In this document: positions 1-64,000 of the stretch, one piece after another
Position numbering within the stretch: position 1 is the first letter of the stretch
Layout: every line of letters starts with the position of its first letter
Assembly (NCBI GenBank): GCA_011033025.1
Contig: WFMF01000336.1
Location: forward strand, 125,540-189,539
Reading direction: 5' to 3'
DNA from: Beroe forskalii
Taxonomy: Eukaryota > Ctenophora > Nuda > Beroida > Beroidae
DNA: 64,000 nucleotides
The notes under the pieces: generated by a model
What the model was told of the DNA's origin: nothing
Databases searched by the model: none
The model's input: the letters and a program-made list of their open reading frames with translations, nothing else
Made by a program: the position numbers and the translations under genes

Positions 1-480
1 GTACCGCGCGCGCGCCGCTTGTCAGGGGTTGTATCCCTGTTTGGCTCGCGCTCGCGCGCGGCGCGTCTCGCCACGACTTTGGTTAGGTTTCCTAAGCCCG
101 CTTAGGTGTGTGCACGCGCCGCGCGCTTCCCTGTGCTGGGGAACAGGGGAAGCGCGCTGCGCGAGCCACACAGGGATATGTGTTTATCGACGGGCGATGT
201 CCGTATCTTCTGACTTGTCACTTGTTGTTGGCGCAAAGTGACGTCCAAATGTGGAACGCGAACGTTGCGCCGCGCGCGCGAGGGTAGAGCCAGGGTAACA
301 TCCTACGAACGTGTTTAGCAATGGTTAGGTAATTTAAATAAATTTTAAATAATGGGTCTGACGACGTCAGACAACCCTTAATCCTCCGCCGCGCGCCATT
401 TTTTCGCGGAGAGGGTCCTAGTCTACAAAGTACAGCAACGCTCCAAATTTCCGAGTGATGCGCGCTAGGGATGGGTTTGG
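1..480. other. CpG-rich flank, no gene recognised
   Basis: The first 300 bases are rich in alternating GC (GCGCGCG runs near 5-17, 50-62 and 270-280), unlike the AT-rich DNA that follows. Short open frames exist on both strands, but none has a recognisable domain, signal peptide or splice structure. It could be a CpG island of a gene to the left or a GC-rich repeat. Nothing else is seen. Confidence 0.4.
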
Positions 481-830
481 GGCCATCCATAAAGGACTTG
501 TCTGACAATGAAGGACGGATCCGCAATGAGGGGGGAGTCTGGCCAATGCGGACGTCTGCAATTCATGGAAATTTTGGGCGATTTGACGGCAATTTTTTAG
601 CCATGATTACGTAATATCGAATATTATCCCCAAAAGAACTAAGAAGGGGTTGGGCTTTGATTACGAGGGGGAGGGAGGGGGTTGAAATAAAAAATTGCCA
701 AAATATGAGAACGATCCCTTTGTGTTTAACAATAACATAAGAACATAAACAAACCATCCCCCACATTATGGAAACCCCTCCCCCACATAACACATAGATA
801 TTATGGATAAATGAAAATCTCAATTTAATT
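478..830 (-). repeat. Dispersed repeat, second copy at 22.96-23.29 kb
   Basis: The stretch beginning GGGGCCATCCATAAAGGAC and continuing through GCGGACGTCYGCAA motifs is the reverse complement of the block at about 22,960-23,285. The two copies share the purine-rich 'gaggggggag' tracts and the GCGGACGT core. No coding potential is evident. The family is not recognised; the two copies have diverged. From 830 to 1,127 only AT-rich DNA is seen. Confidence 0.6.
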
Positions 831-1175
831 CAAACTTCATGGCATGTTGTCGGACTCCATGTAAACTCCGTTATTTCGAAATCGAATTACATGTCGCGGG
901 TACGTGTTCAGCTACTTGGTTTTGCTTTTGATTATCGCACCTCACCGGATTATAATTAAATTTAAATCCTTATCAGCAGGAGAAATAATTATATTTCAAA
1001 TTAAAAGACATCCGATAACTTAAACTATATAAGGATATTGGACAGTCACTTATAAACGGCAATTTCAATTTTGCAGTATTCATTTGCTCGATTGTGAAAT
1101 AGAAATTCAATCAAGTGCTCAAAAGATTTGCAAAGCGATAAAAGAAGTGCCACCGGAAATTTGGGGCAAACTCCA

Positions 1176-2882
1176 ATGACGGTTGTGTTTGTTTTAGGGT
1201 TGCTGCTAGTGCAACCAACTGGTGCATGGATCAACGGTTTTCGGATTTGTTTTGTGGAGTCGGAGGGAAGCAGCCAGTGCCAGAAATCTAGAAACTCATG
1301 TTCGGGTAAGCCTCATCAACACCCTCCAATCATGAAACAGTTTTCTAGAGCAATCTCATACTACAGCTCATACTACGCGTTTCGAAGCCCAAATTCAAAC
1401 TGAAAGTCACATTTTAGGGCAAACTCCCATTTATGGAAACCGCCGATTCGGCGCATATAATTTTTTTTCATAGGCGAGGCGGGTATAGGCTTATAGGCAC
1501 CAATATTGTAATTGATTCGTAGCAATCTGTGTTTCTCCCCCTTTTTTCCGTTTTCTTTGCGCTGATGAATCAAGACAATCCTAAAAAACTGACGAGTACG
1601 AGTTTTTCTATTATTAGCTGAGCTTCGAGTCAAGTATCGGCCAATGACCTTAATTCATCGCAGAATTGGCGATTTGCATAAGTGGGATTTTGCCCATTTT
1701 AGTGGCACATTAAATCTGTTCATAGTTCAATCTAAATCTTGGCTGTATTGTTAATGTTTAATCACTTTCGTCGCAATTGCTATGTCCGGTACGGAGCCCC
1801 TCAGGTTCGATACTTTGTTTAACATGCCGTACAGCAAGGATCTACACTGAGTTCACCATGGTTGGGCACTTAGAGTTAGACACCCATTAGTACTACGACG
1901 AACGATGGCTTTATACCCTCTGTCTAATAAAAATGTTTCCTTGCGTTTGACAATTGATGCTCGCACAATAGACTACTACTTTATTTCCAATTTGATGTTA
2001 CATAAGCTAGTCTTTCTAAGCGTGACAATGCAGGGTGGAGTTCAAGCCCTCGATGGACGGCGCCGTTCCGAGATGACACCGACGGGAGAAGCGGTGGGTG
2101 TAACTACAAATGGAAAATACAAGGACACAATCCGAGGAAATATTACGAGTACCGGCTTTGCTTCCAGGTTGGAGCTTCAGGCCGTTATTATCAGCTCAGA
2201 CGATCTATTTTTAGTCACAACCATGGCCTCTGATTTCAGAGACACACCATCAAGTATCAAAATCACATGACATAATGTAAGAATTTAACAACATATTCTA
2301 CTTCAGGAAACAGAGGGCAGCTCGCAGTGTCAGGGAGCCAGATCTAGCTGCACAGGATGGACCGGAGCTCCCTCCTGGACCAAACCTTTCCGGGATGATA
2401 CAGACGGGCGGGGTGGTGGGTGCACCTACAGCTGGAAGATCGAACAGCGGCCCAGTTCTGTCATCGACTCTCAACCAGTGTGCCGGGTGTGCTTCAAGGA
2501 AACTGAAGGTATTCTTAGTGCCACATTGGTCATTTTACCTTGTATTCCTAGAAGAGGCATATCTGCCATGCATTTAATTCTATACTTGAGTTGATGAATT
2601 TCTCATAAAGGGGTTAAATATTTGAAAAAGAGTAAATAAAGGTTCGTAAAAGATATAATAGACTCCACACAAGTAACGACGCCCTCCCCGCCAGGAAGTT
2701 CCCAATGTCAGTTGAACAGGAGGAGCTGTAGCGGGTGGTCGGACACCGCCTCCCCAGGCTGGACAGCACCGTATCGAGATGACACGGATGATAGGGGTGG
2801 TGGCTGCAACTACAACTGGTATCTGGATTGCATACCCAGTTACATGAAATCTAACTGTGACACACAGAATCCTTGCTCTTAA
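1176..2882 (+). CDS. Small secreted protein with three Cys-rich modules
   Basis: Four exons join in phase: 1176-1305, 2034-2167, 2307-2508 and 2695-2882 (TAA), each bounded by AG/GT sites. Exon 1 encodes a signal peptide (hydrophobic VVFVLGLLLVQ). An upstream in-frame ATG lies at 1128, but 1176 gives the better signal peptide. The mature protein has three modules of about 55-65 residues. Each starts near GSSQCQ, has S-C-(S/T)-G-W, then W-T-(A/K)-P-(F/Y)-RDDTD-x-R-x-GGC-x-Y-x-W, and the first two end in a Cys-Phe motif. Three of the exons begin or end at module borders, as expected for internal duplication. No named family is recognised. A secreted or extracellular-matrix role is inferred only from the signal peptide and cysteines. 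Function unknown. Confidence 0.72.
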
Positions 2883-3867
2883 TTTAGCGCAGATTTCGAT
2901 CGAGCTTCATGGTGGTTTATAAGTCGTAATGACAATAACTTTTTTATCTGTAAAAAATTTTTGGGGATGCGGTGGGAATGAAGCGACTGGGTTTGGATTT
3001 GGCACCGGGAAAAGTCGATTATGGTATGGTATTTAGCTCTATGAATTTCATGATTTTGAGTTTTTAATTCATGAAATGTGTCCAGAAAATCTTATTAATA
3101 TTTCTTTCGGAATAAAGCTTTTTTCAATTTCTTATTTGGAAATTTTACTGAAAATTTAGTTACCATATTCCCTTGCCTGACAAATATTCCCCATGTTATT
3201 CCTCTGGGATGTACCCCAAATACACTTCGAATGAACCCTATCTGAGTATCTGCACCCCAAATGGACTCAATCTGCACCCCAATTCCAAATGCACCCAAGG
3301 GTGCATAAATGGCGAATGCCGATCAGTAGGTCGGCATTTAAGGTGCAGAAAGGGCGCTAAAGGTGCAAATTTAGGGTGCACAGTGATTTGAAGGGCTGCA
3401 GATCATCTAGGAAGCCAGCGTTTATTTGTTTAGGGTGCATTTAAGGGACACATTCGGGTCATTTGGGGTGCATTTGAGGTGCGTATAGCATTTAGGGTGC
3501 GTCTAGGGTGCAATTGGTCATTGACGGTGACCGAAATATCTATGTAAATTTTCTTATTACCAAAACTATAAATGATAATATTATTGTTTACTCAAATTGA
3601 AAGTTAAAACCTGACTATGATGATAATGTAGATTGCTAAATTTGACACGATCAATTCTATAACTAATATAGCGGTGATAGCTCTGAATTAGAAGTAGAAC
3701 ACTAGAACTGCAGTTTGCGTGCCATTGTGTGCGCGGCGTAAGTTTGCCATTTGCGCACCGTACCGGCATGATATGTTAAACTTTAATGTCTAAGTCTTCT
3801 CGCCGCGCACTCAAAATCGGCGCAAAATGCAGTTCGAAATATTGTGAAAAGTTTAACTTACTATTTA
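2883..3867. other. Intergenic DNA between convergent genes
   Basis: This separates the stop of the secreted-protein gene (plus) from the stop of the FAS-like gene (minus). It contains the fold-back repeat at 3200-3530 and otherwise AT-rich DNA without a supported gene. Confidence 0.5.
3200..3530. repeat. Imperfect fold-back repeat with GGGTGCA/TGCACCC motifs
   Basis: The left half carries repeated TGCACCCC motifs and the right half repeated GGGTGCA motifs, folding around a perfect short hairpin (AATGCCGA...TCGGCATT near 3,316-3,340). The arrangement resembles a decayed fold-back or MITE element. No target-site duplication was identified. Confidence 0.5.
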
Positions 3868-4251
3868 TTAACTTAGAGGACAAATACATATAAACCTAGA
3901 AGCAGAAGAAGCAATTTGACCCTTGAGATTCTTTCCCTCAAAAATTTTCCACAAAAGTTCACTAATTGCCAACGGCGACAGTTTCAAATTTACGACACAT
4001 TTATCTGGCACTGCCTCAAAATCAATCTGATTTCCGATGCACAAAATAATGTCTGGAGTTTGTTGAAACCCGTCGGCGAGTGAGGAATCTCGTGACAAAT
4101 AACGCGTCACCACACAGTCACAGTTTTTCTGGCAGAATCTGAGGCTGAAGGCTGGTCGGTGCTGGAAGAACCTCCTGAATAATCCCTCCAGGAGTTGGTA
4201 TGGGTGGGAGGGAGCGTGGACAGTGACACTGACAGTGGAGGGTGGGAGGGC
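3868..4251 (-). CDS. Last exon of the minus-strand FAS-like gene, ends in TAA
   Basis: An open exon of 128 codons from a TTTTCAG acceptor to a TAA at 3868. It reads like FAS linker sequence (LSPLAISELLWKIFEGKN near the end) but no ER, KR, ACP or TE signature follows. The acceptor phase (0) disagrees with the preceding donor (phase 1), so either a one-base shift, a missed small exon or the alternative donor GAG/GTCCCT in exon 4707-4588 is involved. It may instead continue by splicing from a donor near the end to exons left of the window. Confidence 0.45.
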   Translation of the reverse strand, partial: ALPPSTVSVTVHAPSHPYQLLEGLFRRFFQHRPAFSLRFCQKNCDCVVTRYLSRDSSLADGFQQTPDIILCIGNQIDFEAVPDKCVVNLKLSPLAISELLWKIFEGKNLKGQIASSASRFICICPLS

Positions 4252-7200
4252 CTGAAAATTTCCATTCAATCAAACTTAAATTTTATTATTCTCGACACAA
4301 TCAATTCATATTTGAATTTGATATCCCACAGGCCACAACCATTCATAAAATACACCTTTTTTATTTGATCCACTCATTGCGGATTTCCGGATGCAAAATG
4401 CACTTGGAGAATAAATGGCATGAATATGGGAAGAATAAAGTATTATAGATGGGAATGAAAGTGCTATCATGGCGCCTTAGATTTATAATTATATCAATGC
4501 GCACCAGGCGCAATTCACGAGCCAAAGCGTGGTTAAGTTATTGCCACAGACTCAGAATACCAATAATCACCAAGCTATAATACATACCTGTGTTCTTAAG
4601 AGGGACCTCAGTTCTCTGAGTATCAGGCGGTGAGTGATCTCCTAACTCTTTCAACAGGGAACTCCAGAGGGTGCTTTCCTTAACAGACTCCATCTTGAAG
4701 TGTGTCACTGAAATAGGGAAATGAGAATGACACTTCTAAAAACCATTGGTAATCCACAGGGTGTGCAAAGTGGAGGAGTGAAGATTATCACTGCTTTCCG
4801 ATCATGATCAAAGTGATGACACATTTAGAATTTTGAGACCATTTCCATCACCTCACTTACCGGATATATTTTTCAAGAAGCTTGCCATTCCACAGTCGGT
4901 AGGCAGCTTATCTCGTAGCAGACACACAGCTTTACCAGACCTATTGGAGAGGTTGGATTAATGGGAACCACAAAATGATTTCTCAGAAAATATTGGAGTG
5001 AGGATTAATCTTGGAGTCAAAACATCCAGCAGAGCAGTACAAGAAAAGTGAGAACCAAAACTGATACTCTGATATCAGTTAATCTATGGATATCTTGAAA
5101 TTGGAATGGAATTGAAGATACCAACAGATATTAGCATTATAAGCAGCACATGTAAGATGATGGATCATTAACAATGACCTCTTGGTAGCAGTCATGATGT
5201 CCAGCAGTCGAGTCTCACAAGACACGTCGATGGCACAGTCGACAGAGTCAGCCTCAAATAGTCCCCCATCTTGGGCCTTGACACCGGTGTCAACAAACCT
5301 AACGTCTTCAAACCTGGGATCAATACTTGAGACTTAGATCGGACAATAGAGACTCTCTCATTTAATTTATTATTGAACAACACGATAAGAAATGCTTCTT
5401 TTCGAATAGTAGAACAGAGATTAGGAATACCAAGAATAGAAAATCACTGAAATATCTAAGCAATATTTGAAGCGGATACCTAGAAGAAATGACTTGTTTC
5501 AAGACACGGAACAAAACGTCGCCGTCTCCAATAACCAGCACGGATTCGGATTGGTGGAGGGAGATAGCTTGGATGACTGCCAGGGAGACTGCTTGAGCCG
5601 CCCATTCATCACTGCTTCTATCGTAACCCTCCCTGGAGTTTATTACATGAATATTAGCATAACAGTGCAAACTTCAAAGTTTAGAATTGGGATACACAAT
5701 GCAGTATTGTATAAAATATACATTATACATCATACACTACACAGTACAACATATATCATACATGCACTGTATAGTTCCAGAACAGCAGAATACAGTTTGG
5801 TGACTCACTTTTGACCAAACCGACTCAAATAAGCACACCGATCATTATCAATGACGATAATACACAATTACCTGGACACAAAGAAGAAATGTTGAGCCAA
5901 GTCTGCAGACACACCATCCACCAACTCAGCCTTTGAGAGAATCCCCACAGCATACACACAATCACCGTTACAATGAGCACTGTTTGGATTTCCTTGGCAA
6001 CTGCTAGCGTTTCCTTGGCAACTGCTAGCGTTTCCTTGGCAACTGCTAGCGTTTCCATTGCAACTGTTTGGATTTCCTTGGCAACTGTTAGCGTTTCCTT
6101 GGCAACTGTTAGTGTTTCCATTGCAACTGTTTTCCTCTCCATGGCAACCGTTAGTGTCTCCAGGGCAACATGTGGCGTAACACACATAAAGTTCTTGGGA
6201 CAAGGCAGGACTTATTCTTCTGATTGAGAGAATCTTGTCGTGTAGTCTGAAACTTGCACCCAGGAGGCTCGAGAAAAGAACTGTTGCGAGTCGTCCTGAA
6301 ACAAACATGGGTCAAAAGGATTCAAAATGTATAAATAAGTTCTGCCAAGGAGCAGAAATGAATGGCATGCAAAAGTTTTCGAAGCAACTCGTCTTGGTGT
6401 ATTTGTTGCCCACAGCCTTCGCCCTTCAGTCCTATAATAACATGAAAACTAAGTGAAACCATCGATATAGATTAGAACAGCTTGGATTATCTAAGAGTTT
6501 AACATAAAAGTAAAATCATTAATTGAACATAGTTTTTGATCGGAAAACATAGCATTACATAGTAGAAATCAATATACCACTGTCTCTAATCTAAACACAA
6601 GATAACGCGTTATCTTAACAGCAAATGTTTACATTCTAGTCTGTAGTCACGTAACAATCACTTGTAAGGAAAAGTGACAAGTTGTAAGTACGCGTAACAT
6701 GTAAGTGACATTGTACAATTAGTGGAAATTGTAAGGACTAAGTACACGTGTCAGTTATAAGGACACGTCTCAGTTGTAAGTAAACGTGTCAGTTATAAGG
6801 AAAGGGGTCACTCTCTGAAGGTACACGTGTCAGTTGTACGGACAGGGGTCACTCTGAGAGGTAAACGTGTCAGTTATACGGACAGGGGTCACTCTGAGAG
6901 GTACACGTGTCAGTTGTACGGACAGGGGTCACTCTTAGAGATTCAGGTAAACGTGTCAGTTGTACGGACAGGGGTCGCTCTCAGAGGTACAGCACTTCCT
7001 CTTGAGTAAACGTGTCAGTTGTACGGACAGGGGTCGCTCTCAGAGGTACAGCACTTCCTCTTGAGCTCAGCGCCGCACAGGAGCGCGGAGCGGCGCAGGA
7101 AGAGGCGGCTGTGCGGCTGCGCCAGGAGGATGGTGTTGTTGAGGAGCGCCTGGAGACACATGAAGGTAACGCCCACGTACAGGGAATCCTGGCACACGAA

Positions 7201-10200
7201 CACCGTCAGCCACGTGTTGTCCGGGCAGGTACCGTCACCGACCATGGAGAAGTAAAACCTGGCGGCGTTAAGGAAGCAGTAGTAGGTGTAGGTGGCGATG
7301 AAGTTGAGGGTGATCAGACCACTCGTCTTGACGGCAGTGCGTATCACGGGACTGCCGCGCAGCGAGAAAGCGCTGCCCCTCACCGCAAACCAGGTGTAGA
7401 CCGACATGACGACAGTGGAGACGATCAGAATGCACTCAGTCAGGTCCAGCACAGCGTACTTCATGTAGCTATTCGCCTTGATCAGGCGCGGATAGAGCAC
7501 GGCAAAGCCTCCGGACAGCCAGGAAACCCCCACCACGACATAGGAAACCACCCGGAGGTTCTGGAGGATCCGCAGTGCGGACGCCTTGACGCAGAACAGC
7601 CGGACGACTGCCAGTCCGAACACGAGGACGATGTTAGCGTCGAAGGTGAAGAGGTAGATGTTGGAGCCAATGTCCTTCCAGTACCGGAGATCATGGTGGA
7701 GCGAGATGACCAGTCCTGTGACGGAGTTGAGGAAGTCCATGATGACCAGGTTGAAGTAGATGAAGCTGGAGGGGGATTTCCGGATGCCCAAGTTCAGCAG
7801 GACGATGAAGTTGAGGAGACTGAGGGGGAAGTTGAGGATGGAGATGGAGGGCAGGGCGATGTAGAGGACGCGGTTTAGTTCCTGCAGTTTGGACATGCTG
7901 TGTTCGAGATTCATGGAGATACGCTCTCAAAGTTTCAAGGAGATACAATCAATAATCACGGCCAACAGCACGATGATATCAAACAAAACGTCACAACATA
8001 CACGGCGGTTTAAAACCACTTGTTTTGGGGATCTCTTCTAAGGAAAGTACTCTAAGCAAAAGTTGAGAGCTGCAAATATCAAATTACGGTGTTCTAGTGA
8101 GGTACCGTACGCACTTCTCAACGAAATCTAACTATGAATCGGCTGCACAGATAGGTTAGTGTGTAATACAAATCCTGGACTGTAATGAGCTCCTGGTCTT
8201 TCATTTCATGGCGTATGGGTCAGAGATTAGAAAAAAATCATAAAAACTGAAGTTTTAGTCCACAAACTTACCAGATTTGTGCGATGCAATGTCCTGGATC
8301 ACATCAAAGCTCGCCTGATCCACCCACACGGCATCAGATCGGCACCCACCAGGGCAAGGCTTGCTGATCCACTCTGTTTCCGGGAAGCCTCGCCCATCCA
8401 GAATGATGGAGCTAGCACCTGTCATGAGCACAGTGGGTGCCTGGGCCATCTTCTCGAGCTGTAGGGAGGAGGCGTTATCTTTAAAGGTGTGATGTTATCA
8501 TGTCATACAATACCTTAGGAGGTGTATTTATAAAGGTTGTAATTTGGGGATTTTCAGAAAAATCCCCATTTTTATATCACCCACCATGAAATTTCGAAAT
8601 GACATCATTATCATATGTTTCAAGAGTAATGATTTGAAAAATCCCCATATTTTCAACCTACCAAAATTTTAAACACCGAATAAATTCACCTCCTAAGGTA
8701 CATAATGTCATGGTCCAGGCCCTTCAACTATCCTTTGAACTTTTCTTCGACTGGCTGGTTTTGGACTATTTTTTATTCAAGCAGATATATCATATACTTG
8801 TGTTTGATAGACATTTTTTCCGCGGGGACAAAGTCTGGAAACTTTATAATATCATTTAGATAGACTGCGATCATGGAATACCTCCCATTTCTTGAGGGAG
8901 GGGACGGCAACAAAAACGTCAAAAAGATCCGAAAAAGTGACACAAAGACTACAAAACGCGGTAGAAAGTGTCCAAACGCGTTAAAACGCCCGAATAATGT
9001 CCCCCTAGAGCAGGAAGGTATAGTAGCAGAAGAAAGACACACCAATTACTGACAGAAATCAGTACTATTCCTACCTGCAGCATCTGAAAGTGGCTATCCA
9101 ACACTAGGAGAATACTCTCGTCCGAGTCCCCGTCAAAGGAACACCTTTGAGTGTCCAGCGCACAGGAAAAGTCCTCCGAATCACACTCTCGAATGAGGGA
9201 GTTGGAGGGGGAGCTCAGTTGGCAGAAGTCCAGCAGCCCAGCCCCCGGGACACACCCCTCCGAGGCAGCGTTGAACTCTGACCCGCACTCCCGCAGCGGG
9301 TCGTGCGTTGTTATGGTACCCGTCAGGAAGAGCTCCTCGCCCGCCACCACGTGGAATGTGCCCGACTTTGGCATGATGCCAGTGGAGAGGGAGAGGGAGG
9401 GGAGTTCGTCGTCTTCACGGAGGGAAATCTGAAGTGAAGTACCAGTCAAAACAGTGTACTTAATAGAGAAATCTGAAGTGATGTACCAGTCAAAACAGGT
9501 ACTCAGTAAGTTTCAGTAGCGATAGATACAGAGTGAAGTGAAGTGACGTGTGAAATAAGGCTGCCCGCTGCTCTCAACCACCACACAGTTACAGCCGTCA
9601 AATGACTCCATCTCATTCATGAATACAGATAAATGGTGACACGAAGGGGGTGCCAGATAGTAACGGGTTGCTGGATCTCTTCTTGACTCTAATCGGACCC
9701 TGGACTTGTTTTAGTGCACATACAAACAAAAGACACCATTAAGTGAGGAATATAGTTGTCAGCAAGAACCAATCTGTTTGTGCAGAATAACGTTGGTAAG
9801 GTGGACACTGAGGTTATCCTGGGTTACATCATTAGCTCGAGCGAAGGACTTCCACACGAGGAAAACTCCCACGGAAAGGGGCAGGATTCTCCGACCCAAG
9901 ATGGAGTAGTTCCTCAGGAACACCGCTAAAATGAGGTGAAGTTATTAATTAAGTGGGGGACCGAGGGTGAGGTACTGCGGGTTGGGGACTGAGGCTGAGG
10001 GGGACTGAACGCAATGTGAGAATGTGGACATGGTGGAAATAGCTGAAGATGTTTATTGTAGGCCAAGTGCCAACGCTAATTTTTCAAGAAAGCAGATGAA
10101 ATTGCGAGCATCCATCATGTCATAGGACTGAAAAGTAACCACCGATTAAAGCCTTATACCAACGTACATAAAGCGTTGGTAGATTTCGTATTCCCGATTT

Positions 10201-12837
10201 CATAGGTCGACACGAATTTGTTCATCTTAACTTCATTGCTGCTGATCAGAAAGTCATTGATAGCTGGAACCCACCACCTGAGAGACAATGGGTGAGGAAT
10301 ACTGAAATAAGAATTGGCACAGAGCCAGTTTGACTTCGGGTCGCCCCAGTTCATGTATGACACCATCCCTATTAGCAGGAATAGCAAATATAATACTAGT
10401 TGCCATGGTTCCACCCCTTACTCCCTTAGCAACAGGGGCAGCAAATACCGGTTGCCATGTTCAGACCGGTTGCCATGTTCAGACCCCTTAGCAACAAGGG
10501 TTGATACTAACCGGTTGACAGGGTTCCATCCCTTAGCAACAGGGGAAGATACTAACCGGTTGACAGGGTTCCATCCCTTAGCAACAGGGGATGATACTAA
10601 GCGGTTGCCATGGTCCCATCCCTTAGCAACAGGGGAAGATACTAACCGGTTGCCATGGTTCCATCCCTTAGCAACAGGGGATGATACTAACCGGTTGCCA
10701 TGGTCCCATCCCTTAGCAACAGGAGAAGATACTAACCGGTTGACAGGGTTCCATCCCTTAGCAACAGGGGATGATACTAACCGTTACCATGGTCCCACCC
10801 CTTAGTAACAGGCGAAGATACTAACCGGTTGCCATGGTCCCAGCCCTTAGCAACAGGGGATGATACTTACCGGTTGCCGTGGTCCCACCCCTTAGCAACA
10901 GGGGATGATATGGAAGGCGTATCACGGGCAGTAGGGTATGAGGGAGGAGGGAGTAAGGAGTAGGGGGAATCTAGAACTCCCATCACATACAATCGACCAA
11001 TACCTGGCGTGGATATGTTTTATTAAATTTAAACAACAGTTCAAATTAGAATTACGAATATTTCAAACAAAACGGTGGAAAAATCATAAGATATTTCATC
11101 ATAAATATCGTGAGAAATCACCCACTAAATTAACAAGGTTGCCATACTGTATTCAATTCAATAACAAGGTTTCAAGTCATTTCAACTAACCAGACAGTAA
11201 GGTTTGATGAGCGTCTCTGTTGTACCGGACCATACCCACCTTTTCGTGGGTCACATCAAGCAAACCCAGCAGAGAAGAGTTACCCGACAGCTCTAGGGAT
11301 GGAAAGTTTAATAAAGAACAACCCACATGGCGACTTGAGCAGAAAGGGAGGCGGCAATTTTACTTCATTTCAATGATTACTGATTAGGGAAAAAATTTAA
11401 TCATTTTTACCACCAAGAAATTAAGTTTCTTTTAAACAAAACCGCAGTTCCACTGACCTACAACAACCGAGCCGTGCGGTATACTGCTAACATTCTGGTG
11501 GAAGAAGACAGGGTTTACAAGGTTATCTGCGAAGAAGTCCGGTCCGATGTCCTCGGGCTGTTCGTCCGGAGGGTAGGATGTGGAGATCCAGGAGGAGGGT
11601 CGGGGTGTGGTGGGGATGTACGACAAGGAGGCAACTACCTGAATGTATTTAATGGTAGATTGAGAGATCCGTATAGGCCAGTATCACGCCAGTATCAGGT
11701 CAATATCACGCCAGTATAATAGATGTTTTTGATAGGTGTTTATTGTATTGCTTTCATCTTGGTTCATGAGTGTGGTAATGTTGAATTGCCCAAATAAATG
11801 TGAAAATTTCTCATATTTGATATTTTCTAAACTCTTTCTATTTTATCATTTGTATATGACCAATTCCTGCTTAATTCCCACCTCCGATCTGATGGAAGAG
11901 AAGGCAGGAGTGTGGTAGGCGAGACCTCCTGATGCTACCTTGCGCAGCTTGTACCCTGGAATCAGTGGAGAAATATGAAAGGTACCTTAATAAAATATGT
12001 TGGAATCGATGACAAAATTTCATAATATGTCAATTGTCAAATATACCATTCTACGGTAATTGGGGGAGTGAGGCTGGATGAATCGTGGTAAATTCTGCTG
12101 ACCCACCTCTGTCAGTAATGTTTGACAGACACTTCTGACTCGCATCCCGTTTACTATCTGGCACAGCAATGGTTACATGAGATGAGGAGTTGTAGCACGC
12201 TATATGGATCCCACTATCTGCTTTGTCATGAGTATCTGGCGTACAGGACTCCGGTGAAGTCCCAGTTACTGCCACTTTCTCCACAGCGTCTTGTGAATCA
12301 GTGCCTTGGCACTGAGCCAGCATGTCAGACGAGCAGTTGACACCGAACATGGAGCCCGCAAACTCAGAGTGGTGCTGGTGCAGCAAAGTCCCTCGCACGT
12401 AGGCTGCCTTCATGACGTCACGAAGACTATGTATGCCTGGGAAGGGTTTGGATTGGTTTGAGTGTCATTTCAGGCCTGGGAATTATAAAATGAATTGAAA
12501 AGCGACTTCTAACCTCACCTCTATAAAGTTCAGTAATTTTATGGATAGATGCTTCGAGGCGATGTATGCGGGTAATTGGAATCGGTAATATCGGTATCAT
12601 CGTTAATTACCGAGTACTTGGAATCGGTAATATCGGTATCACGCTTACCGAGTACTGTAAATCGGTAATATCGGTATCACGCTTACCGAGTACGTAGCCA
12701 GAGAGCGTATCTCCCAGACTGTGTCCGATAGCCCCGTGGACAGACAGCCCGGCTCTCTGCAACACGTCAACAAGTCCTACAACGAATGCAGACAGTCCGA
12801 CGAACAGCGAGACAACATCCTCGTTAATACTGGAATC
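3868..12837 (-). CDS. Fatty acid synthase-like gene, second half (AT-DH-pseudoMT-pseudoKR)
   Basis: Minus-strand exons recognised, in transcript order: 12837-12687, 12436-12107, 11955-11882, 11638-11458, 11292-11191, about 9925-9792, 9428-9075, 8458-8272, 6295-5872, 5632-5480, 5313-5179, 4940-4861, 4707-4588 and 4251-3868 (TAA). Most junction phases match. The order of motifs follows animal type I FAS: AT (GHSLG), hot-dog DH, then the degenerate methyltransferase-like and KR-like regions. ER, KR catalytic half, ACP and thioesterase are not seen, and the frame stops at 3868. The first exon opens in phase 0, mid AT domain, so the gene is 5' incomplete here. Its natural 5' partner is the KS half at 52.8-60.7 kb or the AT exon copy at 46793-46951. 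At least one exon (10.1-10.3 kb) and the DH donor are uncertain. Cytosolic by family. Confidence 0.78.
4588..5632 (-). CDS. FAS pseudo-methyltransferase and pseudo-KR exons
   Basis: Four exons in phase. 5632-5480 carries VLVIGDGDVLF at the position of SAM-methyltransferase motif I ('VVEVLAGHG' in animal FAS, 'ILEIGAGTG' in PKS). 5313-5179 carries ADSVDCAIDVSCE, matching 'SADLLVCNCAVAA'. 4940-4861 carries GMASFLKNI, matching 'SGVVGLVNCLR' of the structural KR half. 4707-4588 continues this region. In animal FAS the methyltransferase fold is inactive. Here motif I again lacks the full GxGxG, so no methylation is predicted. Phases 2/2, 2/2, 2/1, 1/1 agree. Confidence 0.65.
5872..6295 (-). CDS. 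FAS DH C-terminal exon with Asn/Ser/Cys repeat insertion
   Basis: A 424-base exon (phase 1 in, 2 out). Its start (RLHDKILSIRRISP) aligns with the end of the FAS DH ('LPTRVTAIHIDP'). Its end (AELVDGVSADLAQHFF) aligns with the strand 'VAGGVHISGLH'. Between them about 45 residues are an in-frame tandem repeat of N-x-(S/N)-C-Q-G units encoded by a 21-base DNA repeat. The insertion replaces a normally short loop. The cysteine-rich run is unusual for a cytosolic enzyme. The exon joins in phase to 5632-5480. Confidence 0.68.
5968..6150 (-). repeat. 21-bp coding minisatellite inside FAS-like exon
   Basis: Eight to nine units of TTTCCTTGGCAACTGYTAGYG (plus strand) within exon 6295-5872. The unit length preserves frame and encodes repeated NxSCQG on the minus strand. 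The plus strand is also open across it but has no other support. Confidence 0.88.
6680..7070. repeat. 40-bp minisatellite running into the GPCR C-terminus
   Basis: About eight degenerate units of the pattern GGTACACGTGTCAGTTGTAC + GGACAGGGGTCACTCTGAGA. The two units nearest the gene also contain the copied last codons of the GPCR (AGCACTTCCTCTTGAG). The array therefore grew from, or into, the coding end of the gene. Confidence 0.85.
7015..7914 (-). CDS. Rhodopsin-like GPCR, intronless, nested in FAS intron
   Basis: A single open frame of 299 residues with seven hydrophobic segments. TM1 follows a short N-terminus (IALPSISILNF onward). TM3 ends in VVRLFC in place of the DRY motif. TM7 has LLNNTILLAQP in place of NPxxY, and is followed by a basic, Cys-containing tail suited to palmitoylation. 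It is a plasma-membrane receptor of the rhodopsin class with divergent activation motifs; ligand unknown. The gene is GC-rich against its AT-rich surroundings, lies on the same strand as FAS inside the intron between exons 8458-8272 and 6295-5872, and lacks introns, which suggests retro-duplication or a lineage-specific intronless family. The last codons and stop lie inside the minisatellite at 6680-7070. Confidence 0.8.
   Translation of the reverse strand: MNLEHSMSKLQELNRVLYIALPSISILNFPLSLLNFIVLLNLGIRKSPSSFIYFNLVIMDFLNSVTGLVISLHHDLRYWKDIGSNIYLFTFDANIVLVFGLAVVRLFCVKASALRILQNLRVVSYVVVGVSWLSGGFAVLYPRLIKANSYMKYAVLDLTECILIVSTVVMSVYTWFAVRGSAFSLRGSPVIRTAVKTSGLITLNFIATYTYYCFLNAARFYFSMVGDGTCPDNTWLTVFVCQDSLYVGVTFMCLQALLNNTILLAQPHSRLFLRRSALLCGAELKRKCCTSESDPCPYN
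8272..8458 (-). CDS. FAS DH second half, exon with the second catalytic region
   Basis: A 187-base exon, phase 0 in and phase 1 out, with clear acceptor and GTAAGT donor. The stretch ending WVDQASFDVIQDI aligns with the FAS segment 'NWVSFMDTMLQMSI', which carries the second DH catalytic Asp. Here the D-to-Q spacing is one residue shorter. The upstream part matches the family poorly. It joins in phase to exon 6295-5872. Confidence 0.68.
9075..9925 (-). CDS. FAS dehydratase-like domain, first hot-dog half
   Basis: Exon 9925 to about 9792 encodes the DH active-site region. The motif reads YSILGRRILP where family members have HxxxGxxxxP: Gly and Pro are kept, the catalytic His position is Tyr. 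It is followed by FLVWKSFARA, matching the FAS helix 'SIVWKTLARA', and LTNVILHK, matching 'EDVVLHQ'. Exon 9428-9075 (118 codons, phase 0/0) has LSTGIMPKSGTFHV and FLTGTI, matching the next strands. It then extends about 60 residues beyond the usual length with acidic, Cys-containing sequence. The donor of the first exon is unclear: the best homology runs past the only good GT. If the Tyr is real, the dehydratase is probably inactive. Confidence 0.7.
9428..9510 (-). repeat. Duplicated 3' splice site next to DH exon
   Basis: The acceptor segment GGTACTTCACTTCAG/ATTTC (minus strand) is present twice, about 42 bases apart, with the flanking GTCAAAACAG also copied. The proximal copy is used in the model because it opens the long DH exon in frame. 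Confidence 0.6.
10395..10915. repeat. 45-bp minisatellite in a FAS intron
   Basis: About 11-12 copies of a 45-base unit containing CCCTTAGCAACAGGGGA and ACTAACCGGTTGCCATGG. Because 45 is a multiple of three, the array leaves a long open frame on the plus strand (10314-10805). It lacks a supporting gene structure and is treated as a shadow. Confidence 0.88.
11191..12837 (-). CDS. FAS acyltransferase domain, exons after the first
   Basis: Five exons. 12837-12687 encodes the nucleophile elbow GAIGHSLG, with the Ser codon at 12718-12720. 12436-12107 continues with RDVMKAAYVRG and the CYNSSSHVTI region, and carries an insertion of about 40 residues relative to vertebrate FAS. 11955-11882 has KLRKVASGGLAYHT, matching the conserved AT 'GGxAFHS' stretch. 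11638-11458 has FADNLVNPVFF, matching 'YxVNNLVSPVLF'. 11292-11191 has VELSGNSSLLGLL, matching 'LEIAPHALLQAVL'. Phases run 0/1, 1/1, 1/0, 0/1, 1/1 and are mutually consistent. The domain loads acyl groups from CoA onto the ACP in FAS. Assignment as FAS/PKS AT is firm; which acyl-CoA it uses is not visible. Confidence 0.85.
12560..12700 (-). repeat. Tandem copies of a 5' splice site (AT exon donor)
   Basis: Read on the minus strand, the end of exon 12837-12687 plus its donor (GTACTCG/GTAAGC) is followed by two further copies of a unit of about 38-40 bases. Each copy again reads GTACTCG followed by GTAAG or GTAAT. The nearest donor gives the correct phase 1 join to 12436-12107. Confidence 0.75.
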
Positions 12838-12859
12838 CTGGGGAGTACAGGTCTCATCA

Positions 12860-12995
12860 GATGGTGGTATGTCATGTGGTATGTAGAATGGTATGGCATG
12901 TGGTATGACAAATGGTATGCCATAGCCCGTATGGTATGCCATGTGGCATACCATACGATATGCCATATCATATGCCATATTATATGGTATGCATA
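12860..12995. repeat. GGTATGCCAT/ATGGCATACC simple repeat
   Basis: About 130 bases of degenerate tandem GGTATG(C/T)CAT motifs, part of them in inverted order, so the block can fold. It lies just upstream of the acceptor of the AT exon. Apparent open frames here are repeat translation only. Confidence 0.75.
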
Positions 12996-13299
12996 TGATT
13001 ATGCATCCTTCAATATTTCACACGCTCCAAGAAGTTCGCATGATATTTCCTATTCACACGATATTTACAATTCAATCAGTTATTAACTCAATGCAGAATG
13101 AACGAGGTATAAACACAATAGTACTGTTTAACTCCAAACACATACAAATTGCAGCTCAATTTTGCTTTTGAAAATTATGTACAAACATTGAAGTACTCAT
13201 GAACATTACACTTATTGCTTTGTTGCACAACAACACGCACAGACACATGAAACAGACGAAAAATTAAAATTAAAATAAAAAAAATACGCCATTTCCCAA

Positions 13300-14510
13300 A
13301 TATTTTATTATTGCATGTGCTGCTGTAGCTGAGATGGACAAGGTTCCATTCTGCTATCTCACTCAGTTTAGAAGACATTAAATTAATCATAAAGCAGGAG
13401 GCTCTGTTGGGGACCATGAATATATTTATAAAGGAGTACTCTGCGGGAAACCCCCTCTACGCCTCGTTCATTAGCTTTATTTCTATTTTCAGCTATCGGA
13501 TGATTTCAATAATGCGACGATTTGAGCGAGTTAAAGGAGCCTGGTGATTAAACATGATGCGGAGTGCCGACGATTCGGACGAGTAAAATCAAAAGAATGA
13601 GGTGATTTTATTAACAATGCTGACGATTCGAACCAGTAAAAGAATCGGAGGATTCTAATACTATAAGCATTTTCAGAATTCCGAGAAAATCGACAGACAT
13701 TTGACATTCACACGTCATATTATTGAAAAGTTTGATGAAATCGAAGAATGACGAAGTTTTTGAAAAAGAATTTCGATTTACAAGTTTAAACATTAGGATG
13801 AACAGAGCATTGAACCGGAATACCTGTAAGCTAGCTGCAGGGCACACTCCACAGGATGCCGCTACACCAAGTTATATTTGGATCGAGTGATATTATAAAG
13901 GAGCAGTTGAATGAATGAATGAATGAATGAATGAAATGATCGAGAAAGTGGCATACAGTGCAGCATATACATACCAAATTTGGTCGCGCGCAGCACCACC
14001 ACCTATTTCAGATCTAACAGTACGGATAAACCCCACACAACCCCAATTCACGGTCTCTGCTAAGGCACCCGTAACGTTCGTCGATCGATCTTTAATGCCT
14101 TTTTGTAAATCAAAAAGGCGATTCTGAGACGCAAAAAATTACGCCATTTCCCAAATAATATATTACTGTATGTGCTGCTGTAGCTGAGATGGACAAGGTT
14201 CTACCATCTCACTCAGTTTAGAAGACATTAAATTAATCATAAAGCAGGAGGCTCTGTTGGGGACCATGAATATATTTATGAAGGAGTACTCTGCGGGAAA
14301 CCCCTTCTCCGCCACGTTCATTAGCTATTATTTCTATTTTCAGCTATCGGATGATTTCAATAATGCGACGATTTGAGCGAGTAAAATAAAGGAGCCTGGT
14401 GATTAAACATGATGCAGAGTGCCGACGATTCGGACGAGTAAAATCAAAAGAATGAGGTGATTTCATTCGAACCAGTAAAAGAATCGGAGGGTTCCACTGC
14501 TATTTGCATA
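13300..14510. repeat. Two tandem copies of dispersed element A
   Basis: Two adjacent copies of a roughly 650-base repeat. Shared landmarks are TGTGCTGCTGTAGCTGAGATGG, GGGACCATGAATATATTTAT, AGTACTCTGCGGGAAACCCC and GAGTGCCGACGATTCGGACGAG. Further copies lie at 19563-20402, 20403-21085 and 22660-23760. A conserved hairpin GCCTTTTTG-taaat-CAAAAAGGC sits in four of the copies (about 14099, 19771, 20611 and 23341). No intact open frame; family unknown. GAATG simple repeats lie at 13911-13935. Confidence 0.75.
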
Positions 14511-14636
14511 TTCATATCCAATAACCAAGTAGTCTTACATCGTTAGCACACCGAATTAGAACGCCTAATTAGCATAAATTCAATTATTATAAGTTGGGAT
14601 GGCACACTGGATTTGCTAAATTCTCCTAGAGAGGAA

Positions 14637-14882
14637 TTATAGGGCGGATAGAATGAAAATGATCACAACCATTGTCTCCTCCAATCCTCCAATATCATTG
14701 GTGTAGCTGATCCGTATAACCTGTAAATATATATCAACACAATGCGTCATGCAGGCGAGCGGTGTCATATATAGAGCAAATAACCATATTTTCACAAGCT
14801 GCCGCCTACCCAAGCTCCAGAAGGAAGCGATTGAGAGAATGGCGGACTCATTACTAATCATACCCTTCATTGTTCCTGCCAT
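14637..14882 (-). pseudogene. Fragment of a multi-pass membrane protein, copy 1
   Basis: An 81-codon open frame rich in hydrophobic stretches (IWLFALYMTPLACM, VVIIFILSAL) typical of membrane helices, without a full gene around it. It lies in a segmental duplication; the second copy at about 23904-24155 has a 7-base insertion (AGCGAGC duplicated) that shifts the frame. The parent family is not recognised. A decayed GPCR or transposon-captured fragment is possible. Confidence 0.35.
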
Positions 14883-15284
14883 TTCCGCTCCTTCAACAAC
14901 CCCGCAGAATATTACTAAGCTGTCGAGAGAGAAGTCACATTCATGATTTAATATATAAAATTAGTTTCGTAACGGCACCAATCCTCTGTGCGCGGCTCCG
15001 CGCTAACTAATGAGCCAGTAAAGTACGGAGGCTACGATAGATCACACTAAACCACCGGGAACCATTGTTTGACTAAGGGAGCATTGTTTGATCTCGGTGT
15101 GCTGAGGGTGCTCCGCTTTGTTATGCAAATATCTATCACATATCCAAGATGTTTATAAACCAGGACCTCAAGAATAGCTGGTTCAGTTGCGCCCGATTAA
15201 ATAACGTTTCTCACTCGTACTTATCTAATCAGGGCTATTTCCTGCTCTTTTGGTTGTACAACTCCCGGCAACTTGATAATCTGT

Positions 15285-15590
15285 CGACGGACAGTTACCG
15301 GTCGCTTAACGGTCGATTAACGGACGGTTACCACCCACGGACAGTTACCGGTCGGTTGACGGATACTTAACGGACAGACAGTTACCGGTTGGTTACCGGT
15401 CACTGACCGGTCACTTAACGGTCGGTTACCGCCCACGGACAGTTACCGATCGGTTACCGGTCACTTGACGGTCAATTAACGGACGGTTGACGCCCACGGG
15501 GAGTTACCGGTCGGTTAACGGTCGGTTACCGGTCACTTAACGGTCGGTCAACGGACGGTTACCGCCCACGGGCAGTTACCCGACTCAGAA
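15285..15590 (+). repeat. GGTTACCGGTCACTTAACGG minisatellite, copy 1
   Basis: A degenerate array of GGTCGGTTACCGGTCACTTAAC motifs starting at TGTCGACGGACAGTTACC. It lies directly upstream of Merlin copy 1. The same array occurs at 24555-24900 and, inverted, at 29490-29895. Confidence 0.85.
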
Positions 15591-15616
15591 GACGACGCCA
15601 ACCCCCTCAAACATCC

Positions 15617-16125
15617 TGGAAGTTGATGAATCCAAATTCGAGAATAGGAAGTATAATCGGGAACGACGTGTTAGTGTTAAGGGGAAGTGGGTTTAGTGTG
15701 TGCTTGGTGGTTGCTGTCGGAACAGTGGGGACTGCTTCCTTGTTGAGTTTCCAGGGAACGGGCGAGACAAACACACCCTCACCCGTCTCATCAAGAAGTA
15801 CGTTCTACTAGGAACCGTCATCCTGACATACAAATAGAAGGGTTACGGCTCCCTATTTCTCAGCAATCAGCATGGTTTCACCCATCTGGTGGTCAATCAC
15901 AGAAGAGGCTTCGTGGACCCACTCGCTGGTGTGCACACCAACACATGTGACGGCATGTGGTTTCATGCCAAGAAGCACATGCGGCTTGGAACTGGACGCA
16001 GCCGATTCGACTCCTCTAGCATTGCGATTGCTCTGTGTGAATTCATGTGGGTGAAGAAGCAAAACCTTACCAGAACTGGTCCTTCCATCATGGACAGAAC
16101 TTCAGCAAGGAGATCCCTGAACTGA
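15617..16125 (+). pseudogene. Merlin (ISXO2/IS1016-type) transposase remnant, copy 1
   Basis: The frame opens with EVDESKFENRKYNRERR, the first catalytic Asp region of ISXO2-like transposases. It continues through GTVILTYK, where the family has a second Asp before the Trp, and ends with FVDPLAGVHTNTCDGMW and EFMWVKK, the C-terminal catalytic block. In-frame stops follow WV and TYK, the second Asp is absent, and the usual 'TIEG' reads TCDG. The protein is dead. The element belongs to the Merlin superfamily of cut-and-paste transposons. Confidence 0.82.
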
Positions 16126-16363
16126 TGAGACGAATTTTTAATGATATATAATATCGTATTTTACCGTATATTTGAGTTAAACTTTGTTTTATTAGCTGAT
16201 GCGGCGTATTAGGGGCTAATTCATATAATTTAAATGTTAAAATTTCCAGCTTAGTGCAACAGTCACTTACCCATGATAAACGGATGGTAATTTCTTACTC
16301 ATCAGTTAAACGATGTGCCATATACTATATAATTATATGTGTTTGTCAATGGAAATATATTAT

Positions 16364-19300
16364 AGGATAATCAAACACCCTTAGGATACGTTTATATGAA
16401 TTATCACACGAGCGAAGCGAGTGTGATAATTCGAATTATTGCTCGAGCCGAAGGCGAGTGCAATAATTCCAATTATCACTCGAGCCGAAGGCGAGTGTGA
16501 TAATTGATATAAACGTATCCTTAGGGTGTTTGATTAATCTATTATATAACGTGAGAAACGGGCGGAGATCTACACTGGTTTTTTCCAATAAAAAGCAAAT
16601 TTAGAAGCTTTCAAATATAAAAACCCTTTGAGCTAGAGAGTAGAGGGCCTGAAATTGACTTAGGAAAGTATCAAGATTGGCCAGGAATCTTAGATTAGAT
16701 GGTGAAGAGTGGCTATGTTTATCTAAATTTGCCTTCAAAGTATGCATAAAACGTAAGTACGGAATCTTCATAAACTTTGCTCATCTTTTGATTCAACTAG
16801 GTACTATATAAAGTGATTGTCGATTGAAATGTGTAGCAACATCAAAACAAAATTGAAAGATCATTTCTGTGTACGTGTGTAACGCCGTAACGTATGCACA
16901 TTTATAGGCAAATTGTAGTGAGGGTAAGTAGGTGCACGGCTCATATAACGACTACCGGGTATATACAAACTTATGAAACCAAAACAAGATTTAACATAAT
17001 AAATGTATTCACGTATACACTGGTGTATCGTTATGGAGTGAGAGGAAGTGGTCTTGCTGGCACGTGGGTGCGCGGCTCATATAATGACCAACAAGTATAA
17101 ATAAACTCATGAAACCAAAACAAGATAACGTAAGAACGTAATACGTATACACTGGTGAATCCTAACGGATGTATCTTAATGGAGTGGGAGCAAGTGGTCT
17201 TACTGGCACGTGGGTGCGCGGCTCATATAACGACTACCGGGTATACATAAACTCATGACACCAAAAAAGATAACATATAATAAATGTATACACTGGTGTA
17301 TCGTAATGGCGTGAGAGCAAGTTCTGTTACTGGCACGTGGGTGCGCGGCTCATATAATGACCAACAAGTATACATAAACTCATGAACCCAAAACAAGATA
17401 ACACAATATGTATACACTGGTGTATCGTAATGGAGTGAGAGCATTGAGCAAGTGGTCTTACTGCTTAACTGGCACGTGCGTGCGCGGCTCATATAAAGAC
17501 TAACGTGAACGGTGAATGCATAAACTCATGAAACCAAAACAAGATAACATAAGATGTATACACTGGTGAATGCTAATGGATGTATAAGGTGTATAAGATA
17601 CACTGGTGTATGGGAGTGAGAGAACTAAAAGTCAGATTGAAATGATAAATACGAATAACAAAATTCTAAAGTTTTGATTTTTGGGGTGTGATAATTTTTC
17701 AAAGGTGTGATAACTGTTCTTTGAGGGGTGTGATAACTGCAGTTATCACACACCTGGAAAATTATCACACCCCAAAATTTCGAAAATTTTAAAATCTTAT
17801 GAAAATTATTAATTGACCCCTAAACTCCATTTTTGGAAGCCGTTATATAACAAAAATTATCAGAGCAAGAATTATAACGATCGTTATATATTATAGGATA
17901 ATCAACACCTTTTGGATACGTTTATATGAATTATCACACGAGCGAAGGGAGTGTGATAATTGAATATTGCTCGAGCCGAAGGCGAGTGTATTCCAATTAT
18001 CACTCGAGCCGAAGGCGAAAGTGTGATAATTGATATAAACGTATCCTCAGGGTGTTTGATTAATCTATTATATAACGTGAGAAACGGGCGGAGATCTGCC
18101 ACTGGTTTTCCAATAAAAAGCAAATTTAGAAGCTTTTAAATATAAAAACCCTTTGAGCTAGAGAGTAGAGGGCCTGAAATTGACTCATGAAAATATCAAG
18201 ATTAGCCAGGAATTTTAGATTAGATGGTGAAGAGTTGCTATGTATATCTAAATTTGCCTTCAAAGTATGCATAAAACGTAAGTACGGAATCTTTATGAAC
18301 TTTGCTCATATCTTTTGATTCAACTAGGTACTATAAAGTGATTGTCGATTGAAATGTGTAGCAACATCAAAACAAAATTGAAAGATCATTTCTGTGTAAG
18401 TGTGTAACGCCGTAACGGATGCACATTTATAGGCAAATTGTAGACTAGTAGTGAGGGTAAGTAGGTGCACGGCTCATATATCGACAACCGGGTATACAAA
18501 AACTCATGAAACCAAAACAAGATAACAAAATAAATGTATACGCTGCTACACTGATGTATCGTAATGGAGTGAGAGCAATTGGTCTTACTGGCACGTGGGT
18601 GCGCGGCTCATATAATGACCAACAAGTATACATAAACTCATGAAACCAAAACAAGATATTAACCCAATACGTATACACTGATGTATCGTAATGGAGTGAG
18701 AGCAAGTGGTCTTACTGGCACGTGGGTGCGCGGCTCATATAATGACCAACAAGTATACATAAACTCATGAAACCAAAACAAGATAACGTAATACGTATAC
18801 ACTGATGTATCGTAATGGAGTGAGAGCAAGTGGTCTTACAGGCACGTGGGTGCGCGGCTCATTTTACTGACAAACAAGTATACATAAACCTCATGAAACC
18901 AAAACAAGATAACATAATATGTATACACTGGTGTATTGATTTAGAGCAAGTTGTTTTACTGTTTTTACTGGCACGTGAGGTGCGGCTCATATAATGACTA
19001 ACGAACGGTGAATGCATAAACAAGTTAACGTAAGATGTATACACTGGTGTATCGTGTGATAGAGTGACAGCATTGACTAAAGAGTCAGATTTAAATGATT
19101 TTAAATAGTCAATAAATACGTGAATCGAAAAAACTTGAAGCTTTAATTTTTGAGTGTGATAATTTTTGGAAGAGTGTGTTAACTGTTCTTACGAGGGGTG
19201 TGATAACTGTACAGTTATCACACACCTGGAAAAATTATATCATTGTCTCAAAATTTCGAAAATTTTAAAATCTTATGAAAATTATTAATTGACCCCTAAA

Positions 19301-19376
19301 CTCCATTTTTGAAGCCGTTATATAACAAAAATTATCAGAGCAAGAATTATATAACGATCGTTATATAATATACATT
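16364..19376. mobile_element. 3-kb insertion of two tandem 1.5-kb units with nested palindromes
   Basis: Compared with the paralogous site at about 29,030, where AATATATTATA runs straight into CATTATCATC, copy 1 holds a 3-kb insert. It is two near-identical units (16364-17892 and 17893-19376). Each begins with an inverted repeat (GGATAATCAA...CTTAGGATACG and its complement) enclosing three hairpins (ATTATCACACGAGCGAAGCG-type). Each then has a domain of 120-130-base subrepeats containing GGCACGTGGGTGCGCGGCTCA, and ends near TAACGATCGTTATA. No coding capacity. A non-autonomous element or satellite is inferred; superfamily unknown. Confidence 0.7.
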
Positions 19377-19462
19377 ATCATCTAGTAAGTGCCATTAAAG
19401 CATCAAATTTTTTAAATTTTTGACTAATTGGGGGGGGTTATGGGGGGGGGACCATTTTTTAA

Positions 19463-19562
19463 NNNNNNNNNNNNNNNNNNNNNNNNNNNNNNNNNNNNNN
19501 NNNNNNNNNNNNNNNNNNNNNNNNNNNNNNNNNNNNNNNNNNNNNNNNNNNNNNNNNNNNNN
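19463..19562. other. Assembly gap of exactly 100 N
   Basis: A run of 100 N, the usual placeholder for a gap of unknown length. A G-homopolymer tract (19431-19450) precedes it. The sequence resumes in the middle of element A. Confidence 0.99.
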
Positions 19563-21085
19563 GGCGCGAGTGATATTATAAAGGAGCAGTTGAATGAATG
19601 AAAATGATCGAAAAAGTGACATACAGTGAAGCATATACATATCAAATTTGGTCGCGCGCAGCACCACCACCTAGTCCAAATTTAGCAGAACGGATAAACC
19701 CCACACAACCCCAATTCATCACAGTCTCTGCTAAGGCGCCCGTAACGTTCGTCGATCGATCTTTAATGCCTTTTTGTAAATCAAAAAGGCGATTTTGAGA
19801 TAATCACGCCATTTCCAAAATATTATATTATTGCATGTGCTGCTGTAGCTGAGATGGACAAGGTTCCATTCTGCTATCTCACTCAGTTTAGAAGACATTA
19901 AATTAATCATCAAGCAGGAGGCTCTGTTGGGGACCATGCATATATTTATGAAGGAGTACTCTGCGGGAAACCCCTTCTCCGCCACGTTCATTAGCTTTAT
20001 TTCTATTTTCAGCTATCGGATGATTTCAATAATGCGACGATTTGAGCGAGTAAAATAAAGGAGTCTGGTGATTAAACATGATGCAGAGTGCCGACGATTC
20101 GGACGAGTAAAATCAAAAGAATGAGGTGATTTTATTAACAATGATGACGATTCGAACCAGTAAAATAATCGGAGGATTCTACTGCTATTAGCATATTCAG
20201 AATTCCGAGAAAATCCACAGACATTCGACATTCATACACGTCATATTATTGAAAAGTTTGATGAAATCGAAGAATGACGAAGTCTTTGAAAAAGAATCCG
20301 TTTACAAGTTTAAACATAAGGATGAACAGAGCATTGAACCCGAATACCTGTAAGCTAGCTGCAGGGCACACTCCACAGGATGCCGCTACACCAAGCTATA
20401 TTGGCGCGAGTGATATTATAAAGGAGCAGTTGAATGAATGAAAATGATCGAAAAAGTGACATACAGTGAAGCATATACATATCAAATTTGGTCGCGCGCA
20501 GCACCACCACCTAGTCCAAATTTAGCAGAACGGATAAACCCCACACAACCCCAATTCATCACAGTCTCTGCTAAGGCGCCCGTAACGTTCGTCGATCGAT
20601 CTTTAATGCCTTTTTGTAAATCAAAAAGGCGATTTTGAGATAATCACGCCATTTCCAAAATATTATATTATTGCATGTGCTGCTGTAGCTGAGATGGACA
20701 AGGTTCCATTCTGCTATCTCACTCAGTTTAGAAGACATTAAATTAATCATCAAGCAGGAGGCTCTGTTGGGGACCATGCATATATTTATGAAGGAGTACT
20801 CTGCGGGAAACCCCTTCTCCGCCACGTTCATTAGCTTTATTTCTATTTTCAGCTATCGGATGATTTCAATAATGCGACGATTTGAGCGAGTAAAATAAAG
20901 GAGTCTGGTGATTAAACATGATGCAGAGTGCCGACGATTCGGACGAGTAAAATCAAAAGAATGAGGCGATTTTATTAACAATGATGACGATTCGAACCAG
21001 TAAAAGAATCGGAGGATTCCACTGCTATTAGCATATTCAGAATTCCGAGAAAATCGATAGACATTCATCATTCATACAAGTCATT
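19563..21085. repeat. 840-bp near-identical tandem duplication after the gap
   Basis: 19563-20402 is repeated at 20403 onward with only a handful of differences up to about 21,000 (for example GAGGTGATTT versus GAGGCGATTT). Each unit is one copy of element A. Near-identity next to a gap may be a true recent duplication or an unmerged assembly overlap. Confidence 0.9.
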
Positions 21086-21815
21086 CCCGCCCTGGCCAGG
21101 GCGGTAACCCCCCGCGGTAAAAAGAAAACTGGCCAGGGGTATAAGTTAGAGATTTGAGTGTCACAGGGTGATAGATATAATATATATATATCATGATAAT
21201 TGGGAGCAAATTTAAAACGATGAGATCTCAAGAACGGGAAATGGTAGAGCCATGATCGAGGTCAGGTTTTGTTGATCTAAGATGGGAAAATGTTATAGGC
21301 TATAAGAGAAGTTCTGGTGACGTCATTTTCACGTCATTATGACGTCATCAACTTAGCGAAATTTTATTGCTTTTTTTTAGCGAAAATAGGCTATTTTGAG
21401 CGCATTTTTCACCAAGAAGCGAAGGAGATAGTTTCTGATTTTTCGGAATGATTTTTTAGCAAATTTAAAGAGCTTTCAGAAAATCATATGGATCATTAGC
21501 TATCTCGATTTTTTCATCGAGATATATGCGATTTTCTAAGGTACGGTGAAAAATCAATTTCAAAATTTTAGAGAAAACTTAAACGGGTGATATGTCAAGA
21601 ACTGCAGCTTATCTTGAGATGAGACCGGTCAAAGTATGTTGTACTAAGGCGGAATTGTCTTATAGGCTATATGGGAAGTTGGTTTGAGCTTATTTGGGTG
21701 CTGTGATGACGTCATCAAAATCGCGTAAAACCAGCCTAAAATAGCGTGTATTTTGTGAGAACGCTATTTTGCGCTACTTTTTACATCTCCAACTCATAGA
21801 GTTTTCATCGGATTG
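21086..21815. other. Non-coding DNA with TGACGTCA motifs
   Basis: The stretch holds a palindrome CGCCCTGGCCAGGGCG near 21090 and several TGACGTCAT motifs (21318-21350 and 21706). Similar TGACGTCA-containing text occurs at 43.85-44.23 kb, so it is probably repeat-derived. No gene seen. Confidence 0.45.
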
Positions 21816-22010
21816 TGGGTCCCGAATAACGGGGTCCGAATAACGGGGGTCCGAATAACGGGGGTCCGAATATCGGTGGTCCGAAAACGGGGGGAATAAC
21901 GGGGTCCGAGTAAAACGGGGTCCGAATAACGGGGTCCGAATATCGGGGGTCCGAGTAACGGGGATCCGAAAAACGGGGGTCCGAATAACGGGGGTCCGAA
22001 TAACGGTGAA
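21815..22010. repeat. 15-16-bp minisatellite (GGGGTCCGAATAAC)
   Basis: About 12 units of CCGAATAACGGGGGT with small variations. Open frames across it are repeat translation. Confidence 0.9.
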
Positions 22011-22350
22011 ATATACACGTGAGTTCACGCGGACGTTTTGTAGAAATTAGGGGATTTGGAAGAAATTGATATTTACGCAGGATTTTCGACTTGATTATGT
22101 TGAAATGAGTTTAAATACGACCACGCAATATGAAATTAGATCTGGTTGTCATATTTTAGCACGTGAGTACACGGACGTTTTGTAGAAATTAGGACGGAAG
22201 AAATTGATATTTACACGGGATTTTCGACTTGGTTACGTTGAGATGAGTTCAAATACGACTAATGCACGTGAAATTAGATCTGGTTGCTATATTTCAGCAC
22301 GTGAGTACACAGGACGATTTGTAGAAATTAAGACATATCAATTCTAGTAA
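22010..22350. repeat. Three tandem copies of a roughly 130-bp unit
   Basis: Units share CACGTGAGT, GACGTTTTGTAGAAATTA, GAAGAAATTGATATTTAC and GAAATTAGATCTGGTTG. Degenerate, non-coding. Confidence 0.75.
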
Positions 22351-22526
22351 TTCCAAGTTAGAATAAGCTAAGTTTTGGACTTCAGGGTGATTTATGTGTG
22401 GGTTAGACTTATGTGTGGGCTAGTAACGAGGTCTGACCACGTGAGGGCAAGTTACGTGGGTCCAAACCGCCTTTGGGCAAATAACATGGGTTCAAACCAT
22501 ACATCTGTCAAGATATCATTAAACAT

Positions 22527-22655
22527 GTTGGACGGAAGAGTTAGCAACCCCCTTCAAGTGGGTTTGGATGTGACAACGGAACCCGAACAGAGACAAATGG
22601 GCTGATCACATCCAAACCAGCGGGGGGTTACTAGACCAACCGTCCAACGGTTTTG
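22527..22655. repeat. Long hairpin-forming inverted repeat
   Basis: GTTGGACGGAAGAGTTAGCAACCCCC...GGGTTTGGATGTGA is mirrored by TCACATCCAAACC...GGGGGGTTACTAGACCAACCGTCCAAC. The arms of about 45 bases enclose a loop of about 40 bases. Confidence 0.7.
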
Positions 22656-22659
22656 GTGG

Positions 22660-23760
22660 TTATTATTGAAAAGTTTGATGAAATTGAAGAATGACGAAGT
22701 TTTTGAAAAAAATCGATTTACGAGTTTAAACATTGGGATGAACAGAGCATTGAACCAGAATACCTGTTAAAGTTAGCAAATAGCAGCGGCAGTGCACACT
22801 GCACAGGATGCCACTACACCAAGTTATATTGGCGTGAGTGATATTATAAAGGAGCAGTTGAATGAATGAAATGATCGAAAAAGTGACATACAGTGCAGCA
22901 TACATACCAAATTTGGTCGCGCGCAGCACCACCACCTATTTCAGATTTAAAAGTACGGATAAGGAGCCATCCTTAAAGGACGTCCGCATATTTCGGTCAT
23001 CTTAGACCCCTTCCTTCCCCTAGTCCGCAAACGTCCGCTTTTCAGAAACCCCTCCCTCCCCCCAGGACGTCCGCATTTTTCATGAAAATCTTTTGGGTCA
23101 TCATTTCTGGGCCCGAAATTTCACGATTTTCTAGTGAAATGACCGTCAAATCGGCCAGAATTTCCATAATTTGCGGACGTCCGCATTTGGCCAAACACCC
23201 CCCTCCCCCTATGTCCGCAAACGTCCGCATTGGCGAGACTCCCCCTCCCCCCTCATTGCGGACGTCCTTTATGGATGGCCCCTAAAGGTAGTATACACAC
23301 AACCCCAAATCAACACGATCTCTGCGTATCCTCTTCAATGCCTTTTTGTAAATCAAAAAGGCGATTTGGAGACGCAATAGTTTATATCATTTCCCAAATA
23401 TTTTATTATTGCATGTGCTGCTGTAGCTGAGATGGACAAGGTTCCATTCTGCTATCTCAGCAAGTTTAGGAGACATTAAATTAATCATAAAGCAGGAGGC
23501 TCTGTTGGGGACCATGAATATATTTATAAAGGAGTACTCTGCGGGAAACCCCCTCTACGCCTCGTTCATTAGCTATATTTCTATTTTCAGCTATCGGATG
23601 ATTTCAATAATGCGACGATTTGAGCGAGTAAAATAAAGGAGTCTGGTGATTAAACATGATGCAGAGTGCCGACGATTCGGACGAGTAAAATCAAAAGAAT
23701 GAGGTGACTTTATTAACAATGATGACGATTCGAACCAGTAAAAGAATCGGAGGATTCCAC
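22660..23760. repeat. Element A copy with an insertion of the dispersed repeat
   Basis: Start of segmental-duplication copy 2, paralogous to 13.7-14.5 kb. It is interrupted at about 22,960-23,285 by the repeat also found at 478-830 (inverted). After the insertion the element resumes at the conserved CCTTTTTGTAAATCAAAAAGGC hairpin. Confidence 0.7.
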
Positions 23761-23903
23761 TGCTATTTGCATATTAATATCCAATAACCAAGTAGTCTTC
23801 TTACATCGTTAGCACACCGAATTAGAACACCTAATTAGCATAAATTCAATTAGTATAAGTTGGAATGGCACACTGGATTTGCTAAATTCTCCTAGAGAGG
23901 AAT

Positions 23904-24155
23904 TATAGGGCGGATAGAATGAAAATGATCACAACCATTGTCTCCTCCAATCCTCCAATATCATTGGTGTAGCTGATCCGTATAACCTGTAAATATATAT
24001 CAACACAATGCGTCATGCAGGCGAGCAGCGAGCGGTGTCATATATAGAGCAAATAACCATATTTTCACTAGCTGCCGCCTACCCAAGCTCCAGAAGGAAG
24101 CGATTGAGAGAATGGCGGAGTCATTACTAATCATACCCTTCATTGTTCCTGCCAT
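23904..24155 (-). pseudogene. Membrane-protein fragment, copy 2, frameshifted
   Basis: Paralogue of 14637-14882. The insertion at about 24,022 (GAGCAGCGAGCGG against GAGCGG) shifts the frame. Confidence 0.35.
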
Positions 24156-24554
24156 TTCCGCTCCTTCAACAACCCCGCAGAATATTACTAAGCTGTCGAG
24201 AGAGAAGTCACAATCATGATTTAATATATAAAATTAGTTTCGTAACGGCACCAATCCTCTGTGCGCGGCTCCGCGCTAACTAATGAGCCAGTAAAGTACG
24301 GAGGCTACGATAGATCACACTAAACCACCGGGAACCATTGTTTGACTAAGGGAGCATTGTTTGATCTCGGTGTGCTGAGGGTGCTCCACTTTGTTATGCA
24401 AATATCTATCACATATCCAAGGTGTTTATAAACCAGGATCTCAAGAATAGCTGGTTCAGTTGCGCCCGATTAAATAACGTTTCTCACTCGTTGTTCTTAT
24501 CTAATCAGGGCTATTTCCTGCTCTTTTGGTTGTACAACTCCCGGCAACTTGGTA

Positions 24555-24900
24555 ATCTGTCGACGGACAGTTACCGGTCGGTTACCCGTCGGTTAACGGT
24601 CGGTTACCGGTCACTTAACAGTTAACAGTCGCTTAACGGACGGTTACCACCCACGGACAGTTACCGGTCGGTTGACGGATACTTAACGCACAGACAGTTA
24701 CCGGTTGGTTACCGGTCACTGACCGGTCACTTAACGGTCGGTTACCGCCCACGGACAGTTACCGATCGGTTACCGGTCACTTGACGGTCAATTAACGGAC
24801 GGTTGACGCCCACGGGGAGTTACCGGTCGGTTAACGGTCGGTTACCGGTCACTTAACGGTCGGTCAACGGACGGTTACCGCCCACGGGCAGTTACCCGAC
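24555..24900 (+). repeat. GGTTACCGGTC minisatellite, copy 2
   Basis: Same array as 15285-15590 in the same orientation, upstream of Merlin copy 2. Together with the inverted array at 29490-29895 it could form long terminal inverted repeats. Confidence 0.85.
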
Positions 24901-24933
24901 TCAGAAGACGACGCCAACCCCCTCAAACATCCT

Positions 24934-25115
24934 GGAGGTTGATGAATCCAAATTCGAGAAGAGGAAGTATAATCGGGAACGATGTGTTAGTGTTAAGGGG
25001 AAGTGGGTTTAGTGTGTGCTTGGTGGTTGCTGTCGGAACAGCGGGGACTCCTTCCTTGTTGAGTTTCCAGGGAACATGAGAGACAAACACACCCTCACCC
25101 GTCTCATCAAGAAGT
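24934..25115 (+). pseudogene. Merlin transposase remnant, copy 2, 5' part
   Basis: Paralogue of 15617-15800 (same DESKF block and same in-frame stop). It is cut at ATCAAGAAGT (25106-25115) by the insertion of a MITE that itself holds a LINE. It resumes at 28378. Confidence 0.8.
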
Positions 25116-25124
25116 AAGGTTTTC

Positions 25125-27910
25125 TAACTCTTTTACCCAAACCCAAATCTCCTCCTGAACTATGTTTTATTAAGAACTGGAGACCTATTACGCTACTAAA
25201 CGTAGATTATAAGATCTTTACTCATGTTATTAAGAACAGGCTGATCAAAACTATCCCACACCTCATTGATAAAGCTCAAGCAGGGGTTCAAGCTGGGAAA
25301 AGCGCATCAGACAATCTCATCCTGATGAGCTTAGTCCTAGAGCACTTCAATCAACATCCCAATGAGGAAGGGCTGCTGCTTCAAGTCGACTTCGAAAAGG
25401 CCTTCGACTCGATTGAGCACGGTTTTCTATTTAAAGTACTGGAGGCAATGGGAATTGGTGAGTATCTTATTAAACTAATAAAAGTTGCGTTCCACGGGTG
25501 TATGTCTTATGCAAATGTCAATGGGCATCTAAGTAGTCCAATTTATCTTTTGAGAGGACTTCATCAGGGAAGCCCCCTCTCACCCCTCCTGTTTCTTTTA
25601 GTAGCCCAAGTCGTCTCTAATAAACTCCAATTATGTCAAGATGTCAACGGTATTAAGATTGATGGGGTGGATATTCTCTTAAGCCTGTTCGCAGACGACA
25701 CTGATATATTTCTCCAAGCAAATTTCCATACAGTTGATGCAGTTATTCGAGAACTAAAGAGCTTCGGGCTCCACTCGGGTTGTAACCCCAATGTAGGAAA
25801 GACGTGTTGCGTCCCATTGGGCAAGTCGTATAACTTAAACCTTTTAAGGGATTTTAAAGGAAGGAAGTTTGGAGATGAGTTTTAAGAGCTCCTTCACGGC
25901 TCTGGGTATTACCTTTAGTAACAAGAGTTCTGTGGAGGAAATTGTAGAATTTAACTACACCGGTAAAACTCGAAAAGGCGAAGTCCTGGGCTGAGATATG
26001 GAGAAAGAGAGATCTAACCTCTTTGGGAAAGTCACAATTATCAAGTCACTTATTCTGTCTCAAATTGTTTATGTCATAGTTCCATTACCTAGACCCCATC
26101 CAACGATCATAAATAAGCTGAATACCATTATCTTTAACTTCCTATGGGGTAGTAAAAGGGACAAAATTAGGAGAGATGTGGTGACTCGGTCACGTCAGGA
26201 GGGGGGTCTAGACTTTTTCAACATTGATGACTTCATTCTTAGTCTTAAATTATCCGTAATTGGTAAAATTTTTGATAACTCCTTTAGCCATCTATGGAAG
26301 GATCTCATAGTCAACCAGCTTCGTTACCCTAACTATCCATTAATTTCTATTGAAAATTATAGAGCGAAGCCTACAGGAAAATTTTTAATTGATATGTTGA
26401 ATTGTGTTTTGCGAGTTGAAAAATAAAACTGCGATTAAATCTGGCAGTGGGATTGATCACTGTGTTTGGGGTAGTAAGGTGATCACTGGGGCGTGGAAAA
26501 GCCTCTATGGAATGATACGCTTATCGGCAGCGGGGTTCTCTATCTTTCACAATTTTAAACTTCAAAACCCTCCTACTCTCTTGTCACTCAGTGAACTCTG
26601 CGCTAAGTGGAATGTACCACCTGATAGTATCTCTGAGAGCGAGTACACCATGATAAAGTGGGCGATTAAAGAGTTCTTTAGGATATATAATACACCAGGA
26701 GTGTTGAACATGGAGACGAATCTATCTATGATAACAAACAGGGTGCGTGAAGGCCCTTTAAAGGGACAATATTTTAGGGAGCTTATCACCATTAGTCACA
26801 ACCCAGATTGTCTCACTCCACTCAAAGACTGGTGTAAAACCCTTGATAAGTCCGACATAGATTGGTGTAAAGTTTTTATTTCCTTTTCCTATCAAACAAC
26901 TATAAACTATAAACTTATACAATTCCAATATAAGCTCCTTATGAGAATATCGACAAGTAGATACATGAGGTTTAAGATGAATATAGACAAAGTGAGTCCG
27001 CGCTGCTGTCAGTGTCAAATAAACCTTGAGACACTGGATCATATCTTCCTCCAGTGCCCACATACTCTCCTTTTAAGTCCAGGCTGAACACTTTTATAAC
27101 AATGAAATTAGACAACAACTATCGTGATCGGAATAATTACTTCTTTTATAACTTGTAATCACGATAACTCCATTATCAACTACATCAACATGGTTTCAAA
27201 ATGGTATATTAGTAAGCAGTTTCAATATCAAAAGCCCCTAGACTGGATAAATTTCAAAAATTGGGTAAGACTTGTGGTGCGGGGAGACAGGCTAGCAGTT
27301 AGAACCGCCTTAGAAGAGGCAGGGATGATATCCTGATTTGCTTGGCCGGGCCCTGCAAGTGTCTTTATTATTCTTCTTGTCAGCTTCTATTCCTTAAGTT
27401 ATATTGTACTATTTACTCTGTTGAGCCGGTCATAGAGCTATCATATTTGTCCTTTTCAGTGTTTCTTTTCGTTTTTTAACACTTCATATTCACCAATTAC
27501 ATTAATTCATTATTCATTTTCTTTTTGATTCCATTTTTCTGGGTGAGTTCTCTTATATTTTATGTTGCAAGAGTATCTCCATGCAGGTTGCCCACCTCTG
27601 TTCTTGCAGTGCCGCTAACACCGTGTTAACTAGACTTAGTCTTGATGACATGGCCCCAGCCCGGGCCTCGAGTGTGGTGGTAGCGTGGAATACTCTTTGT
27701 CCTATTCAAAAATCACCACTTTTGAGATGGGTGGCTCCTGGCCATTCCCACGCTGCTCCGCGGGGAGCATAACCTCTGATGCTAGAGCACTCTTAGTTGC
27801 TGACAGGGGTTGTGCTTCTGTGCGGTCAGTTTGTGGCCATCTGAGATCTGATAGTGATTTTGGGACACTGAGGTCTAAAAAAAAATAAAAAAAAAAAAAA
27901 AAAAAAAAAA
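25125..27910 (+). mobile_element. 5'-truncated LINE with poly-A and 14-bp target duplication
   Basis: The insertion is flanked by GAAGTAAGGTTTTC at 25111-25124 and 27911-27924, lacks a 5' end and ends in a poly-A tract (27878-27910). It carries a reverse transcriptase and a 3' region ending in a CCHC-like knuckle. It sits inside the terminal repeat of the MITE, so it is the youngest insertion in the nest. Confidence 0.92.
25160..27087 (+). pseudogene. LINE reverse transcriptase (L1/Tx1-like), broken
   Basis: The frame runs from FIKNWRPITLLNVDYKIF through the thumb. The catalytic motifs are LQVDFEKAFD, GLHQGSPLSPLLF and SLFADDTDIFL (FADD box). It shifts near 25,880, continues as LFGKVTIIKSLILSQIVYV, shifts again near 26,425 and ends with CCQCQINLETLDHIFLQCPHT. 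The N-terminal endonuclease is missing. The wording NWRPITLLN and LFGKV.IIKSL suggests the L1/Tx1 group. Not functional as read. Confidence 0.85.
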
Positions 27911-28377
27911 GAAGTAAGGTTTTCCTTTCCTGGATGCGCTGGTGGCTGGCATCCTAGAACGAGCTTTTTTCTGGATTTTGAAATTTTGTCTTAAATTTCG
28001 AAATCCGAGGAGTTTTTGGAAAAACGGGGGTAGGGGGTGGTGAAATTTTGGGCCTGCAATGTTCAAAATGGGCCTGTGATGTCTCAAATGGACCTGTTTT
28101 GTCTCAAACGGGTCTGTGTGGTCATATTTGCGTCTTTTTATGTCTCAAATGGGCCTGTGATGTATCAATTAATGGGCATATATTATCACAAATTGGCCAG
28201 TGCTGTCTCAAATGGGCTTGTATTATCTCAAATGGACCTGTGATGTGTCAAATGGGCCTGCTTTAGTGATAAAGTTTCAGCTAAAAAGTGGGCCTGTGGT
28301 GAAAAAAATGGGCCTGAACGACGAAAAAAAACCAGCATCCTAGGGTGGGCCTGTCGCTACCTGAAAAGAAAAACCTT

Positions 28378-28701
28378 ATCAAGAAGTACGTTCTACTAGG
28401 AACCGTCATCCTGACATACAAATAGAAGGGTTACGGCTCCCTTTCTCAGCATGGCTTCACCCATCTGGTGGTCAATCACAGAGGCTTCGTGGACCCACTC
28501 GCTGGTGTGCACACCAACACCTGTGAGGGCATGTGGTTTCATGCCAAGAAGCACATGCGGCTTGGAACTGGACGCAGCCGATCCGACTCCTCTACCATGG
28601 CGATTTCTCTGTGTGAATTCATGTGGATGAAGAAGCAAAACCTTACCAGAACTGGTCCTTCCATCATGGACAGAACTTCAGCAAGGAGATCCCTGAACTG
28701 A
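28378..28701 (+). pseudogene. Merlin transposase remnant, copy 2, 3' part
   Basis: Paralogue of 15800-16125. It carries RGFVDPLAGVHTNTCEGMW and EFMWMKKQ. TCEGMW is closer to the family consensus than copy 1 (TCDGMW), so copy 1 has a derived change. It ends with the same RRSLN and TGA. Confidence 0.8.
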
Positions 28702-29490
28702 TGAGACGAATTTTTGGCTTAGATATATAATATCGTATTTTACCGTATAATTACCTAACTACCTCTTGTACCTCTTGTAGGTTCTTGCTGGAAATCCGAG
28801 CTAGACCATCTGTTGTAGACCACCTGTGCTCCAGTCCAGTAGCGAGTTAGAGTTAAACTTTGTTTTATTAGCTGATGCGGCATATTAGGGGCTAATTCAT
28901 ATAGTTTAAATGTTGAAATTTCCAGCTTAGTGCAACATTCACTTACCCATGATAAACAGATGGTAATTTCTTACTCATCAGTTAAACGATGTGCCATATA
29001 CTATATTTATGTGTTTGTCAATGGAAATATATTATACATTATCATCTAATAAGTGCCATAAAAGCATCAAAATTGGTTTTTGACTAATTACATAATCATG
29101 TATTACGCATCTGAGTTGGGAGAGGGTTTGCAATTGCTGACTGAAGAGAGGGGGTTTGAGTCTCTGACTCTCTTTGCCTTGACACTGGTTAAGTTGCCTT
29201 GACTCAGCTTGCCTTATATTGGTTGCCTTGGCTCTTGTTTGCCAATGATTCTGGAAGATCGGAGTTTGACTCTGGTGGCTTTGACTCTTGATGTTGTAGA
29301 ATACCTAGTGATTTGTTTCAATTGTTTTGATCATTAGCTTTTGTTTGTTGCAAGCTTCACCACTTTATTGCAAGAAATTTGGGAATAAATGCGCGTGCAG
29401 TGGCGGTACGTACCGCGGTATGTACCGACTAGTTAGGATATGTTCCGCGGTACGTTCTGCGATACGTACCGCGGTATGTGCCGACTAGTT
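28702..29490. other. Repeat flank of Merlin copy 2
   Basis: The first part is paralogous to 16126-16363. It then runs through non-coding DNA with CTTGACTC/TTGCCTT motifs and ends in a palindromic block at 29400-29480 (TACCGCGGTA repeated). No gene seen. Confidence 0.5.
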
Positions 29491-29895
29491 GGGGTCTAAG
29501 TGACCGGTAACTGCCCGTGGGCGATAACCGTCCGTTAACCGACCGTTAAGTGACCGGTAACTGTCCGTGGGCGGTAACCGTCCGTTAACCGACCGGTTAC
29601 TGACCGTTAAGTGACCGGAAACCGACCAGTAACTGCCCGTGGGCGGTAACCGCCCGTTAACCGCCCGTTAAGTGACCGGTAACCGACCGGTAACCGACCG
29701 GTAACTGCCCGTTGGCGTTAACCGTCCGTTAACCGTCCCTTAACCGACCGTTAAGTGACCGGTAACCGACCAGTAACCGACCGGTAACTGTCCGTCCGTT
29801 AAGTGTCCGTAAACCGACTGGTAACTGTCCGTGACCGGTAACCGACCGGTAACCGACCGTTACACGACCGGTAACTGTCCGTCGACAGATTACCA
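29490..29895 (-). repeat. GGTTACCGGTC minisatellite, inverted copy
   Basis: Reverse complement of the arrays at 15285 and 24555, ending with the complement of TTGGTAATCTGTCGACGGAC. It stops about ten bases before the first ATG of the mosaic receptor. Confidence 0.85.
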
Positions 29896-29903
29896 AATTA
29901 CCC

Positions 29904-30027
29904 ATGCCTCATTATTTACTTGCCATTGCCCTACTTTTCTCAGCGATGAGAAGTACAGTAGCCATGGGAACTGTTTTTTGGGTGACATTTGCTTGTCTTC
30001 TTCTATCGCACGCCGAAGGGATCAATG
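29904..30027 (+). CDS. Receptor exon 1, signal peptide
   Basis: ATGs at 29904, 29946 and 29964 are in frame; the last two give a compact signal peptide ([18 protein letters not shown]). The exon ends ATCAATG/GTAAAT in phase 1. It begins about ten bases after the inverted minisatellite, so no ordinary upstream promoter is visible. Confidence 0.6.
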
Positions 30028-33000
30028 GTAAATCGAGAGTTTGTAATGTTCAAAGTTTGAATTTTTGTGAAAGTAACGCTAATTGATGCTTATGATTCCA
30101 TCAAGTAGTTTTCATGGATGCATAATATCATGATCATAGCCGCACATTCGTTTTTCAAAAAATGAAAATGAAAGATATTAAATTTAAAGCAGGAAGATCA
30201 TAAATATTATGCACTTTGCCACACTTCATACACATCAGTCCAATGGAGCTGAGATTGAAAGAAATATTAGATCTACATTTGAACAGATATGCCTATAACT
30301 CTATATCAGGTCTCTTATCAGCAAATGTTTTCAACCCTCTTCAACCTTCACCGCCATTTGCACCGCTCACTTATATTACGACGTAATATCAGCACCTTCA
30401 GCTGATTATGATATCCACATGTTATTCTCAAGAATCAGTCAAATGTTTTAACATTGTATCCTGTTAAAACGGTATTTTTGCCAACAAATGTTTGTTTTCA
30501 GTGAACGGGAGGGGCTGTACCATCAACTTCCTTGGCTGCTACAGAGACGTCGGCGACGACAGAGCTATTTCTCATTTTAAAATGTTAACGCAGAGATCAA
30601 CCGAAGCAGTGAGAGAGTGTCGTGATTATGCGCTGGACAATGGCTGGCTGGTCTTCGCAGTACAGAATAGCAATGAGTGCTGGACGGCGGAGAATGCTGG
30701 TGATACGTATGCTAAGCACGGAACAGGCGATACTTGTGGTGGCTGGACCGGAGGGGTATATGGAAATGATGTGTACGAAGCCATCTGCGCAAGTGAGATG
30801 CTCTGCACGCAATACACATTTCCACTTTCTAGATAGCAATGAAACAGATTACAAAGACATCTACTACTCTACTATAGCATTCTATTCCAAGACTAGTCGA
30901 TGACGTTACTTTTAATCAATCTATCATTATACTATTATATTATACTTGTTATTGATTGAAAATATAATGGTAAGATGGTACAAGTTATTTAATATCCCTG
31001 CCGCATGCTTATCGCTAATTTGATATCTTATTAGGTACCACCTACGAAGTAACAGTCGCCTTAGATCAATCCTATGATAGTTACAGTACAAGTAACGATG
31101 TTTCTGTCGCTTTCAAAGGACCCTGGGGGATGACCAAAGAGGCAAACAATTTTCAATGGTCTATGGTATCCTTTCAACGTTGCTTCCGTGGTCCTCCGGG
31201 ACATTGGTGCCTTAAACCTAGAAGTGATCATGCAGTTACATGATACGGATGGGGTTGCTATGGATTATGTGAGTCAAATCGTTAAGTAGTAGCTATTTAA
31301 TTTCGACGTCGCGTTAAAATGTTGAAAAGTAAGAATTTTATGAGAATTTGATGTGAATTTTAAGGTTGGAAATTTATGGTATATAGTAGGAATTTAGGAT
31401 GAGAATTATTAACCTCTATGAACTATATGCCAGATAAGGGTAACGAAAGGGGGGACAGCTAGAGTACCGGACCGTTTCTCTCAAGGGTGGAGATCCCTGG
31501 CTTGATGATAATACTAGCAAGGGTTATAAACTGAAGAGGGCCTTCGCATGTGAGTTGATTCTTGGAATAGCTAAGTTACTTTAGGACTCCTAAATGGAGT
31601 GGACAATGGGTCACGCCATGTTACGACGGACTGTCGAGGCAAGTTACACTCGCAGTTGTTCCACTGATGGAATCTATTCCTCTAAGAAAACATTATAAAT
31701 AAAACATAATAAAACATAGTAAATCAAATTGGTGGACGATAGATATTTGAATTTTTGGTCATCGATATTGTAGTTATATTGCTGGCCAGACAAAAACAAT
31801 GTTATTTCATCGCCCAGCAACATGACATAATTCCCACTTCCGTTTCATAAAAAGTGAACATTTTGATGGTATGTTTGCCCTGCAGTGCATCCGATGGGGT
31901 GCTACTCGAAGGAAGATGATCCGCTGGGTTTACAGTACCGAGGCATGGGCAGCATCACGATGTCCGGAGCTACCTGTCAGAAGTGGTCCTCCCAAACACC
32001 CAACCAGCATTCCTACAGCCCCAGCGAACAGTGAGTTGGATAAGCGCAGGACCTAGAGTGTATAATAGGGTGTATTGTAACAAATAGGGGAGTGTAGTTA
32101 GGAATCAGATCACAATCCCGTGATTTCGCTATTTCGAGACCGAAATGCGTTTCTTTTTTCCTAGATATTAAGCCTTGTTGCAGCAGAACGACAATGATAA
32201 ACCCCAATAATATGATAACAATTCGTATTTCGTGGACGAAAATTCCTCCAGATTTTCTAAAGTTGTCACCCCTTTTCCAGGCTTGCAAGTAAGGGCATAG
32301 GAGATCACAACCACTGTAGGAACCCAGACAGTGGCCCTGAGAGGTACCGGAAGAAAGGGCCGTGGTGCTACAGCAGCCGTGGAGTCAATCCTCAGTGGGA
32401 GTACTGTGGAATACCAGAATGCGGTAAGTTCTCATCACGCAAATACTGTCAGTTTACTGTGGAATACCAGAATGCGGTAAGTTCTCATCACGCAAATACT
32501 GTCAGTTTATTGTGGAATACCAGAATGCGGTAAGTTCTCATCACGCAAATACTGTCAGTTTACTACCAGGAGTTCTCATACCAGAATGCGGAATACCAGA
32601 ATGGTAAGTTCTCATCGCAAATACTGTCAGTTTACTGTGGAATACCAGAATGCGGTAAGTTCTCATCACGCAAATACTGTCAGTTTACTGTGGAATACCA
32701 GAATGCGGTAAGTTCTCATCACGCAAATACTGTCAGTTTATTGTGGAATACCAGAATGCGGTAAGTTCTCATCACGCAAATACTGTCAGTTTACTGTGGA
32801 ATACCAGAATGCGGTAAGTTCTCATCACGCAAATACTGTCAGTTTACTGTGGAATACCAGAATGCGGTAAGTTCTCATCACGCAAATACTGTCAGTTTAC
32901 TGTGGAATACCAGAATGCTCTAATCGTTAATAATCTGAACGACATAATTTAAGCTTTGAACACTCCGACAGTGCCAAAGGAAGACTGCTACGACGCAGAC

Positions 33001-36000
33001 AATGACCCTGATGGTCTGAAATATAGAGGGGAGACGAGTGTCACGATGACTGGATTACGTTGTCAGAGATGGGATGAAAGTTCTCCTAACGATAGAACCT
33101 ATGCCCCAACGTAAGATTAAATCGAAGCACTTATCAACTTGAAACTTTCAGAACATGAAATGTGGACTCCACACTCCATGTACTGAAGCTGAAAGTTGAT
33201 AGGTACTTCTATAATACCGCCCTAGATAACTTCGAAGTTTTTCATGACGTCATGTTCTCGGCCAATACATACTTATTGCGCCGAGTTTAGTTGATGAATG
33301 GTCGCAATTTATAATAAGGGTTTCTACATAACGCTACTTTAAGATAAAATTTGAGGGCTCCATACAACCATTAATAGTTCAAATGCCGGTTTCCTGAGGG
33401 CAACAATTGCTCACTGCTCGAGCCTAAAAACGTTCTTGGGCGTCGCCGTTGATCTTATCTCAACTTGAATAACGAGCTGCGTTTCAGGCTTGATTCTCGC
33501 CGTCATCAAGGATTAGGAGAACACAACTTCTGCAGAAATCCCAGTGAAAACTCGGGAGGCCCGTGGTGCTACAATGGCGAGGGTACAGTGCCAAGATGGG
33601 AATACTGCAATATACCGGAATGTGGTAAGTGGAGGAAATATGACACCAACACATTTAGGAGTATTTGACTCCAGTAACTGACACCAGAATGGGACACCAG
33701 CACTTGGTCAATGGTTAGATTGGAGGTGATATCTCAGTGTCAATCCCACTAATACCAGTGAGAGTACTGCAGAATGTCAGATCGTCACGTACGTTCCCCA
33801 GAAATAGCCAAATATCGATTCAACGTATTGACAACAATAGAATTTTCAATGAATGATATAACTGATACAGACAGCGAACTTTTATACAGCACCTAAGGAA
33901 GAATGCTACGACAGAGCTGAGGATCCTTTAGGTCGGCAGTACAGAGGACATATAAGCGTCACGATATCCGGACTTCTTTGCCAGAGATGGGATGAAAAAA
34001 CGCCAAACGGACACGGATTTGACGACTTGAGGTGAAATTATATCAGATAAATAAATCAGATAAATAAATCGGATTGTAAATCAAAATAGCTATAGCGACA
34101 GACATTATATTTTGCCATACCTTCGCATGATAACGTTTTACTGAAAACTGTTAATAATAATTGCAGTTCGAATGGACTGGGAGAGCACAATTACTGCCGG
34201 AATCCTGGCGTCGGCGCAGGAGGGCCTTGGTGCTACAACGGCCAAAGCACGGAGCCAAAATGGGAATACTGCAGAGTCCCAGACTGTGGTTAGTTGGATA
34301 GAGTTTAATTAACCCTCTAAAACACGATAAGAAGTGGAAGAAGCATTACTGCATTACTGTTACATGCACTTTTAAATAGGTGACCCTATTTCGGCTATAT
34401 TCTCAATAAAAAATAGTTCATGTTCCATTAAGTGTGAAATAAACAGCAGTGAGGGACGCTTGTTAACCCACCTGTAACCGGTAATTTGCAGTGAAAACAA
34501 ACAATGAGGTGGGGTGCTATGACGCGGAATTAGACCCCAAGGGACTCCAGTACCGAGGAAACAAGAAGACAATGAAAGCAGGGCACTTCTGCCAAGCGTG
34601 GACAAAACAATATCCTAACACACACTCAAGAACATACACAGGGTAAATTTTAGATTTAACCTTTCCCTCGAAAAACCAACATCTAAATCTTGTGGTTTTG
34701 GTCCATCTTAGCGTTTGGGTCTTGGTTAAATAGTGTCTTTCATCCGAATTTAATGCATTAATCGTGTCAATCAACAATTCGGCCTGCGGCCTCATTGTTA
34801 ATTGCACTGATTAATGCATACAATCCGGATGATAAACCCTTTATTTTATTACACTGGGGCCTTATTACGGTAGTGAACTGAGAAATGTAATTTTCAAAAT
34901 ATCATATGAATTGTGCCGGCTTGGTCACGTGAGCTTTCAAGTGACTTGGGACAGCTACTGGAAAACCTATTGATTTGAAACACAATTCCATGAACTGGAC
35001 GTTTCAAGTCTTCAGGAGTTTTGGTCTATGCCCTAGGTCAGTTCAACTGCGTCGGGTTTATATTGTTCTTCTCAGGTATCCAAACAAAGGAATTGGTCCG
35101 CATAACTTCTGTCGGAACCCCGACCAAGAGTCTTTACCTTGGTGCTACAATTCAGAGGGGACTTCTCCAAGATGGCAATACTGTGACATACCAAAATGCG
35201 GTAATATACTCTGAGAACAATACGCTGCAACCGAACAGCATGTTATTGTTCGTGTAACATCATAAAAAGAATGAAGTTGTTGAAAAATAACAAATCTAAC
35301 GTATCCGTTCTTTCCATGTGATTATAACACGTATCATGTTCAGGATATGTTGATTGTTGCTTCACTAATAAAACTTCCCTCCCCAGGAGAAGTTTGGTGC
35401 TACGACAAGACAGCAGACCCCCGGAGGCTGGGGTACCGGGGTCGAGCTAGGACCACCTCGGGGGGCCTCCCCTGTCAGAAGTGGGCTGATCAGTACCCCC
35501 GAGCCCACGAGCACACCCCGCAAACGTGCGTTTATTCAATGGAATTCAGAATATTTTACATAATATGATGTCTTGCCTTTTGATAATCAAAGAAGACTTA
35601 TCGGTTATCCTTCCAGCTTCCAGCGGGAACTTATAATTTCTAAAAGAAACTTCTAATTTCTAATTATTGAGAAATCCACTCTACCTTACACACCATGATA
35701 ATTACGATATCTCAGCCCCCAACTACTCCCCCCTTACAGGTACCCCTTGGCTGGGCTGGAGGAGAACTACTGCCGCAACCCGGGAGGAGAGAGGCTGAGA
35801 CCGTGGTGTTACGTGGTGGGAGGAGTTGACGATCCTGTGACGGACTACTGCGATGTCCCTTCCTGTCGTGAGTTATATAAGCGACATTTTAGTCGACATT
35901 TTAGTCGACATTTTAATCGGAATTTTAATCAAAATTTGGAGGCAGTCAAAAGTAGAACAACCATTGAGTCGTCAACACAATCAGGAGAAAAGAATACAGA

Positions 36001-39000
36001 ATATTGATTGCGATGCAACCAAGCAATCCAAAAACTTTATAAAACTACGGATTACGGAACTATCGGGATTAAGATTTTAATGTTGAGGAATTCCTGAATC
36101 TTGCTTTTCCATTAGTAAATTTTGATTGTTGCGCATATCAAACTATGTTCCCCTCTCATCAGGTGGATCATGTCCAGCAGAGCTCCCCTTCGTCTTTAAC
36201 AACGGTCGCTCCTGCTGCTCCCACGGAGCTGAGACATTCGACATTGACCAGGGAGAGGTGTGTGATGGGGGAAGCATTTCCTTTGAGAGCAAGTGCTGTG
36301 GTGGGGAGACTGCGGCGTGTTCCAGTGGGCTCTGCTCTGACCACTCCCAAGTCTTTTCAGGTAGGTGGGCCGATGGGAAGAGATCAGTATTTTATATTCG
36401 TGAATTAGTGTTTGGACAACATGTATTTTCAGAAAATCAATCTGATCAGAATGGCATTACTAAATTGTTACCAGCACCACCCAACACTTGGTATTGTCTT
36501 CTCAGTTTGGCAGGCGGCCAGTGCAGACTACCGGCAGTACAACTTGGACACCCATCCTCTACAAATCCTAAGCAATTCTCCCTTCAAAATAGAGCTTGTA
36601 CGTGACAGAAACCCAATCTACTTGATTATCTACCCAGTGGAGAAAACATTTCATCTCGAATGGTGCACATATCCCTTCTCTCTTATCAATGTCCCTGACG
36701 CTGCAGTTAAGGTTCGAGTATCTAACAGACTTCATAAATCATAATATGAGCATATAGTAGCTTTATAGCTTAATAGAATGTACATTTTTAGTGGATGGTT
36801 GGGATTAGGGAATACTGGATTTGTACTCGTTAAAAGAATTGACTATATTGATAACATTGCATCGCCTGCATTGCAAACGAGGTAGTTGCTGAATATCCGC
36901 TATAATCCGTCCTATAAACGCAGGTGTGGACAGTAACGAAAGGGAAGCTATTCCTCATCATCCATTGTAACGAGGTGGAGGTCGCTAGACTGAGTTACTA
37001 CAGCACAGGGAAGTCAGAATGTGTGCTGCATTGGAGGCAAGATGAGTGGGATCAAATGAGAGTGGAGAGAGTAAACGATGAGGATGATGAGACGATCTAC
37101 ATCAGAACCAAACCAGGTTATTTTGCTACTCTTGGCGTTTTGCCAAATAGGCCTCATTTCGGAGGGACGCTGTCAAAGAGCGTAAAAATGGTGAATTTGC
37201 CACATTTCATGTCAATTTACAGGGAACATTCATCAATTTTTTCAGCTATTCGGTTTGAAAAGATCCAGCCAACATCCACAACGTCAACTGAAGCAGACTC
37301 AGAAAGTCATGGAGCTAGTAATGTTATAGATAGTAACCCGGCTACTTTCTTCCAGTCAGTCCTACAGGTGAGTCACTGATTGTTTATTTGATATAAGGGC
37401 AACCTTTCTCCAGAGCTGAGAGATGGCGAAACTGCAATGAGAACATTGATTAAATTTATAAAAAAACAAAAAAAAAGAGCAGACAAGCAATGTTGGTTGT
37501 TCAAATAGCACTAATCGTCTTCAGTCGATCCAAATACCCCAGATTGCCCCACGGATCACGCTGAACCTGGGTTCACCGCACGTCATCGGATGGGTGGCAA
37601 TACTGAACAGAGCCGACCCAGAGTGCACAGCCGACTGCTTCCAAAGACTGGAGAAGACACAGGTTGACCTGGCTGTCTCGAGCATCCTCTCCAAAACATG
37701 CGGGTCCATCACGGGTCAGTGGAGTACGACTGATTGATTGCCTAGGATAGTATCAGTTTTGTCCGAGATTTTATTCCAATTTAAACATTGAACGATGCTA
37801 TGTGTCAATGTTCATTGTTCAAAGATCAGTAATTGCTGGGTTACCTTAGTGATAGGTTTACGTAGGACAGTCTGATTCCTTATCATTCCACCCAACGTCT
37901 CTTACAGGTGTAGAATCTGACAAAGTCACGTATGCAGTGAGTTGTGGGAATGAGGAGGCAACTGAGGTCCGACTAACTGATACAGACTCCTTCGCGACTA
38001 CCATGAGCATCGCTGAAGTCACCATCTACGGAGCTCCTAAAGATGGTAAGTTTGTGATGTTCTTGTTATAGGACAAAATTTCACAAGTTGCATCAAATAG
38101 TTTATTTCGCATCTTATCAACGCTTATTCACAATCTTTTCCCCAAATTTCTCGTCACCCTCAGGGAGATACCACATGGCGGAGATAGAGTCAGTTGATTC
38201 TACGCAGACAGAAGATGGCTTCCCTGTAACTAACATCAACGATGATAACATAGTCACACACGTGACATGTGTTGCCATAGCAGACTCCCCATCCTGGGTC
38301 AAGGTAACCATGGCAACGGAACATAATGAGTAGATAGAACAACATTGGAACGATCGCAGAGCATAGCCAATCATCAATATCATCCATGTGCGACAATTCA
38401 GTCACTCATAGATAACCTTGTATTTTCTTATCACATGACCTCCATACAATATGTTCATCCTTCACACTCAGCTGCTGACGACGATTATCACATGATTTTC
38501 GAACTTTCTCGCATTATTGAACGTTTTCAACAACCCTACTAAACACATTACCTCCAAGTAATAAACACAATACCTCCAGGTAACTCTGGCAAGAGAGATG
38601 AGTATAGGGTGGGTGGAGGTGGTGCAGGACGTTGGGTGTGGATATGGTTCTTCCTGCTCTCTGCTCGGAGTTCAGATAGATGTGGTGTCAGAAGATGACG
38701 TTCTGCTCAAGACTTGCGGCAGATTTCAAGGTAAGTGGGGCGGAGTCATCTTTTGTTGCAGTGCTTGGTAACATCACATGAGTCAAGACCGACGGATTAC
38801 TCATACGCGAATTATAGTAGAAGAATAAGTTCAGAAGACTCATGTAAGTGTGTGTGTTTCAAGTGTTGACATAAATTCTGCAACTCTGAAGCTGAACTAG
38901 TCCTGAAGATTTTGAAGATTAGAATGGAGGAGTGAAAATGATAGACGAACTGTAGTGAATTCATACATCCAATGATTCAACATTCTTTATCTTATCATTC

Positions 39001-42000
39001 TCTTATCATTTACAGCCTCTGGTCCATCAGAAGAAAGCATACCAGCCACTAAAGTTGGTTAGTGCGAGTATGAAGACTACTCATGGTAGTTATCTAGCAA
39101 GCAACCTTATTGATGGTAATCCATCTACCATGGGACACACAGAAGATGGACAAGCTGCAGCAACGTGGTTACGAGTTCGGCTTGAAGCAACATCGCAAAT
39201 CCAAAGGATTGTGATTTACAATCGTGACGGTTGTTGTAAAAATAGAATAGTGGGAGTGTTAGTCTATGTGAAACTAGACGAAAAAGACGTGATGTTTTGC
39301 GAGAAAATCCCCTTGGAGGCTGACAGTTATGAGATTCCGTGTATAGCAGAGGGGAACGTTGTGGAGTTACGGACAGAAGGACCAGGAGCAGATCAGAATA
39401 TCGGAGAGATAGAAGTGCTGGGATTAGCTATTCCAGGTGAGAGGCCATGCTTATATAAGGGAAATAATCTCATGTGATGAATATCCAGGACATGAGAGTA
39501 TACCTGAAAATTGTAATTACCATACTGTGATTTGAAAATAAGGATGATATAAATAAGGGTATCCGGTGCAAAGCGAAAACTATTTATAGAACCCTCTGAC
39601 GTAAGAAGTTTTTATCGGTGTCTATAATACATCGAAATTAGAAGCTTAGGCAAATATCCAGTTCGGATCGACATGGGTTTAGAATCTCGCCTTTCGGGCT
39701 ACGGCTCTAAATCGGATACACCCTTCGTGTCCGTATTTTATATCTTCTGTCAGTGAAACATCAATAAGCCAATAAGGAATAAGAACCGGACTGACGGTTC
39801 TAGGGCAGTGCACCATCCACTACATACCAAAAACTTGACTAACACTTCACTTGTGGCAGGTGCCTTGCTGAACATTTGGGACCCAGCCACCCGATACTTC
39901 GGAATGAGTTGTGGATGGGAGTCAGGGAAGATAATCAAGTTCACGGCAACAGATCGAGAGTTCATCTTGAGGATCGCAGAAGTCACCATATACGGAGACA
40001 AGGCTCAAGGTAACTAAATGCAGATAGCATCAAAATTCAAGTAAAACAGCATCAAAAATCTAACAAGTCATCATCCAACCGCTTGAAACAAATAAATAGT
40101 TCATAGAATCCAATTATTTTACGAAAAATAGAAGAATAATCTCATTTCACGCCATCTACACTTTGTAACCGAGACCATTTCACCCTGCACTCCCTCAGTG
40201 ATGCTTCCAAGTCTGGTTGAGGATGGGACAGCATCAGGGAGTCCAGGGACAGCAGCGGACCACCCCTGACCTGGTGCTCGACGGAGACCCGGACACATTC
40301 TACTACGCAGATCCCAGCCAGGGAGAGCCACCCTGGCTCGAAGTATCGCTGGGGGCAGCGCACAAAGTAGGACTTGTGGAGGTAAGGGGCGGTGAAGAAT
40401 GGTCATGTTTATGATATGTCAAGGCAGTGTTTGATGTCTTAGCCACTCGTTGATCTTATTAGTTATAAGTCGCTTATTATTAATTTGTGGTTCTGCCACA
40501 AAGCATATATTACCATTTCGATGCAGATAGCATCTTTTCTGAGTCTCACTCGATCTGGCATTTGTCCAATTCTAGGTGGTTAAAAGAAAGGACGAGGGGA
40601 ACTGCGTACACCAAAGGTGCTCGGGGTACCTTGAGAACACTCGAGTGGAGGTGAAGAATGGTGGAACTGTGGCACGATCCTGTGGCTACATTACGGGTAG
40701 GTAGTAGGAAATGGATGGCTACATTCCAGGTGGGAGATGGGTGGCTACATTACGGGTAGGTACAGGATGGCTACCCAGTACGTTCTACTGATAATGAATC
40801 AAACTACTTGATACAGTTTAATTATAGCTGACACCCGAGCAGTCTTAATGTCATGTTCTCACAGGTATAACTGACAGTCAAGCGGTGTACAGCGTGTTTT
40901 GTCAGTATGCTACTGGAGATGCCCTCCTCCTAACAGACTCAGACACCGGTCCCATGAACATCGCAGATATTAGGATCTACGGTCAGATAGAAGTCAAAGG
41001 TATGCAGAGAGAGATCATAAGATATCTATCATTCCATGAATTACAATATGAGAATAATCGGAGCTGAAAAACATGAATCGAGAAACGATGGAAGTTTCAG
41101 AGAATAATTAAAAGATTAAAAATAAACACATCTTAATAAAGTAGGACGAATGATTATATTTTGGAAACACAAACTTCGTCCCAATCTAACCACTAACGAC
41201 TATTGACACCAACAAATATTTCTCAGAAGACGTAGACCAACTAACGTCAGAAGATACCAAAGTCACAGCTCCTGAACCCAAGACCAGCCCTGAAGTCTTC
41301 AGTACTTCCAACATGTTCGACGGGGACACGAGCACCTTCTACACGACTACTGCTAAGCCCTCGGATGGCAGTCCCTTCAGAATCCATGTGGAACTGGGAG
41401 AAATGAGCTCGGTGTACATGATCCGAATTTAGCAACAGGATACGAGGGTCATATGCATGTGATGAGAGTTGCAAGAGGAAACTGGAGGACACGTTTGTCA
41501 AGGTGTACCAAGATGACACACTAGTGCGGGTCTGCGGTATCATAGCAGGTATGGCATAATATCTTATGGCACGGTATTTTTACATACTACGGTATGACAT
41601 AGTATTGATTGGTTTGCATTCCAAGACATATTTCGCCATGAATTCCTTAAATGTGAGAATATGTCCAAAGTTTGCAGGTCTGTTCAATGCAATCGCACAA
41701 GTTACAGTTACACCATTATTCCCTAACCCAGGTATAGATGTCTCTGTGTTTCGGTACGAGGCTAACTGTAGGGGCGTGGAAGGAGACAGTGTGGAATTAA
41801 CTAACGATGGAGATAAATTTAACATTGCTGAACTAGAGGTCTACGGGGAGCCAGCTAAAGGTAATCACTCAAAAGTGATACTGCTGTCTGCACAACCATA
41901 TTGTCATTAATCTGAGTTGGCATCATGAATTATCAGTTAGTCCCAAAAGCCGCAAATCAAATATTTTAAAATCCAATGTAAGAGTCTTTTCAACTATAGT

Positions 42001-45000
42001 GTATGAGTACAGACTGATGCAACCAAATGGTGCTCCCCATCTACTAAACTAATTAACTAACTAAATGATGTGCTCTGCACTCTACTCTACTTAACTAACT
42101 TACTCAATTGATGTGTACTCTGCTATCTAACTAACTAATTGCCGTGTACTCTACTAACTAACTAACTAATTGCCGTGTACTCTACTTAACTAACTAAATT
42201 GCCGTGTACTCTACTAACTAACTAACTAAATTGATGTGTACTCTACTAACTAACTAACTAAATTGATGTGTACTCTACTAACTAACTAACTAAATTGATG
42301 TGTACTCTACTAACTAACTAACTAAATTGATGTGTACTCTACTAACTAACTAACTAAATTGCCGTGTACTCTACTAACTAACTAACTAAATTGATGCAGA
42401 TGTGTACTCTACTAACTAACTGACGTGTATTCCACTATCTAACTAAACTTTCCCAGGAAAGTGCTCGGACCTGCCTGAGGAGACCCCCCATCTCGTAGCA
42501 GGAGGTAGCACCGTGTTTCCCGTGCCCCACGGTACCCCCGTTCTAGTGGAGTGTGAGACTGGGTATACTCTGCAGGGGAGGCTGTCATTACTTGTGACGA
42601 GGAGAGATACTACGGGGATACCATACCCTCGTGCGAGCAAGGTAAGATACATGATACCCTCGTGTGAAGAAGGTAGGATACATGATACCCTCGTGTGAGG
42701 TTAAATAATAGATACATGATACCCTCGTGTGAAGAAGGTAGGATACATGATACCCTCGTGTGAAGAAGGTAGGATACATGATACCCTCTTGCCAACGCGA
42801 CTTTGCTGTTTTGTTTTCACGAGTTTCCTGGCAAGTTTTGGCAAAGTTATGCTTTTCGCTCGAACTGAGTAAATTAAAATTTGAGAATATGAGTGGAACC
42901 CTTCGCTTTATCAGAAAATCTGAGAAAAATAATTATATATCATCCCATTGGTCTTCCTCTGGATCCATCGGACTGATCTCCACAGTAGAATTACCAGAAA
43001 TGTCCCACAGATAAGTGCGAGGGATTGCCCGTGGTTCCCGAGCAGGGTGACGAACCAGTCACCCCGGACACACTGGGACCACTCTCCACCAGCACTGAGT
43101 TCCCAGTACCATTCGGCACCACAGTAACAGTCTCCTGTGAAGACGCGGGGTTCACTGTGCACGGAGATGCGGTCATTACCTGTCTCAAGGACACGGGGTA
43201 CTCAGTGGAGAACGATCTGCCTACTTGCAAACCCGGTGAGTGGATGTTGTGTCATTTGCAAAGTTGATTGAAAACTCTCATATCAGACCTATAAAAGATT
43301 AAAAGGTACAGGTAGGTAGTTGTGCTTCCCAAGATGTGCTGTTCCATACGATAAGACGCCTCAAATTTAACTTTCGTCTGAGGAGTAACAGTCCCGCTTT
43401 GGCCGATTTGAAAGCATATTAAATAAATTAAATGATAGATTGCCTATAGCCACACATGCACCTTTATCACTAACACTATACAGTATTTTTTCCAAAAACC
43501 AAAAAGGATTTGGTTGTGGTGGTCCGCGGCGGTTTTAAGGCGTTCTTCACGGTAAAACCCATGTTATGGAATAGAACGCGACGGTTAAAACTGCTGCAAC
43601 GTCACTTCAAAATGTACAGCTTTCACGAAACTATTATGCTTCGAAAAAGTGCCGTTGCGGCAGTTTTAACCGTCGCGTTCTATTCCATATCATGGGTTTT
43701 ACCGTGAAGAACGCCTTAAAACCGCCGCGGACCACCACAACCAAATCCTTTTTGGTTTTTGGAAAAATATCATCCTTTTTCTTTGCTCAGATATTGAAAT
43801 TTGGCGTCAAATCGCGCGTACAAAATTAGCGTTACCTAGCATTACTGATGACGTCACAATTACGTCATAAAATTAGATGAGCTATCTGAGACCCATTCAT
43901 TAGCACACTTGGGACTATGACCGACAACATATCCAAAGATGAAGTTCTGGGATGGTCCCGTTCTCTCTAACTCATCCTTACCGTTTTAGCTATTTTTTGC
44001 GATCTTTTCGTGTCAAAGTGTTTCAAACAATTGCAAATATCTCAATGATGCCGGAGGCCCGGAACTTTTCGACCCCATTTTTGGAAAGTAAATTAAATTT
44101 CCTTTCTGCATTATCATAAGCATTTTTACCTATCTCAAAAGCTTCATGCCGAAAAATTGCGCTGAAAAACGCCAATTTTCGGGAAATCAAAATATGAAAT
44201 TCACGACTTTGTGACGTCATCAAAATGACGTAAGATGCTTTTCAAGGGCAATTTTCGCAAGTTCTATCTTTCTACTTTCCAACGCTGGGTCGATGAACTC
44301 TGTATCTTTTACGGTTCTCGAGATATGGCTTTTTAACGAGGGTACACTTTTCGCCTAAAAATGTTCTCTATTGGTATGTTATTGTCTTAACCCTTTTTAA
44401 CAAGAACAGCCTCAATTTTGGCGATTTCAAGTTGTAATAACTCAGCCATTTTTGAATGAATTGATCTCAAATTTGAAACTCCGAGCGCGCGCACAGCGAA
44501 GGCGCGAAAACTCAATTTTCAGTCGATTTGATCGTCGGGAAGGTTCCGTAAAAAATTTTGAAATTTGGCGAATCCACAAAAACATATATATGGGGGCTGG
44601 CAAGCGCAGCGATGCGTACGCATCGCGTGTACGATTTCAGTGCGAATAAGTTGTCATAATTTGGGCATCTTTTATCCAATCGATCTGAAATTTTGACAGT
44701 TGCACCTTTGACCCTCAAACATGCGACGTATCGATTTTGTTGGAAATCCAATAACGGGAAATTGCCCAAATTTCTTCGTGAAATGTGGGGAAATACATGA
44801 GATTTCTCTCGTTAGAAACGCCGTCCAATGCTCGCCCTCGGACCCTTCGGGTCCTCGGGCTCGCAGCTCGGGCCTTCGGCCCTCGCACTGTTAGGTTCGC
44901 CGTCCAATGCTCGCCCTCGGGCCCTTCGGGCCCTCGGGCTCGCAAACCGCCGCGGGGGGCTTGCCAGCCCCCTGATAAATTCTCTGAAGTTTGCACCTCT

Positions 45001-48000
45001 CATTCTACTTCAGTGTGAACTAACAACCCTCTCCTCCCAGTTCTTCTCTACTCTACACTAATAACCCTCTCTTTCCCAGTCCTGTGCAGCTCTCTCCCAC
45101 CTGTTGGCGCAGGAGTACTCCTCACTGAGACCACCCTCCCTGTCATAGTCCAGACTGAGGTTACTGTCTCCTGTCAGCCTGGACATGATATCACCGGGAG
45201 TACTGTACTGACTTGCAGGACAGATGGGGTGTTCGCAGGAGCTGATGGGACTACGGAGTGCGTTGCTCGTGAGTATCAAGGGAGAGGGATGCGTTATGCG
45301 GGGTGCGACAGCTCCACATTACTCAAACAAACTGGCAAAACACTTCATTGTCTTCAGAGATTAGGACGGCAGGGACTGCCAAGGAACAACAGATGGCTGT
45401 TCTAGATATTGCTTGATACCATCATTTTCACTCATTTCGACTTGACGCCATAGTGAAGTTTTTCTTTTAGCAACAAGTCCTTTAGAACCGATTTAGAATT
45501 TAAGTACGTTCCATTTTTCCGAATATTTTCTGCTCCCCTAACTTCTTTCGTCTATGTAACTTCTCTTCACTTCTCTCATCTTCTCTCCCACAGTTGAGTG
45601 CACGGCACTGCCTCTGGTGGACTACCTCACCCTTACTACGGGTGATTCCTCCTCCTACTTCCCTGTCACCTACGGGACCGAGGTGCCTGTCACCTGTTCA
45701 GGTGACAAACCCAACCTCCTGGGAGACAGAGTCATCACCTGTCTCTACGACGACCACTTCCAGTACAACATTAGACCGAGTTGCTTCGGTGATAACGGTG
45801 GGTTATTTTTGTTCTATCATGTTGATATTTCGTAGATAATTATGATAGTTTAGCGTTGATGGGTTACTACCAATCATGGTGGTAATTAATCGAATAATTA
45901 CCAAATCAATAGCTAAAGAACAATAATATTATCAAGGCGAATTTAAGTATCTGGCAAAACAAAATCTTAGGGGCGCATACCTACTAAACTAACCCTTCCT
46001 CTCTCTCACACCTAACCCTCCCAACTCCCTCCCCCCTCCTCGACTCCTCTCCTTCCCTTTCCTGACTCCTCCGAGGGTCACACTGCTGGAGTCCCACATG
46101 TTGTCAGCACTGTTATATGTTACATGTTGTCTGTGTTGTCTGTTCCTTCCTAAATCTTAACGACCAGATATCGGAAGATAGGTACCAAAGATCACACAGG
46201 TGAAGAGGAGAAAAGATGTGACGAAGAGAGTACGAGACTCACGGGCAGAGAAATACCTTTTTTCGAAAACAGGAGTTCCCTACTTCTTTAAGAGTAGTAG
46301 GGAATTAGTTGTAGCAAAAGTATACACGCTTAGGTTCAGAAAAGTAACGAAAGAATTACGTAAGATTTACGATTATGTAGAATGAGATACTGCTGTCTTT
46401 ATCTTCAGGGATATCGTGGCTGACGTGACGTGAAGGAACGAAAGGAACGAGCTATCGATAACAGAATTGTAATCCACAGAGGAATTTCCGAACGTAAGTA
46501 CTGTGCGGTTTTCTTTCATAATTTTCCTTTACAATTTATTCCTTTGAATAGAATAAGAGATCGTGTGTATCTAATTTAAGTAAATGGGAAAAATAAGACT
46601 AGACGATGCATCACATATAATTCCTGCATCCGTTCAAACAAACATCAGATCACGCAAACAGTTAAGGACATTAAAAACACACCGAACACAAAAACACACA
46701 CACTGCCACACACTGTCAAGAACAAGCTACAAAACACACCACTCCACAATCCACATACCTCATCACAGAGAATGTGTTTCAGATCCACATACCTCATCAC
46801 AGAGAATGTGTTTCAGATCCAACCCCTCAGCTCCCTCTTCCTCCAGCACACTTTGGCACTTTGCCAAACTCTCACGGAACACCGCAAAGTCCATGAGACC
46901 ACGAGCCATGCCCGGCCACTGGGACCCGAACCCGCCCACCAGGATCCAGACCTGAGGACAGGAAGATTGTGAGGAAACCCGAATACCCGGGGGAGGGGAA
47001 ATTAGAGGAGAGAATATAGCGGTGAGTTGATGTTTCAATTCGTAAATACCGTAGTTATAAGAGAAAAATGAAACCATCTGTGCAAAAATTATTTACAAAG
47101 GTTTTATTGTTGGAATGTGTTCTAATGGGTCCCATGAAGGCCTCCAAAGAGTGTTAAGGTGCTACCTTGAAGGGAAAAGTCAGGAGGGCCACGCCCTTTT
47201 TCGACCGTGGGAAATTATGAGAGAAAAATGAAAATTCAGTTTTAATATGATATATGGCATGTGGGTACCCTAAACCTATGTTTTTTGGGACGGGGAATCG
47301 ATTCCAAACACTTTCAAAGTCGTATCTATCTTCCTTGACTCAAAACCGACCACGCCCATTTTTGCGCAAGACATTTTTGACGTCTAAAAGCTATTTTTCA
47401 GATTAATGTGATATATGGCATATAAGTACTCTAAACCCATGTTTTTTGGGACGAGAAATCGATTCCGCACATTATCAAAGTCGTATCTACCTTCTTTGCC
47501 CGAAACCCGGCCACGCCCACTTTTTGCGTATGGGATTTTTTGACCGCCACTAAGGTATTTTTCAGTGAAGTTCGATGTATGGCATGTAGGTACACTAAAC
47601 CCATGTTTTTGGGACGAGAAATCGATTCCACGCATTATAAAGTCGTATTCACTCTTCCTTGACTCAAAACCGGCCACGCCCATTTTTGTGCAAGTCATTT
47701 TTTGAGGTAGAAAAGCTATTTTTCAGATTAATGTGATATATGGCATGTAGGTACTCTAAACCCATGTTTTTGGGACGAGAAACTGATTCCGCACATTATC
47801 AAAGTCGTGTCGACCTTCCTTGACCCTATACCAGCCACGCCCACTTTTTGCGTATTTATTGGCAGATAATCCTCTTATCTGTGGTCATTGGGGTCTATTG
47901 CCCAATGGTCGATTTTGATATACAACAGCTATGTCTCTAAGCTATCTGTCCTCTGCAGCACAGGCTTTTGGATTTGCACTTGCTTTCGCCTAATGTGGTC

Positions 48001-49246
48001 GTCACCCCTCAGTCGCTTGTGAAGGGTCTTGCCACGGCATCCAGCACATACCAAGGTGCACACATACATAATGCATACATGTGGGGATAGACAGGACATG
48101 GTGTGCAAGGGTGGAGGGTTCTTCTCCAGGGATAAAGCCAAAGGTTGAGCAGTTTGCCTAGGAGTATTGGTTGCGCAGCAGAACCAGCAACACTCTATAC
48201 ATAGCTACGGAGAGTGTACGCTGGTAAACGGGGCAAGTACACCTGGTAATGTACACGTAAAAAGTGTACGCTTTTTAGTGTGGTAGCATCTTGTAATGTT
48301 CAGAGTCTTCTTGAATTCGATTGCTTAATTCTCTTCGCGATCCGCTATGTTTGTCAATTTCTCGTGGGACAAAGTGGCAATTTCTGCGCGGTCAACCGGA
48401 CTAAACCTCGAAAAGGGTCTTCCGTTGCCCGCGTGACATGGTCTCATTTTAGGGTTGTCGGCGCAAACGCGTTTTTGTCAGGATTTGTAGCTTTGTTGAG
48501 TATGCAATTAATTGGTCACGTCCACAGAGCCCGTGAGCTGGATTTAAAACATCTTTTTAAATCAGAAACCGGTTCAAAGTTTTCATTGCAGCTCAAATCA
48601 GTTTTAAAGAAGTAGTGATTTCATTTCAATTTAACTTCTGATGTTTCAGGTTGCTACACAACCTATCTTACCCCGACCTCTCTGTTTCAGATTGCTACAC
48701 AACCTATCTTACCCCGACCTCTGTCAGAACAACATCTCCACCCCAGACACAACCAACTGGAGCTCTGTCTTTCTCCTAACCAACATACACGGCAGTGACA
48801 CCATCGTCCGCAAACAATCCATATTCCACTTCCTTATCAACGGAACTTACTACGGGGAAACCGATGCTAGGTGGGATAAAGTGGCGTGTGAACTGGGCAA
48901 GTGTAAGGTGGAAAAGTGTGTGGAGATCTGGGCTCCACCCGAGTACTTCCCTGATTACACGCTCGATCACACGAGACAGTGTGAGCAAATCGCAACTGAA
49001 ACACCCGAGGTTTACAATTTAACTGACTGTTCAGCCGATGGTGAGGTTAAGTTTGACTTTAAGAGGCGTAATGAGTACGCCGAGTCTCTTCCCCCAGAGA
49101 AGCAGAGACTGATGCAGTACAGGGTCGTGGAGATAGGGTGGGGACTGCTGTTATTCAACATGATGGTAACTGCAATTTGCATAGCTTGTGGTAAATATTA
49201 TAAAAGGATTGAATCTAAGAGATTCACGGTTCCTATAAGAGAATAA
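29904..49246 (+). CDS. Giant mosaic receptor: WSC-like, PLAT, 5 kringles, FAMeT-like, about 5 discoidin-type, 4 sushi, TM
   Basis: Some 35 exons on the plus strand chain with AG/GT sites and mostly phase-1 borders, the hallmark of shuffled extracellular modules. Order: signal peptide (29904-30027), WSC-like, PLAT, five two-exon kringles, a Cys-rich exon, a two-exon FAMeT-like jelly roll, discoidin/fucolectin-type modules, four one-exon sushi domains, and a final exon with a transmembrane helix (48693-49246). It should be a type I cell-surface protein. Kringle plus WSC recalls Kremen and PLAT recalls polycystins, but I know no protein with this full order. Five exons contain single-base shifts in homopolymers. 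The link from sushi 4 to the last exon is not proven because a 2.9-kb stretch with an antisense FAS exon lies between. It could be two genes. Confidence 0.65.
30502..30792 (+). CDS. WSC/PAN-like Cys-rich domain exon
   Basis: One exon, phase 1 at both ends. [14 protein letters not shown] at the start and [10 protein letters not shown] in the middle follow the pattern G-C-Y-x-D...R-A, C, FaxQ, ECw of WSC-type domains. A Gly-rich end ([14 protein letters not shown]) follows. Such domains bind carbohydrate in some proteins; here binding is inferred only. Confidence 0.65.
31035..31549 (+). CDS. PLAT/LH2-like domain, two exons, one-base shift
   Basis: Exons 31035-31268 and 31459-31549. [11 protein letters not shown] and [11 protein letters not shown] match the first strands of PLAT domains, and [18 protein letters not shown] matches the 'lD-iG-l-v-v-hd' core. 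Between them the frame changes at the T run 31150-31153; one T fewer restores a continuous domain. The two exons join in phase 0 and leave in phase 1. PLAT domains mediate membrane or protein contacts. Confidence 0.7.
31886..32423 (+). CDS. Kringle 1 (two exons)
   Basis: 31886-32030 holds the first half ([34 protein letters not shown]). 32281-32423 holds the second half ([22 protein letters not shown]). All six cysteines are present. The intron within the domain is phase 2, as in all five kringles here. The final donor GCG/GTAAGT is amplified in the array that follows. Confidence 0.9.
32404..32935 (+). repeat. 53-bp minisatellite carrying exon end plus 5' splice site
   Basis: About ten copies of a 53-base unit (GTGGAATACCAGAATGCG/GTAAGTTCTCATCACGC...). 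Each reproduces the last codons of kringle 1 (GIPECG) and its GTAAGT donor. One copy is truncated near 32,590. All downstream donors are potential decoy or alternative sites. Confidence 0.92.
32954..33624 (+). CDS. Kringle 2 (two exons)
   Basis: 32954-33110 ([32 protein letters not shown]) and 33488-33624 ([31 protein letters not shown]). Six cysteines; phase 1, 2, 1. Confidence 0.9.
33875..34288 (+). CDS. Kringle 3 (two exons)
   Basis: 33875-34031 ([34 protein letters not shown]) and 34167-34288 ([26 protein letters not shown]). An alternative in-frame acceptor exists at 33890. Six cysteines. Confidence 0.88.
34492..35200 (+). CDS. Kringle 4 (two exons)
   Basis: 34492-34642 ([34 protein letters not shown]) and 35076-35200 ([28 protein letters not shown]). 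The usual 'T-x-S/T-G' is KTMKAG, slightly divergent. Confidence 0.88.
35387..35867 (+). CDS. Kringle 5 (two exons)
   Basis: 35387-35525 ([34 protein letters not shown]) and 35740-35867 ([26 protein letters not shown]). The conserved R-W before the YC motif is missing (VTDYC), so this is the most divergent kringle. Confidence 0.86.
36163..36360 (+). CDS. Cys-rich exon (FNNGRSCC motif)
   Basis: A phase 1-1 exon of 66 codons with about ten cysteines in the pattern CPAELPF-x-FNNGRSCC ... SKCC ... C..GLC. It resembles small disulfide domains found beside CCP or C-type lectin modules in invertebrates, but is not assigned to a named family. Confidence 0.6.
36506..37116 (+). CDS. FAMeT-like jelly-roll domain (two exons)
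   Basis: 36506-36711 ([20 protein letters not shown]) and 36924-37116 ([20 protein letters not shown], then [13 protein letters not shown]). The second exon has the W-x-v-x-k-...-L-x-I-x-C-N-...-v pattern common in farnesoic-acid-O-methyltransferase-like domains of invertebrate surface proteins. The alternative acceptor at 36519 gives a wrong frame. Such domains are structural, not enzymatic, in most proteins. Confidence 0.5.
37246..38045 (+). CDS. Discoidin/fucolectin-type module 1 (three exons)
   Basis: Exons 37246-37367 ([18 protein letters not shown], the 'nviDg-pxTfw' signature), 37525-37714 ([19 protein letters not shown], then CGSITG) and 37908-38045 ([20 protein letters not shown]). 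All module-bounding phases are 1. Fold and spacing match galactose-binding-like FTP/F5-8C modules. Carbohydrate binding is inferred. Confidence 0.75.
38164..40009 (+). CDS. Discoidin-type module 2, split around an inserted module exon
   Basis: 38164-38303 (first part), 38580-38730 ([20 protein letters not shown]) and 39860-40009 ([25 protein letters not shown]) form one three-part module. Between parts two and three sits a complete single-exon module (39016-39436). The acceptor of 38580-38730 is preceded by a 22-base near-copy of itself (TACCTCCAAGTAATAAACACAA). Confidence 0.65.
39016..39436 (+). CDS. Extra discoidin-type module in one exon
   Basis: Contains [30 protein letters not shown] and IGEIEVLG, so the whole module is in one exon, unlike its neighbours. 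It starts in phase 1 ([12 protein letters not shown]) but the frame shifts at the GG 39057-39058; removing one G gives an open exon with phase 1 at both ends. As a 1-1 exon it can sit in an intron of the split module 2 without breaking the frame. Confidence 0.65.
40199..40999 (+). CDS. Discoidin-type module 3 (three exons)
   Basis: 40199-40381 ([19 protein letters not shown]), 40576-40696 ([20 protein letters not shown]) and 40865-40999 ([27 protein letters not shown]). The first exon begins in phase 1 and shifts at the C run 40263-40266; one C fewer restores it. The donor of the second exon (ACATTACGG/GTAGGT) is repeated about three times to 40,765. Confidence 0.7.
41227..41860 (+). CDS. Discoidin-type module 4 (two exons)
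   Basis: 41227-41548 fuses what are two exons elsewhere ([15 protein letters not shown], then [12 protein letters not shown] and RVCGIIAG). 41732-41860 has [10 protein letters not shown]. The frame breaks at the T run 41428-41430; one T fewer makes the exon open. Confidence 0.7.
42035..42445 (+). repeat. 32-bp CTAACTAACTAA minisatellite
   Basis: About 11-12 units of AACTAAATTGATGTGTACTC plus TACTAACTAACT, ending 12 bases before the acceptor of sushi 1. Its CTAAC-rich units resemble branch-point sequence. Confidence 0.9.
42457..42641 (+). CDS. Sushi/CCP domain 1
   Basis: One phase 1-1 exon: [21 protein letters not shown], then [19 protein letters not shown] one-base shift lies in the G run 42575-42578 (CAGGGGAGG); one more G restores the C-terminal half. 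The donor CAAG/GTAAGA is amplified downstream. Confidence 0.78.
42621..42790 (+). repeat. 31-bp repeat of sushi-1 exon end plus donor
   Basis: Five copies of ATACCCTCGTGTGAAGAAG/GTAGGATACATG, near-copies of the last codons of sushi 1 and its splice donor (ATACCCTCGTGCGAGCAAG/GTAAGATACATG). The end of this array is also the left edge of the inverted duplication. Confidence 0.88.
43011..43235 (+). CDS. Sushi/CCP domain 2
   Basis: Phase 1-1 exon, frame intact: [46 protein letters not shown]. Copy in arm A' at 62869-63093 (minus). Confidence 0.85.
43485..43768. mobile_element. 280-bp fold-back MITE
   Basis: Near-perfect palindrome with arms of about 120 bases (TTTTTTCCAAAAACCAAAAA...GGTCCGCGGCGG...) around a loop of about 40 bases. 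It is absent from arm A', so it inserted after the duplication or was lost there. TA flanks both ends, compatible with a Tc1/mariner-type MITE; superfamily uncertain. Confidence 0.85.
43770..45010. other. Insertion in arm A, no gene
   Basis: About 1.2 kb not present in arm A'. It has TGACGTCA motifs like those at 21.3-21.7 kb, an AT-rich body, and at 44810-44975 two GC-rich hairpin repeats (CTCGCCCTCGGRCCCTTCGG and complement). Short open frames lack support. Confidence 0.55.
45080..45268 (+). CDS. Sushi/CCP domain 3
   Basis: Phase 1-1 exon: [38 protein letters not shown]. The usual Trp before the last Cys is missing. Copy at 62167-62355 (minus). Confidence 0.82.
45594..45797 (+). CDS. Sushi/CCP domain 4
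   Basis: Phase 1-1 exon: [53 protein letters not shown]. Copy at 61631-61834 (minus). Confidence 0.84.
46793..46951 (-). CDS. Antisense copy of first FAS AT exon (arm A)
   Basis: Same 159-base phase 0-0 exon as 60567-60725, with [15 protein letters not shown] (GxQWxGM start of AT domains) to HILCDE. Acceptor CCTCAG and donor GAG/GTATGT are intact. On this strand the next AT exon is 12837-12687, which begins in phase 0 at the right residue. The exon end with donor is duplicated (second copy ending at 46759), a 34-base tandem not seen in arm A'. Confidence 0.8.
47215..47870. repeat. Four tandem copies of a roughly 170-bp unit
   Basis: Units share GTGATATATGGCATGTAGGTAC, AAACCCATGTTTTTTGGGAC, CGATTCC and GGCCACGCCCA. 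They lie in the spacer just inside arm A. Minus-strand open frames are repeat translation. Confidence 0.85.
48693..49246 (+). CDS. Terminal exon: ectodomain stalk, TM helix, short tail
   Basis: Open to TAA at 49246. It has N-glycosylation sequons (NIS, NWS, NGT, NLT), seven or so cysteines, a membrane helix ([19 protein letters not shown]) and a basic 18-residue tail. Most likely the C-terminus of the mosaic receptor. The acceptor region is duplicated in tandem (48650-48691 and 48692 onward; TTGCTACACAACCTATC), and the phase from sushi 4 does not fit the open frame directly, so an exon may be missing. Part of the 48280-48615 open frame upstream has no recognised content. Confidence 0.6.
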
Positions 49247-49928
49247 GGTTCATACGGGTTCTTGATTAATCAATTTCTGTTATTATTTTTAATAATCAGG
49301 TCAGCGTTTGAATTCAACGTTATTTGTGATATCTGCAGAAATGTTTTCTTAATTTATTCTACTGGGGTTTGACGTAGATTTTAAAATTTTAATTTTGTCG
49401 ATGAAATACAGCATGTTATAACTTAGCTGATTGACGTATTTGTTTATTAATCTGAATTTAAAGCTACTTAAACAAATTTAAGGGCTATTCCAATTATTTC
49501 TGTTTTGTTAATTAACCATCAGTATGTAGATTTTTGAGTGGATTAGTTCATAATTTGAATGAATTTTCATTTTAAACTTTGAAACACAGTTAAGAATTTC
49601 TTCTAAACTCTGAATTGTAATAATTTCTTTATTTCGATGCTTGCAGAATCGGTTTAACTTTATAAAACCACCACTTCTTATTACTATTTTATCCTTGGAG
49701 TTTTATCAGATTCATCATGCAATGCTATTTGGATAATTCAACAAACCCCACATGTTTTAAATGTCACACTATTTCAGCATGTCCAGGTTATTGACAGTAA
49801 TTCCATGATGTAACTGAAGACAAAGATGTGATTACACACCAGAGCTTCCTCAAATAATCTCCATATATATCCTAAATCCCTGAGTATAACTTTACTTTTC
49901 CAACGATTGTCGAATATTCAAATGAGGA
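49247..49928. other. AT-rich 3' UTR and intergenic DNA
   Basis: No gene seen. Presumably the 3' UTR of the preceding gene and the promoter of the ADCK1-type gene. Confidence 0.4.
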
Positions 49929-51527
49929 ATGCAATCCTTCGTATCCAGAACACTCCTTTACGTCAAGAACAACAAAGTTAAAAGTGGATTCGGCATTGGA
50001 TCCGTTGCCTTGGCAATAGGAGCTCCTGTCTATGTTTACAATGCCAAGATAAAACCCGCCGTTGTCATGACAGCAATAACCCGCACGGGGCGGGCTGCGG
50101 GCACGGTTGCCAAGGCAGCGCTCATGTTTAAAGTCAACACTATGGGAATTGGTGATGACCCTGAGTACATGTCCCGCCTTCACAGGAGCACTGCCGAGCA
50201 GATCTGCTCGGTCTGCAGGACTAACGGGGGCCTCTACATCAAGATAGGGCAGCACATAGGGGCCCTGGAGTACCTCCTTCCCAAGGAGTACGTGGAAACG
50301 TTCAAAGTCCTGCACGACCAGGCGCCGCAGTCCTCCCTAGCGTCCGTCAAGGAGGTCCTGTCGTCCGAGCTGGGAGCGGACCCTAACGAAGTGTTCAGTG
50401 AGTTCGATGAGGAGCCCCTGGGGTCTGCCAGTTTAGCGCAGGTTCACAGAGCGGTGCTGAGGGAGGGAAATAAGGAGGTGGCGGTGAAAGTACAGCATAT
50501 CACTGTCCAGGAACACTCGAAGATTGATACGATAACGATCGAGTTTCTGACCAAAGCGATTGATAAACTCTTCCCTGATTTCGAGTTTGATTGGTTGATA
50601 GACTCAGTGAAGAGGAATCTTCCGAAAGAGCTTGATTTTGTGCAGGAAGGTCAGAATAACGAACACTTATCGAGACTTTTCACCGATGTTCCCTTCCTGA
50701 AAGTACCTAAAATCCACTGGGAGTACACGAATCGCCGAGTGCTGACGATGGAATACATCCGGGGAGGGAAGGTGGATGACGTGAAGTACATGGACGAACA
50801 TGGCATCAACAAAACCGTGATTCTCAGCTACCTCTCTAAGATCTTCAGCCAGATGATCTTCATCCGGGGTTATATCCACTGCGACCCGCACCCGGGTAAC
50901 GTGCTGGTTCAGAAGACCGAGGGACAGACCCGGCTGGTGCTGCTGGACCACGGACTGTATACCACTCTGACGGACGATTTCAGGATCGCGTATTGCAAGC
51001 TCTGGCAAGCCATCCTCAAAGGAGACACGGAGAAGATCAAGAAGCAGGCACATAACCTGGGGGTGGGGAAGTACTTTGGACTGTTCGCGTGCATGGTCGC
51101 CAGTCGAACGTGGGAGGATATAACCAGTAGCGGTATAGCTGATAGGAACTCTAAACTCGATGTAAACCGACTGCAGACCGAGGCTGTACAACAAATCCCC
51201 CAGATATCCCAGGTCCTTAACTTCATCCCCCGGCAGTTGATCCTGGTGCTGAAAACCAATGATTTGCTCAGGGGGATCGAGTGTACGTTACTCGAGAAGA
51301 ACACACAGGGAGTGGGGACTTTCCTCAACATGGCCCGATACTGCCTCTCCGCCATAACCTCGCACAAACTCAGCAAATCCAAGAGCCTCCGCAAAACCCT
51401 GTACATCTACTATACCTTTACGGTGTGCTTGATGAAGATCAAGATCTATAAGATGATTTACTGGATCAGTTTGACTAAAGTGGGTCGGTATTGTGAGGGT
51501 TTCCTGCCTTCTCGAGTTAGCGTGTGA
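49929..51527 (+). CDS. ADCK1: ADCK1-type atypical kinase (UbiB family), intronless
   Basis: An uninterrupted frame of 532 residues, close to the 530 of vertebrate ADCK1. It has a short N-terminal hydrophobic segment (GFGIGSVALAIGAPVYV), the KxGQ signature in YIKIGQHIG, an Ala-rich loop EEPLGSASLAQVHRA in place of the Gly-rich loop, VKVQ with the Lys, the catalytic HCDPHPGNVLV and the metal motif LLDHGLY. The family acts in or on mitochondria in coenzyme Q and lipid homeostasis. ADCK1 specifically has been linked to cristae and mitochondrial shape. The match over the whole length, with the ADCK1-like C-terminus, separates it from COQ8 proteins, which have KxGQ in a different context. No introns, unlike its neighbours. 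Confidence 0.92.
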   Translation: MQSFVSRTLLYVKNNKVKSGFGIGSVALAIGAPVYVYNAKIKPAVVMTAITRTGRAAGTVAKAALMFKVNTMGIGDDPEYMSRLHRSTAEQICSVCRTNGGLYIKIGQHIGALEYLLPKEYVETFKVLHDQAPQSSLASVKEVLSSELGADPNEVFSEFDEEPLGSASLAQVHRAVLREGNKEVAVKVQHITVQEHSKIDTITIEFLTKAIDKLFPDFEFDWLIDSVKRNLPKELDFVQEGQNNEHLSRLFTDVPFLKVPKIHWEYTNRRVLTMEYIRGGKVDDVKYMDEHGINKTVILSYLSKIFSQMIFIRGYIHCDPHPGNVLVQKTEGQTRLVLLDHGLYTTLTDDFRIAYCKLWQAILKGDTEKIKKQAHNLGVGKYFGLFACMVASRTWEDITSSGIADRNSKLDVNRLQTEAVQQIPQISQVLNFIPRQLILVLKTNDLLRGIECTLLEKNTQGVGTFLNMARYCLSAITSHKLSKSKSLRKTLYIYYTFTVCLMKIKIYKMIYWISLTKVGRYCEGFLPSRVSV

Positions 51528-52640
51528 TCACTTGATTATGAGGTGTTAACTGTTAGTTTGGGATAAGATAGGTTCGAGATTGCTGGTGTATGAGCAAGGG
51601 TAACTAGAATTTTATTAAGGGAAGCATTTCGGGTATTTTGATGATTTCAGCTCCTCTGTCAGAACTAGTATGAGTCAATGAAGATTTGAAATTTATATTT
51701 ATTCAAGTTAAAAGTTAGGACAGATTCATTATTGATCAGAATTGGTTTCTACTTTCTAAACGATCCAATTTCGCCTTTGATGCTGATAAACCATAGTGGC
51801 AAAGTACTATAGTAGTGCCCTAAGTGTGATGTGATTTTATTTGATTTTTATTTCAATGCCGATTCTAACCACAATTCAAAATCCCGTTATTATTTTCATA
51901 ATATAGAAAATCTGATTGAATTCATTCACTAGGTTGAATAGGTGTAGGAAATTTAGCAAACGCTGTTCATATTCTATTTGTGTTGCGTTTATATAAGTGT
52001 ATGCAAGTTTTTACCTATATTACGGTTTATTATGTTTGTCATTGATATTCTTCAGTTGACAAAATTGATGATTTTGAAAATTTAACAAAATTCGTTGCAG
52101 AAGATGAGAAATTTTTAAAAATTGCTTGCATTCACAAGACTATGCCCATAATTATGTGTTATGTCAATTACTTAATCACTTTGTTAGCAATCACAGGGAT
52201 AATGATATGTACATTGTACAACCAAGGAGCCACTGTTACCACTGGAATTTCTACAGAAACAAGCGGATTGAATCCAATTGAATATGCAGGGATCAGTGAT
52301 AGCCGGATAATATGCAGAGTGGCTCAGTCAGTGGATCGGAGTGGATCAGTCAGTGATGATCACAGTCAGTGATATAGTGGAGTGATCACCTGCGAATTCA
52401 TTGAACTTTAGACAGTAATCTGCCCTGCTGGAGAGGGTCAAACCTCTCAGGGAACGCCCTCAACCCTCCCTTTCTACTTACTGTAAGATCATATTTGAAA
52501 CATAAATTCATCGTTTTTATTACTTTTCATTTAGTGAAAGTCTCGTTCTCGCAATATATTAGTAAGTTACTAAATGCCCTGCCACATTGATGGAAATACA
52601 GGCATAATTCTCGTCTCAGTAGCATTGATTTCAGATCCTC
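51528..52640. other. Intergenic DNA
   Basis: AT-rich 3' region of ADCK1, then DNA with no supported gene. A CAGTCAGTGAT/GGATCAGT simple repeat lies at 52320-52390. Confidence 0.45.
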
Positions 52641-52647
52641 CCGACGA

Positions 52648-52731
52648 TCACGTGACGCAATGCTGGGCTTTGATTGGCTGTCCAGGTCACGTGTCAGGTT
52701 CCTGGCTCGTGATTGGTTGGCGGGGTATATA
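52648..52731 (+). promoter_or_regulatory. FAS promoter: 2 E-boxes, 2 inverted CCAAT, TATA
   Basis: Within 84 bases: TCACGTGA (52648-52655), ATTGG (52673-52677), CACGTG (52688-52693), ATTGG (52712-52716) and TATATA (52726-52731). Transcription should start near 52,755. Vertebrate FASN promoters are controlled by USF/SREBP at CACGTG-type boxes and NF-Y at inverted CCAAT boxes, so the same logic is visible here. Binding itself is inferred. Confidence 0.75.
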
Positions 52732-52755
52732 GCAGCTGTACCGGATTGCGCAGAG

Positions 52756-55700
52756 CGAAGTGATACCACTGTGAGGTAAGTGTTGCGTGGTGCGTTATGT
52801 TTTATGTAATGCCCGGGACCCACAATCATTCAGCCTCGTGTTTTATTGGCAGTTGTTATAATACAGTTGTAGCTATATATTCGAGTTGAAGCTCTTATTC
52901 GGGAGATTTCTTAATTATTCATGAAAAATAAGCTTCATTCTCCGGGATTGATGTGGTTATCATGAACTGAATCGATCGATTGTTCTTTTTTCTGATGTTC
53001 CCATGCCCCATATATTATAAACGAACTAAACTCAAATAATGAGTGTAATGTGCAGGAGTGATGTCAGGAGTTACTAAAGGGTATCGGATGAGATTGTTAT
53101 CTCCGGAATGTCGGGCAGATTCCCAGAATCAGACTGTCTGGAGGAGCTCTGGGACAATCTCATGTCTAAGGAGGACATGATTCGCGTGGATGGTGAGTTA
53201 CGACATGATTTTGCCGATTTGGGTAGATTTTCAGGGAACGTATCACTTATAACCGCCCTTTTGCCACCTTATCCATGTCTTAATGATAAAAAACATTTCC
53301 CTTACTAAGACATATTGCTATGCAGAGACATTGACCCTAGTCGCCGCGCTATCTTTTTGAAATTCAGTGCAAAAACCCAATTTAAAACCACCTATGTGTC
53401 ACTCAAAAAACTCTCTCGTTTCAGACCGACGTTGGCCGGTCGGTGTCTTTGACGTTGACACCTTCGGTAAACTGAAGGACATCAGTCGCTTCGACGCCCC
53501 TTTCTTCAACTTCACGGCTGACGAAGCGAACCAGTGTGCCCCTGATGTCAGGATTATGCTGGAAGTGGCTTGGGAGACGATAGTGGACTCCGGGTACGAT
53601 CCTGCAGAGCTAGCCAACTCACCCATCGGGGTTTACATAGGTACGTTAATGGAGGTTTACATAGGCTCGTTAATCGGGGTTTACATAGGTTCGTTAATCG
53701 GGGTTTACATAGGTTCGTTAATCGGGGTTTACATAGGTTCGTTAATCGGGGTTTACATAGGTTCGTTAATCGGGGTTTACATAGGTTCGTTAATCGGGGT
53801 TTACATAGGTTCGTTAATCGGGGTTGAGTTTTACATAGGTTTCATAATCGGGGTTTACATAGGTTCTTTGTAAAATATGACAACATTCGGCGACCAATCA
53901 GTCGAGTAAGTGAGTAACATTGTGATCAATTGTGAGTAACATGTTGAATAACACTGTGAGTAACATTGTGAGTAACATTGGTATGTCACTGTCAGGTAAC
54001 TGTATAGTCGAAGCTGGCGAAGCTCTCACCAACAACATCAACGCTATCACAGCTACTGGCTTCCTCAACAGCATGCATACCTCCCTACCCAACAAGGTAA
54101 TAAATCTAGTTGCGAGTCATTATCAAGGTTGCTGGTAGAAAACCTTTAATATTTACTCTAACTATCTGGGTTTGGAATGAATAATTATGTGGCCAGATAG
54201 CGGAGTGCACGCTAATGGGTAAGAAAAAGTCTACGGGACCTCTTGGTCAGAATTCACAGTATCCTGGAACATGCTTGCGATGAAATATGTTTTGTACTGC
54301 ATCATGTATTTTGTTTATATTGGACTCTGCTTTTTTGAATCTTTGTCTCCGTCAGGTATCTGACTACTTCAAGTTCAGTGGTCCGAGTGAGACGCATGAC
54401 ACGGGATGCTCAGCCTCTCTCTACGCTCTAGGTGGGTTGGGTCAGGGTTGGTTTCAAGGGCACAAATCCGCGTCAACTTATAATTATTGGACATTCATAG
54501 ACCAGGTGTAAAAACTACCAAGCTAAGTGGGAAACGGACCTGTGCCTAGATGAAATATGTCATCTCAAGGCTATTAATTTGTCTAAAGTTAAACCCAAAT
54601 TCCGTATCGCTCATTTTCTCTTACTTTATCAGTCATGTTTCTTTACAAGTCAGCAAGCAAAGATAAACATTGTTTCAGATACGGCAGTCATGGCCATGAA
54701 ACGTGGTGACATTTCAGCAGCCCTGATTGGCGGCTGCAACCTCAACCTAAAACCACAGGTATCCTGATAGCACTGCTAAAATGGGTAAAATCTTGCACCT
54801 TGATCCATTCATTACCAATATCAGGTGATTACCAATACCAGATGCTTTAATTTTCAGAACCCCCTAGGAACTCTTAGATCTACTGACTACTCTATTTCAT
54901 CTCTCTATTCATCTTCTCACTGGTTTACTGCATCACTGACACAGGATTCGCTCGACACTTTGTATGATTGACTGAACAAACCCTCAGGCTACCATAGCAC
55001 TACACCGCATGAACATGGTCTCCAAGAACAGGGGGTGTCGGGTCTATGACAAGGCAGCTGATGGGTACAGTCGAGCAGAGTGCATTTCCTTGGTTTTCCT
55101 TCAGGTATATTCCTTGCCTGATTGCAATTGACCCTAGGTTGTTTAAGATGCGGCCCGATTTCCGATGTTCCTTGCTTTGTTGTTGTTGCCGTTTTTGTTG
55201 TTCAAAATCAAATCGCGAGAATTAATCGCAAACAAAAAACGAAAAATTTGACCTCGGAAAATTATACTTATTTTCCCTTTTTCGCTAAGAGGATGTTAAT
55301 CATAACGTTACGAACCTTATTCAAGTGGCGGAGTCAAGCTCGTCGGATTTACGGCAGGATCGTTAACACAGTGACTAACAATGACGGGTTTAAAGAGGAG
55401 GGTATCATCTTCCCAGATTCTCTCAGTCAGGTTCGTATCTGAGTAGGATAAGGGATCATTGGCCAACGATTTATTCATTAGTCATAGTGAGTCAGTGAGA
55501 TGCGATTTTTTCGCGCAAATTTGCTTTGATAACAATGCGTTTCTTATAGACACTTCAAAATACACATTATTTTATTTGCGCGCAAAAGAACGCAAAGCAA
55601 GCGCGGCGTATCATGCCTTGCTCCAAAAGGTCTCTAAAAAACCCCTAAACCCTCCCTTTCTCCGGTTGCAGATCTCGCTACTGGAGGACGCGTACAGTGG

Positions 55701-58700
55701 CACGTGTGTGTCCGCGCGCGACGTAGCGTACGTTGAGGCGCACGGGACGGGAACCCAGGCAGGGGACACTCAGGAGTGCTACGCAGTCGACACTTTCTTC
55801 TGCAGCAAGCGGGGGAGGTGAGTTGACACTTGAAAGGGCAGGAAGCGGGGGGAGGTGAGTTGACACTTTCTTCTGCAGCAAGCGGGGGGAGGTGAGTCGA
55901 CACTTTCTTCTGCAGCAAGCGGGGCGAGGTGAGTTGAAACTTGACAGGGGGCGATGTTATCCAGTCGGACATGATTATCACGGACATGATTTTCACGTTT
56001 TTAGAGTTTTAGATTGAAGCGGGGGAGGTCCGTAAAAAATTGAGTTTAGAACTTTTCTTTCTGCAGCCCATATATCTCCAAAAAGAGGATGCCTTATGTG
56101 ACTTCACGGTCATGATTTCATATTCCCAGGACAACCCCCTTCTCATCAGCTCTATCAAGTCTAACCTGGGTCATGATTTCATACTATATTCCCAGGACAA
56201 CCCCCTTCTCATCAGCTCTATCAAGTCTAACCTGGGTCATGATTTCATATTCCCAGGACAACCCCCTGCTCATCGGCTCTATCAAGTCTAACCTGGGTCA
56301 TGATTTCATATTCCCAGGACAACCCCCTTCTCATCAGCTCTATCAAGTCTAACCTGGGTCATGATTTCATACTATATTCCCAGGACAACCCCCTGCTCAT
56401 CAGCTCTATCAAGTCTAACCTGGGTCATGATTTCATACTATATTCCCAGGACAACCCCCTGCTCATCGGCTCTATCAGGCTTTTTGGGTCAGATTTCATA
56501 TTTGACAATAGTTTGGTAACCTGGGTGAAATTCCCAGGACATTTGCTCATCGGTAAATAAACCTGGGTCCGATATGTATATTTTCCCAGGACAACTCATC
56601 GGTCAAGTCTAACCATGGGTCATGTTCAGCTGACAATTGCTCATCGGTCAATTGGGTCATGATTTCATACTATATTCCCAGGACAACCCCCTTCTCATCG
56701 GCTCTATCAAGTCTAACCTGGGTCACGCTGAGCCTGCCAGTGGGGTAGCGAGTCTGTGTAAAGTCCTGCTGTCCTACACCAAGGGGGTGATACCCCCAAA
56801 CATTGATCCGGTGGAGATAAACCCCAAGCTAACGGCAATAGTGGAGGGAAGACTCAAGGTCGTGGTGAGTTATATTAGTGAGAATTACCTGCCCCACTCG
56901 CCACGGCCCCCACTCCCCACGGCCCCCGCCCAATTGTCATTTGATATGCATCGCATCGATATTTTCTGTATACTATTTATTATGTATCCTCACTGTAGTC
57001 AGTGAAAACATGTTATTTTATGACATATTTATTATGAAATCGAAAAGTTTCCCATTTCATGTACGGTAGGAAATTTTAATATTATTTTCAAATTTTGACG
57101 TTAAAAGTTTTCATTCGCTTTTATGAAAAGAAAAATTTTGAATTGGCAACTTTGTTTAAAGTTTGAAAAATTGAATTGAACATTCCCCTATTTTCTTTGA
57201 AGCATGCTGCCCTTTAATCAAACACAAGGAAATATATTTTCATGAAATAAAAGTCCTATTTTGAACGCTTTATCCTCATACTAACCTGGCGCCGTGGGTA
57301 AGGACGATCTTGTAGGTCCTCCACCGGGTGGAGTCTCCCCATTGCACTCCGGGCAGATGAATCCCGCTGCATCTGCAAATTGCAGGTGCTGGACGTATAA
57401 TTTGTGATAGTGGGTGCCGTGGCAACATGGCACCTATCCCTGGCTGAGAAAACGAAAGTTTTGGATATCGATGGAGATGCAATGGACCCCTAAAAGACTA
57501 CAGTCCTGAGAAATAATTCCCGTCAACACTTATGGTCAAACAAATCACACCCTTTCCTGAAAAACTATTTAAGAAATATTTCCTTGTGTTTTTGATCATA
57601 GATCGGAAAAATTAGGATCAGATTTTCAGAACAATTAGAATTTTTCCCTCTACAACACACGTTACCCACTCTCCCTCTATTCTGATCCCCTCTCACCCAC
57701 TTTCAGACAAAGCCACGCCCATCACGGGTAACGCCCTGGTGTCCCTCAACGCTTTCGGGTTCGGAGGCTCCAACGCCCACGTGATCCTGCTCCCTAACGA
57801 GGCGGAGGAGCGGAGTGAGCGAGTGGGGGTGTTCTACTTGAGTGGGAGGACGGAGGTGGCAGTGCAGAGTATGGGGGAGCTGGTGGAGGCCGAGCCGACC
57901 CAAGGTGAAGTCTTTGCTTTGTGTTGTTAGGAATAGAGTAACTACCCAAGGTGAATCCTTTGTTTGTGTGGAATGAGAGGAACAACCCATTTCACTGAAG
58001 ATGGGACCTGTCAGTGATCTAGTACATAAGAGTATGAGTAGAGGATCCTTTCCTTGCAGATGGGAATGGATTCTTTATCTTATAGAGATTAATCACGGTT
58101 ACAAGTATCGTACCCAAGAAGCCCAGAGTTTTGGGAAAACAATGAATACAATTGGTTATATAAGGCGTAGATATGTTCTGCCGTTTTGAAATAAAATACC
58201 GGGTGTACCACGAAATAGTGGACAAAAGTAAACGTTCATAACTCAGCTTCTGGTGGGAGTTTCTACATGAAATTTCGGGAAGTCAAAGATATAGGCTGAA
58301 AGTTTCTGCACTACAAATTTGAAGTGTCTAGCTCAAAAAATGTCCGAGTTATCAACGAAAAACCAGTTTTTCGGCCATATCTCCGCTCCTGGGACTCAAA
58401 AATGTTAGCTACTCCTTGGACATATTGGTCAGATGTTGCCCGTAATATCCTGAAAGTTTCATTAGGATTGCTCAAAAAACCTAGGAGATATGCGAATTTT
58501 TGTATCGCTAAAAAGTGTCTATACGCAAGCTTTTACACACTCTGCAGATAAAATGTAAACAAACACGGTGCTTATCTCTATATTTGGACATGTTAAACTA
58601 TGCAAGCTTACATAATGTACCCTTTAATTGTGCTTTATGTACACTTTTTTGCGACACAAAAATTCGCATATCTCCTAGGTTTCCCGAGCAATCCCGATGA

Positions 58701-60725
58701 AACTTTCAGGATATTACGGGCAACATCTGACCAATATATGTTAACATTTTTGAGTCCCAGGAGCGGAGAAATGCCCGAAAAACCGGTTTTTCGTTGATAA
58801 CTCGGACATTTTTTAAGCTAGACACTTCAAATTAAGTGGTGCGAAAACTTATAGCCTATACCTATGACATTCTAAAGTTTCATCAAAAAACTCCAAACAC
58901 CAGCCCAGTTATTGACTCTTAGAAACTGAAATATGGCCGAAAAGCCGGTTTTTTGTTGATAACTCAAACATTTTTTGAGCTGGACGCTTCAAATTTTTTG
59001 TGCAAAAACTTTCAGCCTATAACTATGACTTCCCAAAATTTTATCTAGAAATTCTCAACAGAAGCTGAGTTATTAACGTTTACTTTTGTCCACTATTTCG
59101 TGGTACACCTTGTATAATACTGTACTAAAATTCTTAAAAGTTTACGAAAAACTTAACTGAATTCTCATAGCCGCTTTCAAAACTTTCAAAGATTTCAGAC
59201 GTAACATTTAACAGTTAAAAAGAAAATTCAACACAAAATCAATATTCTAAAAAGTCTCTATGGTCTAGGTACCAGAATAAATAAAGAACAATAGAGATGG
59301 ATGGGTAGTGTCAATACAACATAAAGTTTAAAAACCTTCCGTTTCAAAATGAATTTAAATACTGCACTACACTTCTAAACTTCTGTAAAACACACAACCA
59401 CGTCTTAATTAAAAATTGCTGAAATTTCGACATATTTATAGTTTTGAAATGAAATTTAACACAGATTTTTAAATTAAATATAAAATATCATTCAACCAAA
59501 TATCAAATTTCTAAGTTACTTAAGTATTCACCCTGCAGCTCAAACATCGCTCCATGAAATAAATTTTCACAACATAAAACTGACTTTCTTAACTATTTTG
59601 TCTCAAACTGTCTATTTTTTCTCTAACTGTCCATTTTCTTCACTAACTTATCAGTGTTCTTAGTCACTAACCGTCCCTTGTGTCACTAACCGTGTCTTCT
59701 TCGCCCGCAAAGGTCTGCAAGACATGTTGAAGGGGTTGAGCAGCATATCACGTGACCTGTACCCTGCCCGAGGGTATGTCCTCCTCTCTCCTGATGACAA
59801 CACTGTTATAGAGAGGGGCTGTGCTACAGTCACTCCAACTCCTGAGAAACAGGTATGTCAGTTCTACGTTTATATGAGGGAGAAAATTCATGGTTTTTGG
59901 GCTAAAACGGCCTTTTTGATCCATAAAATACCTTATAGGTCTTATGACAAATCACAAAATGGCGAATCAGGCTAGGAATTGGATGCAATATTATGCGTTG
60001 AATTTCACCTTTGATTGCTTCCAGTCTATTGTGGCTCTTCAATCTTCATTCCTCTCTGTTGTCCCGATCTCTCACCTTCTCCCACAGTCTTCTTTTGACA
60101 GTAGCTAAGCAAACATTAGCTGTTACAGATTAGCCTGCCAATTTCCCCAAAAATTTAGTTTTCAAGATTTTGCAGAATTTTTGAATCTGTTTGGCTACTG
60201 AATGATAGTGTATGTTCAAACTTCAATGGGATTCATCTGACAACAAAAGGTGAATAGCCCCCAAACAAAATTACCTGTAAACTACAAAATGCGTGCCTTT
60301 TACTTTACTGTTGTTTCAGTAGCTGCCCTGGCCATTGTATTACTGAAAATATTGAAATATTTTAACCTTACACAAACTTCTATTACAATCAAATCCATCA
60401 TTGATAAGTGATTCATTCTAAAAGCCTATAGATCCAATTACAATTTCGGGAGACATCTTGAAATGGCCATTTACTACTAATCTAACATCAACTCACCGCT
60501 ATATTCTCTCCTCTAATTTCCCCTCCCCCGGGTATTTGGGTTTCCTCACAATCCTCCTCTCCTCAGGTCTGGATCCTGGTGGGCGGGTTCGGGTCCCAGT
60601 GGCCGGGCATGGCTCGTGGTCTCATGGACTTTGCGGTGTTCCGTGAGAGTTTGGCAAAGTGCCAAAGTGTGCTGGAGGAGGAGGGAGCTGAGGGGTTGGA
60701 TCTGAAACACATTCTCTGTGATGAG
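52756..60725 (+). CDS. Fatty acid synthase-like gene, first half (KS, linker, AT start)
   Basis: A non-coding exon 1 (about 52756-52775, donor GTGAG/GTAAGT) is followed by coding exons 53056-53192, 53425-53640, 53996-54096, 54356-54431, 54679-54758, 54988-55104, about 55326-55430, 55672-55817, 56682-56864, 57707-57904, 59713-59852 and 60567-60725. Together they give an animal-type FAS from the N-terminal IVISGMSGRFPES through the whole KS domain and KS-AT linker to the GSQWPGM start of AT. The ATG is probably 53061 if one G is added at 53086-53087, otherwise 53108. The last exon ends in phase 0 and no further AT exon follows to 64,000. The matching continuation is at 12837 on the minus strand. 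The gene makes long-chain fatty acids if complete; cytosolic. Confidence 0.85.
53056..57904 (+). CDS. FAS ketosynthase domain exons
   Basis: Key residues are present. The active-site Cys is in DTGCSASL (codon 54407-54409; usual form DTACSSSL). The first His is in VEAHGTGTQAGD (exon 55672-55817). The second is in KSNLGHAEPASG (exon 56682-56864). FGFGGSNAHVIL closes the domain (exon 57707-57904). The domain elongates the acyl chain by decarboxylative condensation with malonyl-ACP. Two exon joins need a one-base correction in a G run: 55811-55815, where the tandem copies show six Gs, and the end of 56864. DTGCSAS is a small deviation that need not abolish activity. Confidence 0.85.
53617..53870 (+). 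repeat. 24-bp repeat of FAS exon end plus donor
   Basis: About ten copies of GGGGTTTACATAG/GTTCGTTAATC, the end of exon 53425-53640 (IGVYIG) with its donor. Because 24 is divisible by three, the frame stays open through the array to TAA at 53873, so reading through would append a VYIGSLIG repeat. Confidence 0.92.
55800..55935 (+). repeat. 38-bp repeat of FAS exon end plus GTGAGT donor
   Basis: Four GGGGAG/GTGAGT donors (about 55817, 55857, 55893 and 55930), each preceded by a copy or partial copy of CTTTCTTCTGCAGCAAGC. Copies two and three have six Gs, which gives phase 0 and fits the next exon; the first has five. Confidence 0.85.
56120..56690 (+). repeat. 61-66-bp repeat of FAS acceptor plus exon start
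   Basis: About eight copies of TTCCCAG/GACAACCCCCTTCTCATC plus the next 30 coding bases (SIKSNLG), ending in the complete exon 56682-56864. The middle copies near 56,500-56,640 are decayed. Each copy presents a usable AG acceptor. Confidence 0.92.
56865..57706 (+). other. FAS intron
   Basis: AT-rich intron. A minus-strand open frame at 57276-57482 has no recognised content. Confidence 0.5.
58202..59109. mobile_element. 900-bp full-length palindrome (fold-back element) in FAS intron
   Basis: Starts GGTGTACCACGAAATAGTGG and ends with its exact complement. The whole element mirrors, including the inner arms AAACCTAGGAGATATGCGAA and TTCGCATATCTCCTAGG. It has no coding capacity and is best seen as a non-autonomous fold-back transposon. 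A target duplication is not obvious. Confidence 0.85.
60567..60725 (+). CDS. First AT exon of FAS (arm A')
   Basis: Phase 0-0 exon with [15 protein letters not shown], the N-terminal signature of the malonyl/acetyl transferase domain, ending HILCDE/GTATGT. It follows exon 59713-59852 in phase and continues the plus-strand KS half. Confidence 0.88.
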
Positions 60726-61630
60726 GTATGTGGAGTGCAGAGTTTTATGTCTGTAATTGTAGCTTGTTCTTGAGTGTGTTGGTGGGTTTTTGTTTTGTTT
60801 TAACTGACTTAACTATCTGCGTGTTCTGATGTTTGTTTGAACGGATACAGGAATTATATGCGATGCATGGTATAATTTTTCCCATTCACTGAAATTAGAT
60901 ACACACAATCTCTTATTTCATTCAAAGGAATAAATTGCAAAGGAAAATTTTGAAGACAAACCGTATTCTACTTACGTTCGGAAATTCCTCTGTGGATCAC
61001 AATTCTGTTGTCGATAGCTCGTTCCTTTCGTGACTTGTCGTTCCGTCACGTCAGCCACGATATCGCTGAAGATAAAGACAGCAGTATCTCATTCTACATA
61101 ATCGTAATTCTTACGTAATTCTTTCGTTACTTTATAAACTTAAGCGCCTATTCTAGCTACAACTAATTCCCTACTACTCTTCAAGAAGTAGGGAATCCCT
61201 GTTTACGAGAAGGTAGTTCTCTGCCCGTGAGTCACGTTCTCTCGTCTTCTCGTCTTTTCTCCTCTTCATCTGTATATGATCTTTGGTACCTATCTTCCGA
61301 TATCTGGTCGTTAAGATTTAGGAAGGAACAAACAACACAGACAACATGTAACATGTAACAGTGCTGACAACAGTGGGACTCCAGCAGTGTGACCCTCGGA
61401 GGAGTCAGGAAAGGGAAGGAGAGGGGAGGGAGGGAGTTAGGTTAGTAGATATGCGCCCCTAAGATTTTGTTTTTGCCAGATACTTAAATTCGCCTTGATA
61501 ATATTATTGTTCTTTAGCTATTGATTTGGTAATTATTCGATTAATTACCACCATGATTGGTAGTGTAACCAATCAACACTAAACTATCATAATTATCTAC
61601 GAAACTAACATGATAGAACAAATAACCCAC

Positions 61631-61834
61631 CGTTATCACCGAAGCAACTCGGTCTAATGTTGTACTGGAAGTGGTCGTCGTAAAGACAGGTGATGACCCT
61701 GTCTCCCAGGAGGTTGGGTTTGTCACCTGAACAGGTGACAGGCACCTCGGTTCCGTAGGTGACGGGGAAGTAGGAAGAGGAATCACCCGTAGTCAGGGTT
61801 AGGTAATCCACCAGAGGCAGTGCCGTGCACTCAA
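61631..61834 (-). CDS. Antisense copy of sushi domain 4
   Basis: 204 bases, same boundaries, splice sites and open frame as 45594-45797. One of three sushi exons reading leftwards inside the plus-strand FAS region. Confidence 0.8.
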
Positions 61835-62166
61835 CTGTGGGGGAGAAGATGAGAGAAGTGAAGAGAAGTTGAGAAAGGTGAGAGAAGTTAGGGGAGCAGA
61901 AAATATCCGGAAAAATGGAAAGTACTTTTCGTTAAATTATAAATCGGTTCAAGAAGACTTGTTGCTAAAGAAAAAACTTCACTATGGCGTCAAGTCGGCA
62001 TGAGTGAAAATGATGGTATCAGGCAATATCTAGAACAGCCATCTGTTGTTCCTGGGCAGTCCCTGCTGTTCTAATCTCTGAAGACAACGAAGTATTTTGC
62101 CAGTTTGTTTGAGTAATGTGGAGCTGTCGCACCCCTCATAACACATCCCTCTCCCTTGATACTCAC

Positions 62167-62355
62167 GAGCAACGCACTCCGTAGTCCCATCAGCTCCTGC
62201 GAACACCCCATCTGTCCTGCAAGTCAGGACAGTACTCCCGGTGATATCATGTCCAGGCTGACAGGAGACAGTTACCTCAGTCTGGACTATGACAGGGAGG
62301 GTGGTCTCAGTGAGGAGTACTCCTGCGCTAACAGGTGGAAGAGAGCTGCACAGGA
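62167..62355 (-). CDS. Antisense copy of sushi domain 3
   Basis: 189 bases, same boundaries as 45080-45268. Its acceptor is followed outward by the amplified acceptor tract at 62356-62600. Confidence 0.75.
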
Positions 62356-62600
62356 CTGGGAAAGATAGGGTTAGTGTGGAGTAGAGAAGAACTGGGAAGG
62401 ATAGGGTTAGTGTGGAGGAGAGAGGTGCATAGGACTGGGAAGGAGAGGGTTAGTGTAGAGTAGCGAAGAACTGGGAAGGAGAGGGTTGTTAGTGTGGAGT
62501 AGAGAAGAACTGGGAAGGAAAGGGTTAGTGTGGAGTAGAGAAGAACTGGGAAGGAAAGGGTTGTTAGTGTGGAAGAGAGCTGCACAGAACTGGGAAAGAT
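62340..62600 (-). repeat. Expanded acceptor tract of the sushi-3 copy
   Basis: On the minus strand, about seven units of CTAACCCTCTCCTTCCCAG with TTCTTCTCTACTCCACA, each ending in a pyrimidine tract plus CAG. Arm A has only two such units (45013-45079). So the 3' splice-site tract expanded after the duplication. Confidence 0.88.
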
Positions 62601-62868
62601 AGAGTCGTTAGTTTAGACTGGGGAGGAACAAACTGCAAATAATTTATAACAATGTTAGTGCTAAAGATGTATGTGTGCCGTGTGGCCATTGGCACCATTT
62701 AGATTATTTGATAAATGATACACTAACAAATCAGCCAAAGCCGGACCGTTATCCCACAGACGAAAATTAAATTTGAGGCACATTCTACCAACATGTATCT
62801 TTCATAGGTCTGATATATGAGAGTTTTCAATCAACTTCGCAAATCATAGTGACACACCATCCACTCAC

Positions 62869-63093
62869 CGGGTTTACAAGTTGGCAGATCGTTCTCCGCT
62901 AAGTACCCCGTGTCCTTGAGACAGGTAATGACCGCATCGCCGTGCACAGTGAACCCCGCGTCCTCACAGGAGACTGTTACCGTGGTTCCGAATGGTACTG
63001 GGAACTCGGTGGTGGTTGAGAGTGGTCCCAGTGTGTCCGGGGTGACTGGTTCGTCTCCCTGCTCGGGAACCGCGGGCAATCCCTCGCACTCAT
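62869..63093 (-). CDS. Antisense copy of sushi domain 2
   Basis: 225 bases, frame intact, few substitutions against 43011-43235 (for example STTTEF for STSTEF). Confidence 0.8.
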
Positions 63094-63365
63094 CTGTGGG
63101 ACATGTAAGGTTGTTCTACTGTGGTGATCAGTCCAAGGGAGTCAGAGAAAGACCAAATAGATGATATATTATCTTTCTCAGATTTTTTGATAAAGCGAAG
63201 GGTTCCACTCATATTCTCAAATTTTAATTTACTCAGTTCGAGTGAAAAGCATAACTTTGCCAAAACTTACCAGGAAACTCGTGAAAACTAAACAGCAAAG
63301 TCACATTGGCAAGAGGGCTTCATGTATCTATTATTTAACCTTCTTCACACGAGGATATCATGTAT

Positions 63366-64000
63366 AAAATCGAATACAGTATTTTGTTATGTTTGTAGTA
63401 TACCCATACACCTCTATAGATAATACGGGGGGGGGGGGTAAGGCAAACTTTGGCAAACCTTCCACTTTTTTGGAGTTTGCCAAAAAGTGTTTGCCAAAGT
63501 TTGCCATAGTTTGCCAAAGTTTGCCAAAATTTGCCAAAGTTGCCAAAAATAACCCAAAAATTTTGTTATTTCTGATTTCTTGTTCACAGTGCATGCAGGA
63601 CGTGGGCATAATGGTTTTGAGGAAGCTGAATCGATTTCAATGCTTAATTTTCATTCAGAATTTCAAGGCTTTACTGGTTCCACGTCTGAAATTCTGCAAG
63701 CCTCGCTTTTATAAAGGTATCCTAAAGGACCTGGGTTAGAATCTTCGAGGACCTTTCGGTTCAAGAAAAGATGTTTATAATTATCAAGAATGGATCCATG
63801 TATCTACCATCTACTACCAGTTCATCAGATAACGTGTCACCGGCAAATTGTGCCATGAATATGACCAAAATTAGCCTCCATTAGCATCCATGGAGGCTGA
63901 ATGGAGGCTTATTTCAAAGTAAGCCATTAGCCTCCATGGACATAAAAAATCCAAAAAAAAGCCTCCACTGTTGGAAAAAAACTGCTAAAATTTCAAAACC
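63366..64000. other. Right flank with TTTGCCAAAG repeat, no gene
   Basis: A G-homopolymer (63427-63438) is followed by a TTTGCCAAAG repeat at 63440-63550, AT-rich DNA, and degenerate CATTAGCCTCCATGG motifs at 63870-63960. A plus-strand open frame of 116 codons (63389-63739) overlaps the simple repeat and is not supported. No FAS exon is seen here. Confidence 0.5.

Follow-up and report, generated by a model that had tools for sequence, protein, structure and literature searches.

Minisatellite-size tandem repeats that cross an exon-intron boundary have already been described in amphioxus, where the accessible text of PMC3087553 reports such "mirages" in Adh3 and in two globin genes, BflGb6 and BflGb9. 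The duplication may affect the donor as well as the acceptor boundary, the repeat unit measures 10-72 bp in Adh3 and 150-160 bp in the globin genes, and different haplotypes carry different copy numbers (6 and 3). According to the same text, RT-PCR indicated that regular splicing is undisturbed by the mirages, and the authors propose mirages as an origin of new introns. A lancelet PGBD5 mirage is described in the available part of PMC3902484, where troponin C is cited as well. Intron gain via tandem duplication is reviewed in PMC4974935, which in its accessible portion covers ATP2A1 (Hellsten 2011) and potato RdRp, and the part of PMC2812944 available to us deals with internal tandem repeats that alter exon-intron structure in human genes located in segmental duplications. 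A genome-wide count of junction-spanning repeats was not found in a limited literature search.

The window studied here, which is the whole 64-kb stretch of DNA that was analyzed, contains 14 arrays of this kind distributed over several genes, with units of 12-66 bp. As in the amphioxus mirages, insofar as the text at hand describes them, minisatellite-size repeats extend across a donor or acceptor, AG/GT signals are present in the extra copies, copy number varies (here between paralogues), and the gene stays readable through its exon-side unit. Unlike the present set, which is dense within a single window, the amphioxus cases are known with transcript and allele data, whereas our arrays are read from sequence alone and linked to mirages by likeness. 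With intron gain as reviewed in the portion of PMC4974935 cited above, the arrays share a duplication across a splice boundary that supplies ready-made splice signals, but they lie within existing introns. No new intron bounded by duplicate copies was seen in the window, and the aligned fatty acid synthase product, judged by homology alone, needs none. The human genes of PMC2812944, as far as that text goes, likewise have minisatellites at exon-intron boundaries that vary from one paralogue to another, but there the repeats are often within coding sequence and transcript-supported, whereas here they lie on the intron side and are seen in DNA sequence.

All observations come from this one window, which was picked by eye, and the gene models are our own. 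The DNA is animal-like and its genes carry introns. A purpose-built small gene finder served as a guide for a hand-curated junction list; run 1, in which exon penalties were set low, predicted 313 exons, clearly too large a number, and was discarded, and runs 2 (66 exons) and 3 (94 exons) were used for curation. Curation by eye yielded 128 splice junctions (64 donors and 64 acceptors), and the curated models comprise 65 exons with a median length of 151 bp and 58 delimited introns with a median of 248.5 bp. The junction list was drawn up after the arrays were known, so that the enrichment tests given below were not blind. In a Pfam scan at E values up to 0.01, five of the nine submitted predicted proteins matched a family, with hits to the ketoacyl synthase N and C domains and the C-terminal extension of this enzyme, acyltransferase (Acyl_transf_1), kringle (five stretches), F5/8 type C and sushi; proteins 2, 7, 8 and 9 gave no family at this threshold. 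An open frame was missing in 4 of the 63 displayed exons, and therefore small errors or decay are present in the sequence. An Rfam search of the window returned U1 snRNA as the sole match, and ARAGORN found no tRNA genes in it.

Tandem Repeats Finder (TRF) at default settings returned 77 rows, which merged to 44 arrays occupying 12.5% of the window. Array coverage was 3.5% of the curated exon bases versus 15.3% of the intron bases. A curated junction lies inside 11 of the default arrays, at donors 12686, 32423, 40696, 42641, 46792, 53640 and 55817 and at acceptors 38579, 48690, 53995 and 62355. The array at 56108-56502 continues by eye to 56724 and thus takes in acceptor 56681, and permissive TRF added acceptor 9428 and donor 57904, bringing the total to eight donors and six acceptors. 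The weakest of these are 38579 and 53995, where the exon reach is only 4 and 5 bp. Donor 41548 (permissive TRF; exon without an open frame) and acceptor 53055 (lowest-threshold TRF run) were left out of the 14. The earlier note had listed 11 places (seven donors, four acceptors) at which a repeat unit contains a splice site, and at all of them a tandem repeat unit with a curated junction was found, nine lying within a default TRF array. Its list lacked acceptors 38579, 53995 and 45079 and the degenerate donor repeat at 57904, and its description needs correcting for junctions 12686, 46792, 9428 and 62355, all of which are in genes on the minus strand.

Several donor arrays sit in genes with recognizable products. 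On the plus strand, a 53-bp unit present 9.4 times (32402-32918) spans donor 32423 of the kringle exon 32281-32423 (TRF, Pfam Kringle), and splice-site scoring detected nine donor-like copies in it. The ketoacyl synthase exon 53425-53640, also on the plus strand, has its donor 53640 in a 24-bp unit repeated 9.8 times (53625-53866, TRF), across which the open frame of the exon continues; donor 55817 of the plus-strand ketoacyl synthase exon 55672-55817 lies in a 37-bp unit repeated 3.9 times (55785-55944, TRF and site scoring). Two acyltransferase exons on the minus strand are involved according to TRF. A 38-bp unit repeated 3.1 times (12572-12693) spans the donor with boundary 12686 of exon 12687-12837, which encodes a fatty-acid-synthase-like acyltransferase (Pfam Acyl_transf_1), and two exact copies of a 34-bp unit span donor 46792 of exon 46793-46951. 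This latter repeat had been placed at 46759-46793 and does exist, but its true span is 46749-46821, the two copies plus 5 bp. Further plus-strand arrays are formed by a 26-bp unit repeated 2.7 times (40683-40774) across donor 40696 of exon 40576-40696, by a 31-bp unit repeated 5.3 times (42623-42788) across donor 42641 of exon 42457-42641, both from TRF and site scoring, and by a 41-bp degenerate repeat (57898-57989) across donor 57904 of exon 57707-57904, recognized by permissive TRF and by eye.

At the acceptor side, a unit of about 61/66 bp on the plus strand (56108-56724) includes the acceptor and 43 bp of exon 56682-56864, with seven aligned copies and degenerate ones. The array claimed previously at 56120-56690 is thus present in TRF, but TRF ends at 56502 and the last copy, which holds the acceptor, comes from inspection by eye and site scoring. 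A 36-bp unit on the minus strand (62335-62596, TRF and scoring) carries seven acceptor copies and spans acceptor 62355 of the sushi exon 62167-62355; its two-copy paralogue on the plus strand (44996-45083, permissive TRF) reaches 4 bp into exon 45080-45268 at acceptor 45079. Two copies of a 41-bp unit on the plus strand (48642-48722, TRF and site scoring) span acceptor 48690 of exon 48691-49246, also on the plus strand, which encodes a small predicted protein. On the minus strand, two copies with a period of 44 span acceptor 9428 of exon 9075-9428 (site scoring); the repeat reported at 9428-9510 is indeed there, at 9421-9508, but permissive TRF settings are needed to find it. The remaining two, both plus-strand and from TRF, are a doubled 22-bp unit (38540-38583) that extends 4 bp into exon 38580-38730 at acceptor 38579, and a 12-bp/36-bp array (53910-54000) that extends 5 bp into exon 53996-54096 at acceptor 53995.

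The exon overlap was less than one unit (7 to 43 bp) in all ten arrays measured, the remainder being intronic. From this layout we infer that the exon-side copy probably belongs to the gene and that the other copies would be intron. The probability of such one-sidedness is near 1e-7 if arrays were symmetric about the junction, calculated as a simple product of 1/copies. Homology was the guide to the copy in use: a protein spliced via the outermost copies aligns to the solved fatty acid synthase 2vz8 over query residues 1-591, leaving no room for repeats and with one frame mismatch; as the sequence stands, the reading frame is not continuous between donor 55817 and exon 56682. Site strength was rejected as a sign of the used copy, because in 13 arrays the exon-side copy scored strictly best in just 5, had no competing site in 1, shared the top score in 3 and was beaten by an extra copy in 4. 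With default TRF, the sole array wholly inside one of the 65 curated exons was 5989-6169, which has an in-frame 21-bp unit, and permissive TRF gave two more weak exonic arrays, with periods of 20 and 27. The proposal in the earlier note that selection tolerates only arrays preserving a working site is supported by the ten measured arrays, all of which extend into the intron.

The arrays exist, are dense in this window and belong to a known class, and their anatomy closely matches that of the amphioxus mirages. We consider it likely, with a probability of about 0.7, that they are mirage-type minisatellites, in which a short segment lying by chance across an exon-intron boundary became duplicated in tandem. 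The initial duplication would arise at short direct repeats, through replication slippage or end joining. Selection would usually remove duplications inside exons; a duplication straddling a junction would keep a complete outermost copy, and the extras could be spliced out as intron. The extra copies may subsequently expand, contract and homogenize as a minisatellite, with coding constraint holding the exon-side copy. This is the simplest account, and it requires no new machinery.

An inverted duplication in the window (42743-43475 with 63365-62653 at 82%, and a further block, 45025-47034 with 62408-60484, at 88%) allowed copies to be compared between paralogous arms. The sushi-exon acceptor array has seven copies in one arm (62335) versus two in the other (44996). 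In the arm near 60725, the 34-bp segment that is doubled at 46749 is single, and the acyltransferase exon has one donor. There the segment is flanked by two TCCA motifs, one in the exon and one in the intron, as would be expected for slippage or microhomology-mediated joining; microhomology was visible in this event only. All three aligned extra copies in the 42623 array share differences from the exon copy, and in the 53625 array GTTCGT is present in six of the seven extra copies versus GTACGT in the exon copy. This pattern resembles, and may reflect, turnover with an excluded edge as the accessible text of PMC3087553 describes it. The arrays at 32402, 46749 and 55785 showed no such distinctness of the exon copy in an ungapped comparison, in which shifted copies inflate differences. 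The same comparison over 11 arrays revealed no consistent difference in conservation between the exon-derived and intron-derived parts of the extra copies.

Three null models were used to judge the frequency of junction overlap. Null (c), in which units are placed only within introns or across intron ends with introns collapsed, is in our view the fairest, since most duplications within exons would be barred by selection. It takes the 56108 array by its extended end and leaves out arrays 46749 and 48642, whose introns are not delimited. With this null, 10 of 22 arrays were at a junction versus 3.1 expected (P about 0.0003); when a minimum of 6 bp was required on both sides of the junction the count was 8 of 22 versus 1.8, and removing 14 uncertain junctions gave 10 of 18 versus 2.7. 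In null (b) each array is represented by one randomly placed unit, and 11 of 24 were observed versus 2.2 expected; adding 9428 and counting the 56108 array to its extended end gave 13 of 26 versus 2.7, and in both cases none of 20,000 draws was as high. Permissive TRF with introns not collapsed gave 13 of 44 versus 3.2 and, at score 80, 12 of 20 versus 2.5. The excess is concentrated in strong arrays, since under null (c) those scoring at least 100 were at a junction in seven of nine cases (1.9 expected) and those below 100 in 3 of 13 (1.2 expected, P = 0.10).

The roughly three-fold excess over the selection-aware null is more than duplication and selection against exonic copies alone account for. 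Our first guess is that junction arrays persist or expand better, or that detection is biased. The excess could also point to a mutational hotspot, with junction DNA undergoing duplication at a higher rate than the interior of introns, perhaps through transcription- or splicing-linked breaks. Separate strong arrays at both ends of the fatty acid synthase intron 55818-56681, and one strong and one weak array at the ends of intron 53641-53995, fit this idea. The suggestion in the earlier note of a mechanism that duplicates splice-site DNA nevertheless finds no support in the sole datable event, the only one with an unduplicated paralogue, whose breakpoints on the exon and intron sides are the 4-bp TCCA repeats rather than splice motifs. 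The small excess among weak arrays also does not favor a hotspot, as persistence fits it equally well. We regard a hotspot as unlikely, and one eye-picked window with our own gene models cannot prove a special mechanism.

Chance alone, with dense minisatellites meeting the junctions of short introns without bias, appears somewhat less probable still. In null (a), whole arrays thrown randomly into the multi-exon genes gave 9.5 expected overlaps versus 11 seen (P = 0.31), or 9.8 versus 12 with the extended 56108 array included and 9428 left uncounted (P = 0.21), and arrays do fill a sizeable share of the window. Null (a) was however judged unsuitable, as it leaves arrays free to cover exons. Whether an excess is present turns on the null chosen, whole arrays or single units. 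The assertion that chance would rarely hit junctions therefore holds for the unit-level nulls (2.2 to 3.1 expected versus 10 to 11 seen, and low also without the uncertain junctions) but not for the whole-array shuffle.

The mirage-type reading is preferred by a wide distance over the idea that the extra sites are kept as useful, for robust splicing or alternative products, which we find very improbable. Many copies keep strong sites, such as the donor-like copies at 32402, and the reading frame stays open through the 53625 array. Against this, unit lengths are largely non-multiples of three (38, 53, 26, 31, 34, 41 and 37), and at donors 53640 and 42641 the sites in the extra copies are weaker than that of the exon copy. 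Array expansions made by the assembler are the least credible explanation of all: exons without an open frame, a stretch of some 100 N at 19463-19562 and the legend in PMC3087553 noting one mirage misassembled in the genome draft would agree with it, but copies within arrays differ from one another, and there are degenerate and two-copy cases, one with a single-copy paralogue.

It is doubtful but conceivable that junctions in this genome are hotspots of tandem duplication, so that roughly a tenth of them would have a duplicated splice site. These sites would form a ready reserve from which new introns could arise, as could alternative exons and shifted splice sites. The usual case for intron gain by tandem duplication rests on a small number of old examples. 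If many junctions carry fresh and variable splice-site duplications, the raw material of intron gain would be watchable as it is made. Such a genome could show how splicing picks among identical sites, and it could give the rate at which spare sites are turned into real ones.

Tandem repeats also touch coding sequence away from splice sites. At 6739-7065, 40- and 59-bp repeats found by Tandem Repeats Finder extend into a minus-strand, receptor-like single-exon frame and take in its stop codon and 3' end; this array crosses the end of a coding region, not a splice site. The same program located a 21-bp array at 5989-6169 within a predicted minus-strand exon, where it is in frame and encodes a seven-residue repeat.

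Sequence inspection and repeat analysis revealed reverse-transcriptase-like open frames at 25109-27924 that terminate in a stretch of A, with a 16-bp direct repeat on either side (25109-25124 and 27909-27924). Judged from these sequence features, the element resembles a 5'-truncated LINE inserted within a repeat, another copy of which occurs at 15787-16173.

An open frame was absent from four of the 63 displayed predicted exons (31035-31268, 40199-40381, 41227-41548 and 53056-53192), reflecting either sequencing indels or decaying genes. A run of about 100 N at 19463-19562 adjoins a near-identical tandem duplication (19563-20244 versus 20403-21084, 98.8%) and is possibly an assembly join.

Within the fatty acid synthase-like gene, one intron houses a U1 snRNA-like gene on the plus strand (57278-57436; Rfam RF00003, 82 bits). 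Its 5' end reads AUACUAACCUG whereas the family consensus is AUACUUACCUG, and the difference falls in the donor-pairing stretch. By its sequence the gene may be either a variant U1 or a pseudogene.

The arms of an inverted duplication (42743-47034 and 60484-63365) enclose a 13.5-kb segment that carries ketoacyl synthase exons on the plus strand. These continue, in one arm as in the other, into an acyltransferase exon, whereas the acyltransferase exons that come next, at 12.1-12.8 kb, are encoded by the minus strand. The split gene would be accounted for by an inversion between the two arms.
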